A DNA stretch of 64,000 nucleotides, from positions 1-64,000 of the forward strand of contig JAOTVV010000002.1 of the NCBI GenBank assembly GCA_029863245.1, written 5' to 3'. Below, in pieces: positions 1-64,000 of the stretch. The notes under the pieces are model-generated. The model was not told where the DNA came from and ran no database searches. It saw nothing but the letters and a program-made list of their open reading frames with translations. Source of the DNA: Gemmatimonadota bacterium (lineage in GTDB: Bacteria; Gemmatimonadota; Gemmatimonadetes; Gemmatimonadales; GWC2-71-9). Every line of letters begins with the position of its first letter. Position 1 is the first letter of the stretch. Made by a program: the position numbers and the translations under genes.

Positions 1-546
1 TGCTAGCGGACGGGCCGCATTCGTTGACGGCGACGGCGACGGATGTGGGGGGGACGAGTCCGGCGTCGACACCGGCGGTGACGTTCACGGTGGATACGCA
101 GGCGCCGGCGGCGCCGGTGATCACGGCGCCGACGAGTGGCAGCGTGACGAATGACAATACGCCGACGATCAGCGGGACGGCGCAGGCGAATGCGACGGTG
201 GCGGTGTTTGACGGGGTGACGTCGTTGGGGACGACGGTGGCGACGGGAGGGGCGTGGGCGTTGACGCCGGCGGTGCTAGCGGACGGGCCGCATTCGTTGA
301 CGGCGACGGCGACGGATGTGGGGGGGACGAGTCCGGCGTCGACACCGGCGGTGACGTTCACGGTGGATACGCAGGCGCCGGCGGCGCCGGTGATCACGGC
401 GCCGACCGAAGGGCAGACCGTCACGACCGCAACCCCCACGATTACCGGTACGGCGGAGGCGAACGCGTTGGTCGAGGTGTTTGACGGGGTGACGTCGTTG
501 GGGACGACGGTGGCGACGGGAGGGGCGTGGTCGCTGACGCCGGCGG
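1..546 (+). repeat. Tandem 273-bp (91-codon) repeat units
   Basis: The 7-mer tgctagc and its surroundings recur at 1, 274 and 547, giving an exact 273-bp period. Units 1-273 and 274-546 look identical at nucleotide level except for a divergent patch (134-202 against 407-475) and a few substitutions near 534. A third copy is cut short after 547 where the gene ends. Identity including third codon positions points to recent duplication or gene conversion; more units probably lie upstream. Confidence 0.9.
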
Positions 547-647
547 TGCTAGCGGACGGGCCGCATTCGTTGACGGCTGTGGCGACCGACGCAGCCGGTA
601 ACAGCAGCGCCGCGTCCACGACCATTAACTTCACGGTGTCTGTGTGA
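1..647 (+). CDS. C-terminal end of an Ig-like repeat surface protein (5' truncated by window)
   Basis: The reading frame is open from the window edge to a TGA at 645-647, so only the last ~215 residues are visible. It consists of Ala/Thr/Val/Pro-rich repeats of 91 residues with phrases such as VDTQAPAAPVI, TPTISGTA and VEVFDGVTSLGT, typical of bacterial Ig-like (BapA/Big-type) domains in large adhesins or secreted repeat proteins. The end (AASTTINFTVSV) is a last beta-strand; no LPXTG or type IX sorting domain follows, so the export route is not shown. The start lies outside the window. Family-level assignment is good; the ligand or function is unknown. Confidence 0.8.
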   Translation, partial: LADGPHSLTATATDVGGTSPASTPAVTFTVDTQAPAAPVITAPTSGSVTNDNTPTISGTAQANATVAVFDGVTSLGTTVATGGAWALTPAVLADGPHSLTATATDVGGTSPASTPAVTFTVDTQAPAAPVITAPTEGQTVTTATPTITGTAEANALVEVFDGVTSLGTTVATGGAWSLTPAVLADGPHSLTAVATDAAGNSSAASTTINFTVSV

Positions 648-688
648 TCCGAAGTGCGGTGGCAGTCAGGCCTTTATGGCACAATCAT

Positions 689-717
689 TTGGGGTGCTTC
701 ACCTCAGGTGTTAGATT
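689..717 (+). promoter_or_regulatory. Predicted sigma-70-type promoter for the kinase-like gene
   Basis: TTGGGG (689-694) and TAGATT (712-717) are separated by 17 nt. The -10 element ends only 6 nt before the ATG at 724, so transcription would begin at or next to the start codon and leave no room for a ribosome binding site. It belongs to a set of similar promoters in this window. Confidence 0.5.
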
Positions 718-723
718 AGAGTC

Positions 724-2283
724 ATGATCTGCCCCCGCTGCTCCGTCGCGGAGATCCCCGAGGACACGCACGAGTGCCCACTGTGCGGGTTCACGCCGTC
801 GACGAACGTGCTCGTCGAACAGGCCATCGTCGACGAGGCGCGCCAGGCGGTACAGCAGACGCTTGCCGATCGGTTCCGCATCGAGCGCGTCCACCGCCTC
901 GGGCAGCGCTCGTTCGTCTATGTGGCCCGCGAGCTGGAGGCCGACCGCGACGTCGCGCTCAAGGTGATCCCCGTAACCCATTTGGTGGACCACGAGCTGG
1001 CCAAGCGCTTCGAGCGCCACGCCGGCATCGCGGCCTCACTCCGCCACGCCCATATCGCGCCGGTCCTCAGCTACGGCGTCGCACGGTCGTTCCTGTGGTA
1101 CTCCATGGAGTTCTTCAGCGCGCGGTCCCTCGAAGAAATCTTGAGGGAAGCGGGGGCCATGGAGCTCGAGAGTTGTCTGCGGATCGCGGAACAAGTGGGG
1201 AGCGCGCTCGACTTCGCTCATCGGCGCGGAGCGGTGCACGGCAACCTCAAGCCCAGCAACATCCTCGTCGACGACCGGGGTTGGGTGCGGGTCATCGATT
1301 TCGGGATCAACGAGGTGTTTGGACGCCCACGGCCGGCCAGGGGCAGTGCCCCAGTGCTCCACCTGGCCGAGTACCTGGCGCCGGAGCAGTTCTACTCGCG
1401 CTCGGTCGGGGCGAGTGCCGACCAGTACGCGTTCGGCGTCGTCGTGTACCAGTGTCTCGCTGGGAGCGTCCCGTTCCTCGGGGACTCGTTCGAAGAGGTT
1501 GCCCGGCTCCATGCGACGGAACCGCCTCCGCGCCTCTCGGACGTTCGACGGGATCTTCCTGTGAGCGTCATGGAAGCCGTCGCACGAGCGCTCAGCAAGC
1601 TACCGGCAGGGCGGTTCCCGACGGTCCTCGACTTCACCGCGGCCCTCAGTGGGGCTCCACGGCGGACTGCGCCTCACGACACTGTGGCGCCGGCTCCGCC
1701 GCCGTCGGACACACCGGTCCTCGTCGTGGACGAACCCGCCAAACGGCTCACGCCCGCGCGGGTGACGCTCGGCAGCGTCCTGCTCGCGATCACAATCGCG
1801 GTCGCTCTGCTGCTGTGGAATCCCGAGTGGTTTGCCTGGACAGCGCCGCTCCTCGACCGGGCGCGAAGCATGGTGGCACCGGAGGCCGCACGGAACGCCA
1901 CTCTGCAGGAGCCGCAGTGGGAGACGCTCGATCCGGTGTCGCAGTTCGGCAGGCCGGCGACGGTCCCGGCAGCGCCCGAAGAGACCGCCGACCCGGTGGA
2001 GCTGCCTCCGCGTGCAACGGTCCAGACTGCACCACGTGCCCAGACCGCAGCTCCGCCGCTGCAGCCCGGTCGGCTGTTCGTGAACGCGTCGCCCTGGGGG
2101 GAGCTGTATCTCGATGGCCAATTCATCGGTAACACCCCCAAGGCCAACCTCGACCTGAGCCCCGGCCGTCACACGATCCGGGTCGCGCGGGACGGATTCG
2201 AGCCGTTCGAGCGACAACTCGACGTCGCCTCGGGGCAGGTGATCCGACTGACCGATATCGTGCTCGTTCCGCGGGATCGATGA
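724..2283 (+). CDS. Zinc-ribbon / protein kinase-like / PEGA membrane protein (possible pseudokinase)
   Basis: The 519-residue protein has an N-terminal zinc ribbon (CPRC ... CPLCG, residues 3-22), a Ser/Thr kinase-like domain (about 45-310), one membrane helix (about 346-365), a Pro/Ala-rich linker and a C-terminal PEGA domain (about 448-519). The VALK lysine (K80), DFG (D192) and APE motifs are present. The catalytic-loop HRD is HGN (172-174): the expected catalytic Asp is Asn, and the glycine loop is weak (LGQRSF). Phosphotransfer is therefore doubtful and a scaffold or sensor role is plausible. The PEGA end is predicted to be periplasmic. The next gene overlaps by 4 nt, so the three genes to 3982 probably form an operon. 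Confidence 0.88.
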   Translation: MICPRCSVAEIPEDTHECPLCGFTPSTNVLVEQAIVDEARQAVQQTLADRFRIERVHRLGQRSFVYVARELEADRDVALKVIPVTHLVDHELAKRFERHAGIAASLRHAHIAPVLSYGVARSFLWYSMEFFSARSLEEILREAGAMELESCLRIAEQVGSALDFAHRRGAVHGNLKPSNILVDDRGWVRVIDFGINEVFGRPRPARGSAPVLHLAEYLAPEQFYSRSVGASADQYAFGVVVYQCLAGSVPFLGDSFEEVARLHATEPPPRLSDVRRDLPVSVMEAVARALSKLPAGRFPTVLDFTAALSGAPRRTAPHDTVAPAPPPSDTPVLVVDEPAKRLTPARVTLGSVLLAITIAVALLLWNPEWFAWTAPLLDRARSMVAPEAARNATLQEPQWETLDPVSQFGRPATVPAAPEETADPVELPPRATVQTAPRAQTAAPPLQPGRLFVNASPWGELYLDGQFIGNTPKANLDLSPGRHTIRVARDGFEPFERQLDVASGQVIRLTDIVLVPRDR

Positions 2284-3338
2284 TCCGGCCGCGCATCTGG
2301 CTGCTCGCTGTCTGCGGAGCCTTCCTCCTGGCGGAGCCGGCCGCCGGGCAAGGATCCGGGGAGCTCGTGCAGCGGGGTATCCAGGCCTATCGGGATCTCG
2401 AGCTTCCGACGGCCGTCGGGCTCATCCGCCGAGCGTTGGCGGCACAGGGTGACGACACACTCCCCGAACCCGCACGACTGGAGGCGCTGAGCTACCTGGG
2501 GGCGGCGGAGTTCGTGCGAGGCAGAAACGATTCGGCGGCAGCCGCCTTTCGTCGCATCGTCCAGCTGGACCCGCGATATCGCCTCGACCCTCTGGTCTTT
2601 CCACCGGAGCTAACGGCGCTCTTTGCGAGCGTGAGGCGTGACACGAAGGTGGTGGAGGCCGAGCTCCCCGCCGTAGCGACCATTGCCGCCGGATCCGGGG
2701 AGTTCGCGCCTCGGCTGTTTGCCAGCTCGTTTCACGAGGTCCGGGTGACCATCGAGCGAACCGACGGCGTGCCGGCGCGACAGGTCTACGAGGGGCTCAT
2801 CTCCGACAGTCTCGAGCTGCGGTGGGACGGACTCGATGCAACCGGTGCGCCCCTGCAGAGTGGCCGCTACGTGCTGGCGATCGAATCACGACTCGCCTCG
2901 GGCCAGGTCGTGCGCATCCTGCGGGTGCCACTCGACATCGAGTCCAACCCAGCCGATACCGTGGATCATCCTCCACTACCACCGGATTCGTTGTTCCTCC
3001 CCGAACGGGTGACTCGCGGTCCGGGGCTCGAGGCTCTCGTCGGCGGATTGGTCGGTGGTGTGGGGATCGCGGTCCTCCCGCTTGTCGTGGCGCCCGATGC
3101 CGATCTGTCGGCCGGCAGGATCGCCGTGGCCGGCACCGTGGCGCTGACGGGTGTGATCGGCTTCTTCAAGCAGCGACCCGGCCGCCCCATCGCGGCGAAC
3201 GTCCGAGCCAACGAACTGCTGCGGCAGGATTGGCGGGCGCGAGTCGGTGAGGTCGCGCAACTGAACGCCGGGCGGCGATCGATCGCGGAGATCGTGGTGC
3301 GTGCCGGGCCGCCCACCGTGATTGACGTGGCGCGCTGA
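2280..3338 (+). CDS. Exported TPR-like protein with FlgD-type Ig-like segment
   Basis: The start (ATGA) overlaps the previous stop by 4 nt, indicating translational coupling. A signal peptide covers about residues 1-23 (LLAVCGAFLLAEPAAG). Residues ~25-115 form helical TPR-like repeats (AYRDLELPTAVGLIRRAL, FRRIVQLDPRYRLDP). Residues ~150-225 resemble the FlgD/BACON-like Ig fold (WDGLDATGAPLQSGRYVLAIE). One or two hydrophobic segments follow near 250-300 (LVGGLVGGVGIAVLPLVV and IAVAGTVALTGVIGF). I do not recognise a named family. Coupling to the kinase-like protein and the barrel-like protein suggests a joint envelope function, which is inference. Confidence 0.75.
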   Translation: MIRPRIWLLAVCGAFLLAEPAAGQGSGELVQRGIQAYRDLELPTAVGLIRRALAAQGDDTLPEPARLEALSYLGAAEFVRGRNDSAAAAFRRIVQLDPRYRLDPLVFPPELTALFASVRRDTKVVEAELPAVATIAAGSGEFAPRLFASSFHEVRVTIERTDGVPARQVYEGLISDSLELRWDGLDATGAPLQSGRYVLAIESRLASGQVVRILRVPLDIESNPADTVDHPPLPPDSLFLPERVTRGPGLEALVGGLVGGVGIAVLPLVVAPDADLSAGRIAVAGTVALTGVIGFFKQRPGRPIAANVRANELLRQDWRARVGEVAQLNAGRRSIAEIVVRAGPPTVIDVAR

Positions 3339-3982
3339 TGTGCCGTCTCCTGCAAAACGTCAGTGTGCTTGCCATGGTGGCGCACGCACTCGCGAGCCCA
3401 ACCGCCGCGCAGGGATTCGGTGGTGAGGTCCGGGCTGTCGTAGGGTTTCCGACGGTGAATCGCGAGGCACTGGCGACGGTCGATCGTCTGACGGGGACCG
3501 CCTTCGGTCTCGATGCGGGAGTGCGATTCTGGCGTCTCGAGCTGACCGTACGGTATCTCCAGGGTCCCCTCGAGAGCAGCATCGATCAGACCAAATCCGA
3601 TCTGGTACAAGGCACGGTGGCGCTCCAGGTGCGACCCATCGACTTCCTCACCGTCGGCATTGGCCCGCAGGCTCGAAGCTACATCTCGGAGGGCGGAACC
3701 GAGCGGTGGCTCGCGTGGGAGGGTCGGCTGGGTGTGGACACGTGGCTGCTCCGACCCGCCCTCAGGAGCGCGCTGGTGTTGTCGTACGCGCTGGGCGGCA
3801 GCGTGAATACCGGGTCGGCCTTTTCCAAGGGGGGCAGCATCGAGGGCAGGCTCGAGGCCCGAATCCCGCGCACTCCATTGTGGGCCGCCGTCGGCTACCG
3901 CGTCGAACACGGATCGTTGGGCGCGAACACCGGTACCGACACCCTCGAGGAATTCCTGCTGAGTGTGGCGGTCGGCCGCTGA
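3338..3982 (+). CDS. Predicted outer-membrane beta-barrel-like protein
   Basis: The 214-residue protein begins in a TGATG overlap with the preceding gene. It has a probable signal peptide (about 1-24, ending SPTAAQG) followed by alternating hydrophobic/polar strands (VRFWRLELTVRYLQG, LTVGIGPQARSYIS, RSALVLSYALGGS, AAVGYRVEHGSL), and ends in LLSVAVGR. The pattern fits a small outer-membrane barrel. No specific family is recognised. It is the last gene of the kinase-like/TPR/barrel operon and converges with the proline dehydrogenase gene 21 nt away. Confidence 0.65.
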   Translation: MCRLLQNVSVLAMVAHALASPTAAQGFGGEVRAVVGFPTVNREALATVDRLTGTAFGLDAGVRFWRLELTVRYLQGPLESSIDQTKSDLVQGTVALQVRPIDFLTVGIGPQARSYISEGGTERWLAWEGRLGVDTWLLRPALRSALVLSYALGGSVNTGSAFSKGGSIEGRLEARIPRTPLWAAVGYRVEHGSLGANTGTDTLEEFLLSVAVGR

Positions 3983-4003
3983 CGGTGAGGACGGACCCTC
4001 GCG

Positions 4004-4936
4004 CTAAGCCGAGACCATGCTCCGCACGACGAACCACAAGTTGGCCGGCCGCTCGGCCAGGCGCCGCATGTACCACGGGAACCACGCGCTGCCGTAGCTG
4101 ACCAGCACCCGAACGGACTGCCCCTCGGCCGTGAGCCGGATCTGCTCGTTGCGCCGAATGCCATACAGCATCTGGACTTCGTATGCGTCCTTGGGAATCC
4201 CGGCACCCTCCGCGAAGTCACGAATGCGGTCGATGAGCTGCATGTCGTGCGTACCGAATCCCGCCCGCACCCCCAGGTCGCGTGCCTCCGCACTGAGCAT
4301 GCGCTTGGCGAGACGCATGAAGTTCTCGTCCACGTCGCGCTTCCGCGGGAAGGCCAGATTGGGAGGCTCGCTGTACGCTCCTTTTACCAGGCGGATGGCC
4401 GGAGCGAGCGGCAGCAGCTGCTCCAAGTCTTCAGCCGTCCGGTACAGATAGGACTGGAGGCATACGCCCACGTTCGTCTGACGCGAGCGCAGATCCCGGA
4501 ACAGCTCCAGCGTGGCGTCGACGTACGGTGTCGCTTCCATGTCGATCCAGAGGAAACTGCCGCTCGCGTCTGCTCGGGCAGCCAACGCCTGGAGCTGAGC
4601 GGCGCACACGTCCTTCCCCACATCCAGGCCCATTTGGCTGGGCTTGACCGAGATTTCGGTCGGGAGGCCCGGCCGCCGGATGCGCTCGTACGCGTCCAAG
4701 TAGTGGGTCGTCATGCGCTCGGCCTCGGCGCGATCGGTGATCGCCTCCCCGAGTAGGGTCACCACCGTGCTCATGCCCAACTCTCGGAGCTGTTCGGCAG
4801 TGGCGAGCGCCGCATCGAGCGTTTCGCCGGGCATGAACCGGCGTACCGCGCGTTGCACGAACTTGCGCTTCGGGACTCGTGTGCCCAGCCATTGGTTCTG
4901 CGATCCCTTGAGCAGCAACGTCCGCATGGCACCCAC
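4004..4936 (-). CDS. Proline dehydrogenase
   Basis: This 310-residue FAD enzyme is predicted to oxidise L-proline to pyrroline-5-carboxylate and feed electrons to quinone. Family signatures are present: EISVKPSQMGLD (about 95), the FAD/substrate barrel segment IDMEATPYVDATLELF, RLVKGAYSEPPN, EVQMLYGI (about 255) and the C-terminal MRRLAERP (about 290) that contacts proline carboxylate. The length matches monofunctional PRODH (Thermus/Bacillus type), not the PutA fusion. A GTG start at 4936 is preceded by GGAGA at good spacing; an ATG three codons on is an alternative. No P5C dehydrogenase gene is in the window. Confidence 0.92.
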   Translation of the reverse strand: MGAMRTLLLKGSQNQWLGTRVPKRKFVQRAVRRFMPGETLDAALATAEQLRELGMSTVVTLLGEAITDRAEAERMTTHYLDAYERIRRPGLPTEISVKPSQMGLDVGKDVCAAQLQALAARADASGSFLWIDMEATPYVDATLELFRDLRSRQTNVGVCLQSYLYRTAEDLEQLLPLAPAIRLVKGAYSEPPNLAFPRKRDVDENFMRLAKRMLSAEARDLGVRAGFGTHDMQLIDRIRDFAEGAGIPKDAYEVQMLYGIRRNEQIRLTAEGQSVRVLVSYGSAWFPWYMRRLAERPANLWFVVRSMVSA

Positions 4937-5102
4937 GACTCGTCTCCGGTCGGCAGTTGAGGTTTACGGTCCCGTACTCGGCTATTCTGGCGGATGACGT
5001 GGTTCAATGGTACGAATGGGTGACGGGTGGGGCAAAGGGCAGGAACGCGGGACCAGGCCGCCGGGTACCATGTTCATATACCGAATCGGTTGGGAGGAAT
5101 CG

Positions 5103-5657
5103 ATGAGGAAACTCGTGTCTGGTATCTCAGTTCTGTTCGTCGCGCTGTGGCTCGCGGCGCCGGCAGCCGCTCAGGTGGAGTCGAAACACCGGGGCTTCTG
5201 GATCAGTTTTGGCCTCGGGGGCGGCTGGAATGTGAGTCAGAACGTTGGTGTGGCGCAGGAGACCAAACCCGGAGGCGCCGGGTTCATCAGGCTGGGCGGT
5301 ACGCTGACCCAGAGACTGCTGCTTGGCGGTGAGGCGATCGCCTGGGGAACGGAGGTCGACGGGGCCACGATCGGCCGCGGAAACGGGACCGTCACCGTCA
5401 TGTTTTATCCGTCTGTGGAGACCGGGGTGTTTCTCAAGGGTGGCGTTGGCGGTTCGACGTTCACGACCAGTTTTACCTCGGGCAACACGACGACGACGAC
5501 GACCGATAATGGATTCGGCGCGACCGCCGGCGTCGGGTGGGATGTGCGGCTCGGGCGGAACTTCTATCTGACGCCTACGGTCGACTTCCTGTACCAGCGG
5601 GTCACGGACGTCAGCAATGCGATCGTGCTGATCACCGTGGGCGCGACGTGGCACTGA
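5103..5657 (+). CDS. Small predicted outer-membrane beta-barrel protein
   Basis: The ATG at 5103 follows GGGAGGAAT and opens a clear signal peptide (MRKLVSGISVLFVALWLAAPAAAQ); an upstream in-frame start at 5007 would bury this signal and is rejected. The mature protein (~160 residues) has Gly/Thr-rich alternating strands (GFWISFGLGGGWN, LLLGGEAIAWGTEV, VFLKGGVGGSTF, GATAGVGWDVRL, FYLTPTVDFLYQRV, IVLITVGATWH) typical of an 8-strand OmpA/OmpW-like barrel ending in an aromatic-containing strand. A Thr run lies at about 125-131. The function is unknown. Confidence 0.75.
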   Translation: MRKLVSGISVLFVALWLAAPAAAQVESKHRGFWISFGLGGGWNVSQNVGVAQETKPGGAGFIRLGGTLTQRLLLGGEAIAWGTEVDGATIGRGNGTVTVMFYPSVETGVFLKGGVGGSTFTTSFTSGNTTTTTTDNGFGATAGVGWDVRLGRNFYLTPTVDFLYQRVTDVSNAIVLITVGATWH

Positions 5658-5730
5658 TCGACCGCTGAGGACCCGCACCGGTACCTGGAGAAAGCCGAAT
5701 CCGGAAACGGTGCGGGGAGGCGCACAAGAG

Positions 5731-5757
5731 AACGGGCGACCGTGCCGGTCGCCCGTT
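5731..5757. terminator. Strong inverted repeat, probable bidirectional terminator
   Basis: An 11-bp perfect stem, AACGGGCGACC (5731-5741) with GGTCGCCCGTT (5747-5757), encloses a 5-nt loop. It lies between the barrel gene (+ strand, ends 5657) and the 3' end of tRNA-Ser (- strand, ends 5783), where both transcripts must end. There is only a short T stretch, so efficiency is uncertain. Confidence 0.6.
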
Positions 5758-5782
5758 TCGCGTTGGTGGATCCTAACGGCGA

Positions 5783-5869
5783 CGGAGAGGGTGGGATTCG
5801 AACCCACGAGACCCTAACGGGCCCACCGGTTTTCGAGACCGGCTCCTTCAACCACTCGGACACCTCTCC
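5783..5869 (-). tRNA. tRNA-Ser (anticodon CGA)
   Basis: Read on the minus strand, an 87-nt tRNA folds with acceptor GGAGAGG/CCTCTCC, a D-arm, anticodon stem CCGGT/ACCGG around loop CTCGAAA (anticodon CGA at 5833-5835), a long class II variable arm (GGCCC/GGGTC) and a T-arm with GTTCGAATC. The long variable arm and CGA anticodon define serine, reading UCG codons. The discriminator base is G. CCA is not encoded and must be added post-transcriptionally. Confidence 0.96.
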
Positions 5870-5880
5870 AGAGCCCGTGC

Positions 5881-5886
5881 ATTATA
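5881..5886 (-). promoter_or_regulatory. Probable -10 element of the tRNA-Ser promoter
   Basis: A perfect TATAAT on the minus strand lies 12 nt upstream of the tRNA 5' end. The corresponding -35 position (5904-5909, TGGAAA on the minus strand) is poor. It is the only consensus -10 I noticed, fitting a strong stable-RNA promoter. Confidence 0.5.
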
Positions 5887-5974
5887 GAGGCATGGGTGCT
5901 TAGTTTCCACCCCGCACGCATGGCGCCTGCTGCGGGCCGCGACCCGCTCTGGCTGATCCGATTTGAGACACCTC

Positions 5975-6922
5975 ATGGCCCACATTCTCATAGCCGCCGA
6001 GCTCCGCAACCTCCTCGATCCCGATCCGGTACCCGGGCACGGCGTGGAGTGGATTGCCGCATCCGAGGTTACGCCGACGGGGGACATCACGGCAGTCGTC
6101 CCGCTCCTGTCCCGCCGCTTTGGCGAGGCGGAGTTTGCCCAGCTTCCCACGCTTGCGATCGTCGCGAACTGCGCCGTGGGGTACGACAACATCGACGTCG
6201 AGGCCGCTCGGCGGCATGGGGTGATCGTCACCAACACGCCTGACGTGCTCACCGCCTCTACCGCGGATCTGACCATGCTCCTGATCCTCGCGGTGGCGCG
6301 GCGGCTCAAGGAAGGACTGGCGCTGATCGCCGACGGCACGTGGACCGGATGGCATCCGCAGCAGCTGCTCGGGCTCGAGCTCGACGGGGCGACGCTCGGC
6401 ATTGTCGGGGCGGGCCACATAGGGCAGGCGGTAGGACGCCGAGCTGAGGGGTTTGGCATGCGCATCCGCTACTCGGACCGGTCGGCGCGACCGGAGTTCG
6501 AGCGCGCGACCGGCGCCCGCCGCGCGCCGCTGGAGGAGCTGCTCGCGGCGAGCGATGTGGTGACGGTGCACGTTCCGTCCTCGCCCGACACGCGGGGCAT
6601 GGTGAACGGAAAGTGGTTCGCTCGCATGCGCGACGGTGCCCTGTTCGTCAACACGGCCAGGGGTGACGTGGTCGACCAGCCCGCGCTCCTCGAGGCCCTG
6701 GAGCGAGGCACGCTCGCCGGGGCAGGGTTGGACGTGTTCCCTCGCGAGCCCGACGTGCATCCGGCACTCGTCGCCCACCCCCGAGTGGTGACGCTGCCGC
6801 ATCTAGGCAGCGCCACCACCGCCACTCGACGTGCGATGGCGAATTTGGCGGTGCGGAACGTCCGCGCCGTGCTCGCGGGCAAGCCGCCGGTCACGCTGGT
6901 TCCGGGCCCGCCTACCGAGTGA
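5975..6922 (+). CDS. D-isomer-specific 2-hydroxyacid dehydrogenase (glyoxylate/hydroxypyruvate reductase-like)
   Basis: The 315-residue NAD(P)-dependent enzyme is predicted to interconvert 2-oxoacids and D-2-hydroxyacids. It shows the substrate loop NCAVGYDNIDVEAARRHG, the Rossmann fingerprint GIVGAGHIGQAVGRRA (about 150), catalytic Arg in VNTARGDVVDQ, Glu in DVFPREPDVHP and catalytic His in LPHLGSAT. Order and length fit GyaR/GhrB-like members; the exact substrate cannot be fixed from sequence. ATG 5975 (MAHILIAAEL) is preferred to the TTG four codons upstream. It stands alone, ahead of the pyr operon promoter. Confidence 0.88.
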   Translation: MAHILIAAELRNLLDPDPVPGHGVEWIAASEVTPTGDITAVVPLLSRRFGEAEFAQLPTLAIVANCAVGYDNIDVEAARRHGVIVTNTPDVLTASTADLTMLLILAVARRLKEGLALIADGTWTGWHPQQLLGLELDGATLGIVGAGHIGQAVGRRAEGFGMRIRYSDRSARPEFERATGARRAPLEELLAASDVVTVHVPSSPDTRGMVNGKWFARMRDGALFVNTARGDVVDQPALLEALERGTLAGAGLDVFPREPDVHPALVAHPRVVTLPHLGSATTATRRAMANLAVRNVRAVLAGKPPVTLVPGPPTE

Positions 6923-6981
6923 CGCCAATGGCAAGGGCGGCGGCCGGTATCGCGCGGGGTCTCCCCGCGGGCGAGGGTGCG

Positions 6982-7010
6982 TTGACGCCCTCTCTCCGCC
7001 CGTCTAACTT
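6982..7010 (+). promoter_or_regulatory. Predicted promoter of the pyr operon
   Basis: TTGACG (6982-6987), a 17-nt spacer and TAACTT (7005-7010). Initiation near 7017 would leave about 5 nt before the pyrR ATG at 7022, so the mRNA is nearly leaderless and there is no Shine-Dalgarno sequence in that interval. Confidence 0.65.
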
Positions 7011-7021
7011 GCCCCTCAACC

Positions 7022-7573
7022 ATGACCCCACCCGAGCGAAAAGTCCTTCTCGACGCGAGCGGCGTCGCCAAAACGCTCGAGCGAATCTCCCGGGACATTG
7101 TCGGCTTGGCCGGAGGCACCAACAACCTCGTGCTGATCGGCATTCAGCGGCGGGGATCCGATCTCGCGCAGCGGCTTGCGCACATGATCGGTGAGAAGCG
7201 CGGACAGGATGTCCCACTGGGCGTCATGGACATCACGCTCTATCGCGACGATCTCCAGACCGTCGGGCCCCGGCCGGTCGTGGGCGAGACCCGGCTGCCG
7301 CAGGATCTCGACCACAAGTGGATCGTGATCGTCGATGACGTCCTCTACACCGGGCGGACCATCCGAGCGGCGCTCGACCAGCTGGCCGATTTCGGCAGGC
7401 CGGCTCGCATCGGCCTCGCGGTGCTGGTGGATCGCGGTGGGCGCGAACTCCCCATCCAGGCCGACGTGGTGGGTCTGGCCGTGAAGGCCACACCCGCCGA
7501 CCGCGTGGACGTCCTGGTTCAGGAACAGGACGGCCGTGACGCCGTCGAGCTGGTGCGGGGGGGGGAGTCGTGA
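7022..7573 (+). CDS. pyrR: Bifunctional pyr operon regulator / uracil phosphoribosyltransferase PyrR
   Basis: The 183-residue type I phosphoribosyltransferase carries the PRPP loop [10 protein letters not shown] (about 104-113), the N-terminal segment [15 protein letters not shown] and the PyrR-typical flexible loop [11 protein letters not shown]. In Firmicutes PyrR binds an RNA leader when UMP is high and also makes UMP from uracil and PRPP. Here it heads pyrB and pyrC, overlapping pyrB by 4 nt, so pathway membership is clear. The predicted transcription start leaves no leader to bind, so RNA-based regulation is not supported by the 5' end seen here. Confidence 0.94.
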
Positions 7574-8541
7574 CAGTTCCCTCGCTCGGCAAGGATCTCT
7601 TGGGCCTCGAGCCGCTCAGCCGAGAACAGATTCAGTTGATCCTCGACACCGCCGAGCCATTCAAGGAAGTCAGCGAACGCGCCATCAAGAAGGTTCCCGC
7701 CCTGCGTGGCAAGACGATCGTCAATCTCTTTTTCGAGGCGTCGACCCGCACCCGCATCTCGTTCGAATTCGCCGAGAAACGGTTGTCCGCCGACACGGTG
7801 AACGTCGCGGCACAGGGGTCGTCCGTGCAGAAGGGCGAGAACTTGGTCGATACCGCTCGGAACCTCGAGTCGATGCGGATCGACATGGTTGTCATTCGCC
7901 ATCCGTCGTCAGGGGCCGCGCAGTTCCTTGCGGAGCGCATCCGCTCGAACGTGATCAACGGCGGCGACGGGATGCACGAGCATCCCACGCAGGCGCTGCT
8001 CGACATGCTGACCATTCGCGACCGGTTCAACCGCATCGAGGGTCTCCGAGTCTGTATTTGCGGCGACATCGCCCACAGTCGAGTGGCGCGATCTAACATC
8101 TGGGGTCTCACCAAGCTCGGTGCTGAAGTGGCGGTGTGCGGCCCTCAGAGCCTGATGCCCGGCGCCATCGAGGAGCTCGGCGTGACCGTCTTCCGGCGGA
8201 TCGAAGAAGCGATCGAGTGGGCCGACGTGCTCAACGTCATGCGTCTCCAGCTCGAGCGGATGGAGGCAGGGTATATCCCCTCGCTTCGGGAGTACTACCG
8301 GGTCTTCGGCGTCACACTGGAGCGGCTCGAGCGCGCGCCGCGCGACGTCCTCATTCTCCATCCCGGCCCGATGAATCGCGGGGTCGAGATCGACTCTCGG
8401 GTCGCGGATGGACCGCACAGTGTGATCCTCGATCAGGTGACGAACGGCGTGGCCGTGCGCATGGCCGTGCTGTATCTGCTGGCGGGAGGGCGGCCGGAGT
8501 TGGCGGAGGCCGCTAAGGGCGATCGGGGAGGGGGCGCATGA
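7570..8541 (+). CDS. pyrB: Aspartate carbamoyltransferase, catalytic subunit
   Basis: The 323-residue enzyme makes N-carbamoyl-L-aspartate from carbamoyl phosphate and aspartate, the committed step of pyrimidine synthesis. It has the carbamoyl-phosphate motif STRTR (58-62) in [13 protein letters not shown], the second-subunit loop [16 protein letters not shown] (about 138) and the C-terminal [12 protein letters not shown]. The GTG start overlaps the pyrR stop by 4 nt. No pyrI regulatory-subunit gene is nearby, so it probably works as a trimer or with dihydroorotase, encoded next. Confidence 0.96.
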
Positions 8542-9824
8542 AACCGATGCTGCTCAGGGGAGGCCGGGTCATCGATCCGTCGCAGCAGCAGGACGGCGAG
8601 GCCGATGTGCTGATCCTAGACGGAGAGATTGGGGGACTCGGGCCGAATCTGTCGGCTCCGGCGGGCGCCGACGTCGTCGACGTCTCCGGGAAAGTGGTTG
8701 CACCGGGGCTCGTCGACATCCACGTGCACTTGCGGGAGCCCGGCCAGGAAGACGCCGAGACTGTCACGAGTGGTGCCGTCGCAGCAGCGGCGGGCGGCTT
8801 CACGTCGATCTGCGCCATGCCCAACACTGACCCGGTGACCGACAACCAGGCGGCAGTGGGTTTCATCGTCAAGCAGGCGGCCGCGGCTCGTGCCGCGCGG
8901 GTCTATCCCATTGGGGCGATCTCCGTGGGACAGCGCGGTGAGCAGCTTGCCGAGTTTGGCGAGATGGTGGCCGCCGGCGCGGTGGCCGTGAGTGACGACG
9001 GGCATCCCGTGGTGTCCAGTCACCTCATGCGCACGGCGTTGGAGTACGCGCTGTCGTTCAATATCCCGGTTGCGGAACACTGCGAAGACCCAGCGCTCTC
9101 GAAGCACGGTGTGATGAATGCGGGGCGTGTCGCAACACGCCTCGGCCTGCGGGGGATCCCGGCGGCGGCCGAGGAGATCATGGTGGCGCGGAACATCCTG
9201 ATGGGAGAGCTTACCGGGGGCCACATCCACTTGTGCCACATCTCGACCCGTGGGTCGGTCGACCTCATCCGATGGGGGAAGGCCCGCGGAGTGAACGTCA
9301 CAGCCGAGGCAACGCCTCACCATTTCGCGATCACGCACGACGCCTGCGAAGGGTACGATACCAACGCGAAAATGAATCCCCCGTTACGGGCAGCGGCGGA
9401 TGTCGAGGCGGTGGCGGTGGGGCTCGCCGACGGCACGCTCGACGTGATCGCCACCGACCATGCACCGCACCACTACGAGGCAAAGGAACGCGAGTTCGAT
9501 GACGCGCCATTCGGCGTCGTCGGGCTCGAGACGGCCCTCGGGCTTGGGATGTCGCTGCTTGTGGACAAGGGACGGCTCAGCCTCCCCCAGCTGATCGATC
9601 GGATGAGTACGGCACCGGCCCGGATCTTCCATTTGCCGGCCGGCACCTTGAAGCAGGGGGTGGCGGCCGATGTGGTCGTCTTCGATCCCGCAGCCCGATG
9701 GGTGGTCGAGCCCGAGCAGTTCCGGTCGAAGAGCCGGAATACGCCGTTCCGAGGGTGGGAGCTCCTGGGCCGTGTGGAGCGTACCTTGGTGGGTGGGCGC
9801 ACCGCCTATCTGCAGGGGCGGTGA
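8538..9824 (+). CDS. pyrC: Dihydroorotase
   Basis: The 428-residue class I (PyrC/Bacillus-type) dihydroorotase cyclises carbamoyl aspartate to dihydroorotate. Metal ligands are visible: [10 protein letters not shown] (H62, H64), EHCED, HICHIST, and the catalytic Asp in IATDHAPHH (D307). It is longer than the E. coli ~348-residue type and fits the class that associates with PyrB in other bacteria. The start overlaps the pyrB stop by 4 nt. Later pathway genes (pyrD, pyrE, pyrF) are not in the window. Confidence 0.96.
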
Positions 9825-9958
9825 CCCCAATTGGGCGCTTCGGGGTCCTATCGGGACGGAATCCTTATATCTTAGGGCGGGAGGCGACGGCCGGTCGTGC
9901 TTCCGGAGGCTATGGGTCTAGGCGCTTGGAAGCCACGACCAGGACGATTGAGGATTAG

Positions 9959-10804
9959 ATGGCCAAACAGTCAAAAACCTCCACGGTGGCGATTCAGAAC
10001 CTGCTCGAGGAGAAGCGGCAGATCGAGCGGTGGCTTCGGCGTTTGGACATGGCGTCGGACAAGACCCCGTCACACGTCAAGACGAAGGTGCAGGGTGATT
10101 ATGCCCGCCGGCGCGATGCGATCCTGGAGGAGCTCCAGGGCTATCGAGACGAACTCAATTCGGTGCTGCGAAGTCGCCGAGTCGTGCGGGACGATCTGGC
10201 TAAGAAGGAAGAAGACGCGACGGAGAGTCTCGCTGAGGCCGAACTGCGCCATACCGTGGGCGAGTATGACGCCGACAAGTGGTCCACCATCCGGGCCGAG
10301 ATCCTGGAGTCACTCGTAAAGATTCGCGAGGAGCTCAAGGTCGAGCAGGCGGAGATCACGAACCTCGAGGAAGTGCTCGACGCCATCGATGGGTCAGGGG
10401 GGGCTGAAAGGGAAGGCGAGGTGGAAGAGGAACCCGAGCCGGCCAAAGTGGAGGCTCAGGCGACCCCGGAGGCCGTCCGGAACGAGAAGTCCGAAGGGGC
10501 CCGCGCGCCGGGCTCGAAGAGCCGCGGCACCGACGAGATGGCGTTCTTGCGCTCGGTGATCAGTGGGGCGCGCTCGGCAACAGGGCTCTCGGGAAAGCGC
10601 AAAGAGGAAGACAACCTGGCAGAGATCGCGGAGAAGGATCAGGCGGACCAGCTGGGGACCGCTGGCGTGAGTCCTGTGCACGAGACGCCGCCCCCAGCCA
10701 AGGGCTCCTCCACGAAATCCGTCAAGTGTACGGACTGCGGGACGCTCAACCTGCCGACGGAGTGGTACTGCGAGAAGTGTGGCGCCGAGCTGACGGCGCT
10801 GTGA
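9959..10804 (+). CDS. Coiled-coil protein with C-terminal zinc ribbon
   Basis: The 281-residue soluble protein begins at an ATG 7 nt after GAGG. Residues ~1-145 are Glu/Lys/Arg-rich with heptad-like leucines (NLLEEKRQIERWLRRLDM, IREELKVEQAEITNLEEVLDAI), indicating a long coiled coil. A low-complexity acidic/Ala/Pro linker follows (about 150-250), and it ends with a four-Cys zinc ribbon (CTDCGTLNLPTEWYCEKCG). No named family is recognised. It lies between the pyr operon and rpsT (convergent, 9-nt gap). A role in nucleic-acid or ribosome-associated scaffolding is possible but only speculation. Confidence 0.7.
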   Translation: MAKQSKTSTVAIQNLLEEKRQIERWLRRLDMASDKTPSHVKTKVQGDYARRRDAILEELQGYRDELNSVLRSRRVVRDDLAKKEEDATESLAEAELRHTVGEYDADKWSTIRAEILESLVKIREELKVEQAEITNLEEVLDAIDGSGGAEREGEVEEEPEPAKVEAQATPEAVRNEKSEGARAPGSKSRGTDEMAFLRSVISGARSATGLSGKRKEEDNLAEIAEKDQADQLGTAGVSPVHETPPPAKGSSTKSVKCTDCGTLNLPTEWYCEKCGAELTAL

Positions 10805-10813
10805 GCCCCAGTC

Positions 10814-11068
10814 TCAGCTCTTCGACGGCAAGGACTTCACGAGGCGGCTCTTCTTTCGGGCCGCCTCGTTCTTGGCGATCAGGCCCTTGCGCGCCGCCCG
10901 GTCGAGCAGTCGCTCGGCCTGCCTCACGGCGTCTGCCGCCTCACCGCTGGTCCCAGCACTGCGCGCCCGCTTGACCGCTGAGCGGAGCGCCGCGCGCTGC
11001 ACACGGTTCCGGGTGCGGCGGCGCGCACTCTGACGCATGCGTTTCTTCGAGGATCGGATGTTCGGCAC
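10814..11068 (-). CDS. rpsT: 30S ribosomal protein bS20
   Basis: The 84-residue, strongly basic helical protein begins MPNIRSSKKRMRQ and has the paired S20 helices (RNRVQRAALRSAVKRAR; KGLIAKNEAARKKSRLVKSL). It binds 16S rRNA early in small-subunit assembly. A GTG start at 11068 follows GAGGAG at normal spacing; a non-AUG start is also known for E. coli rpsT. It is monocistronic, with its own strong promoter and a hairpin in its leader (separate entries). Confidence 0.96.
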   Translation of the reverse strand: MPNIRSSKKRMRQSARRRTRNRVQRAALRSAVKRARSAGTSGEAADAVRQAERLLDRAARKGLIAKNEAARKKSRLVKSLPSKS

Positions 11069-11088
11069 AGCTGCTCCTCAGCTTGGAC

Positions 11089-11110
11089 AAAACGGGGCCC
11101 AACGGCCCCG
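11089..11110 (-). terminator. Hairpin plus T-tract inside the rpsT leader (candidate attenuator)
   Basis: On the minus strand a 7-bp all-GC stem (CGGGGCC, 11110-11104; GGCCCCG, 11099-11093) with a 4-nt loop is followed directly by TTTT (11092-11089). It lies downstream of the predicted rpsT promoter and upstream of the rpsT ribosome binding site, with no upstream gene on that strand to terminate. Confidence 0.55.
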
Positions 11111-11123
11111 AAAACGACCGCGT

Positions 11124-11152
11124 ATTCTATCCTGCAAGTGCCCACCAGTCAA
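11124..11152 (-). promoter_or_regulatory. Predicted rpsT promoter
   Basis: On the minus strand TTGACT (11152-11147), a 17-nt spacer and TAGAAT (11129-11124). It is the best-matched sigma-70-type promoter in the window. Transcription would start near 11117, giving a ~50-nt leader before the GTG at 11068. Confidence 0.75.
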
Positions 11153-11164
11153 GGCGGTACGCTT

Positions 11165-11193
11165 TTGACACTCCCCAGTGCCGCCGTTAGCTT
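11165..11193 (+). promoter_or_regulatory. Predicted promoter of the M50 protease-scpAB operon
   Basis: TTGACA (11165-11170), a 17-nt spacer and TAGCTT (11188-11193), divergent from the rpsT promoter with the two -35 boxes 12 nt apart. The start near 11200 gives a leader of about 11 nt before GTG 11211, without a recognisable Shine-Dalgarno sequence. Confidence 0.6.
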
Positions 11194-11210
11194 ACGGCCC
11201 CAGCTGATCG

Positions 11211-11906
11211 GTGGACCATCCCCACGTGCATGAATTCTTACTGGCGCTTCCCGTGCTGCTGTTTTCGATGGTGGCACACGAATACGCGCACGGTTACGCC
11301 GCGCTCCGGCAGGGCGATCCAACGGCGATGTCACTGGGCCGGCTCACCCTGAACCCGCTCAAGCACATTGACCCGCTCATGACGATCCTGATGCCCGTCG
11401 CGCTGTTTGTGGGCTCGGGTGGACAGGTGATCTTCGGTGGGGCCAAGCCGGTGCCGGTCAATCCGCGCAATTATCGGAACTACCGCCGCGGTGACGTAAT
11501 CGTGTCGGCAGCGGGAATCGTGGCCAATCTCGGTCTGGTCGTCGTGGCGATGGTCCTGACCATCGCGCTCGGTATGGTGAGCCACGGCCTCGGCGTCCGG
11601 GGTGTCCTGGCACCGATCCAGCGGATGATCGCCTGGGGCATCTGGCTAAACCTGCTGCTCGCCTTCTTCAATCTCATTCCCATTCCGCCGTTGGATGGAT
11701 CGCATCTGCTGTATCACGCTCTCCCACCGCGCCTCGGGCTCTGGTATCGGCAGATCGGTCGCTACGGCGTCGGCGTGCTGTTGGTTGTGGTCTTCGTCGC
11801 ACCCCGTGCTCTCTTCACATTGCTGACGCCGGCGTTCGCGTTGCATGCCGCTGCATGCTCCGTCGTATCGCCTTTCGCGTTGACGCCGGTACCGGTATGT
11901 CCGTGA
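11211..11906 (+). CDS. Site-2 protease-family membrane metalloprotease (M50)
   Basis: The 231-residue polytopic membrane protein has the zinc motif HEYAH (23-27) in the first helix and the second signature NLIPIPPLDGSHLL (about 153-166), where Asp supplies the third ligand. There are about 5-6 membrane segments and no PDZ domain, the compact group of M50B-like proteins common next to scpA/scpB. Substrates are unknown. The GTG start is inferred from promoter position and from HExxH spacing. It overlaps scpA by 10 nt. Confidence 0.88.
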   Translation: MDHPHVHEFLLALPVLLFSMVAHEYAHGYAALRQGDPTAMSLGRLTLNPLKHIDPLMTILMPVALFVGSGGQVIFGGAKPVPVNPRNYRNYRRGDVIVSAAGIVANLGLVVVAMVLTIALGMVSHGLGVRGVLAPIQRMIAWGIWLNLLLAFFNLIPIPPLDGSHLLYHALPPRLGLWYRQIGRYGVGVLLVVVFVAPRALFTLLTPAFALHAAACSVVSPFALTPVPVCP

Positions 11907-12634
11907 GTGTGAAAGGGGCCGCGGCGGACACGGCGTTCGTTGTCCAGGTGGAGGCCTTCTCGGGACCTCTGGACCTCCTGCTGCATCTGATTCGCGAGCA
12001 GGAGATCGATATCGCGGACATCCCGATCGCGTCGATCGCCGACCAGTTCCTTGCCGTGATCGATCGGCTCGGGTTGAACGATGCAGCGGACTACTTGGAG
12101 ATGGCGGCGCAGCTGATTCGGATCAAGGTCCAAATGCTGCTGCCACAGCCCTTCGATGACGAGCAGTGGGAGGATCCGAGGGCGGAACTGGTCAGGCGAC
12201 TTCTGGAATATGAGCAGTTCCGCGAGGTCGCGGATTGGCTCGTGTCGCAGGCCAACGAACACGGGAGTCGCTTTCCCCGCGGCTGGATTCCCGATCCGCC
12301 GGATCAGCCCCCTCGGCCCGTCCTGATGGAACTCGAGGACCTGCTCCTCTCTGTGGAGCGGGTCATCGAGGCCATGCCGGAGCCGATCCTCCATCGCGTG
12401 GTCCCCCGGCCGCTCGATGTCGAGGGAGCGACGACGCGCATTCGGTCGTTGTTCGAACATCGCGATGAGCTGGGCATGAGCGAGATCGTCGGCCCTGGTG
12501 CGGCGATCGTCGACCTACTCTCTTCGCTCCTGGCGCTCCTGGAGCTCGCGAGGATCGGTTTCGTGAGCCTGGCGCAGCGACAACCATTTGGCTCGGTGGT
12601 GATCCGCCGTGAATCGACTGACGCAGCTGCTTGA
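11897..12634 (+). CDS. scpA: Segregation and condensation protein A
   Basis: This kleisin subunit links the Smc heads in the chromosome condensation complex. The 245-residue protein has the family opening VQVEAFSGPLDLLLHLIREQEIDIADIPIASIADQFL, the middle YLEMAAQLIRIKVQMLLP, and a C-terminal winged-helix part (AAIVDLLSSLLALLELARIGFVSLAQRQPFG). ATG 11897 (MSVSV) is chosen over a further upstream in-frame start because it leaves only a 10-nt overlap. It overlaps scpB by 26 nt, indicating coupled translation of the complex partners. Confidence 0.94.
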   Translation: MSVSVKGAAADTAFVVQVEAFSGPLDLLLHLIREQEIDIADIPIASIADQFLAVIDRLGLNDAADYLEMAAQLIRIKVQMLLPQPFDDEQWEDPRAELVRRLLEYEQFREVADWLVSQANEHGSRFPRGWIPDPPDQPPRPVLMELEDLLLSVERVIEAMPEPILHRVVPRPLDVEGATTRIRSLFEHRDELGMSEIVGPGAAIVDLLSSLLALLELARIGFVSLAQRQPFGSVVIRRESTDAAA

Positions 12635-13166
12635 GGCGGCGCTGTTCTCAGCAGCGCACCCGCTCTCGGTGGACGACCTCCGCAGGGTGACCGACGATGC
12701 CTCACGCGAGGACGTGCGTCAGGCGCTCACCGTGTTGGGCACGCATTACGACGCGGACGGCCATGCGGTCGAGCTCATCGAAGTGGCCGAGGGATTCCAG
12801 ATCGTGACCCGATCGGCGTTTGCCGAAGCGGTGGCCGAAGCGCAAATCGTGCGGCGGCCGCGCAAGCTCTCGCAAGCAGCGCTCGAGACGCTCGCGGTCG
12901 TGGCCTACCGGCAACCGGTGAGCCGTGCCGAGGTCGAAGAGATCCGCGGTGTGTCGGTGGAAAGCGTGCTGCGCTCGCTCCTGGAGCGTGGCCTGCTGGA
13001 GGTGATCGGGCGTGGAGACGGGCTCGGGCGACCGTTGCTCTACGGCACCACGCCGTTGTTCCTGGAGCTGCTCGGACTGCGGTCGCTCGATGAGCTGCCC
13101 CGGCTCGAGGAACTGTCGGTCGCGCTGCGGCCACCGAGCGAAAGGGGCGAGCCGACCGAGCCGTGA
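12609..13166 (+). CDS. scpB: Segregation and condensation protein B
   Basis: The 185-residue tandem winged-helix protein is the ScpA/Smc partner. It shows LTQLLEAALFSAAHPLSVDDL, VEVAEGFQIVTR-like text (IEVAEGFQIVTRSAFAEAV) and the diagnostic LSQAALETLAVVAYRQPVSRAEVEEIRGVSVESVLRSLLERGLLEVIGR. The GTG start lies within the 3' end of scpA. It overlaps the following pseudouridine synthase gene by 4 nt, the common scpB-rluB arrangement. Confidence 0.95.
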   Translation: MNRLTQLLEAALFSAAHPLSVDDLRRVTDDASREDVRQALTVLGTHYDADGHAVELIEVAEGFQIVTRSAFAEAVAEAQIVRRPRKLSQAALETLAVVAYRQPVSRAEVEEIRGVSVESVLRSLLERGLLEVIGRGDGLGRPLLYGTTPLFLELLGLRSLDELPRLEELSVALRPPSERGEPTEP

Positions 13167-13876
13167 CGCGCATGCGCCTCCAGCGAGCGCTGGCTCGGGC
13201 CGGCGTCGCGTCGCGCCGCCGCGCTGAAGAGCTCATCCGCCTCGGAAAGATCCGGGTCAACGGAGAGGTGGCCACGATCGGCAGTTCCGTCGATCCGGAT
13301 CGCGACGTGATCACGGTGGGGGGTCGCCGGGTGCGACCGGCCGCCACCGCCTGGCTGGCGTTGCACAAGCCCATCGGCTATGTGGTGTCGCGCAGCGACC
13401 CACACGGCCGACCCACGGTGTTCGAGCTGATCCCTGAGATCGCCGGACTCGTTTACGTGGGTCGACTGGACGTGATGACGTCGGGGCTCTTGTTGTTCAC
13501 GACCGACGGCGAGGCGGCGAATCGTCTGATGCACCCGCGGTATGCCGTCGAGCGACAGTATCGAGTACTGGTGCACGGCAGGTCCGAAGGCGACATTCGC
13601 AGGGAGTTACGTCGGTCGATCGTCATCGAGGGCCGACCGGTAAACATCATCGATTCCCGGGTTGTAGAGCGAGGGACGGCAATCGAAGTGCACCTGACGC
13701 TTGCCGAGGGGCGATACCGGATCGTGCGGCGCCTGTGCAAGACCCTTGGCCTCAAAGTGGAGCGCCTGGTCCGATTGAGTCACGGCCCGGTGCGGTTGGG
13801 GCGGTTGTCGCCGGGTCAGTGGCGACACCTCACAAAACAGGAACTCCAGGCGGTGCGGGCACTCCCCGTCCCCTGA
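13163..13876 (+). CDS. 23S rRNA pseudouridine synthase, RluB/RsuA family
   Basis: The 237-residue protein has an N-terminal S4 RNA-binding domain (RLQRALARAGVASRRRAEELI ... IRVNGEVA, about 4-50) and a pseudouridine synthase domain with the catalytic-Asp motif GRLDVMTSGLLLFTTDGE (about 95-112), followed by the RRLCKTLGLKVERLVRLSHGPVRLG segment. The scpAB context and size favour RluB (23S U2605), but RsuA/RluE-type targets cannot be excluded, so no symbol is given. Confidence 0.9.
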   Translation: MTRMRLQRALARAGVASRRRAEELIRLGKIRVNGEVATIGSSVDPDRDVITVGGRRVRPAATAWLALHKPIGYVVSRSDPHGRPTVFELIPEIAGLVYVGRLDVMTSGLLLFTTDGEAANRLMHPRYAVERQYRVLVHGRSEGDIRRELRRSIVIEGRPVNIIDSRVVERGTAIEVHLTLAEGRYRIVRRLCKTLGLKVERLVRLSHGPVRLGRLSPGQWRHLTKQELQAVRALPVP

Positions 13877-13890
13877 CAACGCGACGAGCC

Positions 13891-15525
13891 ATGGAACTGC
13901 AAGGGAAGACGATTCTGATTTTGGGGGGGAGCGGCCTCGTGGGTCGCGCCATCGCTCGGCGTCTGCTCGATTTCAAGCCGAAGCGCATCGTGTTGGTTGC
14001 ACTGTTCGAGGACGAGGTCGAGGAGGGAGCAGCGTGGCTGCGGCGGTCGGCCGGGTCGACGACAATCGATACCGCCTGGGGCGACGTGTTCCTTCCGGCG
14101 CACCTCGGTCAAATGGAGCGGAAGCGTCTGTTGACCGATGCGACGTCGCGCGAGCTCGTCCTGAACGACCTCTTGGGCGATCTGACACGAGAGGTCTTGG
14201 AACGCAGCTCGCTGTACCAGCTGTTCCATCGGTACGAGCCGGACGCGGTCGTGGACTGCATCAACACGGCCACGGCATTCGCCTATCGGGATGTGTTTCA
14301 CAGCTCGCGCGAGCTGCTCGCAGCGGCCCGGGAGGGGCGCGTGAGCCGCGAACAGGTCGAGCAGCATATCTTGTCGATCCCCATGCCCCAGCTCATTCGA
14401 CACGTCCAAATCATGCTGGAGTGTCTGCGGTCGTCGGGCACCGAGGCCTATGTGAAGATCGGGACGAGCGGCACGGGAGGCATGGGCCTCAATATCCCTT
14501 ACACGCATTCCGAAGAGCGTCCGTCCCGCACGCTGTTGGCCAAATCGGCGGTTGCCGGTGCGCATTCGCTGCTGCTCTTTCTCGTCGCGCGTACCCCTGG
14601 GGCGCCGGCGACAATCGAGATCAAGCCCACCACGGCGATCGCCTGGCGAGAGATCGCCTTCGGTCCGATTCGCCAGCGGGGCCAGCCCGTTCCCAAAGTG
14701 GACTGTCCGAAGCCGCTGGACCTCTCGAGCGCAATCGGTCCCAAGGCCTCCGGATGGCATGAGGAAGGCGTGATTCTCGAGAGCGTCTACGCCGATCTCG
14801 GTGAGAACGGGCAGTTTGCGCGGGACGAGTTCGAAACGGTCACCTCGGTCCGGCAGATGGAGTTCATCACGCCCGAGGAGGTGGCTGCCTACGTCATTGC
14901 CGAGATGCAGGGGCGCCCGACCGGCAGGGATGTGATCGCGGCACTCGACGCGTCGACAGCGGGGCCAACGTATCAGGCTGGGGTCCTCCGTGCAGAGGCC
15001 ATCGAGCGGCTCCGCGCCCTCGAGACCGAGCACGGCGTTCGCTCAGTGGCGTTCGAGATGCTCGGACCGCCGCGGCTCACCAAACTGTTGTACGAAGCAT
15101 TCATTCTCTCACAGCTGCGGACCTCGGTGCGCGCGCTCGCCGACAGCGATCCCGAGAAGCTCTCTGCCGAGGCCGTGGAGCTGGTGGCACGCGACGCCGA
15201 GCTGCGCTCGACCATCGTCTCCGTCGGTCTCCCGATCATCATCTCCGGCACGAAGGTCTACCGGGGCGCCTCCGTGATGATCAAGCCGGTCGATGGCAAC
15301 GTCGAGCAGGCGGTCGCTCGGGGATGGGTGGACCTTCGTGCTTTCAACGCGGGTGTCTGGGTCGATCGCGCACGCCAGATGGTCGACCAGGCCGGGCAGA
15401 GGGCAGGCGGATCGGACAGTGGAGTGGACTGGTGGGCGCTAAGTCCCGAAGACGCCATTGCGCCGCCCCGGTTCGCCACGTGGATCTTTCGCCATGAGGA
15501 TGGAGGGGAACGGATCAAGCGATGA
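13891..15525 (+). CDS. Large Rossmann-fold SDR/epimerase-like protein of unknown substrate
   Basis: The 544-residue protein opens with a nucleotide-binding fingerprint (ILILGGSGLVGRAIARRLL, about 8-26), as in extended SDR or saccharopine-dehydrogenase-like enzymes. The middle contains YEPDAVVDCINTATAFAYRDVFHSS and EAYVKIGTSGTGGMGLNIPYTHSEERPSRTLLAKSAVAGAHSLLLFLVART, where YTHSEE and LLAK could hold catalytic Tyr/Lys though spacing is not the classic YxxxK. The ~200-residue C-terminal part is unfamiliar. It begins 14 nt after the rluB-type gene. The start is MELQGKT at 13891; a longer frame upstream overlaps that gene and is rejected. Substrate is unknown. Confidence 0.7.
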   Translation: MELQGKTILILGGSGLVGRAIARRLLDFKPKRIVLVALFEDEVEEGAAWLRRSAGSTTIDTAWGDVFLPAHLGQMERKRLLTDATSRELVLNDLLGDLTREVLERSSLYQLFHRYEPDAVVDCINTATAFAYRDVFHSSRELLAAAREGRVSREQVEQHILSIPMPQLIRHVQIMLECLRSSGTEAYVKIGTSGTGGMGLNIPYTHSEERPSRTLLAKSAVAGAHSLLLFLVARTPGAPATIEIKPTTAIAWREIAFGPIRQRGQPVPKVDCPKPLDLSSAIGPKASGWHEEGVILESVYADLGENGQFARDEFETVTSVRQMEFITPEEVAAYVIAEMQGRPTGRDVIAALDASTAGPTYQAGVLRAEAIERLRALETEHGVRSVAFEMLGPPRLTKLLYEAFILSQLRTSVRALADSDPEKLSAEAVELVARDAELRSTIVSVGLPIIISGTKVYRGASVMIKPVDGNVEQAVARGWVDLRAFNAGVWVDRARQMVDQAGQRAGGSDSGVDWWALSPEDAIAPPRFATWIFRHEDGGERIKR

Positions 15526-15535
15526 AGGTTGAATC

Positions 15536-16510
15536 ATGACTACCCGCCCAGCGCGCACGGTCGACGCCTCCTTCACGGCGGAAATCGTCACGGAGGTCGG
15601 CAAACGAGTGGTCGGGCAGGAGGCCATGGTGGAGCGACTCCTGGTCGGCCTGCTCACCGGTGGGCACGTCCTGCTAGAGGGGGTGCCGGGGCTCGCGAAG
15701 ACCCTGGCGGTCCGCACACTCGCCGAAACGGTCAGCGTGGCGTTCCAGCGCATTCAGTTCACGCCCGACCTGCTGCCTGCGGACATCATTGGCACGATGG
15801 TCTTCGACCAGCGGACCGGGGAGTTCCATCCCAAGCGCGGCCCGCTGTTCGCGAACATCATCCTGGCCGACGAGATCAACCGCGCACCGGCAAAGGTGCA
15901 GGCGGCGTTGCTGGAGGCGATGCAGGAGAAGCAGGTCACGCTCGGCAACGAGACGTATCGCCTCGACGAGCCGTTTCTCGTACTCGCCACGCAAAACCCC
16001 ATCGAACACGAGGGGACGTATGCGCTCCCGGAGGCGCAGCTTGACCGTTTCATGTTGAAGGTATTCGTGGGATACCCCTCGCGGGACGAGGAGAAGGAGA
16101 TCCTCTGGCGAATGGCGGGTGGAGAGACCATTCCGGTCTCGCGGGTCGCCGGACCCGAAGAGATCCTGACCCTCCGACGCTCCATCGCGGAGTTGTACGT
16201 CGATCAGAAGATCGTCGACTATATCGTGGATGTAGTGCGGGCTACACGGGAGCCGCAGTCCGTCGGGCTTCCGGAGGTCCGCCCGCTGATCGCGTACGGT
16301 GCCAGCCCCAGAGCGTCGATCTACTTGGCGCAGGCGGCTCGCGCGCACGCCTTCCTGCGGGGACGACCGTACGTCGTTCCCGAGGACGTGAAGGCGATGG
16401 CGCACGACGTGCTGCGGCATCGAGTGCTGCTCACCTTCGAGGCCGAGGCCGAGGACGTCGGGTCCGACGGAGTCATCTCGAAGATCTTGGAGGCCGTGGA
16501 CGTTCCATGA
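15536..16510 (+). CDS. MoxR-family AAA+ ATPase
   Basis: The 324-residue ATPase carries Walker A GVPGLAKT (about 49-56), Walker B IILADEINRAPAKVQ, sensor text LVLATQNPIEHEGTYALPEAQLDRFM and the C-terminal YGASPRASIYLAQAARAHAFLRGR typical of MoxR. Such ATPases act as chaperones with VWA-domain partners, here the DUF58 and Bat proteins encoded immediately downstream; the DUF58 gene overlaps by 4 nt. It is the first gene of the Bat-type operon, 10 nt after the SDR-like gene. Confidence 0.94.
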   Translation: MTTRPARTVDASFTAEIVTEVGKRVVGQEAMVERLLVGLLTGGHVLLEGVPGLAKTLAVRTLAETVSVAFQRIQFTPDLLPADIIGTMVFDQRTGEFHPKRGPLFANIILADEINRAPAKVQAALLEAMQEKQVTLGNETYRLDEPFLVLATQNPIEHEGTYALPEAQLDRFMLKVFVGYPSRDEEKEILWRMAGGETIPVSRVAGPEEILTLRRSIAELYVDQKIVDYIVDVVRATREPQSVGLPEVRPLIAYGASPRASIYLAQAARAHAFLRGRPYVVPEDVKAMAHDVLRHRVLLTFEAEAEDVGSDGVISKILEAVDVP

Positions 16511-17403
16511 CGCCGCCGTCCGCCCTCGTCGGGGCCGACGTACTGCGTCAGGTCAAACAGATCGAACTTCGCACGCGCCGGCTGGTCAACACCCTCTTTT
16601 CTGGCGAATACCGATCCGTGTTCCGGGGCCAGGGCATGGAGTTCGCCGAAGTGCGCGCCTACGAGCCCGGCGACGACTACCGGTCGATCGACTGGAACGT
16701 GTCCGCACGCATGGGCTCACCCTACGTCAAGACGTTCGTCGAGGAGAGAGAGCTCACGGTGCTGCTGATCGTGGACCGCTCGGGATCCGAGGACTTCGGT
16801 GAGCCCACCACCAAAGGCGATCGCGGGGTCGAGGTGGCTGCGGTGCTGGCCCTGGCCGCCGCGAGGCAGAACGATCGTATCGGCGCCCTGCTGTTCTCTC
16901 AGGGTGTGGACCACGTCGTGCGGCCGCGCAAAGGACGATTGCATGCACTCAGGATCATTCGCGATCTCCTGGCCTTCCGCGCGCCCGACCGCCGGACGAA
17001 CATCGCGTCGGCGTTGGTCTACGCCACCCGTCTCTTGCATCATCGCTCCATCATCGTCGTGCTCTCCGATTTCCGCGCACCCGGATGGGAGGAACCGCTT
17101 GCCCGACTGACCGGCAAACACGAGGTGGTGGCGATCACCGTTGACGACCCGCGTGAATCCCACCTCCCCATGGCAGGATGGGTGGACCTCGAGGACGCCG
17201 AAACCGGGGCGACCGCCCTGGTCGAGACATCGCATGCCCCGACCCGCCTGGCGCTGGCAATCGCCGCCGAGGAGATCCGTCTCAACCGCGCCCGCGCTTT
17301 CAAGCGTGCGCGCGTCGACCATATCGCGCTTGGCACCGATCGCCCGTATGCCGAAGCACTCCACAAGGCATTTGCGGAGCGGGCCCGCCGCCTGCGACGG
17401 TGA
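16507..17403 (+). CDS. DUF58 (VWA-like) protein
   Basis: The 298-residue protein has the DUF58 hallmark EYRSVFRGQGMEFAEVRAYEPGDDYRSIDWNVSARMGSPYVK (about 38-80) followed by a VWA-like domain with LLIVDRSGSEDFG, a degenerate MIDAS site (DRSGS fits DxSxS). It is cytosolic or peripheral, without membrane helices, and is the usual partner of MoxR ATPases. It is coupled to moxR (ATGA overlap) and to the next gene (TGATG). Confidence 0.92.
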   Translation: MTPPSALVGADVLRQVKQIELRTRRLVNTLFSGEYRSVFRGQGMEFAEVRAYEPGDDYRSIDWNVSARMGSPYVKTFVEERELTVLLIVDRSGSEDFGEPTTKGDRGVEVAAVLALAAARQNDRIGALLFSQGVDHVVRPRKGRLHALRIIRDLLAFRAPDRRTNIASALVYATRLLHHRSIIVVLSDFRAPGWEEPLARLTGKHEVVAITVDDPRESHLPMAGWVDLEDAETGATALVETSHAPTRLALAIAAEEIRLNRARAFKRARVDHIALGTDRPYAEALHKAFAERARRLRR

Positions 17404-18230
17404 TGCTTCCGGTCCTGCTCCTGGTGATCCAGGCGTCGGCCTGGACGGTGATGCCCACCCAGCCCACCGTGGGCGATACCGTGGTCATCAGCCGACGCGT
17501 GAGCGTGGCGGCAGGCACCGGCGCCCAGGTCCCGCCGCTGGAATCGAGCGCGCTCCTCACTCCGCTCGCTCCGCCGCGCTGGTCGGTCTCGGAAGGCAGC
17601 CTCGAGGTCGCGTACACGGTGGCACTGTTCGAATCCGGTCGGCACACCATCAGCATGCCCGATGTGGTCCTCGTGGATGCGGCCGGCCGGCGGCAGGTCC
17701 TCGGTAGCGGGACGGTCGTCGTCGACGTGGCGTCCGTGCTCGTGGAACCCGAGACAGCCGAGCCCAGGCCGTCGCTCGGACCCCTCGCACACACCCGCGT
17801 GACGCTGATCCCGCTGATCGCATCGGTGCTCATCGTGCTTGCGGCTCTCATCATGTGGGGAGGTGTACGCCGCAGAACCAACGCGCGGCCGTTGCCGTTC
17901 GGCGTGGAAGGCGAGGCGGTAGCCCCAGCCATCGACGCTTGGGTGGCCGCGGGTGAGTCGCGGGCGGTCGCTGCGGTCGTGGCCAACCGGCTGCGGGACG
18001 CACTCGCCCGGCTGATCCCCGAGGCGGGTCGGCATCTTCATGCGGGAGAGTGCATTCGCGTCGTGGAGGAGCGAAGCCTCGGCGAGGTCGGGCGTGAGTT
18101 GGCCGACGTGATCCGTGCCCTGGAGCGCGCGCGGTTCTCTCCGGCTGCACCGGCCGACGTACTCGAAGTGGTGGACGATGCCGAGCGCGTGCTGCGGGCG
18201 CTGCAATCGGCAGTGGCGCCGAGGTCGTGA
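17403..18230 (+). CDS. Membrane-anchored protein of the Bat operon
   Basis: ATG 17403 lies in a TGATG junction. The 275-residue protein begins with a hydrophobic export signal (MLPVLLLVIQASAW), then a beta-rich extracytoplasmic domain with BatD-like opening (TVMPTQPTVGDTVVISRRVSV), a membrane helix near residues 135-155 (LIPLIASVLIVLAALIMWGG) and a cytosolic helical tail of ~115 residues (NRLRDALARLIPEAGRHLHAGECIRVVEE). The layout resembles a shortened BatD. Its place between DUF58 and batA is consistent with a role in the same complex. I do not recognise a named family. Confidence 0.7.
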   Translation: MLPVLLLVIQASAWTVMPTQPTVGDTVVISRRVSVAAGTGAQVPPLESSALLTPLAPPRWSVSEGSLEVAYTVALFESGRHTISMPDVVLVDAAGRRQVLGSGTVVVDVASVLVEPETAEPRPSLGPLAHTRVTLIPLIASVLIVLAALIMWGGVRRRTNARPLPFGVEGEAVAPAIDAWVAAGESRAVAAVVANRLRDALARLIPEAGRHLHAGECIRVVEERSLGEVGRELADVIRALERARFSPAAPADVLEVVDDAERVLRALQSAVAPRS

Positions 18231-19207
18231 TGTTCGCCAGGCCCCTCCTCCTCCTGCTGCTTGCGGCGATTCCCGTGTGGTGGTGGCTCCGCAGCAGGCG
18301 GCGTCAGCCAAGCGTGCCGTACAGTGACGTGACCCAGGTGACACAGATCGGATCACGGCGACGCTGGCTGGCGGAGCTGCCGGTGGGCCTCCGTTCGCTG
18401 GCTCTCGGGGCGTGGATCATCGCGGCCGCAGGGCCGCGAGCCGGTGATGCCGCCGACGAAACGACCAGCGCGGGGATCGACATCGTGATGGCGGTGGACA
18501 TCTCGAGCAGCATGTTGGCGGAGGACTTCCTGCCATCGAATCGTCTCGATGTGGCCAAGGAGCAATCTGTGGCCTTCATCGACGGCCGGACGTTCGATCA
18601 GATCGGGCTGGTCGTCTTCGCCGGCGAGGCGCTCACCCGCGTGCCGATCACTGTCGACTACGACGTGCTGCGGGCCGCCGTGCGGAGCGTCGGTGTCGGG
18701 GAACTGGAAGACGGGACGGCGATCGGGACGGCCATCGCGACTGCCGCCAACCGACTCAGGCGCTCACCTGGAGCGTCCAAGGTCATGGTCCTCCTGACAG
18801 ACGGGGAGAACACCCGTGGGGTCCTGGATCCACGGACGGCCGCCGAAGCAGCGGCCGCATTCGGGATTCGGATCTACACCATCGGCGTCGGCACCGAGGG
18901 TGAGGCCCGCATGCCGATCGGACGGGGAGTCCAAGGCCAGCTCCGCTATCAGACCCTGCCGGTGCGACTCGATGAGCCGCTGCTCCGAGATATCGCGCAG
19001 CTCACGGGAGGACGGTACTTCCGGGCGACCGATCCGGAGGCGTTGAGCCGCATCTTTGGGCAGATCGACCGTCTCGAGAAGACACCGGTGGTCGTGACCC
19101 GCTACGCCCACTTCGAGGAGGGCTTCCGGTTGCCCCTCCTCGTCGGGCTCGGAGCGCTGACGCTCGAGCTGCTCGTGGCCGCCACGGTCGTCGTGAGAGT
19201 ACCGTGA
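18230..19207 (+). CDS. BatA-like VWA-domain membrane protein
   Basis: The 325-residue protein has an N-terminal helix (LLLLLLAAIPVWWWL), a second helix (GLRSLALGAWIIAAAGP), a VWA domain with intact MIDAS DISSS (D90) and TDGENTRG, and a C-terminal helix (LPLLVGLGALTLELLVAATVVV). This is the BatA architecture: a periplasm-facing VWA domain between membrane anchors. Bat proteins are linked to aerotolerance in Bacteroides and Leptospira, mechanism unclear. The start is taken at ATG in the TGATG overlap; GTG one codon earlier is possible. It overlaps the next gene by 4 nt. Confidence 0.9.
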   Translation: MFARPLLLLLLAAIPVWWWLRSRRRQPSVPYSDVTQVTQIGSRRRWLAELPVGLRSLALGAWIIAAAGPRAGDAADETTSAGIDIVMAVDISSSMLAEDFLPSNRLDVAKEQSVAFIDGRTFDQIGLVVFAGEALTRVPITVDYDVLRAAVRSVGVGELEDGTAIGTAIATAANRLRRSPGASKVMVLLTDGENTRGVLDPRTAAEAAAAFGIRIYTIGVGTEGEARMPIGRGVQGQLRYQTLPVRLDEPLLRDIAQLTGGRYFRATDPEALSRIFGQIDRLEKTPVVVTRYAHFEEGFRLPLLVGLGALTLELLVAATVVVRVP

Positions 19208-20823
19208 TTCGCTTTGACGACGCGCTGATCCTGTGGCTGGCCCCGCTGGGTGCCGTATTGGTCCTCGGGCTCGCGATCTGGGCGCGAGCGGTCCGCGTTC
19301 GCCACGCTCGACGTTGGTCTCGAACGCTGTGGCGCCGGTCCGCCCGCGTGGGGCGGTACGGAGCCGTGCTGCTCGCGCTCGCCGCGGGAACGGTGGTGAT
19401 CGGTGTGGCCGGACCGCGCTGGGGAACCCGGATCGTCACGACGGAGTCGAAGGCGCTCAACGTTGTGCTGGCGGTCGACGTGTCCCGCTCGATGCTTGCC
19501 GAAGACATGAGTCCGTCCCGAATGGAGCGCGCGAAGGAACAGGCTCGCCGCCTCGTGTACCAACTTCGCGGGGATCGGATTGGTCTGGTCGCGTTCGCCG
19601 GTCAGAGCTTTATTCTCTCCCCGCTCACGGTCGACGCCGGAGCGCTCAATCTGCTGATCGATGCGCTCGATCCCGATCTCACGAGTGCAGGCGGTACCGA
19701 CCTCGGCCGCGTCCTGGTACAAGGCCGCGACCTGCTCTTTCCTGGCGAGCCGGTGGCGGATCGCGTGCTCATTGTCTTCACCGACGGAGAGGCACACGAT
19801 TCCCTGCCAGCCGTCCGCTCGGCGGCCCAACGTCTGCGGCGGGACGGCGTGCGACTGGTGCTCGTGGCTCAGGGTGGCGAAGAGCCCGTGACCATCCCCG
19901 TGAGAGATGCGGACGGTACGCTGGTCGGTCCGCAGCGAGATCCGGCTGGCGAGATCGTTCGGACCTCACGCCGGAGCGATCTATTGGACGCAATCGCCGA
20001 TGAGGCGCACGGCGTCGTCGTTCCCGCCGAACTCGGAGATCAGGCCGGCGCCGTCCGAGACTTGATCGAGGGCTACAAGCGGTCACCGCAGGCGACATCC
20101 ACGGCGGATCAAGACATCTCCCGCGCGTGGATCCTGGCGCTCGTTGCCGCGGTCTTGCTCTTCGGGCACACGGTCACCAGACGCTCGATGGCCTTGGCCG
20201 CCCTGCTACTCAGCGTGGGCGGGGGGCGCCAGCTCGTGGCTCAGGGGCCCGTCAATGCGGCCGACCAAGCGTGGAGCGACGGGGACGCCAGGCGCGCGGC
20301 CGAGTTATACCTGGAGCAGGTACGGTCGGGCGAAGGTGGTGAGCGGGCGTGGTTCAATCTCGGGACGGCGGCGATGGCGCTCGGCGACACCGCGACGGCG
20401 AATCAGGCGCTCGATCGGGTTGCACGGTCCTTGGATCCCGATCTCCGCTTCCGGGCGCTGTACAATCTGGGACTGCTCGCACTGCGCTCGGGACTTCGCG
20501 ATCCGGCCGCCAGAGAGGAACAGATGGCCATCGCACGGCAGCGATACCGGGAGGCGCTGCTGCTCAGGCCCCATGACCGGGATGCGAAGTGGAATCTCGA
20601 ACTGGCTGTGCGGATGACCCCCCCACCCTCCGCCGGCGGTGGATCGGGACCGACCAGCGGGGGGGGTGGTGGTGGGGAGGCGGACGAGACGCCGGCGGCG
20701 CTCTCTCCCGGTCAAGCGGAACAGATCCTCAATTCGATGGCCGAGGAAGAACGGCGCACGATCCTCGATCGCAATCGGCGACGGCAGCAGGGACGCGAGG
20801 TGCGTGGATGGCGGGACTGGTAG
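19204..20823 (+). CDS. BatB-BatC-like fusion: VWA domain plus TPR
   Basis: The 539-residue protein combines BatB (two N-terminal helices, a VWA domain with MIDAS DVSRS at D92 and TDGEAHDS, then a helix around residue 310, ISRAWILALVAAVLLFGHTV) with a BatC-like tail: an Ala-rich exported segment and TPRs (AELYLEQVRSGEGGERAWFNLGTAAMALGD; YREALLLRPHDRDAKWNLELAVRM) and a Gly-rich low-complexity stretch before ASGQAEQ-like text (LSPGQAEQILNSMAEEER). BatB and BatC are separate genes in Bacteroides; here they are one frame. The next gene overlaps by 16 nt. Confidence 0.85.
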   Translation: MIRFDDALILWLAPLGAVLVLGLAIWARAVRVRHARRWSRTLWRRSARVGRYGAVLLALAAGTVVIGVAGPRWGTRIVTTESKALNVVLAVDVSRSMLAEDMSPSRMERAKEQARRLVYQLRGDRIGLVAFAGQSFILSPLTVDAGALNLLIDALDPDLTSAGGTDLGRVLVQGRDLLFPGEPVADRVLIVFTDGEAHDSLPAVRSAAQRLRRDGVRLVLVAQGGEEPVTIPVRDADGTLVGPQRDPAGEIVRTSRRSDLLDAIADEAHGVVVPAELGDQAGAVRDLIEGYKRSPQATSTADQDISRAWILALVAAVLLFGHTVTRRSMALAALLLSVGGGRQLVAQGPVNAADQAWSDGDARRAAELYLEQVRSGEGGERAWFNLGTAAMALGDTATANQALDRVARSLDPDLRFRALYNLGLLALRSGLRDPAAREEQMAIARQRYREALLLRPHDRDAKWNLELAVRMTPPPSAGGGSGPTSGGGGGGEADETPAALSPGQAEQILNSMAEEERRTILDRNRRRQQGREVRGWRDW

Positions 20824-23162
20824 GCGCCGTCCTGCTTGCGGTTCTGGCGCAAGCCCAGCTCCCCACGGTTTCGGTTGCTGTGGACCGTCTCACGCTCGAC
20901 GTCGGCGAGACCCTTGTGGTCATGATCACGGCCGCCGGGGTGGCGGGCGCACCATTGGAGATCGCCGAAGCTGGGCTGGACGGATTCTCGGTGGTGAATC
21001 GCCGGGACCGGACGCGGGTGACGACCGAGCAGGGCATCGCGGTGCGCACGACCGTCCGGGAGTTGACGCTGCGCGCAGAGCGGTCTGGCTCTCACCCCCT
21101 CGGTCCATTCCGTGTGTCGCAGCTCGGCGACAGTGCCGCCACGGATCCGTTGGTGATCCAGGTTGCCGGTCCCGCAGCCCCTTCGACTGCCTCGTTGTCA
21201 CAGCGTGTACGCTCGCTGGTCGACCGCGTGCCGCCGCCGGCGCTGTCCGATTCGGAGGACGTCGGCCTCACCGTGACCGTCGTTCCAGATTCGGCACAGG
21301 TGGGACAGCAGATCGACGTCCTGATCGTTGCCTGGTTCCCGAGATCGATTCGGAATCGCTTACGGTCTCCCCCGATCCTGCGTGCCCCGAACGTTCGCGG
21401 CTCCTGGACGTATCCCGAAACCGACCCGGCAGCCGTCGTCGCTGGTCGCCGCGTCGGGCGGGCGATCTACGATCTGTTCGTGGTGCACCAAGTGGTATTC
21501 CCGCTCACACCGGGCGCACTGCTGGTGGAACCGGCCGTGGGTGCCTATTCGCTGCCAATATCGGGCTCGTTCCTAGCTCGTGAGCTTCGTCAGGAGGAGC
21601 GGACCGAGGCCGTGACCGTGCCTGTGGCCCCGCTGCCGTCGCCACCGGCGGGAGTGACGTTTACGGGCGCCGTGGGTCGAGACCTCACGGTCCGCGCAAC
21701 CGCATCGAGCAGAGAGGTCCGGCTCGGTGATGCAGCGACGGTGATCGTGGAGGTGGAGGGGATTGGAAACGTGTCGCTGTGGCCGGAGCCGGAGCTTCGA
21801 TGGCCCGCGGGCGTCCAGGCCTACCAACAACGCGTCACGATCGAGCCTCGTTCAACGGACGGCATCATCGGCGGGACCAAGCGCTATGACTACCTGATCG
21901 TTCCCGACTCCGCCGGCGTACACCGTCTTCAGGCTCCCAGCCTGACCTACTGGGATAGTGCCCAACGACGTTTCCGCACGGTCACGGCAGAGGCTATTGA
22001 GTTTGTGGTGCCGGGTGGTGCAGGACGGGTGGCGCCGGTCCGCGTGGTCCCAGCTCTCATGCGGCCACCGCGCGTGCCCTCGGTCGACAGGCTTGTCCGC
22101 GCGGTACCGTGGTGGGCATGGGGTGTCCTCATGGTGCTCCCACCGCTGCTCCTGCTCGGGCGGCTTCGCGCCGCGCGCGAGAAGGCCCGGAGTCTGTGGC
22201 CGCGGCGAACCCGGGAGCCATCTGCCGGTAGCCTCGTGACGCTCGAAGCCGATCTGCGGTCGGCCCTGGCAACGCTGGTTCCCGACGCTCATCTGCGAGG
22301 GGGAGACGACCTGGCCGCGGCCTTGCGTGCCGCGGGCACGGAGGACTCCCTCGCGGCGCATGCGGCTCGGCTCCGGGACCGACTGCGGCTCGCGCTGTAC
22401 GGCCCGGACGGGACGCCCGACGCGGACGAGCTCCAGGCCGAAGCACACGAGGTTGTTCGAGCCCTTGCCGGGGAATCACGGGCTCCCCGCGCCGTGCTGA
22501 TTGGCATCGGTGTCATGCTCCTGCTGCTCGCGGCCCCGGCACCGCCGCTCGCCGCCCAGGCGCCAGAGCAGCTGTGGGAAACGGGAGCGGTGCGAGTCGT
22601 CGTCGACAGCTTTGCTGGGCGAACCCGCACGGAGCCCGGTGTGGCGGCGCACTGGTTCAATCTCGGCACGGCATGGGGCCGTCTCGGGGAAGAGGCGCGC
22701 GCCCGCGCGGCCTGGCACCGGGCCGCGCGGTTGGCACCGCGCAACGACCGCATCCAGGAAGCCCTCGCCTCGTTGCCGCCGACCGACTCCTACACACGGG
22801 CGTATCTCTGGACGTCGATCGTGACGCCGGCCGAAGCGCTGGTGGTGGCTGGTACCTGCTGGCTACTCGCGTGGCTCCTGTTGGCTGTGCGGGGCCGACG
22901 CCGCTACGGGATCGTGCTTTTGGCGATCGCGGCACTGGCAGCAGGGTATGGGCTGTATGCCGAGACCAGGTACCGGGAGCCGGTGGCGTTTGTCCTTCAG
23001 GAGACACCGCTGCGCGCCGCTCCCTACGGGCCCGCAGCAGCCAACATGGAGCTGCTGCCGGGGCTCGCGGTACGGGTTTGGCGATCACGCGGCGCATGGC
23101 AGCTTGTGGAGCACGGGGGCGCGCGCGGATGGGTGCTGCGCTGGGAGGTGGTGAGGCTCTGA
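20808..23162 (+). CDS. BatD-BatE-like fusion: oxygen-tolerance protein with TPR and SH3-like end
   Basis: ATG 20808 gives a signal peptide (MAGLVGAVLLAVLAQAQ) directly followed by BatD text (PTVSVAVDRLTLDVGETLVVMITAAG). Residues ~20-450 are BatD beta-sandwich repeats; a helix lies at about 432-450 (VPWWAWGVLMVLPPLLLLG). A cytosolic part follows, then a second hydrophobic segment (VLIGIGVMLLLLAAPAPPLAAQA) and a TPR (AHWFNLGTAWGRLGEEARARAAWHRAARLAPRN), two helices and a C-terminal SH3-like domain (TPLRAAPYGPAAANMELLPG ... GWVLRWEVV). TPR plus SH3 is the BatE layout. The 784 residues thus look like BatD joined to BatE. A far-upstream in-frame start is rejected because it would run through batBC. 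Confidence 0.85.
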   Translation: MAGLVGAVLLAVLAQAQLPTVSVAVDRLTLDVGETLVVMITAAGVAGAPLEIAEAGLDGFSVVNRRDRTRVTTEQGIAVRTTVRELTLRAERSGSHPLGPFRVSQLGDSAATDPLVIQVAGPAAPSTASLSQRVRSLVDRVPPPALSDSEDVGLTVTVVPDSAQVGQQIDVLIVAWFPRSIRNRLRSPPILRAPNVRGSWTYPETDPAAVVAGRRVGRAIYDLFVVHQVVFPLTPGALLVEPAVGAYSLPISGSFLARELRQEERTEAVTVPVAPLPSPPAGVTFTGAVGRDLTVRATASSREVRLGDAATVIVEVEGIGNVSLWPEPELRWPAGVQAYQQRVTIEPRSTDGIIGGTKRYDYLIVPDSAGVHRLQAPSLTYWDSAQRRFRTVTAEAIEFVVPGGAGRVAPVRVVPALMRPPRVPSVDRLVRAVPWWAWGVLMVLPPLLLLGRLRAAREKARSLWPRRTREPSAGSLVTLEADLRSALATLVPDAHLRGGDDLAAALRAAGTEDSLAAHAARLRDRLRLALYGPDGTPDADELQAEAHEVVRALAGESRAPRAVLIGIGVMLLLLAAPAPPLAAQAPEQLWETGAVRVVVDSFAGRTRTEPGVAAHWFNLGTAWGRLGEEARARAAWHRAARLAPRNDRIQEALASLPPTDSYTRAYLWTSIVTPAEALVVAGTCWLLAWLLLAVRGRRRYGIVLLAIAALAAGYGLYAETRYREPVAFVLQETPLRAAPYGPAAANMELLPGLAVRVWRSRGAWQLVEHGGARGWVLRWEVVRL

Positions 23163-24904
23163 TGGGACGGATCCTCGTTCTTCCCAGCACCGTGACCGAT
23201 CAAATCGCCGCCGGCGAGGTCGTGGAACGACCGGCCTCGGTCGTAAAGGAACTGGTCGAGAACGCCTTGGACGCCGGCGCGACGACCATAACGGTCGAGC
23301 TCGAAGACGGCGGTAAGGAACTCATCCGGGTAAGCGATGACGGGATCGGCATGGATCGGGAGGACGCGCTGCTGGCGGTAGAGCGGCACGCCACCAGCAA
23401 GATCCGGTCGACGACGGACCTGATCGGCGTTCCGACATACGGATTCCGCGGCGAGGCGCTCTCCTCGGTCGCCTCCGTGAGCCGGTTCGAAATGGAAACG
23501 GCGCCGGAGGGAGGCACACCCGAGGGGAGCGGGGAGGGAACGAGAGTCCGTGTGCGGGCAGGGCGCTTGGAAGGCTCGGAGACCATCTCGCGAACAGGCG
23601 GAACGACCGTGACGGTGCGGCGGCTGTTCGCCAACGTTCCTGCCAGGCGGAAGTTCTTACGAGCGGCGCGGAGCGAGACCCGAGCCGTAACCGAAGCGAT
23701 CGGCCTCTTGGCTTTGGCCAAGCTCGATGTGGCGTTCACCGTCATGAGCGACGGGCGCACATTGCTCGACGCGCCGCGGGTTGCCAATCCCGGCCAACGC
23801 ATCGCCGACCTATTCGGTCGGGCCCTCGCCGCACAGCTCGTCCCGGTCGAGTTCCACGAGGGCTACATCACCGTCCGCGGGTTCGTGCAACGGCCGGCCG
23901 AAGCGCGCGCTGCCGGACGGCGCGCGTGCCTGTTTGTGAACGGACGCCCGTTTCGGGATCCGTTTCTGGTGCGTGCTGCGGAGGGAGGGTTCCGCGCAAC
24001 AATCGCTCCGGGCATGCGGCCGTCGATGATTCTCTCTATTCTGGTTCCTGGCGATCGGGTCGATGTCAACGCGCACCCGACCAAGCTGGAAGTCCGGTTT
24101 CGCGACAAGATGCTCGTGGAGAGGGCGGTGGAGGAGGCCGTGCGTGCCAGCCTCGGCTCGCTCACCGCAGCCGCGACGGTGCAGGGTCCCGGTGACTCGT
24201 CGGCCGGTGATTGGCAGGGAGATGGCGGGTCGACGAGCGGGGGGGCGGCACCCGATCGAGCCGGTGACGGGGCGATGGCCCTGACCGGTTCGTTGTTCCA
24301 GAGTGAGGCGGGTGGCTCACTGGACGTGGCCAACGGGACTCGCGCCATCCTTCAGGTGTTCGACACCTTTATCGTATTCGAGACACCGGCCGGGCTCACC
24401 ATCGTCGATCAGCATTCGGCCCACGAGCGCATTCTGTACGAGCAGGCCATGGCACACCTCGAGGGGCGAGGGGCCGCCGGCCAACGTTTGCTCCTACCCC
24501 TGACGCTCGATCTGGCCAGGGAGGAGCTGGATGCGGTGGAACAGCACGGGGCGCTACTCTCTGCCGTGGGGTTCGAAGTCGAGCCGTTCGGCGGGGCCTC
24601 GGTGGTGGTGCACGCGGTGCCGAACCCCCATCCCAGGTTCGATGCCCGACGCTGCTTCGAAGAGCTCGTGGCGGATTTGGCCCGAGACAGGTCGAGCGGT
24701 CTCCCGAATCGGATGGAGCGGTTCGCCGCGAACTACGGGTGTCGCGCCGCGGTCAAGGCCGGACATCGGCTCGAGCCAGTGGAGATGCGCGATCTTCTGC
24801 GACGGCTCTTCGCGTGTAAACTCCCGCCCCACGACGTTCACGGTCGGCCCACCATCGTACAGCTCCCCAAGAGCGAACTGGAACGGCGCTTTGGCCGTGC
24901 CTAA
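23162..24904 (+). CDS. mutL: DNA mismatch repair protein MutL (endonuclease type)
   Basis: The 580-residue protein starts at the ATG of a TGATG junction (MGRILVLPSTVTDQIAAGEVVERP). The GHKL ATPase motifs are intact: VKELVENALDAGAT, VSDDGIGM, TYGFRGEALSSV and the transducer FVNGRPFRDP / DVNAHPTKLEVRF. After a Gly/Ser-rich linker (~345-390) the C-terminal domain holds DQHSAHERILYE, matching DQHA(x)2E(x)4E with Ser for Ala, and PPHDVHGRPT. This is the nicking MutL type found in bacteria without MutH. It overlaps miaA by 8 nt. Confidence 0.95.
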   Translation: MGRILVLPSTVTDQIAAGEVVERPASVVKELVENALDAGATTITVELEDGGKELIRVSDDGIGMDREDALLAVERHATSKIRSTTDLIGVPTYGFRGEALSSVASVSRFEMETAPEGGTPEGSGEGTRVRVRAGRLEGSETISRTGGTTVTVRRLFANVPARRKFLRAARSETRAVTEAIGLLALAKLDVAFTVMSDGRTLLDAPRVANPGQRIADLFGRALAAQLVPVEFHEGYITVRGFVQRPAEARAAGRRACLFVNGRPFRDPFLVRAAEGGFRATIAPGMRPSMILSILVPGDRVDVNAHPTKLEVRFRDKMLVERAVEEAVRASLGSLTAAATVQGPGDSSAGDWQGDGGSTSGGAAPDRAGDGAMALTGSLFQSEAGGSLDVANGTRAILQVFDTFIVFETPAGLTIVDQHSAHERILYEQAMAHLEGRGAAGQRLLLPLTLDLAREELDAVEQHGALLSAVGFEVEPFGGASVVVHAVPNPHPRFDARRCFEELVADLARDRSSGLPNRMERFAANYGCRAAVKAGHRLEPVEMRDLLRRLFACKLPPHDVHGRPTIVQLPKSELERRFGRA

Positions 24905-25814
24905 GCCTCTCGTGCCCGTGATTGTCGGATCGACGGCCGTCGGCAAGACGGCGTTGGCCATGGCGCTCCGACATCATTGGTCGCTGGTAGTCATTTCTGC
25001 GGACTCGCGGCAGGTCTACCGCCGGCTCAACATCGGTACCGCCAAGCCCAGCGATGAGGAGCGCCGGCTCGTGCCGCATCTCGGTCTCGACATCATCGAA
25101 CCAGGAGAGCGATACAGTGCTGGGCGTTTCGCGCGGGACGCTGCGGCCTGGCTCGGCGAGGTGCCAGCGGAACACCAGCCGGTCGTAGTGGGGGGAACCG
25201 GATTCTATATCCGCGCGTTGGCCGACGGGCTCTTCCGCGAGCCCCCCATCGACGGTGCACGCCGTGACCGGTTGCGGCAGTGGGCGCGGTCTGCCTCCGA
25301 GCTCGGCGTGTGGGCGGCGCGGCTCGATCCCGGATACCGGGGAGGTGGGAGGCAGCGAGCAGCGCGTGCGGTTGAGGTTGGGTTGCTCACCGGACGACCG
25401 CTCTCGTGGTGGCAGGCCCAGGCAAAGGCACAAGGGATCATGCGCCCGTGGTACGTGCGCCTGACGCTCCCGCGGGCCGTCTTGCGGCGTCGCATCGACG
25501 GGAGAGTGAAGCGCATGCTCCGCGAAGGCCTGATCGAGGAGGTACGGGGACTGCTCGCCGATGGAGTGCCTTCTGACGCCCCGGGCTTGGACGGTGTGGG
25601 GTACCGCGAGGTGGTGCAGCACCTTCGGGGCGACCTCAGTCGTGAGGCGCTGCCAGATGCGATCGCGACTGCCACACGCCGCTACGCCAAGCGCCAGGAG
25701 ACGTGGTTCCGACACCAACTCATCGGGCACGCCGTAATTACTTTGGATGCTACCGACGATTCAGAGCTCCTCGCATCGCGCGTGGCCGAGCTCTGGGAGG
25801 AGCGACGAACCTAG
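24897..25814 (+). CDS. miaA: tRNA dimethylallyltransferase
   Basis: This enzyme adds dimethylallyl to N6 of A37 in tRNAs reading UNN codons. The 305-residue protein has the P-loop GSTAVGKT (usually GPTAVGKT), the signature ISADSRQVYRRLNIGTAKPS, PVVVGGTGFYIRALADGLF and the C-terminal zinc-free RYAKRQETWFRH. The GTG start at 24897 (VPKPLVPVIVGS) lies within the end of mutL, the common mutL-miaA coupling; an upstream in-frame start would overlap mutL by hundreds of bases. Confidence 0.94.
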   Translation: MPKPLVPVIVGSTAVGKTALAMALRHHWSLVVISADSRQVYRRLNIGTAKPSDEERRLVPHLGLDIIEPGERYSAGRFARDAAAWLGEVPAEHQPVVVGGTGFYIRALADGLFREPPIDGARRDRLRQWARSASELGVWAARLDPGYRGGGRQRAARAVEVGLLTGRPLSWWQAQAKAQGIMRPWYVRLTLPRAVLRRRIDGRVKRMLREGLIEEVRGLLADGVPSDAPGLDGVGYREVVQHLRGDLSREALPDAIATATRRYAKRQETWFRHQLIGHAVITLDATDDSELLASRVAELWEERRT

Positions 25815-26939
25815 ATGCGGATTGGCATCACGTGTTATCCGACCTACGGCGGCTCGGGCGCCGTGGCGACCGAGCTCGGCCTGGAGCTAGCACGTCGCGG
25901 CCATGAGATCCACCTCATCTCCTACGCGTCGCCCTTCCGTCTGCGAGGCTTTGCCGAGAATGTGTACTTCCATGAGGTCGATCTGAGTGGAACCTATCCG
26001 CTGCTCGAGTACTTCCCGTACTCCCTCGCGCTGGCGGTGAAACAGGAAGAGGTCGCGCTCCGAGAACGGCTCGACATCCTTCACGTCCACTACGCCATTC
26101 CACACGCGACGGCGGCCTTCTTGGCGAGGGAGATGCTGCGGGGGCGGCATGACCTCAAGGTCGTGACCACGCTCCATGGCACCGACATCACCCTCGTCGG
26201 CCAGGAACGCTCGTTCTATACCGTGGCGAAGTTCTCCATCGAGCGTTCCGACGCCGTGACGGCCGTCTCGGAATACCTACGGGAGGAGACCCAAAGGGCG
26301 TTTCTCTGCGAAGGATGTCGCATTGACGTCATCCCCAACTTCATCAACCCGAAGGAATACTACCCGTCGGCGGAGGCGCGCTGCCGCTCCTCGCTGGCGC
26401 CGGAAGGCGCCAGAGTGCTCATGCACATTTCGAACTTCCGGCCCGTCAAGCGGGTCCCCGACGTTGTACGAGTATTCGCCGAGGTTCGCAAGCGGGTGCC
26501 GTCAGTGCTCGTGTTGGTCGGCGACGGGCCGGAGCGTCCCCAAACCGAAGCTGAGATTGAACGGCTTGGGATCGCCGAGCACGTTCGCTTCCTCGGAAAG
26601 GTGGACGCCGTGGCCGATCTCCTCCGTGCCGCCGATCTGTTTCTCCTCCCGAGTGAGTCCGAGTCGTTCGGTCTCGGTGCGCTCGAGGCCATGGCATGCG
26701 GTGTTCCCGTGGTGGCAAGCCGCGTGGGTGGCATTCCGGAGGTGGTTGTGGACGGCGAAACAGGAATACTGCTCCCGGTGGGCGATGTCGACGCCATGGC
26801 CGAGGCAGCGGTGGAACTCCTCGAGCCGAAGCGCTGGCAACTCGCCTCCGAGGCAGCGGTCCGTCATTCCCGGACCTTCGACGAAGCGAAGATCGTGCCG
26901 CTCTACGAAGAGCTGTACCGTCAAGTCCTCGACCTGTGA
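25815..26939 (+). CDS. bshA: N-acetyl-alpha-D-glucosaminyl L-malate synthase-like glycosyltransferase BshA
   Basis: The 374-residue GT4 glycosyltransferase starts immediately after the miaA stop. Its opening, MRIGITCYPTYGGSGAVATELGLELARRGHEIHLISYASPFRL, closely matches BshA, and it keeps LHVHYAIPHATAAFLAREML, TLHGTDITLVG and the C-terminal GT4 motif ESFGLGALEAMACGVPVVASRVGGIPE. BshA joins GlcNAc to L-malate in the first step of bacillithiol synthesis. No bshB or bshC is in the window, so the complete pathway is not shown. The next gene overlaps by 4 nt. Confidence 0.85.
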   Translation: MRIGITCYPTYGGSGAVATELGLELARRGHEIHLISYASPFRLRGFAENVYFHEVDLSGTYPLLEYFPYSLALAVKQEEVALRERLDILHVHYAIPHATAAFLAREMLRGRHDLKVVTTLHGTDITLVGQERSFYTVAKFSIERSDAVTAVSEYLREETQRAFLCEGCRIDVIPNFINPKEYYPSAEARCRSSLAPEGARVLMHISNFRPVKRVPDVVRVFAEVRKRVPSVLVLVGDGPERPQTEAEIERLGIAEHVRFLGKVDAVADLLRAADLFLLPSESESFGLGALEAMACGVPVVASRVGGIPEVVVDGETGILLPVGDVDAMAEAAVELLEPKRWQLASEAAVRHSRTFDEAKIVPLYEELYRQVLDL

Positions 26940-27721
26940 CCTACTGGGAAGGGCTCCTTCTTGGGATCGTCCAGGGTTTCACGGAGTTCTTGCCGATCTC
27001 GAGTTCCGGGCACCTGGTGGTCGCGCAGGCAGCGGTCGGCCTCTCGGCACCTGGCGTGGTGGTGGAAGTCATTCTGCACGTCGCGACGCTCCTGGCCGTC
27101 GTGATCGTATACCGAGCGCGTCTGTGGAGCGTCGGGGGGGGTTGCCTTCACGGTGACCGGAGCGCGTGGCGGTTCGTGGGCTTGCTGACCGTCGCGACGA
27201 TCCCAGCGGCCGTGGCAGGTCTGGTGTGGTCGGATGTCTTCGAGCGCGCCTTCGAGTCGTTGCTCGTGGTGGGAATCGATTTTCTCATCACCGGTGCCGT
27301 GCTGTGGAGCACGCGGCCTGTGATCGGTCGGGCGGATCGAGCCGAGCCGTCAGTCGTCGCGGCCGGCGGGATCGGCATCGCGCAGGCGTTGGCCATCTTT
27401 CCCGGGATTTCCCGATCGGGCACGACCGTGGCGGCGGCACTGTGGTGGCGGGTCGAGCCCGAGAGGGCCGCCGAGTTCTCGTTCTTGCTCGCGATCCCCG
27501 CCATTGTCGGGGCGGCGATCCTGCAGCTTCCGGCACTCGCATCGGGATCGGTTTCGGTAGACCTGGGTCCTTTGCTCGGGAGCTTCGCCGCCGCACTGCT
27601 CTCAGGCGTGCTGGCGATTCGGCTTCTCGTCGCCCTGTTGCGGCGCAAGGCGTTTCATCGCTTCGCACCGTATTGTTGGGCGATCGGGTCGGTGACCATC
27701 GCGTGGGCCCTGCTGCCGTGA
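26936..27721 (+). CDS. uppP: Undecaprenyl-diphosphate phosphatase (UppP/BacA)
   Basis: The 261-residue polytopic membrane enzyme recycles undecaprenyl diphosphate for cell-wall synthesis. It starts at a GTG overlapping the bshA stop (GTGA) with VTYWEGLLLGIVQGFTEFLPISSSGHLVVAQ, the catalytic Glu-rich motif, and contains the second motif IAQALAIFPGISRSGTTVAAALWWR with the catalytic Arg/Ser. About 7-8 hydrophobic segments are visible. A longer frame beginning at 26696 lies inside bshA and is rejected. Confidence 0.94.
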   Translation: MTYWEGLLLGIVQGFTEFLPISSSGHLVVAQAAVGLSAPGVVVEVILHVATLLAVVIVYRARLWSVGGGCLHGDRSAWRFVGLLTVATIPAAVAGLVWSDVFERAFESLLVVGIDFLITGAVLWSTRPVIGRADRAEPSVVAAGGIGIAQALAIFPGISRSGTTVAAALWWRVEPERAAEFSFLLAIPAIVGAAILQLPALASGSVSVDLGPLLGSFAAALLSGVLAIRLLVALLRRKAFHRFAPYCWAIGSVTIAWALLP

Positions 27722-28461
27722 CGACGTATGACGGACAGACTGAGGCGGTGCTCGCGCGTCGGTGGGACCTCCCACGGGTCATCGTGCGGGACCGGGTTTC
27801 CAGCACGCTGGACGTCATTCACGAAGTTGCCCAGCACGCTGGCGATGACGGCACGCTGGTCCTCGCCGACGAGCAAACCGCCGGCCGGGGGCGACAAGGG
27901 CGGCGTTGGCACAGTGCTCCCGGGCAGGGCATCTGGCTCGGTTACCTCAGGCGGTCCCTCGATGGCCCGGCGGGCGGCGTTCTCGCCCTCCGGGTCGGGC
28001 TGGCGGTAGCAGCGGGAATGGATGACCTTGGGCTGTCGGTGCGACTCAAGTGGCCGAACGATCTCATCGTCCTAGACCGGAAGCTCGGCGGGATCCTGTG
28101 CGAAGCACGTTGGAAAGGGGATCAATTTGGGTGGGTGGCTATCGGTCTGGGCCTCAACATCACTGGCCCCATGCCCATCGATCTTGCCGCCCAGGCGATT
28201 GCGGCCGAAGACGTGATTCCGGGGATCACACGTATGACGGTGCTGGATCGCATCGTGCCGGCGTTATGCGGGCTGACCCCGGCGCCGGAGCTCGGTCCGG
28301 AGGAACTACGACGCTATGCGGAGCGCGACTGGTTGCGTGGACGGTGTCTCGAGGCACCTATCGCGGGCATTGTGCGAGGGGTCGACGGTGACGGCGCACT
28401 GTTGGTCGAGAGCGCCGGGGGAACCAAGCGGGTGGTAGGGGGCAGCGTTGTCGCCGTCTGA
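27718..28461 (+). CDS. birA: Biotin--[acetyl-CoA-carboxylase] ligase, monofunctional
   Basis: The 247-residue enzyme activates biotin with ATP and attaches it to carboxyl-carrier proteins. It has TAGRGRQGRRWHSAPGQGIW (biotinyl-AMP loop), LKWPNDLIVLDRKLGGILCEAR and the C-terminal SH3-like segment. It lacks the N-terminal helix-turn-helix of E. coli BirA, so it is a group I ligase without biotin-operon repressor function. The GTG start overlaps the uppP stop by 4 nt. Confidence 0.93.
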   Translation: MTTYDGQTEAVLARRWDLPRVIVRDRVSSTLDVIHEVAQHAGDDGTLVLADEQTAGRGRQGRRWHSAPGQGIWLGYLRRSLDGPAGGVLALRVGLAVAAGMDDLGLSVRLKWPNDLIVLDRKLGGILCEARWKGDQFGWVAIGLGLNITGPMPIDLAAQAIAAEDVIPGITRMTVLDRIVPALCGLTPAPELGPEELRRYAERDWLRGRCLEAPIAGIVRGVDGDGALLVESAGGTKRVVGGSVVAV

Positions 28462-29419
28462 TCTCCCCCTGTGGGCGCGAGGGTTTGCCGGCGTACTGCT
28501 GGCGGTTGCCTCGTGGTGGTTGCTTCATGCCGATCCGATCCGATCCGTGGTGGGTCCGTCCGTTGCATTGATCGGCCTGGCGGTCGTTGCGGTCTCTCTG
28601 CTCAGGGGCATGCACCTACCGCTCGGAGTGTGGCCCAACGGACCGTGGCGGGAACGGTTCTCCGGTGGCATCATCGCCGGGGTCGGCTTGGTGCTTGCCG
28701 CGCTCATCGTGATCTCCGACCCGGTGGCTCCCGAGGTCATCGACCGCATCGATCCCGGCATGTTCGCTATCGTGATCGTCGGCACGGTGGTGTGGGGACT
28801 GTCTTGGGCACTGGTGTCCCAGCGGGCGTACCTGGGGTGGTACGGCCTCGCCACGATGTTTGCCGTCCTGCCCCTCCTCGTGGGCGTGATGGAGGTGACG
28901 GTGACGATGGGGAACGCCGAGCTCTGCATGCTCCCCTCGAGCACCACGGGGAATGCGGAGTGTCCGGTCTCGGCTTTCCGCGCATTTGGCTTCATGTTGC
29001 CGGTGTACGTGACGGTACTCCTGGTGACGGTCGAGCTAACATTTCGCCGGCTGCTAATCGGTCACCCGAGCCGCGCCGGCCTGGGACTCGTGGTCCTAGC
29101 CGCCCTGGTGTACGGGGCGTGGGTCGCTGTGATCGCGGGGGAGGTGCAGACCATTTCCCACTCATGGTGGATGGGAACCATCGGCGCGGTCGGCGCGGGG
29201 AGCCTCTACGTGCTCTCCGAGTCCTTGCTCGTGTCGTGCTGGTACACCGCATTGCTATTGGCTGGACAGGATGGGCTGAGCGCCGCGCTTCCCCGGGGGA
29301 CCGAAGGGGCCGAGCCCGCCATCCTCCTGGCTTATGTGGTGGTCCAGGCTGCGGTCGTGCTGTTGCTCGCGGTCCTAGTCGTGCGCCGCCACGGCGTCAC
29401 GGCTGGTTTGCGGAGGTAG
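28448..29419 (+). CDS. Polytopic membrane protein of unknown function
   Basis: The 323-residue protein has about nine hydrophobic helices (for example GFAGVLLAVASWWLLH, LIGLAVVAVSLL, FSGGIIAGVGLVLAALIVI, MFAIVIVGTVVWGLSWALV, MLPVYVTVLLVTVELTF, LLAYVVVQAAVVLLLAVLVV). A loop with two Cys (AELCMLPSSTTGNAECPV) between helices could form a disulfide. It starts at a TTG overlapping birA by 14 nt; no later start looks better. I recognise no family. Its place between birA and coaX in a coupled run suggests co-expression with cofactor genes but no function can be deduced. Confidence 0.7.
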   Translation: MSPSDLPLWARGFAGVLLAVASWWLLHADPIRSVVGPSVALIGLAVVAVSLLRGMHLPLGVWPNGPWRERFSGGIIAGVGLVLAALIVISDPVAPEVIDRIDPGMFAIVIVGTVVWGLSWALVSQRAYLGWYGLATMFAVLPLLVGVMEVTVTMGNAELCMLPSSTTGNAECPVSAFRAFGFMLPVYVTVLLVTVELTFRRLLIGHPSRAGLGLVVLAALVYGAWVAVIAGEVQTISHSWWMGTIGAVGAGSLYVLSESLLVSCWYTALLLAGQDGLSAALPRGTEGAEPAILLAYVVVQAAVVLLLAVLVVRRHGVTAGLRR

Positions 29420-29427
29420 GATCGCCC

Positions 29428-30207
29428 ATGCTCCTTGCCATCGACGTTGGAAACACCGAGATCACCCTGGGCCTCTTTGTCGGCGAGCGTCTCAGCAGTC
29501 ATTGGCGGGTCACCACCGTCACCGCTCGCACGCCGGACGAATGGGGAGCGTTGCTCACCTCCTTCCTCACACACGCCGGCCACTCGACCCACGAGGTTCG
29601 GGCTGCCGTAGAGGCGTCGGTCGCCCCCGCCGTCACCGAAGTGCTGGCCCAGGGGATCACCAAGGCGATGGGGATCACCCCCATTCAAGTGGGACCTGAA
29701 TCGCCGTTGCCCATCGTGCTGGAGGTCGACGAGCCGCACAGCGTCGGCGCTGACCGTGTGGTGAACACGCTGGCAGCCGCCGAGCTGTACCGGCGGGACA
29801 CGATCATCGTGGACTTCGGGACCGCGACCACGTTCGACTGCATCACGAAGGACGGAAAGTTCCTCGGAGGAGTGATCGCCCCTGGAATCCGGACATCGGC
29901 GATATCGTTGAGCCGGTTGGCGGCCAAGCTCCCCGATACCGAATTGCTCGCGCCTTCACGCGTGATCGGCAAGCGAACCGAGGAGTGCATTCGGGCCGGC
30001 GTCGTGTTCGGAACGGCCGATGCCGTGGATGGCATTGTGAGACGCATCAAGAGCGAGTGGCCCGGTACCATGGTGCCGCACGTCGTCGCCACGGGTGGAC
30101 TGGCCGCCACTGTGGCGCCACACTGCACGGAGATCGAAGCCGTGGAGCCGAACCTCACGCTCGTCGGGCTTCGGATCGCGGCCCGACACCTGGGCCTCCA
30201 ATGGTGA
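29428..30207 (+). CDS. coaX: Type III pantothenate kinase
   Basis: This enzyme phosphorylates pantothenate in the first step of CoA synthesis. The 259-residue ASKHA-fold protein has MLLAIDVGNTEITLGLF (phosphate 1), PHSVGADRVVNTLAA, TIIVDFGTATTFDCI and GGVIAPGIRTS, all diagnostic of CoaX. ATG 29428 begins exactly at the ASKHA motif, and a GGAGG lies upstream (29412-29416). It sits 8 nt after the membrane-protein gene; birA-coaX proximity is common in bacteria. Confidence 0.95.
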   Translation: MLLAIDVGNTEITLGLFVGERLSSHWRVTTVTARTPDEWGALLTSFLTHAGHSTHEVRAAVEASVAPAVTEVLAQGITKAMGITPIQVGPESPLPIVLEVDEPHSVGADRVVNTLAAAELYRRDTIIVDFGTATTFDCITKDGKFLGGVIAPGIRTSAISLSRLAAKLPDTELLAPSRVIGKRTEECIRAGVVFGTADAVDGIVRRIKSEWPGTMVPHVVATGGLAATVAPHCTEIEAVEPNLTLVGLRIAARHLGLQW

Positions 30208-30288
30208 CGCGCAGCACAGTAGTTTCCCTCGACTGGATCGAGTGAGTATTGGCCCGCTTCTACAGGGGCAGAATCGGAGGCAGGGTCG

Positions 30289-30903
30289 ATGACGTCAGCG
30301 GTTGAGCCGATCAGCGAGCGCACCGACGTTCGCACCATCGTGGGGAGTGGCATCCTCCTGGGGGTGTTGACTGCCATTGGTGTCGCGACCTTCTCTTTGC
30401 TCTCCCGGGTCCTCTCCGGCGCCACCGAGACCATCGTGCAGGTGGGTATCGTGCTCGTCGGCGCCGCTGTCGCCAGCTATCTCCCCGCCGCCAGGGTGCG
30501 GCCCCAGAACGTCGATAGCATTGCCTGGGCGGCCCTCGTCGGGTTGCTCGGCGCCTTGGTATTCACGGTGGCCGATGCAGCGGTGCTCCGCCCGCTCAAG
30601 CTCTACCACTGGCGCTGGGACGCGATCGGCGGAGGAAGCGGCTTCTGGTACATCCCCGTGTGGTGGATGGGATCGGCCGTCCTGGCCTGGCTTGGCTCCT
30701 GGGTCGCGGCGGTCGTAGGGCGCGCCAAGGGCACCACCGGTGTGGTGCCCACCGCCGGGGTGAGTTCGGGCTTGGCCCTGGTGATCTTGGTGGTGGCCGT
30801 CCTTGCCGGCGTCGTGCCGTTCACCGCCGCGACCATGGCGCTGGCGTTCGCCGTGGCGCTCGTCGTGCACGTCGCGCTCGCCTCGATCCTCTTCCGTACC
30901 TGA
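30289..30903 (+). CDS. Integral membrane protein of unknown function
   Basis: The 204-residue protein has about five hydrophobic segments (ILLGVLTAIGVATFSLLS, IVQVGIVLVGAAVASYLP, IAWAALVGLLGALVFTVAD, VWWMGSAVLAWLGSWVAAVVG, and a long C-terminal one from ALVILVVAVLAGVV to VHVALASILF). ATG 30289 follows GGAGGCAGGG at good spacing. A polar loop LRPLKLYHWRWDAIGGGSGFWYIP is aromatic-rich. No family is recognised. It is 81 nt from coaX and 4 nt from the next small membrane protein, suggesting a two-gene unit. Confidence 0.65.
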   Translation: MTSAVEPISERTDVRTIVGSGILLGVLTAIGVATFSLLSRVLSGATETIVQVGIVLVGAAVASYLPAARVRPQNVDSIAWAALVGLLGALVFTVADAAVLRPLKLYHWRWDAIGGGSGFWYIPVWWMGSAVLAWLGSWVAAVVGRAKGTTGVVPTAGVSSGLALVILVVAVLAGVVPFTAATMALAFAVALVVHVALASILFRT

Positions 30904-30907
30904 CGCA

Positions 30908-31183
30908 GTGGGTTCTGGCCGACTGATCCGGATCGTCGGCTGGCTGCTCACACCCGCCGTGGTGTGGGCAGCTTCATTTTTGGGTGGGTGGATCGGCGCA
31001 AGTATCGGAGCGCGCGTGTCGGCACCGGAGCGAGGAATCTATTGGCTCGTGGGCGGCAGCGTCATCGCGGGGTCGGCCGGATTGCTCATCTGGGTGCTGC
31101 GACTCCGTCATCGAACGGCTGAAGTATCGGAGCATGGGCGATCCGACAACGCGGCTGCGAGCGGCGACCACCGATTGACCTGA
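30908..31183 (+). CDS. Small two-helix membrane protein
   Basis: Starting at GTG 30908 the frame encodes 91 residues with two hydrophobic helices (LIRIVGWLLTPAVVWAASFLGGWIGASIG; GIYWLVGGSVIAGSAGLLIWVLRL) and a polar tail (HRTAEVSEHGRSDNAAASG). GxxxG-like spacing in the first helix suggests packing or oligomerisation. The start is uncertain, as the same frame is open further upstream inside the preceding gene. The function is unknown; possibly it works with the membrane protein encoded 4 nt upstream. Confidence 0.5.
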   Translation: MGSGRLIRIVGWLLTPAVVWAASFLGGWIGASIGARVSAPERGIYWLVGGSVIAGSAGLLIWVLRLRHRTAEVSEHGRSDNAAASGDHRLT

Positions 31184-31203
31184 GATGGCAGGACTGCCAG
31201 CGG

Positions 31204-32421
31204 CTACGCTTCCGGCGCGCGCGTGAAATCGCTGGCGGTTCCGGTCCGGAGGGCGTGACCGGCCCCGAGGGCCACGCGGTGCAGGAACGCCGCTGCTACG
31301 GCTAGCGCCTGCTCGTCGAACTCGAACCTGCCCGAGTGGGCAGGGGCGGGTGCGGTGCCGAACCGGCGGGCACCGAATCGCACGAAGGCTCCGGGAGCAT
31401 GCTCCCCGTAGAATCCGAAGTCCTCTCCGCCCATGTTGGCCAGCGGCGTTCTTACGACGTGCTCCACGCCGACGACGTGCACTGCGGCCGCGCGGGCGAG
31501 CGTTGTCGCGGCAGGGTGGTTGACCACTGGTGGGGTACCATCGTGCAGCGTAACGGTAGCTGCCGCCCCGTGGGCAGCAGCCGTTGCCGTGGCCACCTCG
31601 CGCACCGCCGCACGCAACAGTGCTCTCGTCTCCGCGTCTCGGGCCCGGAGCGTACCCTCGAGAACGGCCGACGAGGCCAGGATGTTGACTGCCGTCCCGG
31701 CATGGAAACGGCCGATCGTGATCACTGCGCCCCGATCCGGCGGTACCCGGCGCGACACCACGGTTTGCAGTGACGACACCACGTGACTTGCCACGACGAT
31801 CGGGTCGATGCTCTCGTGCGGTCGTGCGGCGTGCCCACCAGGGCCACGGATCTCGATCGTGAATTCGTCCGTCGACGCGTTGACGGTCCCATCTGCTACC
31901 ACGATCGTCCCGGTGGGGAATCCCACGTCCACATGGCCGGCGAAGACAAACGCGACGCCGTCCAGCACGCCAGCCGCAATCAGGGCCGCCGCCCCTTCGC
32001 CAATCTCTTCTGCCGGCTGAAACACGAGCCTGACCGGCGCCGGCAGCGCGGATTCCCGGGTGAGCAGCGCAGCGGCCCCCACGAGAGCGCTCGTGTGACC
32101 GTCATGCCCGCAGGCGTGCATCAACCCGGGTCGGTCCGACGCATACGGAAGTCCGGTCTCCTCCTGCACGGGGAGGGCATCCATATCGGCCCGCAGCGCG
32201 ACGACGGGCACGCCGTCCGGTCCAGGGAGATCGGCGACGAGTCCCGTTCCCGCCACCGCACGGGTTCTGATTCCCAGGTCGGCGAGCGCGTCGCGCACGA
32301 GCCCGGCGGTCCGATGCTCCTCCCAGCTGCGCTCGGGAAACCGATGCATCCTGCGGCGCAGTCCGACGATGTGCTCGAACAGGGCGTCACTCACCGCGGG
32401 CTGGGGTCGATCCACTCCCAT
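31204..32421 (-). CDS. M20-family amidohydrolase, probable N-acyl (N-succinyl) L-amino acid deacylase
   Basis: The 405-residue metallopeptidase-family enzyme has the dinuclear metal motifs ALRADMDALPVQE, LMHACGHDGHTSALVGAA, FQPAEEIGEGAAALI and the C-terminal MGGEDFGFYGEHAPGAFVRFGAR with AHSGRFEFDEQAL. The AmhX/hippuricase-type fold cleaves N-acyl amino acids. It is third in a minus-strand cassette, 3 nt after an OSBS/N-succinylamino acid racemase gene and downstream of a GNAT gene; in the Geobacillus pathway the corresponding enzyme desuccinylates N-succinyl-L-amino acids. That substrate is inferred from context. Confidence 0.9.
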   Translation of the reverse strand: MGVDRPQPAVSDALFEHIVGLRRRMHRFPERSWEEHRTAGLVRDALADLGIRTRAVAGTGLVADLPGPDGVPVVALRADMDALPVQEETGLPYASDRPGLMHACGHDGHTSALVGAAALLTRESALPAPVRLVFQPAEEIGEGAAALIAAGVLDGVAFVFAGHVDVGFPTGTIVVADGTVNASTDEFTIEIRGPGGHAARPHESIDPIVVASHVVSSLQTVVSRRVPPDRGAVITIGRFHAGTAVNILASSAVLEGTLRARDAETRALLRAAVREVATATAAAHGAAATVTLHDGTPPVVNHPAATTLARAAAVHVVGVEHVVRTPLANMGGEDFGFYGEHAPGAFVRFGARRFGTAPAPAHSGRFEFDEQALAVAAAFLHRVALGAGHALRTGTASDFTRAPEA

Positions 32422-32424
32422 TCG

Positions 32425-33546
32425 TCAGCCTCCGATCGTCTCGGCGCGGGTGGTCAGATCGTCGACGTAGTCGTGGTCGATGTCCACCCCGATCCCGCTG
32501 TGCTCCCTGGGGACACGAAGGGTACCGTCCTCCATGGTCCACGGTGGTGTGACGATGTCGCGGACCCAGTATCGCGCGCTCGGGCTCAGGTCGCCGGGCA
32601 ACTCGAACTGGGGTAGAGAGGCGAGGGCGACGTTGTGCGCCCGCCCCACGCCGGTTTCGAGCATGCCGCCGCACCAGACAGGGATTCGGTGCCTCCCGGC
32701 GTGATCGTGAATCGTCCGCGCCTCCGTCAGCCCACCCACTCTCCCAGGCTTCAGATTGACGATGCGTCCGGCGTCGAGTGTCACCATGTCTTCGAGCCGC
32801 GCCGTCGACGTGATGGACTCGTCCAGACAGATGGGCGTGCGCAGCACTCGCTGCAACGCTGCGTGCCGCACCAGGTCGTCGCCGTCGAACGGCTGCTCGA
32901 GCATCGTGAGGTCGAGTCCGTCCAGCGCCTTCAGGCGGTCGATATCGGCCAGTGAGTAGGCGGCGTTGGCGTCCACACTGAGGGGAACGGATTCGCCGAG
33001 CGCTTCCCGGACGGCGGACACGAAGGAAATGTCCCGATCCGGAGCGATCTTGAGCTTGATGCGCCGATAGCCGGCATCCCTGGCAAGGATGGCCTTGCGC
33101 ACCAGCGTGGCTGGATCCGGCTGAAGGCCAAGCGAGATCCCCGTGGCCACGCGATCCCGCACGCCCCCGAGCAAGACCGACAGGGCCACGGACTCACGCC
33201 GCGCCGCCAGGTCCCACACGGCCATTTCTGCGGCTGCCCGCGCCATGCGATGCCCGCGGATCGCGGCGTCGAGCCGCTCATGGCATTCCTCCGGACGCGA
33301 CAGGGGAATGCCCACGACCCGCGGTGCGACCCAATCGCGGATCGCGAGCCATGCGGTGTCGACCGTTTCTGAGGAGTAGTGGGGCGTTTCTCCGGCGACG
33401 CACTCGCCCCATCCCTCGACACCGTCCCGGTCCTCGAGCCGAACCAACACCACGCGGCGCACATCGGTGGACCCGCTCGAGATGTGGAACGGCTCCCGGA
33501 GTTGGAGGGAGATTTCCCGGAGCGACAGCTCAGCGATCTCGATCAT
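32425..33546 (-). CDS. o-Succinylbenzoate synthase / N-succinylamino acid racemase (enolase superfamily)
   Basis: Starting at MIEIAELSL (33546) the protein has 373 residues, usual for the family; an upstream start at 33615 is less likely. The catalytic set of the muconate-lactonising subgroup is complete: KLK (K164, K166), metal ligands D192 (SVDANAAY), E217 (MLEQPF), D242 (CLDESI), and K266 (NLKPGRVGG). The C-terminal GGMLETGVGRAHNVALASLPQFELPGDLSPSARYW is typical of the OSBS/NSAR group. With no other menaquinone gene nearby and a GNAT and an M20 deacylase flanking it, racemisation of N-succinylamino acids is the more likely role. Confidence 0.9.
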   Translation of the reverse strand: MIEIAELSLREISLQLREPFHISSGSTDVRRVVLVRLEDRDGVEGWGECVAGETPHYSSETVDTAWLAIRDWVAPRVVGIPLSRPEECHERLDAAIRGHRMARAAAEMAVWDLAARRESVALSVLLGGVRDRVATGISLGLQPDPATLVRKAILARDAGYRRIKLKIAPDRDISFVSAVREALGESVPLSVDANAAYSLADIDRLKALDGLDLTMLEQPFDGDDLVRHAALQRVLRTPICLDESITSTARLEDMVTLDAGRIVNLKPGRVGGLTEARTIHDHAGRHRIPVWCGGMLETGVGRAHNVALASLPQFELPGDLSPSARYWVRDIVTPPWTMEDGTLRVPREHSGIGVDIDHDYVDDLTTRAETIGG

Positions 33547-34369
33547 CGCGCTCGAGAACGTATGCGCCACCGAGTGTTCCGGGCACGGATGCGAAGCCGC
33601 GTACCTCGTAGCCACGAGCGAAGTAGTGCGTGAACCATTCCCGCGTCACGGCGCGCCAGCGTCTAGCGTCGTTCGGATGGCGTTGCTTGAGATCCTGGAT
33701 GTCCGGTGGAATGCCAATGAGGACCATGGGACCCGTCGGTGGGGTTCGTGTCGTCCCGTCGGGAGAGAGAACCAGTAGCGGCGCGTCGTCTGCTTTGGGG
33801 GGCGAGGTGGTGACGGGTGGCGCGGCGATGGGCCAGTTCACGACCAATCGATCGCTTCCGATGATGCTGTCGGTGCGACTCATGGGGCTTTCGCCATACA
33901 TATCCTCCACGTATTCGATGACGCGGGTGCCGAGTAGCGTCACGTTGAAGTGCGCGTTCCGTGCCACGAGCGGATCGAAGGACCACTGTACCCGCCGGAC
34001 GCCGAGGGCCGCGACGCGGTTTCGCTGGGCGAGCTTCAGCGTCCGCCCCATGCCCTCGTCTCTGCGGTCCTCCCGCACCGCCAGCATGTGGGACCAGTGG
34101 ATCAGCTCACCCTGGTGGATGCCGGTCAGCCCAAAGACGAACCCGGATAACGACCCATCGGACGCGAAGCCCCCGATGGCAACCCCGCCCATCTTCTGAG
34201 CGATCATCAGCATGGCAGGGGGCACGAGCTCACGGAAATCGTCACCCCAGGTTGCCCGCTGCAGTGCCACGCACTGTCCGAAATCGTCGTGGGTCGACAA
34301 ATCACGAACCGTGACGCCGGGCGCCGATTGCGTCTCGCTCTTGCGGTGTTCCCGACGGTGCGATTGCAT
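33530..34369 (-). CDS. GNAT-family N-acyltransferase (candidate amino acid N-succinyltransferase)
   Basis: The 279-residue protein has a GNAT core: VRDLSTHDDFGQCVALQRATWGDDF, GFVFGLTGIHQGELIHWSHMLAVREDRRDEGMGRTLKLAQRNRVAALGVRRVQWSFDP, with the acyl-CoA loop at RRDEGMGR (usually RxxGxG/A) and the helix following. A second, less recognisable part follows residue ~190. It overlaps the racemase start by 17 nt and is the first gene of the cassette. In the described NSAR pathway a GNAT enzyme succinylates the amino acid; the acyl donor here is inferred. Confidence 0.82.
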   Translation of the reverse strand: MQSHRREHRKSETQSAPGVTVRDLSTHDDFGQCVALQRATWGDDFRELVPPAMLMIAQKMGGVAIGGFASDGSLSGFVFGLTGIHQGELIHWSHMLAVREDRRDEGMGRTLKLAQRNRVAALGVRRVQWSFDPLVARNAHFNVTLLGTRVIEYVEDMYGESPMSRTDSIIGSDRLVVNWPIAAPPVTTSPPKADDAPLLVLSPDGTTRTPPTGPMVLIGIPPDIQDLKQRHPNDARRWRAVTREWFTHYFARGYEVRGFASVPGTLGGAYVLERDDRDR

Positions 34370-34451
34370 TCCTAGGCATCCTCGGCAGTCGAGCCCACCC
34401 CGATACTACTACGACCGTCCCGGTGGCGGTATCACGCAGGGAGTGGCCGCA

Positions 34452-34480
34452 TTGCTCATGAACCTCGTGCCTGGTATCGT
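34452..34480 (+). promoter_or_regulatory. Candidate promoter of the exported amidohydrolase gene
   Basis: TTGCTC (34452-34457), a 17-nt spacer and TATCGT (34475-34480) lie in the 170-nt gap between the divergent GNAT and amidohydrolase genes. A start near 34487 would give a ~50-nt leader. Moderate match only. Confidence 0.4.
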
Positions 34481-34539
34481 CGGTCTCCAGGCCACCGACC
34501 GGCCATCACCGTTCGCTAGTTCATTCTCCCGGGGGTGTC

Positions 34540-36150
34540 ATGATCCATTCAGGCCGATTCGGTGCGTGTTTGCTTGCCGCCCTCACCATCGCCGCGACGG
34601 CTGGCGCCGTGGCCCAGGAGCAGCGACCGAGAACCGTGGAGCCGGCGCCCGATCGGCGGGCGGACGAAGGGGACGGGCCGCATGAAAGGCTGATCCTGCG
34701 CGGCGTGACCGTGATCGATGGGACGGGTGCTCCGCCGAGAGGGCCCGTCGACATCGTGATCGAGCGGAATCGCATCGCCGAGGTGCGGAGTGTCGGAGCA
34801 CCGGGTACCCCCATCGAGGAACGACGACGACCGGGGAACGCGACGCGTGAGATGGACCTGACCGGGATGTACGTGCTACCGGGATTCGTGGACGTTCACG
34901 CGCACATCGGGGGGACGGGGCAGGGCACCCCGGCCCAGTATGTGTACAAGCTCTGGATGGCCCACGGTGTCACGACGATCCGCGACCCCGGCTCGGGGAA
35001 CGGGGTGGACTGGACGCTGTCGGAGCGCCGACGCAGCGCGAGGAACGAGATCGTGGCGCCGCGGATCTTCGTGTACGCTCGGCCTGGCGCAGGGTGGGAG
35101 CGTGGTCCCATCAACTCGGCCGAGCGCGCCCGGGAATGGGTCCGCTGGGGGGCCGAGAAGGGCATCGACGGTCTCAAGCTGGACGCGCACGAGCCGGAGA
35201 TCATGGCCGCGCTCATCGACGAGGCGGGTCGGCACAAGCTGGGAACCCAAGCCCATCTCAGTCAGATGGGGGTGGCGCGGATGAATGCGCTCGATGCCGC
35301 CCGGCTCGGATTGGGTTCCCTGGAGCACTGGTACGGCCTGCCCGAGGCGCTCTTCGCCGACCGCACCGTGCAGGATTTTCCCGCCGACTACAACTACAAC
35401 GACGAATACCACCGGTTTGGCCAAGCGGGGAGGCTGTGGGCCCAAGCGGCGGCTCCGGGAAGTGAGCGCTGGAATACGGTCCTCACCGAACTCCGCGATC
35501 TCGGCTTCCAACTCAACCCGACGCTCACGATCTACGAGGCCAACAGAGACGTCATGCGGGCGCGGGATGCAGCATGGCACGACGAGTACACCCTGCCGTC
35601 CCTATGGCAGTTCTACCAGCCCTCACGGGAGAGTCACGGTTCCTACTGGTTCGATTGGACGACCGGCGACGAGGTCGCGTGGAGGCGGAACTACCAGAAG
35701 TGGATGACCTTCCTCGAGGCGTACAAGAACCAGGGCGGGAAGGTGTGTACGGGCTCGGATGCCGGGTTCATCTACAAGCTCTATGGCTTCGCGTTCATCA
35801 GGGAGCTGGAGCTGTTACAGGAAGCGGGCTTCCATCCTCTGGAGGTAGTGCGAGCGGCCACGCTGTGCGGGGCAGAACAACTCCACGCTCCCAAGGACCA
35901 GGCCATCGCGTTCGGCCTCATCAAGCCCGGTCTGCTCGCCGACCTCGTGGTTCTCGAGGAGAACCCTCTCGAAAACCTCAAGGTGCTTTACGGAACGGGC
36001 ACCGTCAGGCTGGACGAGGACACCGGTGAGGTGGTTCGGGTTGGCGGCGTCCGCTACACGATCAAGGACGGGATCGTTTACGACGCCGAGCAGATGCTAG
36101 CGGACGTCCGTCGGATCGTGCAGGAGGCCAAGGCACTCGAGGCACGCTGA
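34540..36150 (+). CDS. Exported amidohydrolase-superfamily metal hydrolase
   Basis: The 536-residue protein has a signal peptide (LLAALTIAATAGAVAQ), an amidohydrolase N-terminal beta part (LILRGVTVIDGTGAPPRGPVDIVIERNRIAEV), the metal motif VDVHAHIGG, a candidate carbamylated Lys in GLKLDAHEPE, His ligands in GTQAHLSQMG and SLEHWYG, and the Asp in CTGSDAGFIYKLYG. It ends with the usual GLLADLVVLEENPLENL strap. This resembles imidazolonepropionase/prolidase-like periplasmic amidohydrolases; the substrate is unknown. A C-terminal helical extension (EQMLADVRRIVQEAKALEAR) is present. It is 28 nt from the convergent lipoprotein gene. Confidence 0.88.
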   Translation: MIHSGRFGACLLAALTIAATAGAVAQEQRPRTVEPAPDRRADEGDGPHERLILRGVTVIDGTGAPPRGPVDIVIERNRIAEVRSVGAPGTPIEERRRPGNATREMDLTGMYVLPGFVDVHAHIGGTGQGTPAQYVYKLWMAHGVTTIRDPGSGNGVDWTLSERRRSARNEIVAPRIFVYARPGAGWERGPINSAERAREWVRWGAEKGIDGLKLDAHEPEIMAALIDEAGRHKLGTQAHLSQMGVARMNALDAARLGLGSLEHWYGLPEALFADRTVQDFPADYNYNDEYHRFGQAGRLWAQAAAPGSERWNTVLTELRDLGFQLNPTLTIYEANRDVMRARDAAWHDEYTLPSLWQFYQPSRESHGSYWFDWTTGDEVAWRRNYQKWMTFLEAYKNQGGKVCTGSDAGFIYKLYGFAFIRELELLQEAGFHPLEVVRAATLCGAEQLHAPKDQAIAFGLIKPGLLADLVVLEENPLENLKVLYGTGTVRLDEDTGEVVRVGGVRYTIKDGIVYDAEQMLADVRRIVQEAKALEAR

Positions 36151-36178
36151 CCCGGGCCAGGCGGCGAGCGCGCCCCTG

Positions 36179-37108
36179 CTACGGCGCGAGTGGTCGGATC
36201 AGCACCCGGTTCGCCGCAAAGAGCGGAATCAGCAGACGCTTGCGCTTACGGTCGATGCCGATGTCCGCTGGGGTCTCCACGTTGGTCACGGCGGTGACGT
36301 AGAGTCCGCCGCCCTGCATGCGGTACACCGCGCTCCCTTCCCAGCTCGACATGAGGTAGCTGCCGTCGGCGTCGACGGCAATGCCGTCCAGTTGGCCACG
36401 CTCGGGGGCGGGGAGTCCGCTGATCTGTCCCGTTTTCGCATCGATCAGGATCACCCGGCCGGTGCGGTAGGTGACCACGACGATCCGCTCTTTGTCGACG
36501 ACGATGCCGTTCGGTCCCCCCAGAGCGGTGCCGCTCACCAGGGGCTCCGGCGTTCCGGACGCATCGAACCGATACACCGCGTCCGTGCCGCTCGATTCAA
36601 GCCCGGCGGCCCCAGCCCGGAGACCCGTGTCGGTGACGTAGACCGTGCCGTCGGAGGTGAGAGCGATGTCGTTGAGAAACGTGGCGCCCGGCACACGCCA
36701 GCTCCCGACCGCCGCCCCGGTCACGCGATCGAACAGGCGGACGGCGTCGATGTCCGCGACGAACAGCGTGTCGCCGCGGATGGCCATGCCTTTCGGAGCG
36801 TGCAGTGTCACGTCTGGGGTGGTGCCATCGATCCACTTCAGCGCCTCGAGGCTACCGTCCGGGGCCAGGCGCGAGACGAAACCGTTCCCGTCCTTGGCGA
36901 GCGACGAACCGTTGACGTTCGTGACCAGATACCGATCGGCAACCTGGTCGTGGAGCACCGACTCGGGCGAACGCAATCCGACGTCGGCAACCGTGATGAG
37001 CTGCTCGGCCGGCTGCTCGGCCTGGCGGTCGCGGGAACAGCCGCCGGCTAGACCGAGCAGCGCTGCCGCGAGCAACAGCTTTCGGAGCAGACCCGTCACG
37101 GCGACCAT
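36179..37108 (-). CDS. Lipoprotein with six-bladed beta-propeller (SMP-30/NHL-like)
   Basis: The 309-residue protein has a lipoprotein signal (LLLAAALLGLAGGC, lipobox LAGGC at about 20-24), placing it in the envelope. The rest is built of beta-propeller repeats (PESVLHDQVADRYLVTNVNG, PKGMAIRGDTLFVADIDAVRLFD, LNDIALTSDGTVYVTDTG, GPNGIVVDKERIVVVTYRTG, LDGIAVDADGSYLMSSWEG, ADIGIDRKRKRLLIPLF), as in gluconolactonase/SMP-30 proteins. Catalytic metal residues cannot be assigned confidently, so it may be a binding rather than an enzymatic propeller. Substrate is unknown. Confidence 0.85.
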   Translation of the reverse strand: MVAVTGLLRKLLLAAALLGLAGGCSRDRQAEQPAEQLITVADVGLRSPESVLHDQVADRYLVTNVNGSSLAKDGNGFVSRLAPDGSLEALKWIDGTTPDVTLHAPKGMAIRGDTLFVADIDAVRLFDRVTGAAVGSWRVPGATFLNDIALTSDGTVYVTDTGLRAGAAGLESSGTDAVYRFDASGTPEPLVSGTALGGPNGIVVDKERIVVVTYRTGRVILIDAKTGQISGLPAPERGQLDGIAVDADGSYLMSSWEGSAVYRMQGGGLYVTAVTNVETPADIGIDRKRKRLLIPLFAANRVLIRPLAP

Positions 37109-37129
37109 CCTGGCCGATTCCTTTCGTCC

Positions 37130-37855
37130 CTAACCAGCGAGCCCGCCCGCCGCAGCGGATAAACCTGCCAAAGCCAGGTTGGCGACCACCCACAACGCGC
37201 CCACGATGAGCAGCGGCCCGCGAAGGCTCTTGGCACCGATGCGAATCTGATTGCCAAGGGCCAGCAGGCAGGCGTTCCAGGCGCCGAAGGGGGTGAACTG
37301 CACGCCGAGGTGATGCAGGAAGCCTTCGTCGAAGAGGAAGCCCAGGGAGAGCTGGAGATCGGTGAAGCCGGCAAAGCGCTGCAGCACGAAGATGAGCACG
37401 AGCCCAATGAGCTGGGGCACGTAGGCGTGCGCGGCGATGGCGAATTCGTCTTTGAACTTGAGCGGCGCGCTGCCGTAGGCATTGAACACCAACAGGAGCA
37501 CCACAGCCACGAGGGCGAGCGAGAACAGACTGACGACCGTCCCGCCTCCAGCAATCAGGGCCCGGTTCCTCACGCTGCCGGCCCCCTCCAGTATCTCAAG
37601 ACGTCGTTCTTCGGTGAGCCGATCGGGGGCGCGCTGATCCAGCACACGAACCTGTTCCTGGGCCCGTTCCCGCAGGATCGAGTCAGGGGTCCCGAATCCC
37701 ACGATCCCGAAGGTCACCACGATGAGGAGAAGGGGAATCAGAGCCCGAGGACGCTGTGCCAGTTGCTTGAAGACCTCGACGGGCTCGTCGATGACCCGCA
37801 CCGCGAGCCACCAGGGGTTTCGTGCTTCGGATTGGGGTGCTCGATTCGTTTCCAT
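37130..37855 (-). CDS. Yip1-like integral membrane protein
   Basis: Taking METNRAP at 37855 as start gives 241 residues; a longer open frame upstream overlaps the next gene antiphase and is rejected. After a polar N-terminus (NPWWLAVRVIDEPVEVFKQLAQRPRALIP, a Yip1-domain feature) there are about five helices (LIPLLLIVVTFGIVGFG, TVVSLFSLALVAVVLLLVFNAY, AYVPQLIGLVLIFVLQRFAGF, GAWNACLLALG, LLIVGALWVVANLALAGLSAAAGG). Yip1-family bacterial proteins have no fixed function. It lies 21 nt upstream of the lipoprotein gene on the same strand. Confidence 0.75.
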   Translation of the reverse strand: METNRAPQSEARNPWWLAVRVIDEPVEVFKQLAQRPRALIPLLLIVVTFGIVGFGTPDSILRERAQEQVRVLDQRAPDRLTEERRLEILEGAGSVRNRALIAGGGTVVSLFSLALVAVVLLLVFNAYGSAPLKFKDEFAIAAHAYVPQLIGLVLIFVLQRFAGFTDLQLSLGFLFDEGFLHHLGVQFTPFGAWNACLLALGNQIRIGAKSLRGPLLIVGALWVVANLALAGLSAAAGGLAG

Positions 37856-37890
37856 GGGTCTCGCCACTGGTGGGTTCTCGTCCCGGTCCG

Positions 37891-38832
37891 TCAGAAGCAG
37901 ATCGCGCTTCCAAAGGGTCCGGCGACTCCGCGGTCGACCACGCGGATCTGGGTTGCCACCCATTCGGGCTCGACGTCGCTGCCCTTCCCGAGCACGGCGT
38001 AGCGCTCGTCGCCCTTGAGGAGCAAGCCAACGGTCTGCGGTCGAAGATCGATCTCCGCGTCGAAGCAGCCGTTGGGAGGACGCACCTCGACCCGGAGCAG
38101 GCGACGGGGTCGGCTGTCCAGCGACTGGTACACGCGATATCCCGAGACCTCCAGCGGAGGCGGAGCCGAGGCAGCCTCGTCCTGTCTGACGACCCCGAGC
38201 AACGCCAATGTGCCGGTGACGGTGCGCTCGGGGGCCCCCACGCTCAGGCCACGCCATGTCCGGTTGGCTACGCCCACGGTGATCGCGTAGACGCGATCGT
38301 TGATGGCGTCGATGTAGAGGTCCGTTCCATAGGAATAGCGCGCCAGGCGCGCCGCGCCAGGGACGCTCCGCGGCGCCTGCGTACCCAGCAATGCGAACAC
38401 GGTGGAGATCGGTTGACCTGGCTCGATCGGGAGCGGCCGCACACTGCTCTCGAAGGGGGGCGGATCGATGGCAGGGACGAAGCGCGGCCCGCTGGTGGCG
38501 ATCGCCACGACAAGGAGAACGGGCAGCAGCGCCACGGCGATGCCAAGCGCGCGCCGCTCGCGCAACGTGTCGAGCAGCCGGGTCAGGGGCCCCCGAGAGT
38601 CGGCTGCCTCCTTGGGCTGAGGCGTGATGGTCCACGCCAGCTGCGGCTGATCCTTGAGCGGCTCCGGGAGGGCTTTCTGGTCGTTACCACGCGCCGAGCG
38701 CGACACACGAGCCAGTTCCCTCATGACGTCCGACTGATCCGCGCCCCCCTTTTCGCGGGCACATGCAGGGCAGCCGCGAGGGTTCTCATCGTTGTAGGGG
38801 ATCTTGTGAGTCGGACACCGAACCAACGCCAT
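37891..38832 (-). CDS. Zinc-ribbon single-pass membrane protein of unknown function
   Basis: The 313-residue protein starts MALVRCPTHKIPYNDENPRGCPACARE, a probable Cys/His zinc ribbon (CPTH ... CPAC, residues 6-24). After a charged stretch there is one membrane helix near residue 94-111 (ALGIAVALLPVLLVVAIA) and a ~200-residue extracytoplasmic domain with beta-rich text (GQPISTVFALLGTQAPRSVPGAARLARYSYGTDLYIDAINDRVYAITVGV) and a C-terminal CFDAEIDLRPQT and GSAICF. The layout echoes the zinc-ribbon kinase-like protein at 724 but has no kinase domain. Family not recognised. Confidence 0.65.
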   Translation of the reverse strand: MALVRCPTHKIPYNDENPRGCPACAREKGGADQSDVMRELARVSRSARGNDQKALPEPLKDQPQLAWTITPQPKEAADSRGPLTRLLDTLRERRALGIAVALLPVLLVVAIATSGPRFVPAIDPPPFESSVRPLPIEPGQPISTVFALLGTQAPRSVPGAARLARYSYGTDLYIDAINDRVYAITVGVANRTWRGLSVGAPERTVTGTLALLGVVRQDEAASAPPPLEVSGYRVYQSLDSRPRRLLRVEVRPPNGCFDAEIDLRPQTVGLLLKGDERYAVLGKGSDVEPEWVATQIRVVDRGVAGPFGSAICF

Positions 38833-38843
38833 GGGAGGCCCCG

Positions 38844-39398
38844 TCAGATCCGTGGCAGCGTGACGCCACGCTGTGCCTGGTACTTGCCGCTCCGATCCGC
38901 GTACGACACTTCACAGACGTCGTCCGCTTCGAAAAACAGAACTTGCGCGATGCCCTCCTCCGCGTAGATCCTGGCGGGCAACGGAGTCGTGTTCGAGATC
39001 TCGAGTGTCACGTGGCCTTCCCACTCGGGCTCGAAGGGCGTGACGTTCGTGATGATCCCGCATCGGGCATAGGTGCTCTTCCCGACGCAAAGCGTAAGCA
39101 CGTTTCGGGGGATGCGGAAATATTCCACCGACCGCGCGAGCGCGAACGAATTGGGAGGGATGATGCAGACGTCGCCCTCGAACTCCACAAACGAGCGCTG
39201 GTCGAAGGCCTTCGGGTCGACGATGGCCGACAGCACGTTCGTGAAGATCCGGAATTCTCGTGCCACCCGCATGTCGTATCCATAAGAGGAGACGCCATAG
39301 CTGATCACGCCCTCGCCGACCTGCGAATCACCGAACGGCTCGATCATCTGCGCGGTCCGCGCCATGTGACGAATCCAGCGATCCGACTTGATGGCCAT
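38844..39398 (-). CDS. dcd: dCTP deaminase
   Basis: The 184-residue trimeric enzyme deaminates dCTP to dUTP for thymidylate synthesis. ATG 39398 ([13 protein letters not shown]) is preferred to an open extension of 40 unlikely residues. Signatures: [49 protein letters not shown], and [38 protein letters not shown], including the catalytic Glu region. Whether it is mono- or bifunctional (dCTPase/dUTPase) cannot be told here. It is divergent from nuoA and 11 nt upstream of the zinc-ribbon gene. Confidence 0.95.
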
Positions 39399-39472
39399 GC
39401 ACACCCTCGTCGTGCATCGAGGTTTGGGTCCGAGCACCGTGCGGCATCTCCCGCCCGGGGGTAAGCCACAGA

Positions 39473-39501
39473 AAGATACGTAAGCAGTGCTCGTTTGCCA
39501 G
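39473..39501 (-). promoter_or_regulatory. Candidate dcd promoter
   Basis: On the minus strand CTGGCA (39501-39496), a 17-nt spacer and TATCTT (39478-39473), within the 186-nt intergenic region shared with nuoA. It would give a leader of about 70 nt. Confidence 0.4.
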
Positions 39502-39511
39502 CTTAGCTTGC

Positions 39512-39541
39512 TTGACACCCGTTTGGAGCGCTAGGTAACTT
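39512..39541 (+). promoter_or_regulatory. Predicted promoter of the nuo operon
   Basis: TTGACA (39512-39517), an 18-nt spacer and TAACTT (39536-39541). A start near 39548 gives a ~37-nt leader containing GGGGGAG before the GTG at 39585. The -35 box is consensus and the -10 matches the form used at pyrR and the DUF177 gene. Confidence 0.65.
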
Positions 39542-39584
39542 CCCTCCGCCACAACACCGGAAATTCAAGGGGGAGCACGGCGAA

Positions 39585-39941
39585 GTGCTGCAGGAATACA
39601 TACCGCTCGCGATGCTCATCGGCCTGGTCGTCTTCACGGCCGTAGCCATCATCGGCCTGTCACACATCACCCTTCCCGAACGCGCGACCCCGACGAAGAA
39701 GACGCCATACGAGTCGGGCATGCCCCCGCTCGGCGGGACCCGGGGGCGGTTCAGCGTGAAGTTCTACCTGATCGCGGTGCTGTTCATCGTATTCGATATT
39801 GAGACCGTCTTCATGATTCCGTGGGGAGTGTCCTTCCGCCAACTCGGGTTGTTCGGTTTGCTGGAAATGCTGGTGTTTGTGGTCATTCTGCTCGTCGGGT
39901 TCATCTATGTGTGGAAGCGGGGGGCGCTGGAATGGAATTGA
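39585..39941 (+). CDS. nuoA: NADH-quinone oxidoreductase subunit A
   Basis: The 118-residue membrane subunit of respiratory complex I has three helices and the family core [40 protein letters not shown]. It contributes to the interface between the membrane arm and the peripheral arm. A GTG start at 39585 follows a GGGGGAG ribosome binding site. It is first of 14 co-directional nuo genes and overlaps nuoB by 10 nt. Confidence 0.96.
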
Positions 39942-40573
39942 CGCCGTCGCCAGGCGCGGTCCCGCCCGCCGCGGGGAGGCCCGATCGGACGATCGTCGGT
40001 CAGGTCTCGCCCAACTGGGTGACGACCCGACTCGACTTCTTGGTCAACTGGGCGCGGTCGAACAGCATGTGGCCCATGCCGTTCGGCACGGCGTGCTGCG
40101 CCATCGAGTTCATGGCCACCGCCGCTAGCCGGTTTGACATTTCGCGGTTCGGGATGGAGCGGTTGGGATACACCCCTCGACAGGCGGACGTGTTGCTGTG
40201 TGCGGGCCGCTTGCCGTTCAAGCTCGCGCCGGTCATCCGCCGCATTTACGAGCAGATGCCCCAGCCCAAGTGGGTGATCTCCATGGGCGCGTGTGCGTCC
40301 TCCGGGGGGATCTTTGACACCTACGCGATGGTGCAGGGAATCGATACCGTGGTGCCGGTGGACGTGTACGTACCTGGGTGCCCACCGCGTCCGGAGGGAC
40401 TTCTGTACGGCATTCTCCTCCTGCACAAGAAGGTGCGAGGTGAGACCATTGCCGATCCGGCCCTCCGACGGGAACGCGTCTTCAAGCAGGGCGATCTCCA
40501 GATTCCCGCGCGCCTAATCGACGAGTTGTCGGAGCCGTTCGGTAACTCCATTCACCAAACCCGCTCGGCCTAG
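39932..40573 (+). CDS. nuoB: NADH-quinone oxidoreductase subunit B
   Basis: The 213-residue peripheral-arm subunit carries cluster N2, the last Fe-S donor to quinone. The tandem cysteines GTACCAIE (about 54), [12 protein letters not shown] and [12 protein letters not shown] supply the ligands. [18 protein letters not shown] and [18 protein letters not shown] are diagnostic. The segment usually reading AGTxTxKMAP is [10 protein letters not shown] here, a minor difference. ATG 39932 overlaps nuoA by 10 nt. It lies 5 nt before nuoC. Confidence 0.96.
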
Positions 40574-40578
40574 AGACC

Positions 40579-41211
40579 GTGAACCCCACCGTCGACTCCC
40601 TGCGGCGCGCGTTCGGAACGACAATCGGGCGCGCGTTCGTGTCATGTGGGCAGACGGTCGTGTACGTCGACGCCACGGAGCTGCGAACGGTTCTTCGCTG
40701 GCTGAAGGAAAGCCCGGACGAGCACTACGAGTACCTGGTCGACCTCACGGCAGTCGAGTATCGCGATGCCGAGAGACCGCTCGAGGTGGTGTACCAGCTC
40801 CGATCGTTGTGGCGAGGGGCTGAGTTGCGGGTGAAAATGGAGCTGCTGAATGACGAGCCGCTCGAGGTCGATTCCGTGGTACCGATCTGGCGCGCGGCTG
40901 ACTGGCTCGAGCGTGAGGTCTACGACATGTTCGGGATCACGTTCCGCGAGCATCCCGACCTGCGGCGCCTGCTGATGTGGGAGACGTACAAGGAGGGCTA
41001 CCCGCTCCGAAAGGACTTTCCTTTGCGGGGCCGGTTCTCACGGGCCGAACAGGTGCGGCAGGCGCTCGCGGCAAACCCGGAGGCCCATTACTCGCTGGAA
41101 GAGCTGTCCGCCGCCCAGCTGCAGGATGACTTGCCGGGCGACATGCGGGAGCGGCTCGAGCGGGGCGAGCGCGGGCTGATCGCCGAGCCGGGTGAGAGCG
41201 ACGATGGCTGA
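40579..41211 (+). CDS. nuoC: NADH-quinone oxidoreductase subunit C
   Basis: The 210-residue peripheral subunit shows EHYEYLVDLTAVEYRD, the 30-kDa subunit signature WRAADWLEREVYDMFGITFREHPDLRRLLMWETYKEGYPLRKDFPL (about 95-140) and a short C-terminal extension (AEQVRQALAANPEAHYSLEEL ...) beyond the core. It is separate from NuoD, unlike the NuoCD fusion of E. coli. Starts at GTG 40579, 5 nt after nuoB, and overlaps nuoD by 8 nt. Confidence 0.95.
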   Translation: MNPTVDSLRRAFGTTIGRAFVSCGQTVVYVDATELRTVLRWLKESPDEHYEYLVDLTAVEYRDAERPLEVVYQLRSLWRGAELRVKMELLNDEPLEVDSVVPIWRAADWLEREVYDMFGITFREHPDLRRLLMWETYKEGYPLRKDFPLRGRFSRAEQVRQALAANPEAHYSLEELSAAQLQDDLPGDMRERLERGERGLIAEPGESDDG

Positions 41212-42487
41212 CAAGCGGACTGTCGCCCTTGACCTCGCCACTCCGGGCATGGATGCCGAGGGGCGCCCGATCCGGGTCCCGATCGGTGTCGCCGAGGGCC
41301 CGGGCCCGGAGCCGGACTTCTCGTCCGAGCGGCTGCTGCTCAACGTGGGACCGCAGCATCCCGCTACGCATGGCGTGCTTCGCCTCGTCGTGGAGCTGGA
41401 TGGTGAGGTGGTCACCCGCGTGGTCCCGCACATCGGGTACCTTCACTCCGGGTTCGAGAAACTCGGGGAGTATCGGCACTACAACCAGATCATCCCGCTG
41501 ACCGATCGCACCGACTATCTGGCCCCCATGGCGAACAACGTCGCCCTGGCCATGGCGGCCGAGCAGCTCATGGGCATCGAGGTCACCGAGCGGTGCCAAG
41601 TGCTCCGGGTCATCGCGTGCGAGTTGAGCCGAATCATCTCACATCTCGTGTGGCTCGGTACCACGGCGGTCGACATCGGCGCCTTTACGCCGTTTCTCTG
41701 GACCTTCCAGGAGCGGGAGAAGGTCTATGACCTGCAGGAAGCGTGGACCGGTGCCCGGCTCACGACCAGCGTCGCGCGCGTCGGCGGTATGATGGCCGAT
41801 CTGCCCGATGGCTTCGAGCCGAAGCTCCGGGAGTTCTGCCAGGCCTTTCCGGGCGTGCTGGACGAGGTCGACCGTCTCCTCACGAGGAACGGCATTTGGA
41901 TTGCCCGCTTGCAGGGCATCGGCATCATGACCGGAGAGGAGGCGATCAACTACGGCCTTTCCGGCCCCATGCTCCGCGCCAGCGGCGTCCCGTACGACGT
42001 TCGCAAGGACCGGCCGTACCTCGATTACGAGACCTACGACTTCGAGGTGCCCATCGGCGAGCACGGCGATGTCTACGATCGGTATCTCGTTCGGATGGAA
42101 GAAATGCGGCAGTCCGTCCGGATCTTGGAGCAGGCGTTGGACCGGCTTCCGGACGGTGCGCTGAATGTCGATGACCCCCGCGTCATCTTGCCGCCGAAAA
42201 GCACCGCGATGTCGGACATGGAGGCCATGATCTTCCATTTCAAGCAGGTCATGGAAGGCGTGCCGGCCCCGGTCGGTGAGGTGTACACGGCGATCGAGAA
42301 CGGGAAGGGAGAGCTTGGCTACTATTTCGTTTCTGACGGGACGGCCAAGCCGGTGCGGTGGCGGATTCGCCCGCCTTCGTTCCTCAACATCGCCGCGCTG
42401 CCGAAGATGGCCGAGGGGCATCTGTTTGCCGACCTCATCGCCATCAACGCCAGCGTGGACATCGTGATGGGAGAGATCGACCGCTGA
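41204..42487 (+). CDS. nuoD: NADH-quinone oxidoreductase subunit D
   Basis: The 427-residue 49-kDa-type subunit forms the quinone-binding pocket with NuoB. It contains LNVGPQHPATHGVLRLVVELDGE (with the conserved His loop), PHIGYLHSGFEKLGEYRHYNQIIPLTDRTDYLAPMANN, the quinone-site DFEVPIGEHGDVYDRYLVRMEEMRQS and the C-terminal RIRPPSFLNIAALPKMAEGHLFADLIAINASVDIVMGEIDR. ATG 41204 (MADKR) is taken; GTG four codons upstream is possible. Followed by a 36-nt gap to nuoE. Confidence 0.96.
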   Translation: MADKRTVALDLATPGMDAEGRPIRVPIGVAEGPGPEPDFSSERLLLNVGPQHPATHGVLRLVVELDGEVVTRVVPHIGYLHSGFEKLGEYRHYNQIIPLTDRTDYLAPMANNVALAMAAEQLMGIEVTERCQVLRVIACELSRIISHLVWLGTTAVDIGAFTPFLWTFQEREKVYDLQEAWTGARLTTSVARVGGMMADLPDGFEPKLREFCQAFPGVLDEVDRLLTRNGIWIARLQGIGIMTGEEAINYGLSGPMLRASGVPYDVRKDRPYLDYETYDFEVPIGEHGDVYDRYLVRMEEMRQSVRILEQALDRLPDGALNVDDPRVILPPKSTAMSDMEAMIFHFKQVMEGVPAPVGEVYTAIENGKGELGYYFVSDGTAKPVRWRIRPPSFLNIAALPKMAEGHLFADLIAINASVDIVMGEIDR

Positions 42488-42523
42488 GGCGGTCGGGGGC
42501 TGCGAGGAGTCGACGCACTGACC

Positions 42524-43018
42524 ATGCATGATGCGAGCACTCACGAGTCCGTCTTTGACGGAAAGCGGCGGGCGCGTCTCGACGAGATCATGAAGCGGTA
42601 TCCAACCAAACAGGCCGCACTGTTGCCGGCCCTCTGGATGGTGCAAGAGGCGCACGGATGGGTGTCCGATCAGGCGATGGCCGAGGTAGCGGACGTGTTG
42701 GAACTCACACCGGCGTACGTCAAGGGCGTGGTGACATTCTACACGATGTACCACCAGCACCCGGTCGGGAAATACTTCATTCAGGTGTGCACGACGACCC
42801 CCTGCAACATCTGCGGTGCGGAGGGTGTTGTCGAGGCGTTCCTTCAACACACGGGATGCGGTGAGCTCGGGGCCACCTCCAAGGACGGGAGGTACACGGT
42901 GGTCGAAGTGGAGTGTCTGGGTGCATGCGGGTTCGCCACGCCTGTCCTGGTCAACGACGATTTCATCGAGAATGTGACATCCGAGACGGTGCCGGACCTT
43001 CTGGAGCGCTACCGGTGA
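42524..43018 (+). CDS. nuoE: NADH-quinone oxidoreductase subunit E
   Basis: The 164-residue 24-kDa-type subunit carries the off-path 2Fe-2S cluster N1a. Ligand motifs are VCTTTPCNICGAEGV and VECLGACGFATPVLVNDDF. The N-terminal helical part includes MKRYPTKQAALLPALWMVQEAHGWVS and GVVTFYTMYHQHPVGKYFIQ. Starts at ATG 42524 with a 76-nt gap to nuoF, the largest gap in the operon, in which I see no gene. Confidence 0.95.
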   Translation: MHDASTHESVFDGKRRARLDEIMKRYPTKQAALLPALWMVQEAHGWVSDQAMAEVADVLELTPAYVKGVVTFYTMYHQHPVGKYFIQVCTTTPCNICGAEGVVEAFLQHTGCGELGATSKDGRYTVVEVECLGACGFATPVLVNDDFIENVTSETVPDLLERYR

Positions 43019-43094
43019 CGCCGACGCGATCGAGCCGACCGGCTGTGGGTGCAGCCCATCCGCGGTGGGGTGCGTCGTTGGAGGGACGGGCCTA

Positions 43095-44402
<1,308 letters not shown>

Positions 44403-44409
44403 GGTGGGG

Positions 44410-45999
44410 ATGGCCGATCAGGAACGGGTGACACTGGCCATCGACGGGATGGAGATCACGGTCCCCAAAGGGACCACCATCCTCGAGGCGGCGAAACAGG
44501 CCGGCGTCTTGATTCCCCATTACTGCTATCACCCAGGACTGCCGGTGGCCGGCGTTTGCCGAATGTGTCTCGTCGAGATCGAGGGGGTGCCGAAGCTGCA
44601 GATCGGCTGTGCAACCCCCGCGGCCGAAGGTCAGACGGTGCGGGTCAACGAGTCCGAGCAGGCCAAGCACGCCAGGCAGGGTGTGCTGGAGTTCTTGCTC
44701 ATCAATCATCCGCTCGACTGTCCGATTTGCGATCAAGCGGGCGAGTGCGAGCTACAGAACTATGTGTTCCAGGAGGGCCGAGCCCGCACACGGTACTCTC
44801 CGACATATCCGAAGCGCTTCAATCCGGTGGAAGATTTCGGCGGGGACGTGCTGTACGTTCCCAACCGGTGCATCCTCTGCACGCGCTGCGTTCGGTTCAT
44901 GGACCACGTGGCCGGCGAGCACGTGCTCAACGTGAGTGAGCGAGGAGACCGCGCCTACATCGGGATCCATCCGCAACGGCAGCTCGACCATCCGTGGGCG
45001 GGGAACGTGGTGGACCTGTGTCCCGTGGGGTCGCTGCTGTCGAAGGACTTCCTGCACAAGGCGCGCGCGTGGGAGCTGGATCACACGCCGAGTGTGTGCA
45101 CGGGGTGCTCTCAGGGCTGCAACGTGAACCTCGACACGCGGGCCCATTCGGTGGTCCGGGTCCGTCCGCGGCCCAATGCCGAGGTCAACAAGTACTTCAT
45201 GTGCGACCACGGGCGGCAGACCTATCGAGCCATGAATCGGGGGGACCGGATCGAAGCCCCGCTCGTGGCCGAAGGTGGCGCACTCGTGGCGGCCGACTGG
45301 GATCACACGCTGGCGCGGGCCGCCCAGATTCTAAAGGGATCGAGCGGCACGGCCGTGGCGCTCGTGTCGCCTTCGGCGTCGACCGAGGCGCTGTACCTCC
45401 TCAAGGCGGTCCTCGACGGATTCACGATGACCGCGGCGTTCCGTGTGGAACGGGCGGATGGCGAGCAGCCGTTAGCGGGGATCGCGGGGCTGTCGCTTCG
45501 GAGCGAGCGCGCCCCAAACGTCGCCGGTGCGACGTTGCTCGGATACGAGGAATCGTTCGATCGCGCCCTCGAGGCTGCCAGGCAGGCCGCGGTGGTCGTT
45601 GTGTTGGACGAGGATCTGGATGGGGTCACGAGTGACATGCTCAAGGGCAGCGGCAATTTGATCTACCTGGGTAGGGCCCTACCGGACGTGGCGCGCTCGG
45701 CTCGCGTTGTGCTCCCGGTGACCAACGTCGCCGAAGAGGATGGATCCTTTGTCAACCGGGACGGTCGGGTACAGCGGTATCTCCAGGCCAAGTCGGGTCC
45801 CGGGATGGCGCGACCGGCGTGGTGGATCTTGAGCGAGTTGCTGGCGGAGCTCGGTCGCGGTGAACCGCTTGGGAGCGCGGCCGAGGCGTTCGAGATCTTG
45901 GCTGCCAAGGAACGCGCCTTCGACGGGATGTCCTACGGAAGCTTGGGTCTCAAGGGGGTCCGGGTGGGGAACGGGACCGCGGCGGAGGTGACTGCATGA
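44410..45999 (+). CDS. nuoG: NADH-quinone oxidoreductase subunit G, compact form
   Basis: The 529-residue Fe-S subunit has an N-terminal 2Fe-2S domain (HYCYHPGLPVAGVCRMCLVE), CPICDQAGECELQNY, and 4Fe-4S motifs including CILCTRCVRF. A further set, Cx2Cx3Cx27C (C230, C233, C237, C265), matches the extra N7 cluster known from E. coli and Thermus NuoG. The molybdopterin-like C-terminal domain is much shorter than in those proteins (family often 650-900 residues). ATG 44410 is chosen over GTG two codons upstream. It overlaps nuoH by 4 nt. Confidence 0.94.
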   Translation: MADQERVTLAIDGMEITVPKGTTILEAAKQAGVLIPHYCYHPGLPVAGVCRMCLVEIEGVPKLQIGCATPAAEGQTVRVNESEQAKHARQGVLEFLLINHPLDCPICDQAGECELQNYVFQEGRARTRYSPTYPKRFNPVEDFGGDVLYVPNRCILCTRCVRFMDHVAGEHVLNVSERGDRAYIGIHPQRQLDHPWAGNVVDLCPVGSLLSKDFLHKARAWELDHTPSVCTGCSQGCNVNLDTRAHSVVRVRPRPNAEVNKYFMCDHGRQTYRAMNRGDRIEAPLVAEGGALVAADWDHTLARAAQILKGSSGTAVALVSPSASTEALYLLKAVLDGFTMTAAFRVERADGEQPLAGIAGLSLRSERAPNVAGATLLGYEESFDRALEAARQAAVVVVLDEDLDGVTSDMLKGSGNLIYLGRALPDVARSARVVLPVTNVAEEDGSFVNRDGRVQRYLQAKSGPGMARPAWWILSELLAELGRGEPLGSAAEAFEILAAKERAFDGMSYGSLGLKGVRVGNGTAAEVTA

Positions 46000-47207
46000 C
46001 CCCAGAGCTGAAGGGGTTCCTGTTGGTCAGCGGCATCAAGGTCTCAGTGGCCTTCGGGACGCTGTTTCTGATCATCGCCTTCGTCACCTGGCTGGAGCGG
46101 CGGGTGGCGGCCTGGATCCAGAATCGCATCGGACCGAACCGCGTGGGGCCGTTCGGGCTGTTCCAGCCCATCGCCGACGGCATCAAGAACTTCGTCAAGG
46201 AAGAGCTGCTGCCAGGCCAGGCCGATCGCACCCTCTTCATCTTGGCGCCAGCGATGGCATTCGTACCGTCGCTGCTCCTGTTCGCTGTCATCCCGTTTGC
46301 CGCACCGCTGCCGGTGTCCTTCGACTTCACGCTCCCTGTGCTCGGTCGATTCGTCCACGTGGGACCGGTCTCGATGGTGATCGCGGATCTGCCCATCGGA
46401 TTCCTCTTCATTCTCGCGATTTCCAGCCTCGCCGTATATGGCATCGTGTTCGCAGGCTGGTCGTCGGGAAACAAGTACTCGTTGCTCGGCGGGCTGCGTT
46501 CCAGCGCGCAGATGGTAAGCTACGAGATCGCCATGGGGATGAGTCTGGTGCCCGTGCTGCTCGTCGGTGGGAACGTCAAGTTGACGGAGCTGGTCCGGCT
46601 GCAACAGGACTCCCTCTGGTTCATCCTCGCCTTGACGGTGGGCTTCGTGCTGTTCGCGATCTCGGCGCTCGCTGAAAACAACCGGTTGCCGTTCGATCTC
46701 CCGGAGGCCGAGGGCGAGCTCGTAGGCGGGTACCATACGGAGTACAGCTCCATGCGTTTCGCCACCTTCTTCCTTGCGGAGTACGGGGCCCTGGTCACCA
46801 TGTCGGCGCTCATGGCCACGCTGTTCTTCGGTGGGTGGGACATCCCGGGATCCTGGGACGAGGGGGAACCGTCGGTGATCGTGTCGCTGGCTACGCTCGC
46901 GATGTTCCTGGCCAAGACGTTCTTCTTCATTCTGTGCTACATCTGGATTCGGTGGACGCTCCCGCGCTTCCGTTTCGATCAACTGATGGCGCTGGGATGG
47001 AAGGTCATGCTGCCGCTGGTGCTGACGTACATCATGATCTTGGCAACGGCCGTCTGGGCCTTCGACACGGCGGGCCTGGCATTCGGTCGGACCTACGTGG
47101 TGGCTCTGTTCGGCGTGAACGTGGTGCTCCTGCTCGCCATCCTGTGGGGGCTCGATCGAAACCGTATCATTTGGGGGCAGCGCCTGACCCGCGAAGGGAG
47201 CGTGTGA
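45996..47207 (+). CDS. nuoH: NADH-quinone oxidoreductase subunit H
   Basis: The 403-residue membrane subunit (ND1) completes the quinone chamber. Signatures are ERRVAAWIQNRIGPNRVGPFGLFQPIADGIKNFVKEELLPGQADR and AENNRLPFDLPEAEGELVGGYHTEYSSMRFATFFLAEYG. About eight to nine membrane helices are visible. The ATGA junction with nuoG and the TGATG junction with nuoI show translational coupling. Confidence 0.96.
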   Translation: MTPELKGFLLVSGIKVSVAFGTLFLIIAFVTWLERRVAAWIQNRIGPNRVGPFGLFQPIADGIKNFVKEELLPGQADRTLFILAPAMAFVPSLLLFAVIPFAAPLPVSFDFTLPVLGRFVHVGPVSMVIADLPIGFLFILAISSLAVYGIVFAGWSSGNKYSLLGGLRSSAQMVSYEIAMGMSLVPVLLVGGNVKLTELVRLQQDSLWFILALTVGFVLFAISALAENNRLPFDLPEAEGELVGGYHTEYSSMRFATFFLAEYGALVTMSALMATLFFGGWDIPGSWDEGEPSVIVSLATLAMFLAKTFFFILCYIWIRWTLPRFRFDQLMALGWKVMLPLVLTYIMILATAVWAFDTAGLAFGRTYVVALFGVNVVLLLAILWGLDRNRIIWGQRLTREGSV

Positions 47208-47713
47208 TGGCGATACGCGTCGTGGTGGTCAAGCGGCCGGAGCGGGAGATCAGCTACCTGCGGGCTGCGCTCAAGGGCATGGCGATGACGTTCCGCCATC
47301 TGTTGCAGAAGAAATTCACGATGCAGTACCCCGAGCAACGGTCCACGGACGACTGGTCGCTGTCACCGCGGTGGCGAGGCACACACCGCATGCTCACGGA
47401 CGAGCAGGGTCGGGCGAAGTGTGTGGCCTGCGGGCTCTGCCCACAGATCTGCCCGGCGAACTGCATCAAGCTGGTCCCGGGCGAAGACGAGGTGGGCCAT
47501 CGATATCCGCTGATCTACGAGATCGACGAATTCCGGTGTGTCTTCTGCGGCTATTGTCAGGAGGTGTGTCCGGAAGAAGCGATTCACGTCGGCGTGCACT
47601 ACGAGAACGCGGAATACGAGCGGGAGCGCTTCGTATACGACCTGGAGCGACTCTGTGCGCAGACGCATCCCGTGTCGACACTCTGGGATCCCTCGGATCC
47701 CAAAGGTGAGTGA
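47207..47713 (+). CDS. nuoI: NADH-quinone oxidoreductase subunit I
   Basis: The 168-residue ferredoxin-like subunit holds clusters N6a and N6b: CVACGLCPQICPANCIKL and CVFCGYCQEVCPEEAIH, two classic CxxCxxCxxxCP motifs. The N-terminal amphipathic helix region (AALKGMAMTFRHLLQKKFTMQYPEQR) contacts the membrane. ATG 47207 overlaps the nuoH stop by 1 nt; a longer upstream frame inside nuoH is rejected. Confidence 0.96.
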   Translation: MAIRVVVVKRPEREISYLRAALKGMAMTFRHLLQKKFTMQYPEQRSTDDWSLSPRWRGTHRMLTDEQGRAKCVACGLCPQICPANCIKLVPGEDEVGHRYPLIYEIDEFRCVFCGYCQEVCPEEAIHVGVHYENAEYERERFVYDLERLCAQTHPVSTLWDPSDPKGE

Positions 47714-48237
47714 CCGTGACACACGTCGAAATCGTGTTCTGGATCACCGCGGTGGTCGCCATCGCCTCGGCGTTCCTCTGCATCACCAGACGGAGTCCCG
47801 TTGCGAGCGCCCTCTGGCTCGTGAGCACCATGTTCGCCCTTGCCGTCATGTTCCTGCTTCTGGACGCGCACTTCATTGCCGCGATGCAGGTGCTGGTCTA
47901 CGCGGGCGCCATCATGGTGCTGTTTCTGTTCGTAATCATGCTGCTGAATGTGGGACGAGCGAGTTCGAGCGATATGGTGGGCTGGGTGGGACGCCTCGTG
48001 ATGGCGGCAATTGCCGTGGTTCTCGCAGCCGAGCTCTGGGTGCTGAGCCGGGCGGGTCCATCAGCCGACGTGCGGCTCGGCGCCGAATCGGTATCCCAGC
48101 TCGCCGCGGAGCAGGGAGCGGTGGGAATGATCGGCGAATCCTTGTTCAGGGTGTTCCTGGTGCCCTTTGAGATTACGTCGGTGCTGCTGCTCGCGGCGAT
48201 TGTCGGGGCGGTGGTACTGGCCAAGAGGCGGCTCTGA
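47710..48237 (+). CDS. nuoJ: NADH-quinone oxidoreductase subunit J
   Basis: The 175-residue ND6-type membrane subunit has five helices and the core [27 protein letters not shown] with the pi-bulge helix and conserved Tyr/Gly. It ends with [23 protein letters not shown]. The GTG start overlaps the nuoI stop (GTGA); a second GTG two codons later is possible. Confidence 0.94.
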
Positions 48238-48533
48238 TGCTACTCGGACCCTCCCTCACGGTCTCGCTGATTCTGTTCAGCATTGGCGTGGCGGGCGTGT
48301 TGATCCGCCGGAACGCGATCATCGTCTTTATGTGCATCGAGCTCATGCTCAACGCGGTGAACCTCTCATTCATCGCGCTCGCGCAGCAGCTCGGCCGAGA
48401 GGGACAGGTGATCGTTTTCTTCGTGATGGCTGTCGCGGCGGCGGAGGCGACGGTCGGGCTCGCCATCATGATTGCGATCTATCGACATAAGAATTCGCTC
48501 AATGTCACTGAGCTCAACCTGCTGAGGGGCTGA
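48237..48533 (+). CDS. nuoK: NADH-quinone oxidoreductase subunit K
   Basis: The 98-residue ND4L-type subunit has three helices with the proton-path glutamates in [13 protein letters not shown] and [23 protein letters not shown] junctions on both sides link it to nuoJ and nuoL. Size and motifs are normal for the family. Confidence 0.95.
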
Positions 48534-50512
48534 TGCCGGCGTCCGTGGGGTGGGTGTGGCTGGTCATCGTCTTGCCGTTCCTCGGCTTCCTGGTGAACGG
48601 CACGCTGAGCTTCGTGCGGCCCGACGCGAAGCGGGTTGTGAGTGCCGTCGGAGTCGGTGTACTCGCACTGTCGTTCGTCGTCGCGCTGGTGGTGACCGGC
48701 GGGGTGGTCGCACACCCGCCGCACGGGCATCCCTACGTGCTGACCCTATGGTCCTGGATGCCGGCGGGGAGCCTGCAGATCGACGCGGCGCTGCAGGTCG
48801 ACCAACTGTCAACGGTGATGATGTTGGTGGTGACGGGCATCAGCACCTTGATCCACATCTTCAGCATCGGCTATATGCGCGAAGACCCGGGCTACCCCCG
48901 GTACTTCGCGTATCTGAATCTCTTCGTCTTCTTCATGCTGATCCTGGTGCTCGGCGCCAGCTTCCCGGTGATGTTCGTTGGATGGGAAGGTGTTGGCCTG
49001 TGCAGCTATCTCCTGATCGGCTTCTGGTACGAGAACAAGCCATTCGCCGATGCGGGCAAGAAGGCCTTCATCATGAACCGTATCGGGGACTTTGGATTCC
49101 TCGTGGCGATGTTCATGATCTTCCACGCGACCGGCAGCCTGTCGTTCGTCACGGTGTTCGAAGAGGCGCCACAGTTGTTTGCCGTGGGCGGGACCACGAT
49201 CACGCTCATCACGTTGGCGCTGTTCATGGGATGCACGGGGAAGTCAGCCCAGATCCCGTTGTTCACGTGGCTCCCGGACGCCATGGCCGGCCCGACACCC
49301 GTTTCCGCGCTGATCCATGCCGCCACCATGGTAACGGCGGGTGTGTATCTGGTGGCCCGGGCGAACGTGCTGTTTGCCATGGCCCCGGTCTCCAGTTTGG
49401 TGGTGGCGGCCACGGGTGCCGCGACCGCGCTGTTTGCCGCGACCATTGCCGTCAAGCAGTGGGATATCAAGAAGGTGCTGGCGTATTCGACCATCTCTCA
49501 GCTCGGGTACATGTTCATGGGCGTGGGGGTCGGCGCGTACGCAGCAGGCATTTTCCATTTGACAACCCATGCGTTCTTCAAGGCGCTTCTGTTCCTGGGC
49601 TCGGGCAGCGTGATCCACGCGCTGCACCACGCGTTCCATGCGACTCACCGGCACGACGACGCGCAGGACATGCGTAACATGGGCGGCCTACGGCGCTACA
49701 TGCCGTGGACGGCGGCGCTGATGTGGATCGCCACGCTCGCCATCGCCGGGGTGCCCGGCTTCTCGGGGTTCTTCTCCAAGGACGAGATCCTCGCCATGAC
49801 CTTCGCCCGAGGTCAGGAGGCCGGCGTTTTCTATGTGCTGTGGATCGTCGGGGCGGTGGCTGCGCTGCTCACCGCGTTTTACATGACGCGGATGATGCTG
49901 TACACGTTCCACGGTCCGACGCGTACCGGCGAGGAGGAGGAACGGCACCTTCACGAGGCCCCGTGGGTCATGACAGGACCATTGCTCTTTCTCGGCATCG
50001 GGAGCGTCGTGGCCGGAGTGTTGAACCTCCCCGCCGTCCTTCCCGGGAGCGGGTGGTTGCACCACTTCCTGGAGCCGGTGACCGAGGGGAGCACCGCCTA
50101 TCTCCCGGAGTTCCATCTCGCGAGCGCGACGGAATGGGCGCTCCTGGGACTCGCGACCCTGATCGCCGCGGCTGGTATCCTCGGGGCGTGGAATTTCCTC
50201 AAGCCGGCACTGCTCCAACCGGCGAGCCTCGCAACGCCGGAGTCCGGGCTGCAGAGGATTCTGCTGCGGAAGTGGTATGTGGATGAGATCTACGATGCCC
50301 TCGTGATACGACCGATCATGTGGCTCTCCGAGCGCACCTTCTGGAAGGTCGTGGACGTCGGGGTCATCGATGGTGTGCTCGTGAACGGCTCGGCGAAGAC
50401 GGCACGTGCCGTCGGGTGGATCGGAAGTCGACTCCAGTCCGGTCGAGTCGCGACCTACGTGTTCTTCTTCGTGTTGGGCTCGATCCTCGTGCTCCGCGCC
50501 CTGCTACGGTGA
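48533..50512 (+). CDS. nuoL: NADH-quinone oxidoreductase subunit L
   Basis: The 659-residue antiporter-like subunit carries 14-16 helices and the long lateral helix at its C-terminus. Core signatures are SFPVMFVGWEGVGLCSYLLIGFWYENKPFADAGKKAFIMNRIGDFGFL, PLFTWLPDAMAGPTPVSALIHAATMVTAGVYLVAR and YSTISQLGYMFMGVGVGAYAAGIFHLTTHAFFKALLFLGSGSVIHALHH. It starts in a TGATG junction with nuoK. Confidence 0.96.
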   Translation: MPASVGWVWLVIVLPFLGFLVNGTLSFVRPDAKRVVSAVGVGVLALSFVVALVVTGGVVAHPPHGHPYVLTLWSWMPAGSLQIDAALQVDQLSTVMMLVVTGISTLIHIFSIGYMREDPGYPRYFAYLNLFVFFMLILVLGASFPVMFVGWEGVGLCSYLLIGFWYENKPFADAGKKAFIMNRIGDFGFLVAMFMIFHATGSLSFVTVFEEAPQLFAVGGTTITLITLALFMGCTGKSAQIPLFTWLPDAMAGPTPVSALIHAATMVTAGVYLVARANVLFAMAPVSSLVVAATGAATALFAATIAVKQWDIKKVLAYSTISQLGYMFMGVGVGAYAAGIFHLTTHAFFKALLFLGSGSVIHALHHAFHATHRHDDAQDMRNMGGLRRYMPWTAALMWIATLAIAGVPGFSGFFSKDEILAMTFARGQEAGVFYVLWIVGAVAALLTAFYMTRMMLYTFHGPTRTGEEEERHLHEAPWVMTGPLLFLGIGSVVAGVLNLPAVLPGSGWLHHFLEPVTEGSTAYLPEFHLASATEWALLGLATLIAAAGILGAWNFLKPALLQPASLATPESGLQRILLRKWYVDEIYDALVIRPIMWLSERTFWKVVDVGVIDGVLVNGSAKTARAVGWIGSRLQSGRVATYVFFFVLGSILVLRALLR

Positions 50513-50516
50513 AGTG

Positions 50517-52049
50517 ATGATATACGGCGAGTGGATCCTGGACCTGCTGCTGGCGTTCCCGGTTCTCGCGGCGCTGGCCGTGCTGTTGAGTCCGGAGGCG
50601 GCGGCGAAGCGCGTGGCGCTGGTCGGGACCCTGGTAGAATTCCTGCTCTCCGTGCCGCTCTGGTGGATGTTCGATCCGGGGACGGCGGCCATGCAGTTCC
50701 AAGTGACGCATCCCTGGATCCCAGGGTGGGGGATCATGTTCAGCCTCGGGCTCGACGGGATCTCGCTGTTCATGGTGCTGCTCACGACGTTCACGATGCC
50801 GCTCGCAGTGCTTGGAAGCTGGAACTACATCAAGGAGAAGCAGCGAGCGTACTACGCCCTCCTGCTGGTGCTCACGACCGGAATGCTCGGCGTCTTCGTG
50901 GCGCTCGATCTGTTCGTCTTCTACGTGTTCTGGGAAATCATGCTCATCCCGATGTACTTCCTCATCGGGGTGTGGGGCGGGCCGCGCCGGCTGTATGCGG
51001 CCATCAAGTTCTTCCTGTTCACCTTCGTCGGATCGCTGCTCATGCTTGTGGCGATCCTGGTGATGTACTCCGTCGTGGGGCGGGCAACCGGAGAGTATTC
51101 ATTCGCGTACAGTCACCTCCTGGACAACGTGGGCAGTGTGGAGCGATGGGCGTTCTGGCTCTTTGGGGCGTTCTTCCTGGCGTTCGCCATCAAGGTGCCG
51201 ATGTTCCCGTTCCACACGTGGTTGCCGGATGCCCACGTGGAGGCACCCACCGCTGGCTCAGTCATCCTGGCCGGTATCCTCCTGAAGATGGGGACATACG
51301 GCTTCCTCCGGTTCGCCGTGCCGTTCTTCCCTGGGGTGGCGTTCCATCCAACCGTGCAGACCGTGGTCGTCGTGCTCGCGGTGACCGGCATCATCTACGG
51401 CGCGCTTGTCGCCATGGTCCAACCCGATTTCAAGAAGTTGGTGGCGTACTCCTCCATCAGCCATCTGGGCTTCGTCATGCTCGGGATCTGGGCGCTCTCG
51501 CTCCAGAGTGTCGAGGGCGCGATCATCATCATGATCAGCCACGGGATTTCGACGGGTGCACTGTTCTTCCTCGCCGGGATGTTGTACGAGCGCGCCCACA
51601 CTCGGGAAATCGCGGCGTTTGGCGGGATTGCCCGGGTCGTACCGGCACTGGCGGCCACGTTGACGATCGTCTCACTCTCGTCGATCGGACTGCCTGGCAC
51701 GAACGGCTTCATCGGTGAATTCCTCGTCCTGGTGGGGTCCTTTGGGACGTTCCCGTGGGCGACGGTGGTTGCGGCGACGGGAGTGATTTTCGCCGCCGCC
51801 TACCTCCTGCGTGCGCTTCAACGTCTCATCTACAACAAGCTCGACAATCCGGAGCATGAGCGCATGCGAGACCTCTCGGCGCGGGAGCTGCTGGTCCTCG
51901 TTCCGCTCATCGTGTGCATCCTGTGGATCGGTCTCTATCCGGCGCCGTTCCTCAGACGGGTGGAGGCGTCGGCGCAAGCCTTGGTGGAGCAGATCAGGGG
52001 GCCCGAGGCCACGACCACCCCCGCGCGCGCTGCCGAGGTGGTTCGATGA
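50517..52049 (+). CDS. nuoM: NADH-quinone oxidoreductase subunit M
   Basis: The 510-residue antiporter-like subunit has FSLGLDGISLFMVLLTTFTMPLAVL, FYVFWEIMLIPMYFLIGVWGG (conserved Glu), KVPMFPFHTWLPDAHVEAPTAGSVILAGILLKMGTYGF and YSSISHLGFVMLGIWAL. ATG 50517 follows 4 nt after the nuoL stop; GTG one codon earlier is possible. It overlaps nuoN by 4 nt. Confidence 0.96.
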   Translation: MIYGEWILDLLLAFPVLAALAVLLSPEAAAKRVALVGTLVEFLLSVPLWWMFDPGTAAMQFQVTHPWIPGWGIMFSLGLDGISLFMVLLTTFTMPLAVLGSWNYIKEKQRAYYALLLVLTTGMLGVFVALDLFVFYVFWEIMLIPMYFLIGVWGGPRRLYAAIKFFLFTFVGSLLMLVAILVMYSVVGRATGEYSFAYSHLLDNVGSVERWAFWLFGAFFLAFAIKVPMFPFHTWLPDAHVEAPTAGSVILAGILLKMGTYGFLRFAVPFFPGVAFHPTVQTVVVVLAVTGIIYGALVAMVQPDFKKLVAYSSISHLGFVMLGIWALSLQSVEGAIIIMISHGISTGALFFLAGMLYERAHTREIAAFGGIARVVPALAATLTIVSLSSIGLPGTNGFIGEFLVLVGSFGTFPWATVVAATGVIFAAAYLLRALQRLIYNKLDNPEHERMRDLSARELLVLVPLIVCILWIGLYPAPFLRRVEASAQALVEQIRGPEATTTPARAAEVVR

Positions 52050-53560
52050 TCCCTGCCTACGTCGATCTGAGCGAAGCGTCGGGATTGCTCGTGGCCCTGC
52101 TGCCCGAAGTGTTTCTCACGGGCTGGGTGCTGCTGCTCCTCCTGGTGGTGGCGTGGCAACACCGGAGTGCCGAAGATCAACAACTCGTCGGACGGCTCTC
52201 GCTCGCCGGTCTGGTCGTGACCCTCGCGCTGGTCATTTTGTATTGGCTCCGCGGACCGGAGCCCGAGGGACTGGAGCTCATGATCGCCCTGGACGGATTT
52301 CGGTACGCGACGGCGGCCGTGTTCCTGATCGGGGCGATTCTCGCTGTGGCCATCTCGATGCACTACCTGCGGCGAGAGAGCATCCTCGTGCCGGAATACT
52401 ATTTGCTCATTCTCCTCGCCACCATCGGGATGATGTTCATGGGGGGCGGGGCAGATCTCGTGGTGATCTTCCTCGGTCTCGAGCTCATGTCGGTGGCGGT
52501 CTACGTCCTTGCTGGCATCAATCGCAGGAGCATCTTCGCCGCGGAGGCGGCGCTCAAGTACTTCCTCCTCGGGGCCTTTGCGTCCGCGTTTCTCCTGTAT
52601 GGCATCGCGCTCATCTACGGCGCAACGGGAACGACCAACCTCACGCTCGTCTACGTTCAGATCTCGGCAATGGGCCTGCAGACTGACGTCATGCTCATTG
52701 CCGGGATCGCGATGCTGTTGGTGGGGTTCGGGTTCAAGGTCGCCGCTGTGCCATTTCACATGTGGACGCCGGACGTGTATGACGGGGCGCCGACACCGGT
52801 CACGGCGTTCATGGCTGCGGCCGTGAAGGCGGCGGCGTTTGCGGCGCTGATGCGCATCCTCGTCCAGGCGCTGGCTCCGATGGATTCGGTGTGGACTGAG
52901 GCCGTGTGGTGGCTGGCGGCGATCACCATGGTCGTCGGCAACGTCATCGCCCTCGCCCAGCGGCGACTCAAGAGGATGCTCGCGTACAGCTCGATCGGTC
53001 ACGCCGGGTATCTGCTTGTTGCGGTCACCAGCGGCACGGATCTGGGCACGGCGGCCCTGCTGTATTACGTCCTGGTCTACACGCTGATGACGGTCGGTGC
53101 GTTCGCCATTCTTACAGTGGTGGGACGGGGTGGGGAGCGGGACACGCGCATCGACGACTTCAACGGGCTCGGATCGCGCAGACCATGGCTCGCTTTCGCG
53201 ATGACGGTCTTCATGCTGTCATTACTCGGCTTCCCCGGCACGGCTGGCTTCATCGGGAAGTGGTACATCCTCTCCGCTGCCGTGCAGGCGGATCAGTTCA
53301 AGCTGGCCGTCGTGCTCGTCGGCGCCAGCATCCTGTCGGCGGGCTACTATTTGCCGGTGATCATGGCGATGTACATGAAGGACCCGGTCTCCGACACCGC
53401 GCACGTGGAGACCCGAGCAGTCGGGGCGGTGCGATGGGTCATCGGGGTCACCGCCATGCTGCTGCTCCTGTTCGGTGTCTGGCCCAACGCGGTGCTAGAC
53501 CTGGCTAAAGAGGAGGGCCGGCAGCTTCGTCCGGCAGTGCTGGTCACGGTTTCCCGCTGA
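52046..53560 (+). CDS. nuoN: NADH-quinone oxidoreductase subunit N
   Basis: The 504-residue antiporter-like subunit shows VVIFLGLELMSVAVYVLAGINRRSIFAAEAALKYFLLGAFASAFLLYGIALIYGATGT, FKVAAVPFHMWTPDVYDGAPTPVTAFMAAAVKAAAFAALMRI and YSSIGHAGYLLVAV, all NuoN signatures. The ATGA junction with nuoM gives the start. It is the last of the 14 nuo genes; a hairpin follows 10 nt after the stop. Confidence 0.96.
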   Translation: MIPAYVDLSEASGLLVALLPEVFLTGWVLLLLLVVAWQHRSAEDQQLVGRLSLAGLVVTLALVILYWLRGPEPEGLELMIALDGFRYATAAVFLIGAILAVAISMHYLRRESILVPEYYLLILLATIGMMFMGGGADLVVIFLGLELMSVAVYVLAGINRRSIFAAEAALKYFLLGAFASAFLLYGIALIYGATGTTNLTLVYVQISAMGLQTDVMLIAGIAMLLVGFGFKVAAVPFHMWTPDVYDGAPTPVTAFMAAAVKAAAFAALMRILVQALAPMDSVWTEAVWWLAAITMVVGNVIALAQRRLKRMLAYSSIGHAGYLLVAVTSGTDLGTAALLYYVLVYTLMTVGAFAILTVVGRGGERDTRIDDFNGLGSRRPWLAFAMTVFMLSLLGFPGTAGFIGKWYILSAAVQADQFKLAVVLVGASILSAGYYLPVIMAMYMKDPVSDTAHVETRAVGAVRWVIGVTAMLLLLFGVWPNAVLDLAKEEGRQLRPAVLVTVSR

Positions 53561-53569
53561 ATGTCGAGT

Positions 53570-53593
53570 GGGCTCGCTAGCCCGCACGAGCCC
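53570..53593 (+). terminator. Probable nuo operon terminator
   Basis: GGGCTCG (53570-53576) pairs perfectly with CGAGCCC (53587-53593) around a 10-nt loop, beginning 10 nt after the nuoN stop and followed by TTCCT. The T-tract is short, so termination could be partial and allow read-through into the phosphohexomutase gene. Confidence 0.45.
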
Positions 53594-53607
53594 TTCCTGA
53601 GGTATCC

Positions 53608-54981
53608 ATGGACATACCGAGCGTAATCTTTCGGCAGTACGACATTCGAGGTGTCGTTGGCGACCAGCTGACGGCCCCGCTGGCCCACGCCGTCGGCCGA
53701 TCGGTGGCCACCGTGACACGCGGCCGCATCGGGAGGGCTCCTCGCCTTGCCGTGGGCCGCGACAACCGCCCGTCGGGCACGATGCTGGCCAGCGCCGTGC
53801 GAGATGGCATCGCGCGGGCAGGTGGCACGGCGGTCGATGTCGGGGTTCTCCCGACGCCCGCCCTGTACCTCGCGCTCCACGAGCTTTCGGTCGATGGTGG
53901 AATCCAGGTGACGGGATCCCACAACCCGCCCGAGTTCAACGGGTTCAAGATGGTTTCGGCCGGCGCGACGCTCCACGGCGAGGATATCCAGGAGTTGCAC
54001 CGACTGATCTCGGACGATGCGCTGGACACAGGGGACGGGGCGCTGGAAGCCGACGCATCCGTTCTCGGTCGTTACAGCGATGCCATCGTGAGCCGGAACG
54101 GGCCGATCGCGCGGCCCGTGAAGGTCGTGGTGGACTGCGGCAACGGCGTGGCGAGCCTCGTCGCGGAGACGGTGCTGCACCGACTCGGGGCCGACGTCGT
54201 GCCGCTGTTCTGTGAGTCGGACGGGACGTTCCCGAACCATCATCCGGATCCCACCGTCCCGGAGTACCTCACGGATCTCCAGGACACCGTGCGACGCACA
54301 GGGGCCGAGTTGGGCATTGCCTTCGACGGCGACGGCGATCGGATCGGCGCGGTGGACGAGAACGGCACCATTGTCTACGGGGACCAACTCCTCGTACTCC
54401 TGGGGCGGGAGCTCGCCGATCGGCGGGGTGGGGGACACCCGGTGATCTTCGACGTGAAGTGCTCCGACGTGCTGGCCGGCGCCCTGACTCAAGCGGGACT
54501 CGAGCCGGTGATCTGGAAGACCGGACATTCGCTGATCAAGGCCAAGATGAAGGAAACGGGAGCACCGCTGGCCGGGGAGATGAGCGGCCACATGTTCTTC
54601 GCCGACGACTACTATGGCTTCGATGATGCCCTGTTCGCCGCGGCGCGGTTACTCAACTACGTGGCGCGACGAGGAGGACCCCTGTCCGTTCTGTTGGCCG
54701 ACCTACCGAAGACGTATGCGACCCCGGAACTCCGCGTTGCCTGTCCGGACGAACGGAAATTCGATGTCGTGGAGAAGGCTGCCCAGCACTTCGCTGCCCG
54801 CCACAAGGTGCTGACACTCGACGGCGCCCGAATCTCTTTCCCCCACGGGTGGGGGCTCGTGCGTGCCTCCAACACCCAACCGGTGCTGGTCATGCGCTTC
54901 GAGGCCACCGAGGAGGCGGCGCTCCAGGAATACCGCGCCACCGTGGAGGGGTGGCTGAGGAAGCAGGGAATCTCGGTGTAG
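53608..54981 (+). CDS. Phosphomannomutase / phosphoglucomutase
   Basis: The 457-residue alpha-D-phosphohexomutase interconverts hexose 1- and 6-phosphates for polysaccharide precursors. It begins FRQYDIRGVVGDQLT, has the phosphoserine loop VTGSHNPPEFNGFK (S104), the metal loop FDGDGDRIGAVDENG (D240), the sugar loop GEMSGHMFFADDYYGFDDALFAAARLL and the phosphate loop RASNTQPVLVMRFEA. EMSGHMFF is the AlgC/ManB dual-specificity form. ATG 53608 follows CTGAGG. Its start is 47 nt after nuoN and it is 4 nt from the next gene. Confidence 0.94.
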   Translation: MDIPSVIFRQYDIRGVVGDQLTAPLAHAVGRSVATVTRGRIGRAPRLAVGRDNRPSGTMLASAVRDGIARAGGTAVDVGVLPTPALYLALHELSVDGGIQVTGSHNPPEFNGFKMVSAGATLHGEDIQELHRLISDDALDTGDGALEADASVLGRYSDAIVSRNGPIARPVKVVVDCGNGVASLVAETVLHRLGADVVPLFCESDGTFPNHHPDPTVPEYLTDLQDTVRRTGAELGIAFDGDGDRIGAVDENGTIVYGDQLLVLLGRELADRRGGGHPVIFDVKCSDVLAGALTQAGLEPVIWKTGHSLIKAKMKETGAPLAGEMSGHMFFADDYYGFDDALFAAARLLNYVARRGGPLSVLLADLPKTYATPELRVACPDERKFDVVEKAAQHFAARHKVLTLDGARISFPHGWGLVRASNTQPVLVMRFEATEEAALQEYRATVEGWLRKQGISV

Positions 54982-54985
54982 TGCG

Positions 54986-57556
54986 GTGACAGCACGGCGC
55001 TGGATTCAGGCGGCGGCGTTGCTCGCGCTGGTCGTACTGGTCCTGGGGCGGTGGCAGGCCGTGGCGACCGGTAATGCCTGGTGGGCGGCGACGCTCGAGA
55101 TCGGGGCCACCCATGCCTTCCTGTCGCGGATCCGGGCGACGCTGCGGGTGTCGGCGCTCTTGGTCGCCACCGTCTGGTGCGTGGGAAATCTGTTGCTGGT
55201 ATATCGATCGATTCGATCGGTGCACGTCCCGCGACGGCTGGGCGATCTCGAGATCCTCGAAGCCGTTCCACGCCGCCTCCTGCTGGTGGGTGCCGTGGCT
55301 GCAGGTGTCCTGTTGGCGGTGGCGCTGAGCCACGGGGCCGGGGAGTGGTGGTACGCCCGCACGCTGGGAGGATTCCATGCTCCCCTGGGCGTTCGCGACC
55401 CCGTGCTCGGGCACGATCTGTCCTACTATCTCTTCCGTCTCCCGTGGCAACGCACGCTGCACTCGTTCGTCACGCTTCTCACCGGCGTCTTGCTCGCGAC
55501 AACGGCAGTGCTGTACGCAGCGGTCGGCGCGATCCGCTGGTCGCGGCGACGGCTTCGCGTGAACGAGCTAGCCCGATGGCACCTGGCTTTCCTTGCCGCC
55601 GCGTTTGCGCTGGCGCTCCTGTGGGGCTACCGGCTCGAGCCCGCCGAGTATGTCGCCGGGGTGCACGACCTTCCGGTCGACCAGGTGCTGACTGCCGTCC
55701 GCATCCCGGTGGCGCGCATGCTGAGCGTCCTCGCACTCGTCGCGCTCGGCGGGAGCCTCATGTGGCTGTGGACTGGACGCTTGGTTCTGCTCGGCGTGCC
55801 CTGGGCACTGCTGGCCCTCGGCTCGTTTGCGGGCCACTACGTGGTTCCGTCTTTTGCCGGCGCCGTCAGAAGCAGTGCCGAGCTGGTCCTGCCCGACATC
55901 GAAGCCAGAAGGCCTCAATTCGAAAGCATCGCGTACGGGGCGGTGACGAGCGAGCGCCCGCTCGATGTCGTTGGTGCGCGAACGCGTGCCACCGGGGAAC
56001 GCGGAACGGAACTCGATGGTGGGGTGCAGTGGGACGGCTTTGCCGTGACCGTTTTGCTCAATCGCGTCGCGGCCCCCGAGCTCGAGCACGCGTTTACGGA
56101 GGCATCGCTGGGGATGTACCGCACGACCGACGGGACTTCCGTTCCTGTCTATGTCGCAGCCCGGGTGACGGACCCCGCCGCGGCACGCGCGGCTGGTCAG
56201 GAGGTGACGTGGGACGAGGTTCATCTGGGGCGGTATGCGACCGCCCGAGGAGCGATTGCGGTCCGGGCCGACGCGGTGGCCGAGAGCGGGCTCCCGCTCT
56301 ACGTCCCAAACACGCGCACCCCTGAGGTCTCGTCGGCTCGAGTCGTCGAGACGGCCCTGGGCGACTCGACGATCCTGGTGGGCCCCGGCCTGACGGATTT
56401 CGCCATTCTCCCCGCTACGGGAGCTCGGCGAGGTGTTCCGCTGGGTGGGTTCTGGCGCCGGCTGACGCTGGCCTGGCTACTCCAGAGCCCTCGACTGGTT
56501 ACGTCGGATGCCGTGGGCGACTCGACGATCGTCGTCTGGCATCGGGACGTCGTCACCCGGCTCGAGCGGTTCGCTCCGTTCGCGCGGTTCGGCCAGGCGC
56601 GGGCCGTCGTGATCGACGGGCGGTTGTTCTGGGTGGCCAATGGCTACGTCAGCGCACGAGGCTTCCCGTTGAGTCCACCCGTCAGATGGCGCGATCAGAC
56701 GGTGCGCTATCTCCGGTCGAGCCTCGTCGGCGTTGTCGATGCGGCGTCGGGTGAGACGGTGGTCTATCTGACCCGCGAGGCCGATCCGGTGACCCTCGCG
56801 TGGGCTCAACTGGCTCCGCAGGTGCTGCGGCCAGCCGCGGAGCTGCCCCGCTCTATCCTCCCGAACGTGCCGTATCCTGAGGAGTCCCTCACAGCACAGA
56901 TCGCGATCCTGCAACGATCGACCCCTGGGTCCGCTGCGCTCGAGCAACCGGTGCTTGGACCGTCGGTGAGCGGTTCCCTGGTGGGGCAGGAGCCTTACTG
57001 GTGGGTCGGACCCACGATGGGCGACACGGTCCCGCGACTGCGCTTGCTGGTCCCGCTCGAGGGGTACGAATCCGGACGGCTGGCAGGTCTCCTCGACGGT
57101 ACGGTTCGGCAATCGGCACTCGTGCTCGAGCTGTACCGCGCCGACCGCTCCGACGAACCGTTGGGACCCGGCCAGATCGCCAGGCAGTTTGCGCGCCTGC
57201 GCGGAGAGGCGGTCGGGATCGCGGGGGTGGTGCGCATGCTGCCACTCGCAGGCGGGTTGGCAGCCGTGCAGTCGTCCTATGCCTCGCCCGGCGATGGCGG
57301 CGCGCCGCCTCAATTGGTCGATGTTGCAGTGAGCCTGGGTGGCGGAGTCGGCAGCGGACCTTCGCTGCGGGTGGCGTTGGAGCGCCTCCGAGCCGATGCC
57401 TCGCCTCCCGAAGGCGACCGACGCGAGTGGACCCGGGCCAGGCAGTGGTTCGACCGTATGGACGCGGCCCGGCGGACCGGTGACTGGGCTGCGTTCGGCC
57501 GCGCATACGACGAGCTTCGCCGACTGCTGCTGCCACGCGGGGACTCCATACGGTGA
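54986..57556 (+). CDS. UPF0182 family large membrane protein
   Basis: The 856-residue protein has about seven N-terminal membrane helices (residues ~5-310, such as AALLALVVLVLG, VSALLVATVWCVGNLLLVY, LHSFVTLLTGVLLATTAVLYAAVGAI) followed by a long soluble domain. UPF0182-type text includes DPVLGHDLSYYLFRLPWQRTL, RRPQFESIAYG, GDSTILVGPGLTDFAILP and LNPxFPNVPYPE-like RSILPNVPYPEESL. The soluble part ends with a helical region. Function is not established for the family. A GTG start at 54986 lies 4 nt after the mutase stop. Confidence 0.88.
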   Translation: MTARRWIQAAALLALVVLVLGRWQAVATGNAWWAATLEIGATHAFLSRIRATLRVSALLVATVWCVGNLLLVYRSIRSVHVPRRLGDLEILEAVPRRLLLVGAVAAGVLLAVALSHGAGEWWYARTLGGFHAPLGVRDPVLGHDLSYYLFRLPWQRTLHSFVTLLTGVLLATTAVLYAAVGAIRWSRRRLRVNELARWHLAFLAAAFALALLWGYRLEPAEYVAGVHDLPVDQVLTAVRIPVARMLSVLALVALGGSLMWLWTGRLVLLGVPWALLALGSFAGHYVVPSFAGAVRSSAELVLPDIEARRPQFESIAYGAVTSERPLDVVGARTRATGERGTELDGGVQWDGFAVTVLLNRVAAPELEHAFTEASLGMYRTTDGTSVPVYVAARVTDPAAARAAGQEVTWDEVHLGRYATARGAIAVRADAVAESGLPLYVPNTRTPEVSSARVVETALGDSTILVGPGLTDFAILPATGARRGVPLGGFWRRLTLAWLLQSPRLVTSDAVGDSTIVVWHRDVVTRLERFAPFARFGQARAVVIDGRLFWVANGYVSARGFPLSPPVRWRDQTVRYLRSSLVGVVDAASGETVVYLTREADPVTLAWAQLAPQVLRPAAELPRSILPNVPYPEESLTAQIAILQRSTPGSAALEQPVLGPSVSGSLVGQEPYWWVGPTMGDTVPRLRLLVPLEGYESGRLAGLLDGTVRQSALVLELYRADRSDEPLGPGQIARQFARLRGEAVGIAGVVRMLPLAGGLAAVQSSYASPGDGGAPPQLVDVAVSLGGGVGSGPSLRVALERLRADASPPEGDRREWTRARQWFDRMDAARRTGDWAAFGRAYDELRRLLLPRGDSIR

Positions 57557-57563
57557 ACTCTCC

Positions 57564-57592
57564 TTGCTGCCGTTCCTGCCCGCGGCTAGCTT
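57564..57592 (+). promoter_or_regulatory. Predicted promoter of the carbamate kinase-sucCD operon
   Basis: TTGCTG (57564-57569), a 17-nt spacer and TAGCTT (57587-57592). The start near 57599 lies 4 nt before GTG 57603 (or 13 nt before GTG 57612), so the mRNA would be nearly leaderless; no Shine-Dalgarno sequence is visible. Confidence 0.5.
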
Positions 57593-57602
57593 GCACGCCG
57601 CT

Positions 57603-58559
57603 GTGACAACCGTGCCGCGGAAGATCGTGATTGCGCTGGGAGGACACGCCCTGTCGCCCCTTGGGGAGCGTGCTGACATTCACACCCAGTTCCGGCATAC
57701 TCGCGACTCGCTCGGTGCCGTCGTCGAGTTTGCCAGGGAGGGGTGGGGGATCGTGATCGTTCATGGGAATGGTCCTCAAGTTGGCGATGCGTTGGACCGC
57801 AACGAAATGGCGCACGATCGAGTCGCGCCCTTGCCCCTAGGCGTGCTGGTGGCGGCGACTGCCGGGTGGATCGGGTACATGATCCAGCAGTCGCTGCAGA
57901 ACGAGCTTCACCATGCCGGAGTCGAGCGGGACGTGCTGACGGTCATCACGCAGACGGTCGTGGATCGGGCCGACCCCGCGCTGTTGCACCCCACCAAACC
58001 GATCGGGCACGAGTTGCCACCGGAGTTCGTGGAGCGACTGCAGCAGCGAGGTGCAGTTGTGGGCCAGGACGGCCGAGGACGCTGGCGGCGGCTGGCGCCG
58101 AGCCCGACGCCGACGGATGTCATCGAAGCCGACGCCGTGCGGCAGTTGGTGGGAGAGGGAAAGATCGTTGTAGCGGCCGGAGGGGGAGGTCCGCCGGTGT
58201 ACGCGGACGAGCGTGGATACTGGGAAGGCGTGGATGCTGTCGTTGACAAGGATCGAACCGCCGCCGTTCTCGGGGCCCGGGTAGATGCCGATACGTTGCT
58301 CATTCTGACGGATGTGGACGCGGTCTATCGTGGCTGGGGAACGTCGGATGCCACACCGCTCCGGCGGTTGCGGGTGAAAGAGGCCGAGGGGTTGCTTGCC
58401 GGTGACGTTTTGGGGGTCGGGAGTATGCGGCCGAAGGTCGAGGCGGCAGTCACCTTTCTGAAGCGAGGGGGGCGACATGCCTTCATTGCCCACCTCGCGG
58501 CTGGATTGGCCGCCACCCGCGGTGAGACTGGAACGATGATCACAGGAGTCGAAACGTGA
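57603..58559 (+). CDS. arcC: Carbamate kinase
   Basis: The 318-residue amino-acid-kinase-fold enzyme interconverts carbamoyl phosphate + ADP with carbamate + ATP. It has KIVIALGGHALSPLGE, VIVHGNGPQVGDALDRNEMA, QTVVDRADPALLHPTKPIG, VAAGGGGPPVYAD, the Asp/Lys-containing DAVVDKDRTAAVLG, TDVDAVYRGWGT and VGSMRPKVEAAVTFL, matching ArcC. GTG 57603 is chosen from the promoter position; GTG 57612 also fits. No arginine deiminase genes are present. It overlaps sucC by 4 nt, an unusual partnership. Confidence 0.92.
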   Translation: MTTVPRKIVIALGGHALSPLGERADIHTQFRHTRDSLGAVVEFAREGWGIVIVHGNGPQVGDALDRNEMAHDRVAPLPLGVLVAATAGWIGYMIQQSLQNELHHAGVERDVLTVITQTVVDRADPALLHPTKPIGHELPPEFVERLQQRGAVVGQDGRGRWRRLAPSPTPTDVIEADAVRQLVGEGKIVVAAGGGGPPVYADERGYWEGVDAVVDKDRTAAVLGARVDADTLLILTDVDAVYRGWGTSDATPLRRLRVKEAEGLLAGDVLGVGSMRPKVEAAVTFLKRGGRHAFIAHLAAGLAATRGETGTMITGVET

Positions 58560-59695
58560 ATCTGCACGAATATCAGGCACGCGCGCTGCTGAAGGCCGCC
58601 GGGATCCCGGTGCCGGATGGGGAGGTGGCGACCACACCGGACGAAGCCGAGGCGGTCGCCGCCCGGTTGGGATCCGCCGTGGTCGTCAAGGCGCAGGTGC
58701 ATGCGGGAGGTCGGGGGAAGGCCGGCGGAGTGAAGCTTGCCGCGAACGCCACGGAAGCGCGAGGACACGCCCAGCAGATCCTGGGCATGCGTATCAAGGG
58801 CCTCGTCGTCGAGCGCGTGCTCGTGGTTCCCGCAGCTAAGATCGCTTCCGAGAGCTATCTAGGGGTCATTGTCGATCGGGCGTCGCAGCGACCGGTCATC
58901 ATGGTCAGTCCCGCCGGAGGTGTCGACATCGAAGAGGTGGCGGCGAAGACCCCCGAGAAGCTGTTTCGCGTTGCCATCGATCCGCGGTTCGGTCTGCTGC
59001 CGCACCAGGCCATGGCGCTCGCATTCGAGTTGTACGACGACCTGGGACAGGTGCGGCAGGCTGCCACGATCATGCAGCAGTTGTATCGCGTGTTCCTCGA
59101 TGCCGGTGGATCACTGGCTGAGATCAATCCGCTGATCACGACGCCCGAGGGGGAAGTCCTGGCCTTGGATGCTAAGATCGTCGTGGATGACAACGAGCTG
59201 GCGCGGCGATCGTCGATCGCCGCACTGCGGGACGTAACGGCTGAGGACTCCTCAGAGGTGGAAGCTCGCAACGCCGGACTCTCCTACGTAAACCTCGACG
59301 GGAACGTGGGCTGCTGCGTGAACGGGGCCGGCCTGGCCATGGCCACCATGGACCTCGTGAAATACTACGGTGGCGAGCCTGCCAACTTCTTGGACATTGG
59401 CGGCAGCAGCAGCCCCGAGAAGGTCGTCGCCGCGCTCCGGATCATCACCCGCGACCGAAACGTAAAGAGCATCCTGTTCAACATTTTCGGCGGTATCACG
59501 CGATGCGACGACGTTGCCAACGGCATCGTCCAAGCGACTGGGCAGATGAAGCTGGACCGGCCGATCGTCATCCGGCTGACGGGCACCAACGAGGATCTCG
59601 CGATCGAGATTCTCCGTAAGGCAGGATTCGAAGCGCTGACCGACATGGACGAGGCGGTGCAGCAGGCGGTCAAATTGGCGCAGGAGGCGGCGTGA
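58556..59695 (+). CDS. sucC: Succinate--CoA ligase (ADP/GDP-forming) beta subunit
   Basis: The 379-residue ATP-grasp subunit opens with [22 protein letters not shown] and has [82 protein letters not shown] and [19 protein letters not shown]. With SucD it converts succinyl-CoA to succinate with substrate-level phosphorylation in the TCA cycle. ATGA junctions exist with both arcC and sucD (GTGA). Confidence 0.96.
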
Positions 59696-60561
59696 GCGTT
59701 TTCATCGACAAGACAACGAAGCTCGTCGTCCAGGGCATCACCGGGCGCGACGGATCGTTCCATACGGAGCAGATGCGGGAATACGGCACGAACGTGGTGG
59801 CGGGCGTGACGCCCGGGAAGGGTGGGCAGCGGTTCGCCAACGCCGTACCGATCTACGACACGGTCGCGGAGGCGGTGTCAGACACCGGGGCAAACACGGC
59901 CGTGATCTACGTGCCGGCCCGGTTTGCCGTCGATGCGATCTACGAGGCGGCAGATACGGGCGTCCACCTCGTGGTGTGCATCACGGAGGGCGTTCCGGTG
60001 CTCGACATGACGCGTGCGTTACTGTTCCTCGCCGAGCGTGGCACGCGGCTGATTGGACCGAACTGCCCGGGACTGATCTCGCCGGGCAAGGCCAAGGTCG
60101 GCATTATCCCGGGCCAGATCTGTCGCGAGGGCCGCATCGGGGTCGTGTCGCGAAGCGGAACCCTCACGTACGAGATCATTCATCAGCTGTCGAGTCATGG
60201 GTACGGGCAGTCCACGTGCATCGGGATCGGTGGCGATCCTCTCATCGGCACGAACTTCATCGATTGCCTCGAGGCCTTCGAGGCCGACCCGGAAACCGAG
60301 GCGATCGTGATGATCGGGGAGATCGGTGGCACCGACGAGCAGCAGGCCGCCGAGTACGTCGCCACGCATGTGTCGAAGCCCGTAGTAGGTTTCATTGCGG
60401 GGCAGACCGCACCGCCGGGTCGCCGTATGGGCCATGCCGGCGCTATCATCTCGGGGTCGTCGGGCACCGCGAAGGAGAAGATCGCCGCGTTCGAGCGAGC
60501 GGGAATTGAGGTCATGAAGCGGCCTGCAGATGTGGTCGCCCTGCTCGAGAAACGGAGCTGA
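59692..60561 (+). CDS. sucD: Succinate--CoA ligase alpha subunit
   Basis: The 289-residue CoA-binding subunit has [85 protein letters not shown] and the active-site phosphohistidine in [14 protein letters not shown] (H248). The GTG start overlaps sucC by 4 nt. A small hairpin (GGCGG/CCGCC at 60586-60598) without a T-tract lies in the 60-nt gap to the next gene. Confidence 0.97.
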
Positions 60562-60621
60562 AGGCGGACGCCACAGGGGCGGGCTGGCGGTGGCCGCCAA
60601 CCCACCCGAGGGGGACACCTC

Positions 60622-61518
60622 ATGAAACTCATTGAGCTCCTCGACCCAGAGCGCATCGTGGTGCCGCTGAAGTCAAAGTCTCTGCAAGAGGCGGCAACGA
60701 GGCTGACGGAGGCGATGGTGGGGTCCGGCGTCGTGACCGATCCCGAGCGGTTCCGTACTCAGGTCAAGGGGGTCATCCCCCGCGAGGTAGTCACTGTCGG
60801 GGCGGCGTTCCTGCTCCATTTTCGTACCGACGCCGTCCGACGGTTGAGCGCCGCATTAGGGGTAGCCCCGAAGCCGATCAGCCGGCGACCGGATTCCGAC
60901 CAGGAGGCCCGGATCGCCATCCTGCTGGCCGCGCCACCCAAGGACAGCTCGGCGCATCTGCGAGCGTTGAGCGCCTTCGCCAGGGCCATGAGCCGTCGAG
61001 AGATCGTGGCGGCCCTTGAGTCGGCGACCTCGGCAGAGGATATCCTTGCCACGGTGCCGCTGGCCGACCTGGAACTAACGGGTTACTTGACCGTGCGAGA
61101 CGTCATGGTGCAGGCGCGCCTCTCGGTTCAACCGGACATGACGCTGGGTGAGGCGGCAAAGCTGATGGTGGCGCACCAACTGGGTGCGCTCCCGGTGGTC
61201 TCGGATTCCGATGAGGTCCTCGGCCTCGTGTCCTATCAGGAACTCCTACGTCATCTGCTCCCAGCCTACGTCAAACGGGAGTCCACTGGCGAGTTCAGGG
61301 CGGCGCGGAGGGCGAGCGGCCCGGCGGATCCGCACCAACTTCCCGTGCGGGAGGTCATGGACCGGAGCGTGCTCTGTGTCTCGGAGGACCAGATTCTGGC
61401 CGACGTCGCAAGCATGATGGTGTCCCGCAACATCGAACGATTCCCGGTGGTGCGAGATGGCGCCTTCGTGGGATTCCTGACCCGTGGGGACATCGTGCGC
61501 CGTCTCTTCGGCCGCTGA
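60622..61518 (+). CDS. PTS EIIA-like domain fused to paired CBS domains
   Basis: The 298-residue protein joins an N-terminal PTS EIIA (fructose/Ntr-type) domain (about 1-145; IVVPLKSKSLQEAATRLTEAMVG) to two CBS domains (about 155-205, VRDVMVQARLSVQPDMTLGEAAKLMVAHQLGALPVVSD; 237-290, VREVMDRSVLCVSEDQILADVASMMVSRNIERFPVVRDGAFVGFLTRGDIVRR). A His at 66 (FLLHFRT) falls near the usual phosphorylated His, but the flanking PH/R pattern is altered. No PTS transporter is encoded nearby. An adenylate-sensing regulator is plausible given sucCD and ndk neighbours, as inference. Confidence 0.8.
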   Translation: MKLIELLDPERIVVPLKSKSLQEAATRLTEAMVGSGVVTDPERFRTQVKGVIPREVVTVGAAFLLHFRTDAVRRLSAALGVAPKPISRRPDSDQEARIAILLAAPPKDSSAHLRALSAFARAMSRREIVAALESATSAEDILATVPLADLELTGYLTVRDVMVQARLSVQPDMTLGEAAKLMVAHQLGALPVVSDSDEVLGLVSYQELLRHLLPAYVKRESTGEFRAARRASGPADPHQLPVREVMDRSVLCVSEDQILADVASMMVSRNIERFPVVRDGAFVGFLTRGDIVRRLFGR

Positions 61519-61559
61519 CCAGACCTCCAGACATCTGACCGAAACGGATACGATCAACG

Positions 61560-61982
61560 ATGCTGACCCTCGCCATCATCAAGCCGGATGCCGTCTCCCG
61601 CGCCAAGATGGGAGCCGTTCTCGCTCATTTGGAGCGGGACGGGTTCGTCGTACGGGCTGCTCGGCTCGTACGCCTGACTCGACCGGAGGCCGAAGCGTTC
61701 TACGCGGTACACCGGGAGCGCCCGTTCTTCAAATCGCTCGTCGCGTTCATGACCTCCGGGCCATGTCTTCCCCTGGTCTTGGAGCGGGAACAGGCCGTCA
61801 GCCGGCTGCGGGAGGTGATCGGCGCTACCGAACCGGCTGAGGCGGCACCCGGCACGGTTCGCAAGCTCTACGCCGAGTCAAAGGAGCGGAATGCGATCCA
61901 CGCGTCCGACTCGCCGGAGAACGCGCAGCGCGAGGTCGGGTTCTTCTTTCCGAAGGCGGAACTCGAAGGGCTGTGGGGCTAA
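61560..61982 (+). CDS. ndk: Nucleoside-diphosphate kinase
   Basis: The 140-residue enzyme equilibrates nucleoside triphosphates through a phosphohistidine. It begins MLTLAIIKPDAVSR and has the active-site ERNAIHASDSPENAQREVGFFF (H114) plus SGPCLPLVLEREQAVSRLREVIGAT. ATG 61560 is used; a TACGAT -10-like hexamer ends 5 nt before it but no -35 box is seen. The gap to the upstream gene is 41 nt. Confidence 0.96.
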   Translation: MLTLAIIKPDAVSRAKMGAVLAHLERDGFVVRAARLVRLTRPEAEAFYAVHRERPFFKSLVAFMTSGPCLPLVLEREQAVSRLREVIGATEPAEAAPGTVRKLYAESKERNAIHASDSPENAQREVGFFFPKAELEGLWG

Positions 61983-61991
61983 TGCGGTGCG

Positions 61992-62020
61992 TTGACGCAA
62001 GTTGCAGTCAAGACTAACTT
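61992..62020 (+). promoter_or_regulatory. Predicted promoter of the DUF177-rpmF-plsX-fabH operon
   Basis: TTGACG (61992-61997), a 17-nt spacer and TAACTT (62015-62020), the same hexamers as at pyrR. The start near 62027 falls within 2 nt of ATG 62029, predicting a leaderless mRNA. Confidence 0.65.
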
Positions 62021-62028
62021 TGCAGGTT

Positions 62029-62544
62029 ATGTTGCTGGTTGATTTGCGCGCGGTTGCCACGGGGCCGTTCGAGACCAAGGCCGAGATCGCGATTGACGAT
62101 CCGATTCTCGAGGGGCTCGAACTCGCCTTGCAGGAGCCGCTCAGAGTCGAGGGACGGCTCACGTCGAGCGGGCCCAGCCAGTACTACTGGCAGGGCAGCC
62201 TCGCAACGCGGCTGGCCTCAGCCTGCCGACGCTGTCTCGAGCCCATGACCGTAGACGTCGACGCGTCGGTGAGCGCCTTGTTCACCGAGGAAGAGGGAGC
62301 GGACGATGCCTCGACGTACGTCATCCAGCGTGACGGCACCGAACTCGACCTCGGACCCATGGTTCGGGAGGAGCTGGCACTGGCCGCGCCGAAGTATGTC
62401 ACGTGCCGCGACTCCTGTAAGGGGCTGTGCGCGCACTGCGGTAAGGATTTGAACCAAGGTCCGTGTTCCTGTGAGCCCGAGCCCGACCCACGGTGGGCGG
62501 TGCTCCGCGCGCTTCGGACCGACGGACCCGATACGGAGAGGTAG
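62029..62544 (+). CDS. DUF177 / YceD family protein
   Basis: The 171-residue protein (MLLVDLRAVATGPFETKAEI) has the DUF177 features: LASACRRCLEPMTVDVDASVSALFTEE, VREELALAAPKYVTCRDSCKGLCAHCGKDLNQGPCSCE with paired cysteines that may bind metal. The family almost always sits before rpmF; YceD is linked to 23S rRNA processing or accumulation. ATG 62029 is preferred to an upstream in-frame start because the promoter -10 would otherwise lie inside the gene. It is 7 nt from rpmF. Confidence 0.9.
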   Translation: MLLVDLRAVATGPFETKAEIAIDDPILEGLELALQEPLRVEGRLTSSGPSQYYWQGSLATRLASACRRCLEPMTVDVDASVSALFTEEEGADDASTYVIQRDGTELDLGPMVREELALAAPKYVTCRDSCKGLCAHCGKDLNQGPCSCEPEPDPRWAVLRALRTDGPDTER

Positions 62545-62551
62545 GTAGGGC

Positions 62552-62734
62552 ATGGCTGTTCCCAAGCGTCGAACTTCGAAGGCGCGAAAGCGCAAGCGTC
62601 GGACGCACCTGAAAGCATCGGCGGCGGCGCTTCAGGCGTGTCCCCGCTGCGGCGACCCCAGGCGACCCCACCGGGTGTGTCCCACGTGCGGTTACTATGG
62701 CGGCAAGCAGCGGGTCGCGGTCGGGGAAGAGTAG
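62552..62734 (+). CDS. rpmF: 50S ribosomal protein bL32
   Basis: The 60-residue basic protein begins MAVPKRRTSKARKRKRRTHLK and contains a zinc-type ribbon CPRCGDPRRPHRVCPTCGYYGG (four Cys, the Zn-binding form of L32). The ATG follows GAGAGGTAGGTAGGG. It starts 7 nt after the DUF177 gene and ends 1 nt before the plsX GTG. Confidence 0.96.
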   Translation: MAVPKRRTSKARKRKRRTHLKASAAALQACPRCGDPRRPHRVCPTCGYYGGKQRVAVGEE

Positions 62735-62735
62735 G

Positions 62736-63728
62736 GTGATCCGGATCGCGCTGGACGCGATGGGAGGGGACTTCGCCCCGGCTGTGCCGGTGACGGGTGC
62801 CATCGAGGCTCTGAGTGAGCTCCCAGCGTCCTGCCAGATCCAACTGATCGGCCGCGAGGCCGACGTTCGAGCCGAGCTCGACAAGCACGACGTGTCGCAA
62901 GATCGTCTTCTCGTCATCGACGCAGGGGAAGTGATCGAGATGAACGAGAAGCCGTTGGCGGCGATTCGCGGCAAGCGTCGCTCGTCGATCCGTGTCGGCT
63001 TGGAGCTGCAGAAGGCCGGGGAGTCCGATGCCTTCATCTCGGCGGGCAACACCGGCGCCGTGATGGCGGCGAGCACCCTGTTTCTGGGACTGCACCCGGG
63101 GGTCGATCGTCCGGCGATTGCCGCCCTCTTCCCCACGGCGGGAAAGCCTGCCCTCGTGCTGGATGCTGGGGCCAACGTCGATTGCTCGCCGCGCGAGCTT
63201 CGGGGGTTCGCCCACATTGGATCCGTGTACGCCCGAGACGTCCTTGGCCGGAGCGATCCAAGCGTGGGATTGCTGAACATTGGTGAGGAGGAGGAGAAGG
63301 GCAACGAGGCCGTTCGGAACACTTACGAGCTCCTGGCCAACGATCCGGGGATCAGATTCGTGGGCAATGTGGAGGGACGGGACATCCTGAGCGGTGCCTG
63401 CGATGTGACGGTATGTGACGGCTTCGTGGGAAACGTGTTGCTCAAGTTCTACGAGACGGTGGCGCACCTGTTTCGCGGACTGCTGGAGCGAGAGATGGAG
63501 CAGTCGGTGCTCCGAGGAGATGGCATGCGTCGCGTGTTCAAGGTGCTCGACTACTCGGAGTACGGTGGCGCACCGCTCCTGGGGGTGCGCGGCGTCTCGA
63601 TCATTTGCCATGGACGATCGCCGTCGCGGGCCATCAAGAATGCCATCGGCGTCGCGCTCCAGTCGGTCGAGAGCAAGCTGAATCAGCACATCGCCGCTGA
63701 ATTTGCCAGTAGGGAGAGCGTTACATGA
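62736..63728 (+). CDS. plsX: Phosphate acyltransferase PlsX
   Basis: The 330-residue enzyme makes acyl-phosphate from acyl-ACP for phospholipid synthesis. It begins VIRIALDAMGGDFAPAVPVTGAIEAL and has SAGNTGAVMAASTLFLG, AALFPTAGKPALVLDAGANVDC, GLLNIGEEEEKGNEAVRNTYELL, VTVCDGFVGNVLLKFYE and the C-terminal YGGAPLLGVRGVSIICHGRS, all PlsX signatures. GTG 62736 is taken as the start. It overlaps fabH by 4 nt, the standard plsX-fabH pairing. Confidence 0.96.
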   Translation: MIRIALDAMGGDFAPAVPVTGAIEALSELPASCQIQLIGREADVRAELDKHDVSQDRLLVIDAGEVIEMNEKPLAAIRGKRRSSIRVGLELQKAGESDAFISAGNTGAVMAASTLFLGLHPGVDRPAIAALFPTAGKPALVLDAGANVDCSPRELRGFAHIGSVYARDVLGRSDPSVGLLNIGEEEEKGNEAVRNTYELLANDPGIRFVGNVEGRDILSGACDVTVCDGFVGNVLLKFYETVAHLFRGLLEREMEQSVLRGDGMRRVFKVLDYSEYGGAPLLGVRGVSIICHGRSPSRAIKNAIGVALQSVESKLNQHIAAEFASRESVT

Positions 63729-64000
63729 AGCAACCCGTGGCTCGGCTCGTCGGCACGGGGCGGTATACACCGTCGAAGATCATGACCAATGCCGATTTCG
63801 AGCGGATGCTCGACACATCCGACGAGTGGATCCGCGAGCGAACCGGCATCCGCGAGCGGCGCATTGCGGAGGCCCACGAAACGGTGGCCTTCATGGCGAA
63901 GGTGGCCTGCGAGCAGGTGCTCGAGGCCGCCGGCGTGAGCGTAGAGGACGTGGACACGCTCATTCTGGGAACGGCGACGCCCGATCGTCCACTCCCCGCC
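63725..64000 (+). CDS. fabH: Beta-ketoacyl-ACP synthase III, 5' part (cut by window end)
   Basis: The first 92 residues are visible: VARLVGTGRYTPSKIMTNADFERMLDTSDEWIRERTGIRERRIAEAHETV, with the FabH signature DTSDEWIRERTGIRERR, then VDTLILGTATPDR. FabH starts fatty-acid synthesis by condensing acetyl-CoA with malonyl-ACP. The catalytic Cys-His-Asn residues lie beyond the window. The ATGA junction with plsX gives the start. Confidence 0.95.
   Translation, partial: MKQPVARLVGTGRYTPSKIMTNADFERMLDTSDEWIRERTGIRERRIAEAHETVAFMAKVACEQVLEAAGVSVEDVDTLILGTATPDRPLPA

What the first reader, a model, noticed from the sequence alone, without database searches (positions are those of the whole stretch)
689..62031. 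Recurrent promoter architecture predicting leaderless or near-leaderless mRNAs
At five places a TTG-type -35 box, a 17-nt spacer and a TAnnTT -10 box end 6-17 nt before the start codon: 689-717 (ATG 724), 6982-7010 (ATG 7022), 11165-11193 (GTG 11211), 57564-57592 (GTG 57603) and 61992-62020 (ATG 62029). The -10 forms are TAACTT or TAGCTT/TAGATT. Transcripts would carry 0-11 nt of leader and no Shine-Dalgarno sequence, while internal operon genes use overlaps or normal ribosome binding sites. The nuo promoter (39512-39541) has the same boxes but a longer leader. This suggests that leaderless initiation is a normal mode for operon-first genes in this lineage.
Basis: partly seen in the sequence, partly recalled or inferred. 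Interest (0 to 1): 0.7.

Follow-up and report, generated by a model that had tools for sequence, protein, structure and literature searches.

The report
Leaderless-type promoters in Gemmatimonadales
In this little-studied bacterial lineage, about one in five recognisable promoters sits so close to its gene that the messenger RNA should begin at, or within a few bases of, the start codon; this is a known way of starting translation that I could not find reported for this group.

Summary
They are far above chance: TTGAC plus TAnnTT at 3-12 nt from operon-first starts was seen 5 times against 0.07 expected. Three sites keep near-leaderless spacing across other genera: pyrR in 29/29 genomes (8-12 nt), YceD in 27/27 (8-9 nt) and the carbamate kinase-like gene in 15/22. 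Site C is probably wrong: relatives start at the codon equal to GTG 11226, giving a leader of about 26 nt. Site A is weak.

In 859 operon-first genes of four genomes from two families of the order, recognisable promoters form two groups: a sharp peak 6-7 nt before the start, a depleted zone at 13-21 nt, then a broad leadered group. About 18% are near-leaderless; half of the leadered genes carry Shine-Dalgarno (SD) sequences. Near spacing is twice as common as 25-32 nt spacing in 43 and 69 genomes of the two families, but not in six genomes outside the class.

Leaderless initiation is probably a genuine minority mode, not the rule for first genes. The kind is known (Deinococcus, Mycobacterium); the lineage appears undocumented. 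No transcript ends were measured.

The parts
689..717 (+). Site A promoter TTGGGG-N17-TAGATT, 6 nt before ATG 724; weak -35
   Evidence: 8.0 bits, one of eight homologues examined (L323) has a matching near promoter
724..2283 (+). Serine/threonine protein kinase with PEGA domain, first gene
   Evidence: Pfam PF00069, PF08308
6982..7010 (+). Site B promoter TTGACG-N17-TAACTT, 11 nt before ATG 7022
   Evidence: conserved at 8-12 nt in 29 of 29 genomes
7022..7573 (+). PyrR-like phosphoribosyltransferase, first gene of a pyr operon
   Evidence: Pfam PF00156; followed by PF02729/PF00185 and dihydroorotase-like genes
11165..11193 (+). Site C promoter TTGACA-N17-TAGCTT; real promoter but probably leadered
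   Evidence: relatives have it mostly 29-40 nt before the conserved start
11226..11906 (+). Peptidase M50 gene from the more likely start GTG 11226 (reader used GTG 11211)
   Evidence: start aligned in homologues; Pfam PF02163
39512..39541 (+). nuo promoter TTGACA-N18-TAACTT with a 43-nt gap to GTG 39585
39569..39575 (+). SD-like GGGGGAG before nuoA GTG 39585
   Evidence: sequence; nuoA by Pfam PF00507
57564..57592 (+). Site D promoter TTGCTG-N17-TAGCTT, 10 nt before GTG 57603
   Evidence: 15 of 22 homologues with a promoter have it at 8-10 nt
57603..58559 (+). Amino acid kinase family gene, carbamate kinase-like
   Evidence: Pfam PF00696; alternative start GTG 57612
61992..62020 (+). Site E promoter TTGACG-N17-TAACTT, 8 nt before ATG 62029
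   Evidence: 8 or 9 nt in 27 of 27 genomes
62029..62544 (+). YceD (DUF177) gene, first gene of an operon running towards plsX
   Evidence: Pfam PF02620; PF02504 at 62736

Best explanation
The window's Gemmatimonadales genome uses a housekeeping promoter of the form TTGAC-N17/18-TAnCTT. At a minority of operon-first genes this promoter is placed so that RNA polymerase should start at, or up to about 5 nt before, the start codon. The resulting mRNA would have no room for a Shine-Dalgarno site and would be translated by the leaderless route, with the 5'-terminal start codon recognised directly by the ribosome carrying initiator tRNA. Other first genes keep leaders, about half of them with SD sites, and internal genes rely on SD sites or overlaps. 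Shown: promoter, spacing, conservation, two-group spacing. Inferred: the actual RNA 5' ends and the leaderless translation step.
For: Boxes confirmed. Excess over shuffles. Best-hit distance peaks at 6-7 nt (26 of 52 hits within 4-12 nt at 8 bits), which is the spacing reported for leaderless genes in Deinococcus radiodurans (PMC12340547). Depletion at 13-21 nt (10 against about 30 in each of the next two bins, P=3e-5) is what two separate initiation modes would leave. Near spacing kept across genera: pyrR 29/29, YceD 27/27, ArcC-like 15/22. Four of the five ArcC-like homologues whose promoter lies 22 nt or more upstream have an SD motif before a candidate start; none of the 15 near ones does. 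Genome-wide pattern counts in 112 genomes of two families: near spacing about twice the 25-32 nt spacing.
Against: No RNA 5' ends. Start codons in most of the 859 genes come from a home-made gene caller. The absence of SD in the near group is partly forced, because the -10 box occupies that position. pyrR and ArcC-like spacings (8-12 nt) imply leaders of about 1-5 nt rather than exactly none. Additional upstream promoters giving long leaders are not excluded.
Confidence: 0.82

Rival explanations
1. The -10-like boxes near starts are chance or codon-bias matches in a GC-rich genome.
For: Single TANNTT boxes alone occur elsewhere upstream at appreciable rates.
Against: Two-box matches exceed shuffles 10-fold or more, are absent before internal genes, and are conserved at fixed spacing over about 30 genera while spacer sequences differ.
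Confidence: 0.03
2. The promoters are real, but the true start codons lie downstream, so the transcripts are leadered.
For: This is what homologues indicate for site C; site D has an alternative start 9 nt downstream.
Against: For YceD and pyrR the start codon aligns with the start of the conserved protein in most genomes, with no later conserved start, and the pooled spacing peak at 6-7 nt would not arise from random start errors.
Confidence: 0.08
3. The conserved near-start promoters are secondary; main transcripts start at other upstream promoters with normal leaders.
For: Not testable from sequence; alternative promoters for the same gene are known in Mycobacterium tuberculosis (PMC3898074).
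Against: Most homologues have no other strong promoter within about 100 nt in the listings, and SD motifs are absent before these starts.
Confidence: 0.07

Closest known systems
-10 motif next to ORFs, leaderless genes of Deinococcus-Thermus (PMC12340547; also PMC3160421)
   Same: A -10 box 6-7 nt before the start codon of many genes, GC-rich genome, coexisting with SD-led genes.
   Different: There about 30% of ORFs carry it and most lack a -35 box; here the -35 TTGAC is well kept, the -10 consensus is TAnCTT and the detectable share of first genes is 4-6%.
Leaderless transcripts of Mycobacterium tuberculosis (PMC3898074)
   Same: Leaderless class defined as a 5' end within 5 nt of the start codon; TANNNT -10; minority (26% of genes with a primary start site).
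   Different: No conserved -35 found there; no ribosomal protein genes were leaderless there, whereas here rplU (L21) has the near-start promoter in several genomes.
Bacteroidetes sigma-ABfr promoters (PMC6847099)
   Same: T at positions -8 and -7 of the -10 element (TAnnTT) and a short primary sigma factor without region 1.1.
   Different: Bacteroidetes need TAnnTTTG with a weak -33 element, lack SD sites and are mostly leadered (87% with more than 10 nt in Flavobacterium johnsoniae); here -35 TTGAC is strong, SD sites are used and near-leaderless genes occur.

Membership tests
Leaderless gene class of bacteria (TA-like signal, Zheng et al. 2011 sense) | -10-like signal with a positional peak about 12 nt before the start (first T of TANNNT), significantly above background | tested here: met
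   -10 end at 6-7 nt, so first T at about 12-13 nt; 38 hits against about 2.6
Leaderless gene class of bacteria (TA-like signal, Zheng et al. 2011 sense) | RNA 5' end within 5 nt of the start codon | not testable with these tools
   no transcript data; predicted leaders 0-5 nt at sites A, B, D, E
Leaderless gene class of bacteria (TA-like signal, Zheng et al. 2011 sense) | No SD site before the start codon | tested here: met
   0 of 38 near genes have SD4 against 60 of 121 leadered; partly forced by the -10 box
   38 of 217 recognisable promoters
Bacteroidetes sigma-ABfr-type promoter system | Primary sigma factor short, without region 1.1 | tested here: met
   best RpoD-type matches in three genomes of the class are short proteins, open frames of 293-386 codons, below the TIGR02393 cut-off; that it is the primary sigma is inferred
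Bacteroidetes sigma-ABfr-type promoter system | Full TAnnTTTG -7 element | tested here: not met
   position after TAnnTT is T in 36%, then C or G equally; no fixed TG

The most novel reading that the evidence does not exclude
The class containing Gemmatimonadales has a hybrid expression system: a Bacteroidetes-like short primary sigma factor reading TTGAC-N17/18-TAnCTT promoters, with SD-led and leaderless initiation used side by side, the leaderless mode including operons for ribosome-related proteins (YceD, L21) and having arisen or been lost within the phylum.
Probability: 0.35. Interest if true: 0.55.

Novelty: new member of a known kind. Interest (0 to 1): 0.42.

Why it matters
Leaderless initiation is patchy among bacteria and its evolutionary meaning is debated. 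A lineage with intact SD use, a usable -35 box and a conserved minority of leaderless genes, next to relatives that lack the near-start peak, gives a natural comparison. It also warns that start codon prediction in these genomes should model a -10 box before the start. A PyrR gene with at most about 5 nt of leader cannot be controlled by the leader-binding attenuation known from Bacillus (established knowledge), so its regulation would need another explanation.

Tried and rejected
A strict pattern TTGAC-N18-TANNTT-N6-RTG in the own genome gave only one match: too strict to be informative. A named-genome search with the kinase found nothing. Site C as a leaderless gene was rejected on homologue alignment. 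SD absence in the near group was considered as independent proof and set aside, because the -10 box occupies the SD position. A Bacteroidetes sigma factor was not compared directly; the Protein Data Bank search returned none by name. Supplement tables of PMC12340547, which may list Gemmatimonadota genomes, could not be read.

Full report
What the window is. The window is bases 1-64000 of contig C18 of a 3.68 Mb, 75-contig genome. The closest named relatives of its PyrR are metagenome genomes labelled Gemmatimonadales or Gemmatimonadota. GC content is 66%.

Check of the observation. All six promoters are at the given coordinates. Sites B, C and E have TTGAC-type -35 boxes; D has TTGCTG and A only TTGGGG. 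Gaps from the -10 box to the proposed start are 6, 11, 17, 10 and 8 nt. I called genes in 457 kb and later 740 kb of the genome with a coding-score method that does not look at upstream sequence. In the 457 kb sample, 205 operon-first genes had 5 promoters (TTGAC with at most one mismatch, TAnnTT) at 3-12 nt, against 0.07 expected from shuffles; 176 internal genes had none.

Is it conserved? I aligned starts and upstream regions of homologues from other genera of the family (alignments; summary). pyrR: all 29 genomes have a promoter of at least 9 bits 8-12 nt before the first in-frame start. YceD: 27 of 27 at 8-9 nt, although protein identity to the window's copy is often only 40-58%. Carbamate kinase-like gene: 22 have a promoter, 15 of them at 8-10 nt; of the five whose promoter lies 22 nt or more away, four have an SD-like motif before a candidate start, and none of the 15 near ones does. 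M50 peptidase (site C): the promoter is conserved but mostly 29-40 nt from the start, and the window's GTG 11226 is the aligned start, so this example should be dropped. The kinase (site A): only one homologue (L323) among eight examined shows a similar near promoter.

Genome-wide picture. A two-box weight matrix was trained on 859 first genes from four genomes of two families. It was seeded with TTGAC and TAnnTT, but in the window's genome the -10 converged on TAnCTT even when started from TATAAT. The best promoter per gene peaks 6-7 nt before the start. At 9 bits there are 38 hits at 4-12 nt, 10 at 13-21, 29 at 22-30 and 30 at 31-39; shuffles give about 2.6 per 9-nt bin. The trough at 13-21 is significant (P=3e-5 against the next two bins). 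Of leadered promoters (22-75 nt), 60 of 121 genes have an SD motif; of genes without a recognised promoter, 30%. So near-leaderless promoters are about 18% of those recognised and 4-6% of all first genes, a lower bound because weak promoters are missed.

Spread. Counting TTGAC-N18/19-TANNTT followed by ATG at 5-12 or at 25-32 nt in 200 genomes of the phylum: 43 genomes of the window's family have 364 against 174, 69 genomes of a second family 276 against 127, but six genomes from outside the class have 82 against 98 (sums). A sampled genome from outside the class, G042, has 2 near promoters among 69 (Fisher P=0.001). The trait therefore seems to belong to part of the phylum, though one sampled genome and six pattern counts are thin support for the contrast.

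How it probably works. The 16S 3' end is GGATCACCTCCTTT, so SD pairing is available and used. At near-start promoters, RNA polymerase should start at the start codon or up to about 5 nt before it, which falls within the definition of leaderless used for Mycobacterium tuberculosis (5' end within 5 nt, PMC3898074). Translation would then follow the leaderless route. That step, and the 5' ends, are inference. rplU also fits: the window genome and G019 have near promoters, and in G014, G026 and G040 the rplU start coincides with a near-pattern match.

Sigma factor lead. In three genomes of the class the best RpoD-type sigma falls below the RpoD family cut-off and is short, without region 1.1; G042 has a long RpoD and a short paralogue. 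Bacteroidetes have a short primary sigma and a TAnnTTTG element (PMC6847099). The shared T at -8 is suggestive only; the full TTTG is not present here.

What is known. Leaderless genes were surveyed computationally in 953 bacterial genomes (PMC3160421); Gemmatimonas and Gemmatimonadetes are not named in its text. A 2025 study proposes the near-ORF -10 motif as an expression mode in Deinococcus-Thermus and surveyed other phyla in supplements I could not read (PMC12340547). Searches of the paper library for leaderless with Gemmatimonas, Gemmatimonadetes or Gemmatimonadota found no study of it in this group. Subscription papers are not covered.

Verdict.

Noticed in passing
G000 C57:67015-67719 (L353), G017 (L352), G043 (L354), G042 (L351, L355): Genomes of the window's class lack an RpoD over the TIGR02393 cut-off; their best sigma is short, without region 1.1, while an out-of-class genome has both a long RpoD and a short paralogue.
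   Followed up: partly
G000 C18:245739 (minus), G019 L227:12048, G014/G026/G040: rplU (ribosomal protein L21) has a near-start promoter 8-9 nt before ATG, unlike Mycobacterium tuberculosis, where no ribosomal protein genes were leaderless.
   Followed up: partly
window 61992-62028 and L132-L161: The YceD promoter has extra conserved letters: CAAGT-like sequence after the -35 box and GGCT just before ATG in many genomes, suggesting further constraint.
   Followed up: no
G054 C113:60977-61078, G026 C95:142587-142687 and similar: A conserved divergent pair of near-start promoters on opposite strands recurs in several genera.
   Followed up: no
L306, L308, L310, L311, L317: Some carbamate kinase-like homologues have switched to a leadered promoter with an SD motif, a possible natural leaderless-to-leadered transition.
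   Followed up: partly
window 7022-9824: PyrR-like gene heads a pyr operon with at most about 5 nt of leader, which would rule out leader-binding attenuation at this operon.
   Followed up: no

Follow-up and report, generated by a model that had tools for sequence, protein, structure and literature searches.

A membrane-anchored pseudokinase with a PEGA domain in a conserved gene cassette of Gemmatimonadota

Does a kinase-like protein whose catalytic loop reads HGN in place of HRD still transfer phosphate, and, if it does not, what is its kinase fold kept for? We addressed these questions for a gene near the start of a 64,000-nucleotide stretch of DNA (the window; positions 1 to 64,000 of contig JAOTVV010000002.1) from a Gemmatimonadota bacterium (assembly GCA_029863245.1). 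Few experiments exist on bacterial pseudokinases; one that has been well studied, EssB/YukC, forms the hub of an envelope machine. The gene described here belongs to a clade of pseudokinases for which direct comparison is possible, both with close active relatives and with versions of the same operon that carry no kinase gene.

Domain layout and catalytic core

The open reading frame (724–2283, plus strand) encodes 519 amino acids from an ATG start to a TGA stop. An N-terminal zinc ribbon, a kinase fold, a membrane helix and a PEGA domain, the layout given in the initial annotation, are borne out by the four cysteines, by Pfam and by AlphaFold (Table 1). C3, C6, C18 and C21 are all present, with a zinc-ribbon-like UPF0547 match under the Pfam cut-off. 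A Pkinase match (E = 3.2e-30 over aa 60–259) places the protein in the kinase superfamily (Hanks-type fold). The predicted kinase domain has pLDDT values mostly between 83 and 98, falling to low values at about aa 201–210 in the activation segment, and the closest PDB folds to this model are PknB, Stk1 and PknA (Foldseek E values of 1e-24 to 1e-22). The C-terminal match to PEGA (PF08308; 1.5e-10, aa 450–510) scores 41.2 bits against a Pfam cut-off of 20.8, identifying a PEGA protein. The best NCBIfam family is PknB_PASTA_kin (NF033483), at 203 bits against a cut-off of 450. The protein resembles PknB/StkP in having a kinase fold, a juxtamembrane region, one transmembrane helix and an extracytoplasmic β-domain, but it has PEGA for PASTA and has lost catalytic residues; membership of the PknB/StkP PASTA kinase family was ruled out by the low score and by the presence of PEGA without PASTA.

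Table 1 Features of the pseudokinase gene and its neighbours in the window
Feature	Coordinates	Strand	Basis
3′ end of Ig-like-repeat surface-protein gene; 5′ end outside contig	3..647	+	Pfam, NCBIfam; relatives
Pseudokinase gene: zinc ribbon, pseudokinase domain, membrane helix, PEGA	724..2283	+	ORF, Pfam, AlphaFold
N-terminal zinc ribbon, C3-x2-C6 ... C18-x2-C21	724..792	+	Sequence; MxCPRC...CxxCG in most relatives
Pseudokinase domain, aa 47–312	862..1659	+	Pfam Pkinase, AlphaFold, Foldseek
β3 Lys K80, kept	961..963	+	β3 Lys in 25/27 clade members
His99 replacing αC Glu	1018..1020	+	Glu in 42/42 active relatives, 1/27 clade members
HGN replacing HRD, aa 172–174, codons CAC GGC AAC	1237..1245	+	Sequence; alignment of relatives
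DFG, aa 192–194, kept in window protein	1297..1305	+	Clade: DFG Asp 26/27, DFG Gly 5/27
APE, aa 219–221, kept in window protein	1378..1386	+	Sequence, alignment
Membrane helix, predicted, aa 344–365	1753..1818	+	Hydrophobic stretch; helix in AlphaFold model
C-terminal PEGA domain, aa 449–513, periplasm expected	2068..2262	+	Pfam; AlphaFold all-β, pLDDT 91–97
Gene 2: signal peptide, TPR, FlgD-Ig-like domain, two hydrophobic helices	2280..3338	+	Pfam; relatives
Gene 3: signal peptide and predicted 10-strand outer-membrane β-barrel	3338..3982	+	AlphaFold, Foldseek; conserved

The catalytic loop reads HGNLKPSN (aa 172–179), with Asn at the position of the catalytic Asp and with K80, DFG and APE retained, all as the initial annotation had described. 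Pseudokinases are defined by the loss of at least one among the β3 Lys, the HRD Asp and the DFG Asp (PMC12599244); N174 takes the place of the HRD Asp here, and the Lys and the DFG Asp are kept. Losses in the core extend beyond HRD to the first Gly of the G-loop, which is R58, and to the αC Glu, which is H99. K80, K176, N179 and D192 are all retained in the window protein and, given these residues, it may have weak activity or ATP binding; for the suggestion in the initial annotation that nucleotide may still be bound, K80, N179 and D192 speak in favour and R58 and H99 against.

We found 60 Pkinase matches in the host genome (3.68 Mb, 75 contigs). HRD is present in 55 of its approximately 56 distinct readable kinases, the window protein being the sole exception. 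The genome (G000) is very rich in kinases, with about 56 of the Hanks type in 3.7 Mb, several of which adjoin one another, as L026 and L030 do on contig C66.

Relatives, phylogeny and selection

Across 298 genomes from the phylum, the nearest relatives that a search returned have 37–46% identity, several with other HRD substitutions; a search of genome_contigs with the single protein gave no matches. Since kinases cross-match one another, we anchored the wider search on a profile of the next gene (TPR, A1). This profile, applied to 102 family, 288 order and 395 phylum genomes (overlapping sets), recovered some tens of modules, with the upstream gene read in most, not all, of them. The top-scoring modules mostly contain degenerate kinases and others contain intact ones. 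Against genome_contigs the profile matched 18 records, 17 of them Gemmatimonadota MAGs; the only match outside the phylum, in a Myxococcaceae MAG (L214, JAIBBQ010000248.1), covers the TPR part only.

We built a maximum-likelihood tree of 70 kinase domains from which the catalytic loop and the activation segment had been taken out. All 27 degenerate rows lie on one side of a branch with 100/100 support, with no intact row among them (row L176x is an alignment artefact, and that kinase reads HRD). This clade consists of the window protein and 26 relatives from 23 other genomes. The HRD Arg is kept in none of the 27 (Gly in 24, Ala in 3), and the Asp position is occupied by Ala in 14, Gly in 6, Asp in 3, Asn in 3 and Cys in 1. 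The suggestion that the Asn might be fixed across the lineage did not hold: it occurs only in the window protein and two near relatives, which form a subclade (100/96). The αC Glu is retained in 1 of 27 members, the DFG Gly in 5, the first G-loop Gly in 8 and the equivalent of N179 in 17, against 27 of 27 for both the HRD His and the αF Asp, 26 for the DFG Asp and 25 for the β3 Lys. All 42 active rows have K, E, HRD, N and DFG. In the nearest relatives the DFG equivalent reads DAC, DFN or DFA, and in several clade members DPT, DPA or DPS; the activation segment is mostly gone in the pseudokinases of two genera. Intact HRD motifs, which the initial annotation had named as evidence against its reading should they occur in orthologues, are confined to sister lineages and paralogues.

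In a tree of the partner TPR genes, the pseudokinase modules group with eight active ones (100/99) on a poorly supported backbone, and a single pseudokinase clade is not rejected (p-AU = 0.25). The sequences point to a single ancestral loss of catalysis as the likely history; long branches could help to unite the pseudokinases. One member of the window protein's subclade (L071; G157:C1, 7568–9967) is an 800-aa HGN/DFN pseudokinase that does not have a PEGA domain. The same genome, G157, has a TPR cassette elsewhere (L215), beside which only a PEGA protein is readable; it is possible that the kinase part and the PEGA part have become separated in this genome.

The reading frame of the pseudokinase is intact in 24 genomes. 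Kinase-domain dN/dS is 0.15–0.30 in seven pseudokinase pairs and 0.09–0.14 in three active pairs. In every pair it lies below the value for the neighbouring TPR frame, a rough upper value taken from stop-to-stop frames with possible non-coding flank. Because dN/dS is 0.15–0.30 and the β3 Lys and DFG Asp persist, we regard the domain as being under selection; these comparisons indicate a pseudokinase domain that still has a use, with selection on it somewhat relaxed. The clade-wide loss of the HRD Arg and Asp and of the αC Glu, together with purifying selection, gives good support to the proposal in the initial annotation that the protein is a pseudokinase.

The gene cassette and its variants

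The pseudokinase gene is tightly packed with its downstream neighbours. The stop of the pseudokinase overlaps the start of gene 2 in an ATGA at 2280, and a TGATG at 3336 joins gene 2 to gene 3 in like manner. On the upstream side, 76 bases separate the pseudokinase gene from the Ig-repeat gene. Across relatives the gene order is conserved, and the genes overlap or almost touch. A scan of the operon region for promoters and terminators gave nothing over chance level. Gene 2, which is kept beside the kinase or pseudokinase in relatives, has a signal peptide by eye, a TPR_16 match below the cut-off (4.5e-5) and, close to its C terminus, two hydrophobic stretches; Pfam detects FlgD_ig in 8 of 13 members, with values down to 5e-7. 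Gene 3 has no Pfam family. Its AlphaFold model (pLDDT 87) predicts a signal peptide and ten long strands, and its structural neighbours in Foldseek are outer-membrane barrels, among them OpcA (E = 2.6e-6) and pOmpT.

The truncated gene upstream (3..647, plus strand) matches Pfam Big_13 (2.9e-32) and Big_6 (2.7e-12) and, over the cut-off, the NCBIfam Ca_tandemer adhesin repeat (4e-24). In most relatives the upstream gene likewise encodes a repeat protein (Ig, Big_1/invasin, BACON or similar), often 0–5 bases away; in G214 and G301 it is an unrelated AraC-like regulator. Where the start of the repeat protein could be read (G204, G110 and G022), a lipoprotein-like signal is followed by C-x-[LF]-D-x-L. 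The upstream proteins at L070, L074 and L121 have C-x-[LF]-D-x-L-[LF] just past the presumed lipobox, a pattern that may serve in sorting.

What stands at the pseudokinase position varies. It is an active kinase–PEGA protein in sister modules, as it is in the host genome's own paralogous module (G000:C50). This second cassette (L131, G000:C50:7663-10277) comprises an HRD kinase–PEGA protein and a TPR protein, with a PPC-domain protein upstream. HRD kinase–PEGA and TPR cassettes from the phylum, such as G000:C50, G036:C213 and G219:C282, share gene order, domain layout and a homologous TPR partner with the window cassette; they differ in having HRD, DFG and the αC Glu intact and, in some, another secreted protein upstream (PPC-domain or 400-aa barrel-like). 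G333 carries degenerate and active kinase cassettes in tandem (L116, G333:C1:687300-696000), the degenerate one partly masked. A TM-PEGA protein without a kinase domain stands at the pseudokinase place beside TPR and barrel genes in G140 (L216, G140:C77) and, to the extent that masking leaves it readable, in G299 (L129, G299:C201). In G110:C142, G303:C128 and G022:C73 nothing takes its place. At L113, L115 and L121 a kinase gene is missing, and a gene with Ig or BACON repeats runs directly into those for the TPR protein and the barrel.

The lost activation segments and the TM-PEGA-only versions together indicate that catalysis is dispensable to the cassette. Since cassettes without a kinase gene exist, a scaffold role would not be essential everywhere. 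An equation of lost catalysis with the presence of the barrel at first looked perfect and was broken by G036, which has HRD with a barrel; weakly matching barrels also adjoin active kinases. We claim no dependence between the two, and the losses may be one event.

Candidate role and comparison with known systems

We consider it probable that the window protein acts without catalysis as a membrane-anchored pseudokinase, most likely an inner-membrane scaffold that assembles or anchors an envelope complex. Its kinase domain would no longer transfer phosphate, judging from the residues lost, and the fold would be kept as a cytoplasmic docking surface, possibly stabilized by nucleotide. A single membrane helix would join this fold to a periplasmic PEGA domain. 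The pseudokinase, the periplasmic TPR/FlgD-Ig protein and the small outer-membrane barrel may form one complex that places the Ig-repeat (lipo)protein at the surface, in an export or display role. The initial annotation had proposed an envelope-sensing scaffold; operon context and domain layout favour the envelope location and the scaffold, and this support does not extend to sensing.

By analogy, the best reading is that such a scaffold works like EssB/YukC without being one. YukC is a pseudokinase that does not bind ATP and serves as the interaction hub of its type VIIb secretion machine (PMC9600267). EssB/YukC and the window protein are alike in having a cytoplasmic pseudokinase domain, one membrane helix and an extracytoplasmic domain, as would befit the hub of a membrane complex (a role shown for YukC). 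The window protein, however, comes from a diderm phylum, has PEGA in place of the YukC extracellular domain, carries a zinc ribbon and lies in a cassette without T7SS genes; its kinase fold is also much better kept than that of EssB/YukC and is nearest to PknA/PknB. Membership of EssB/YukC (T7SSb) was ruled out by the PEGA domain and by the Ig-repeat, TPR and barrel neighbours. A 2025 review anticipates that other membrane pseudokinases, too, have roles in secretion (PMC12599244).

Pseudokinases are an established class, in bacteria as elsewhere. The ActPs1–3, GLW, CP1, DYD and DLHK families are likewise bacterial, derived from Ser/Thr kinases, deprived of catalytic motifs and, in several cases, membrane-bound (PMC12599244). 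The clade fits none of ActPs2, GLW, CP1 and DLHK, from which it is set apart by their descriptions. ActPs2 shares the change of the HRD Asp to Asn but itself has Arg for the β3 Lys and a mostly deleted DFG (PMC12599244), whereas K80 and DFG are intact in the window protein, leaving the Asn as the only fit. The GLW family has GLW where the window protein has HGN (PMC12599244), which rules out membership. CP1 and DLHK have no TM regions, and CP1 is linked to a COG3899 domain (PMC12599244); the TM helix at aa 344–365 and PEGA rule out both. Neither Gemmatimonadota nor zinc nor PEGA comes up in that review. The JH2 domains of JAK1–3 and TYK2 and the kinase VRK3 also have HGN for HRD with the β3 Lys kept, and the DPG of JAK JH2 resembles the DPT, DPA and DPS of the relatives; their origin is independent, as the closest kinases to the window protein are the bacterial PknA/PknB.

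JAK2 JH2 binds ATP. A comparable nucleotide-gated switch, in which the window protein would bind ATP (with or without Mg) but transfer no phosphate, its bound state setting a conformation signalled to or from PEGA, is a possible alternative that we hold with clear reservation. A switch of this kind has been suggested for the JAK JH2 pseudokinases, where the Lys likewise occurs with HGN, and in JAK1–3 and TYK2 domain 2 retains the β3 Lys with HGN and DPG (PMC2639636). The β3 Lys and the DFG Asp are the most persistent functional residues of the clade, and the N179 equivalent survives in most members; however, the first G-loop Gly and the αC Glu are mostly lost, VRK3, with HGN and a degraded G-loop (PMC2639636), and YukC (PMC9600267) do not bind ATP, and the Lys and Asp may be retained for the fold alone. 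It is unlikely that the TM-PEGA anchor is the useful part and the kinase domain a remnant in slow decay. The TM-PEGA-only versions in G140 and G299, the shrinking activation segments and a dN/dS above that of active relatives would suit such decay, but the domain still evolves at 0.15–0.30, under the TPR frame in every pair, and its frame is open in 24 genomes.

We regard it as improbable that the protein serves an active kinase as allosteric partner or decoy, whether the HRD kinase of G000:C50 or, as in G333, an active copy next to it, to name two examples; the second cassette of the host genome, with its HRD kinase–PEGA and TPR genes, and the tandem copies of G333 fit this role, yet the two cassettes of the host genome lie on different contigs. 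Cryptic activity as a kinase or other transferase despite HGN seems very improbable. Some predicted pseudokinases, CASK among them, proved active (PMC2639636), and K80, K176, N179, D192 and APE are all present in the window protein, but the HRD Arg and Asp, the αC Glu and the first G-loop Gly are lost jointly, and the nearest relatives lose DFG too. We give a negligible chance to a sequencing error, a recent point mutation or a pseudogene: in favour is the draft state of the assembly, in 75 contigs, and against it stand a pattern that recurs across the clade in independent assemblies, an intact frame and purifying selection. Error or recent mutation was ruled out by the 27-member clade with degenerate HRD, and a pseudogene by dN/dS and the open frames.

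Within the literature library that was searched, no paper on the envelope cassette was found, and a search for PEGA kinases or Gemmatimonadetes kinases found nothing relevant. We tentatively suggest, as a possibility we would not yet favour, that the four genes make up a trans-envelope system of Gemmatimonadota, not described before and built on an inner-membrane kinase-fold hub, by which Ig-repeat (lipo)proteins are exported, anchored or displayed, and that the hub kinase of one clade became a pseudokinase by a single ancestral loss, while others kept a TM-PEGA protein or dropped the hub. The comparison among pseudokinases, active relatives and kinase-less operons makes it testable which parts of a kinase fold stay once catalysis is abandoned, and draws attention to an envelope cassette, as yet unstudied, in a phylum common in soil. 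If such a trans-envelope system exists, its variants would provide a graded natural series from signalling kinase to structural part.
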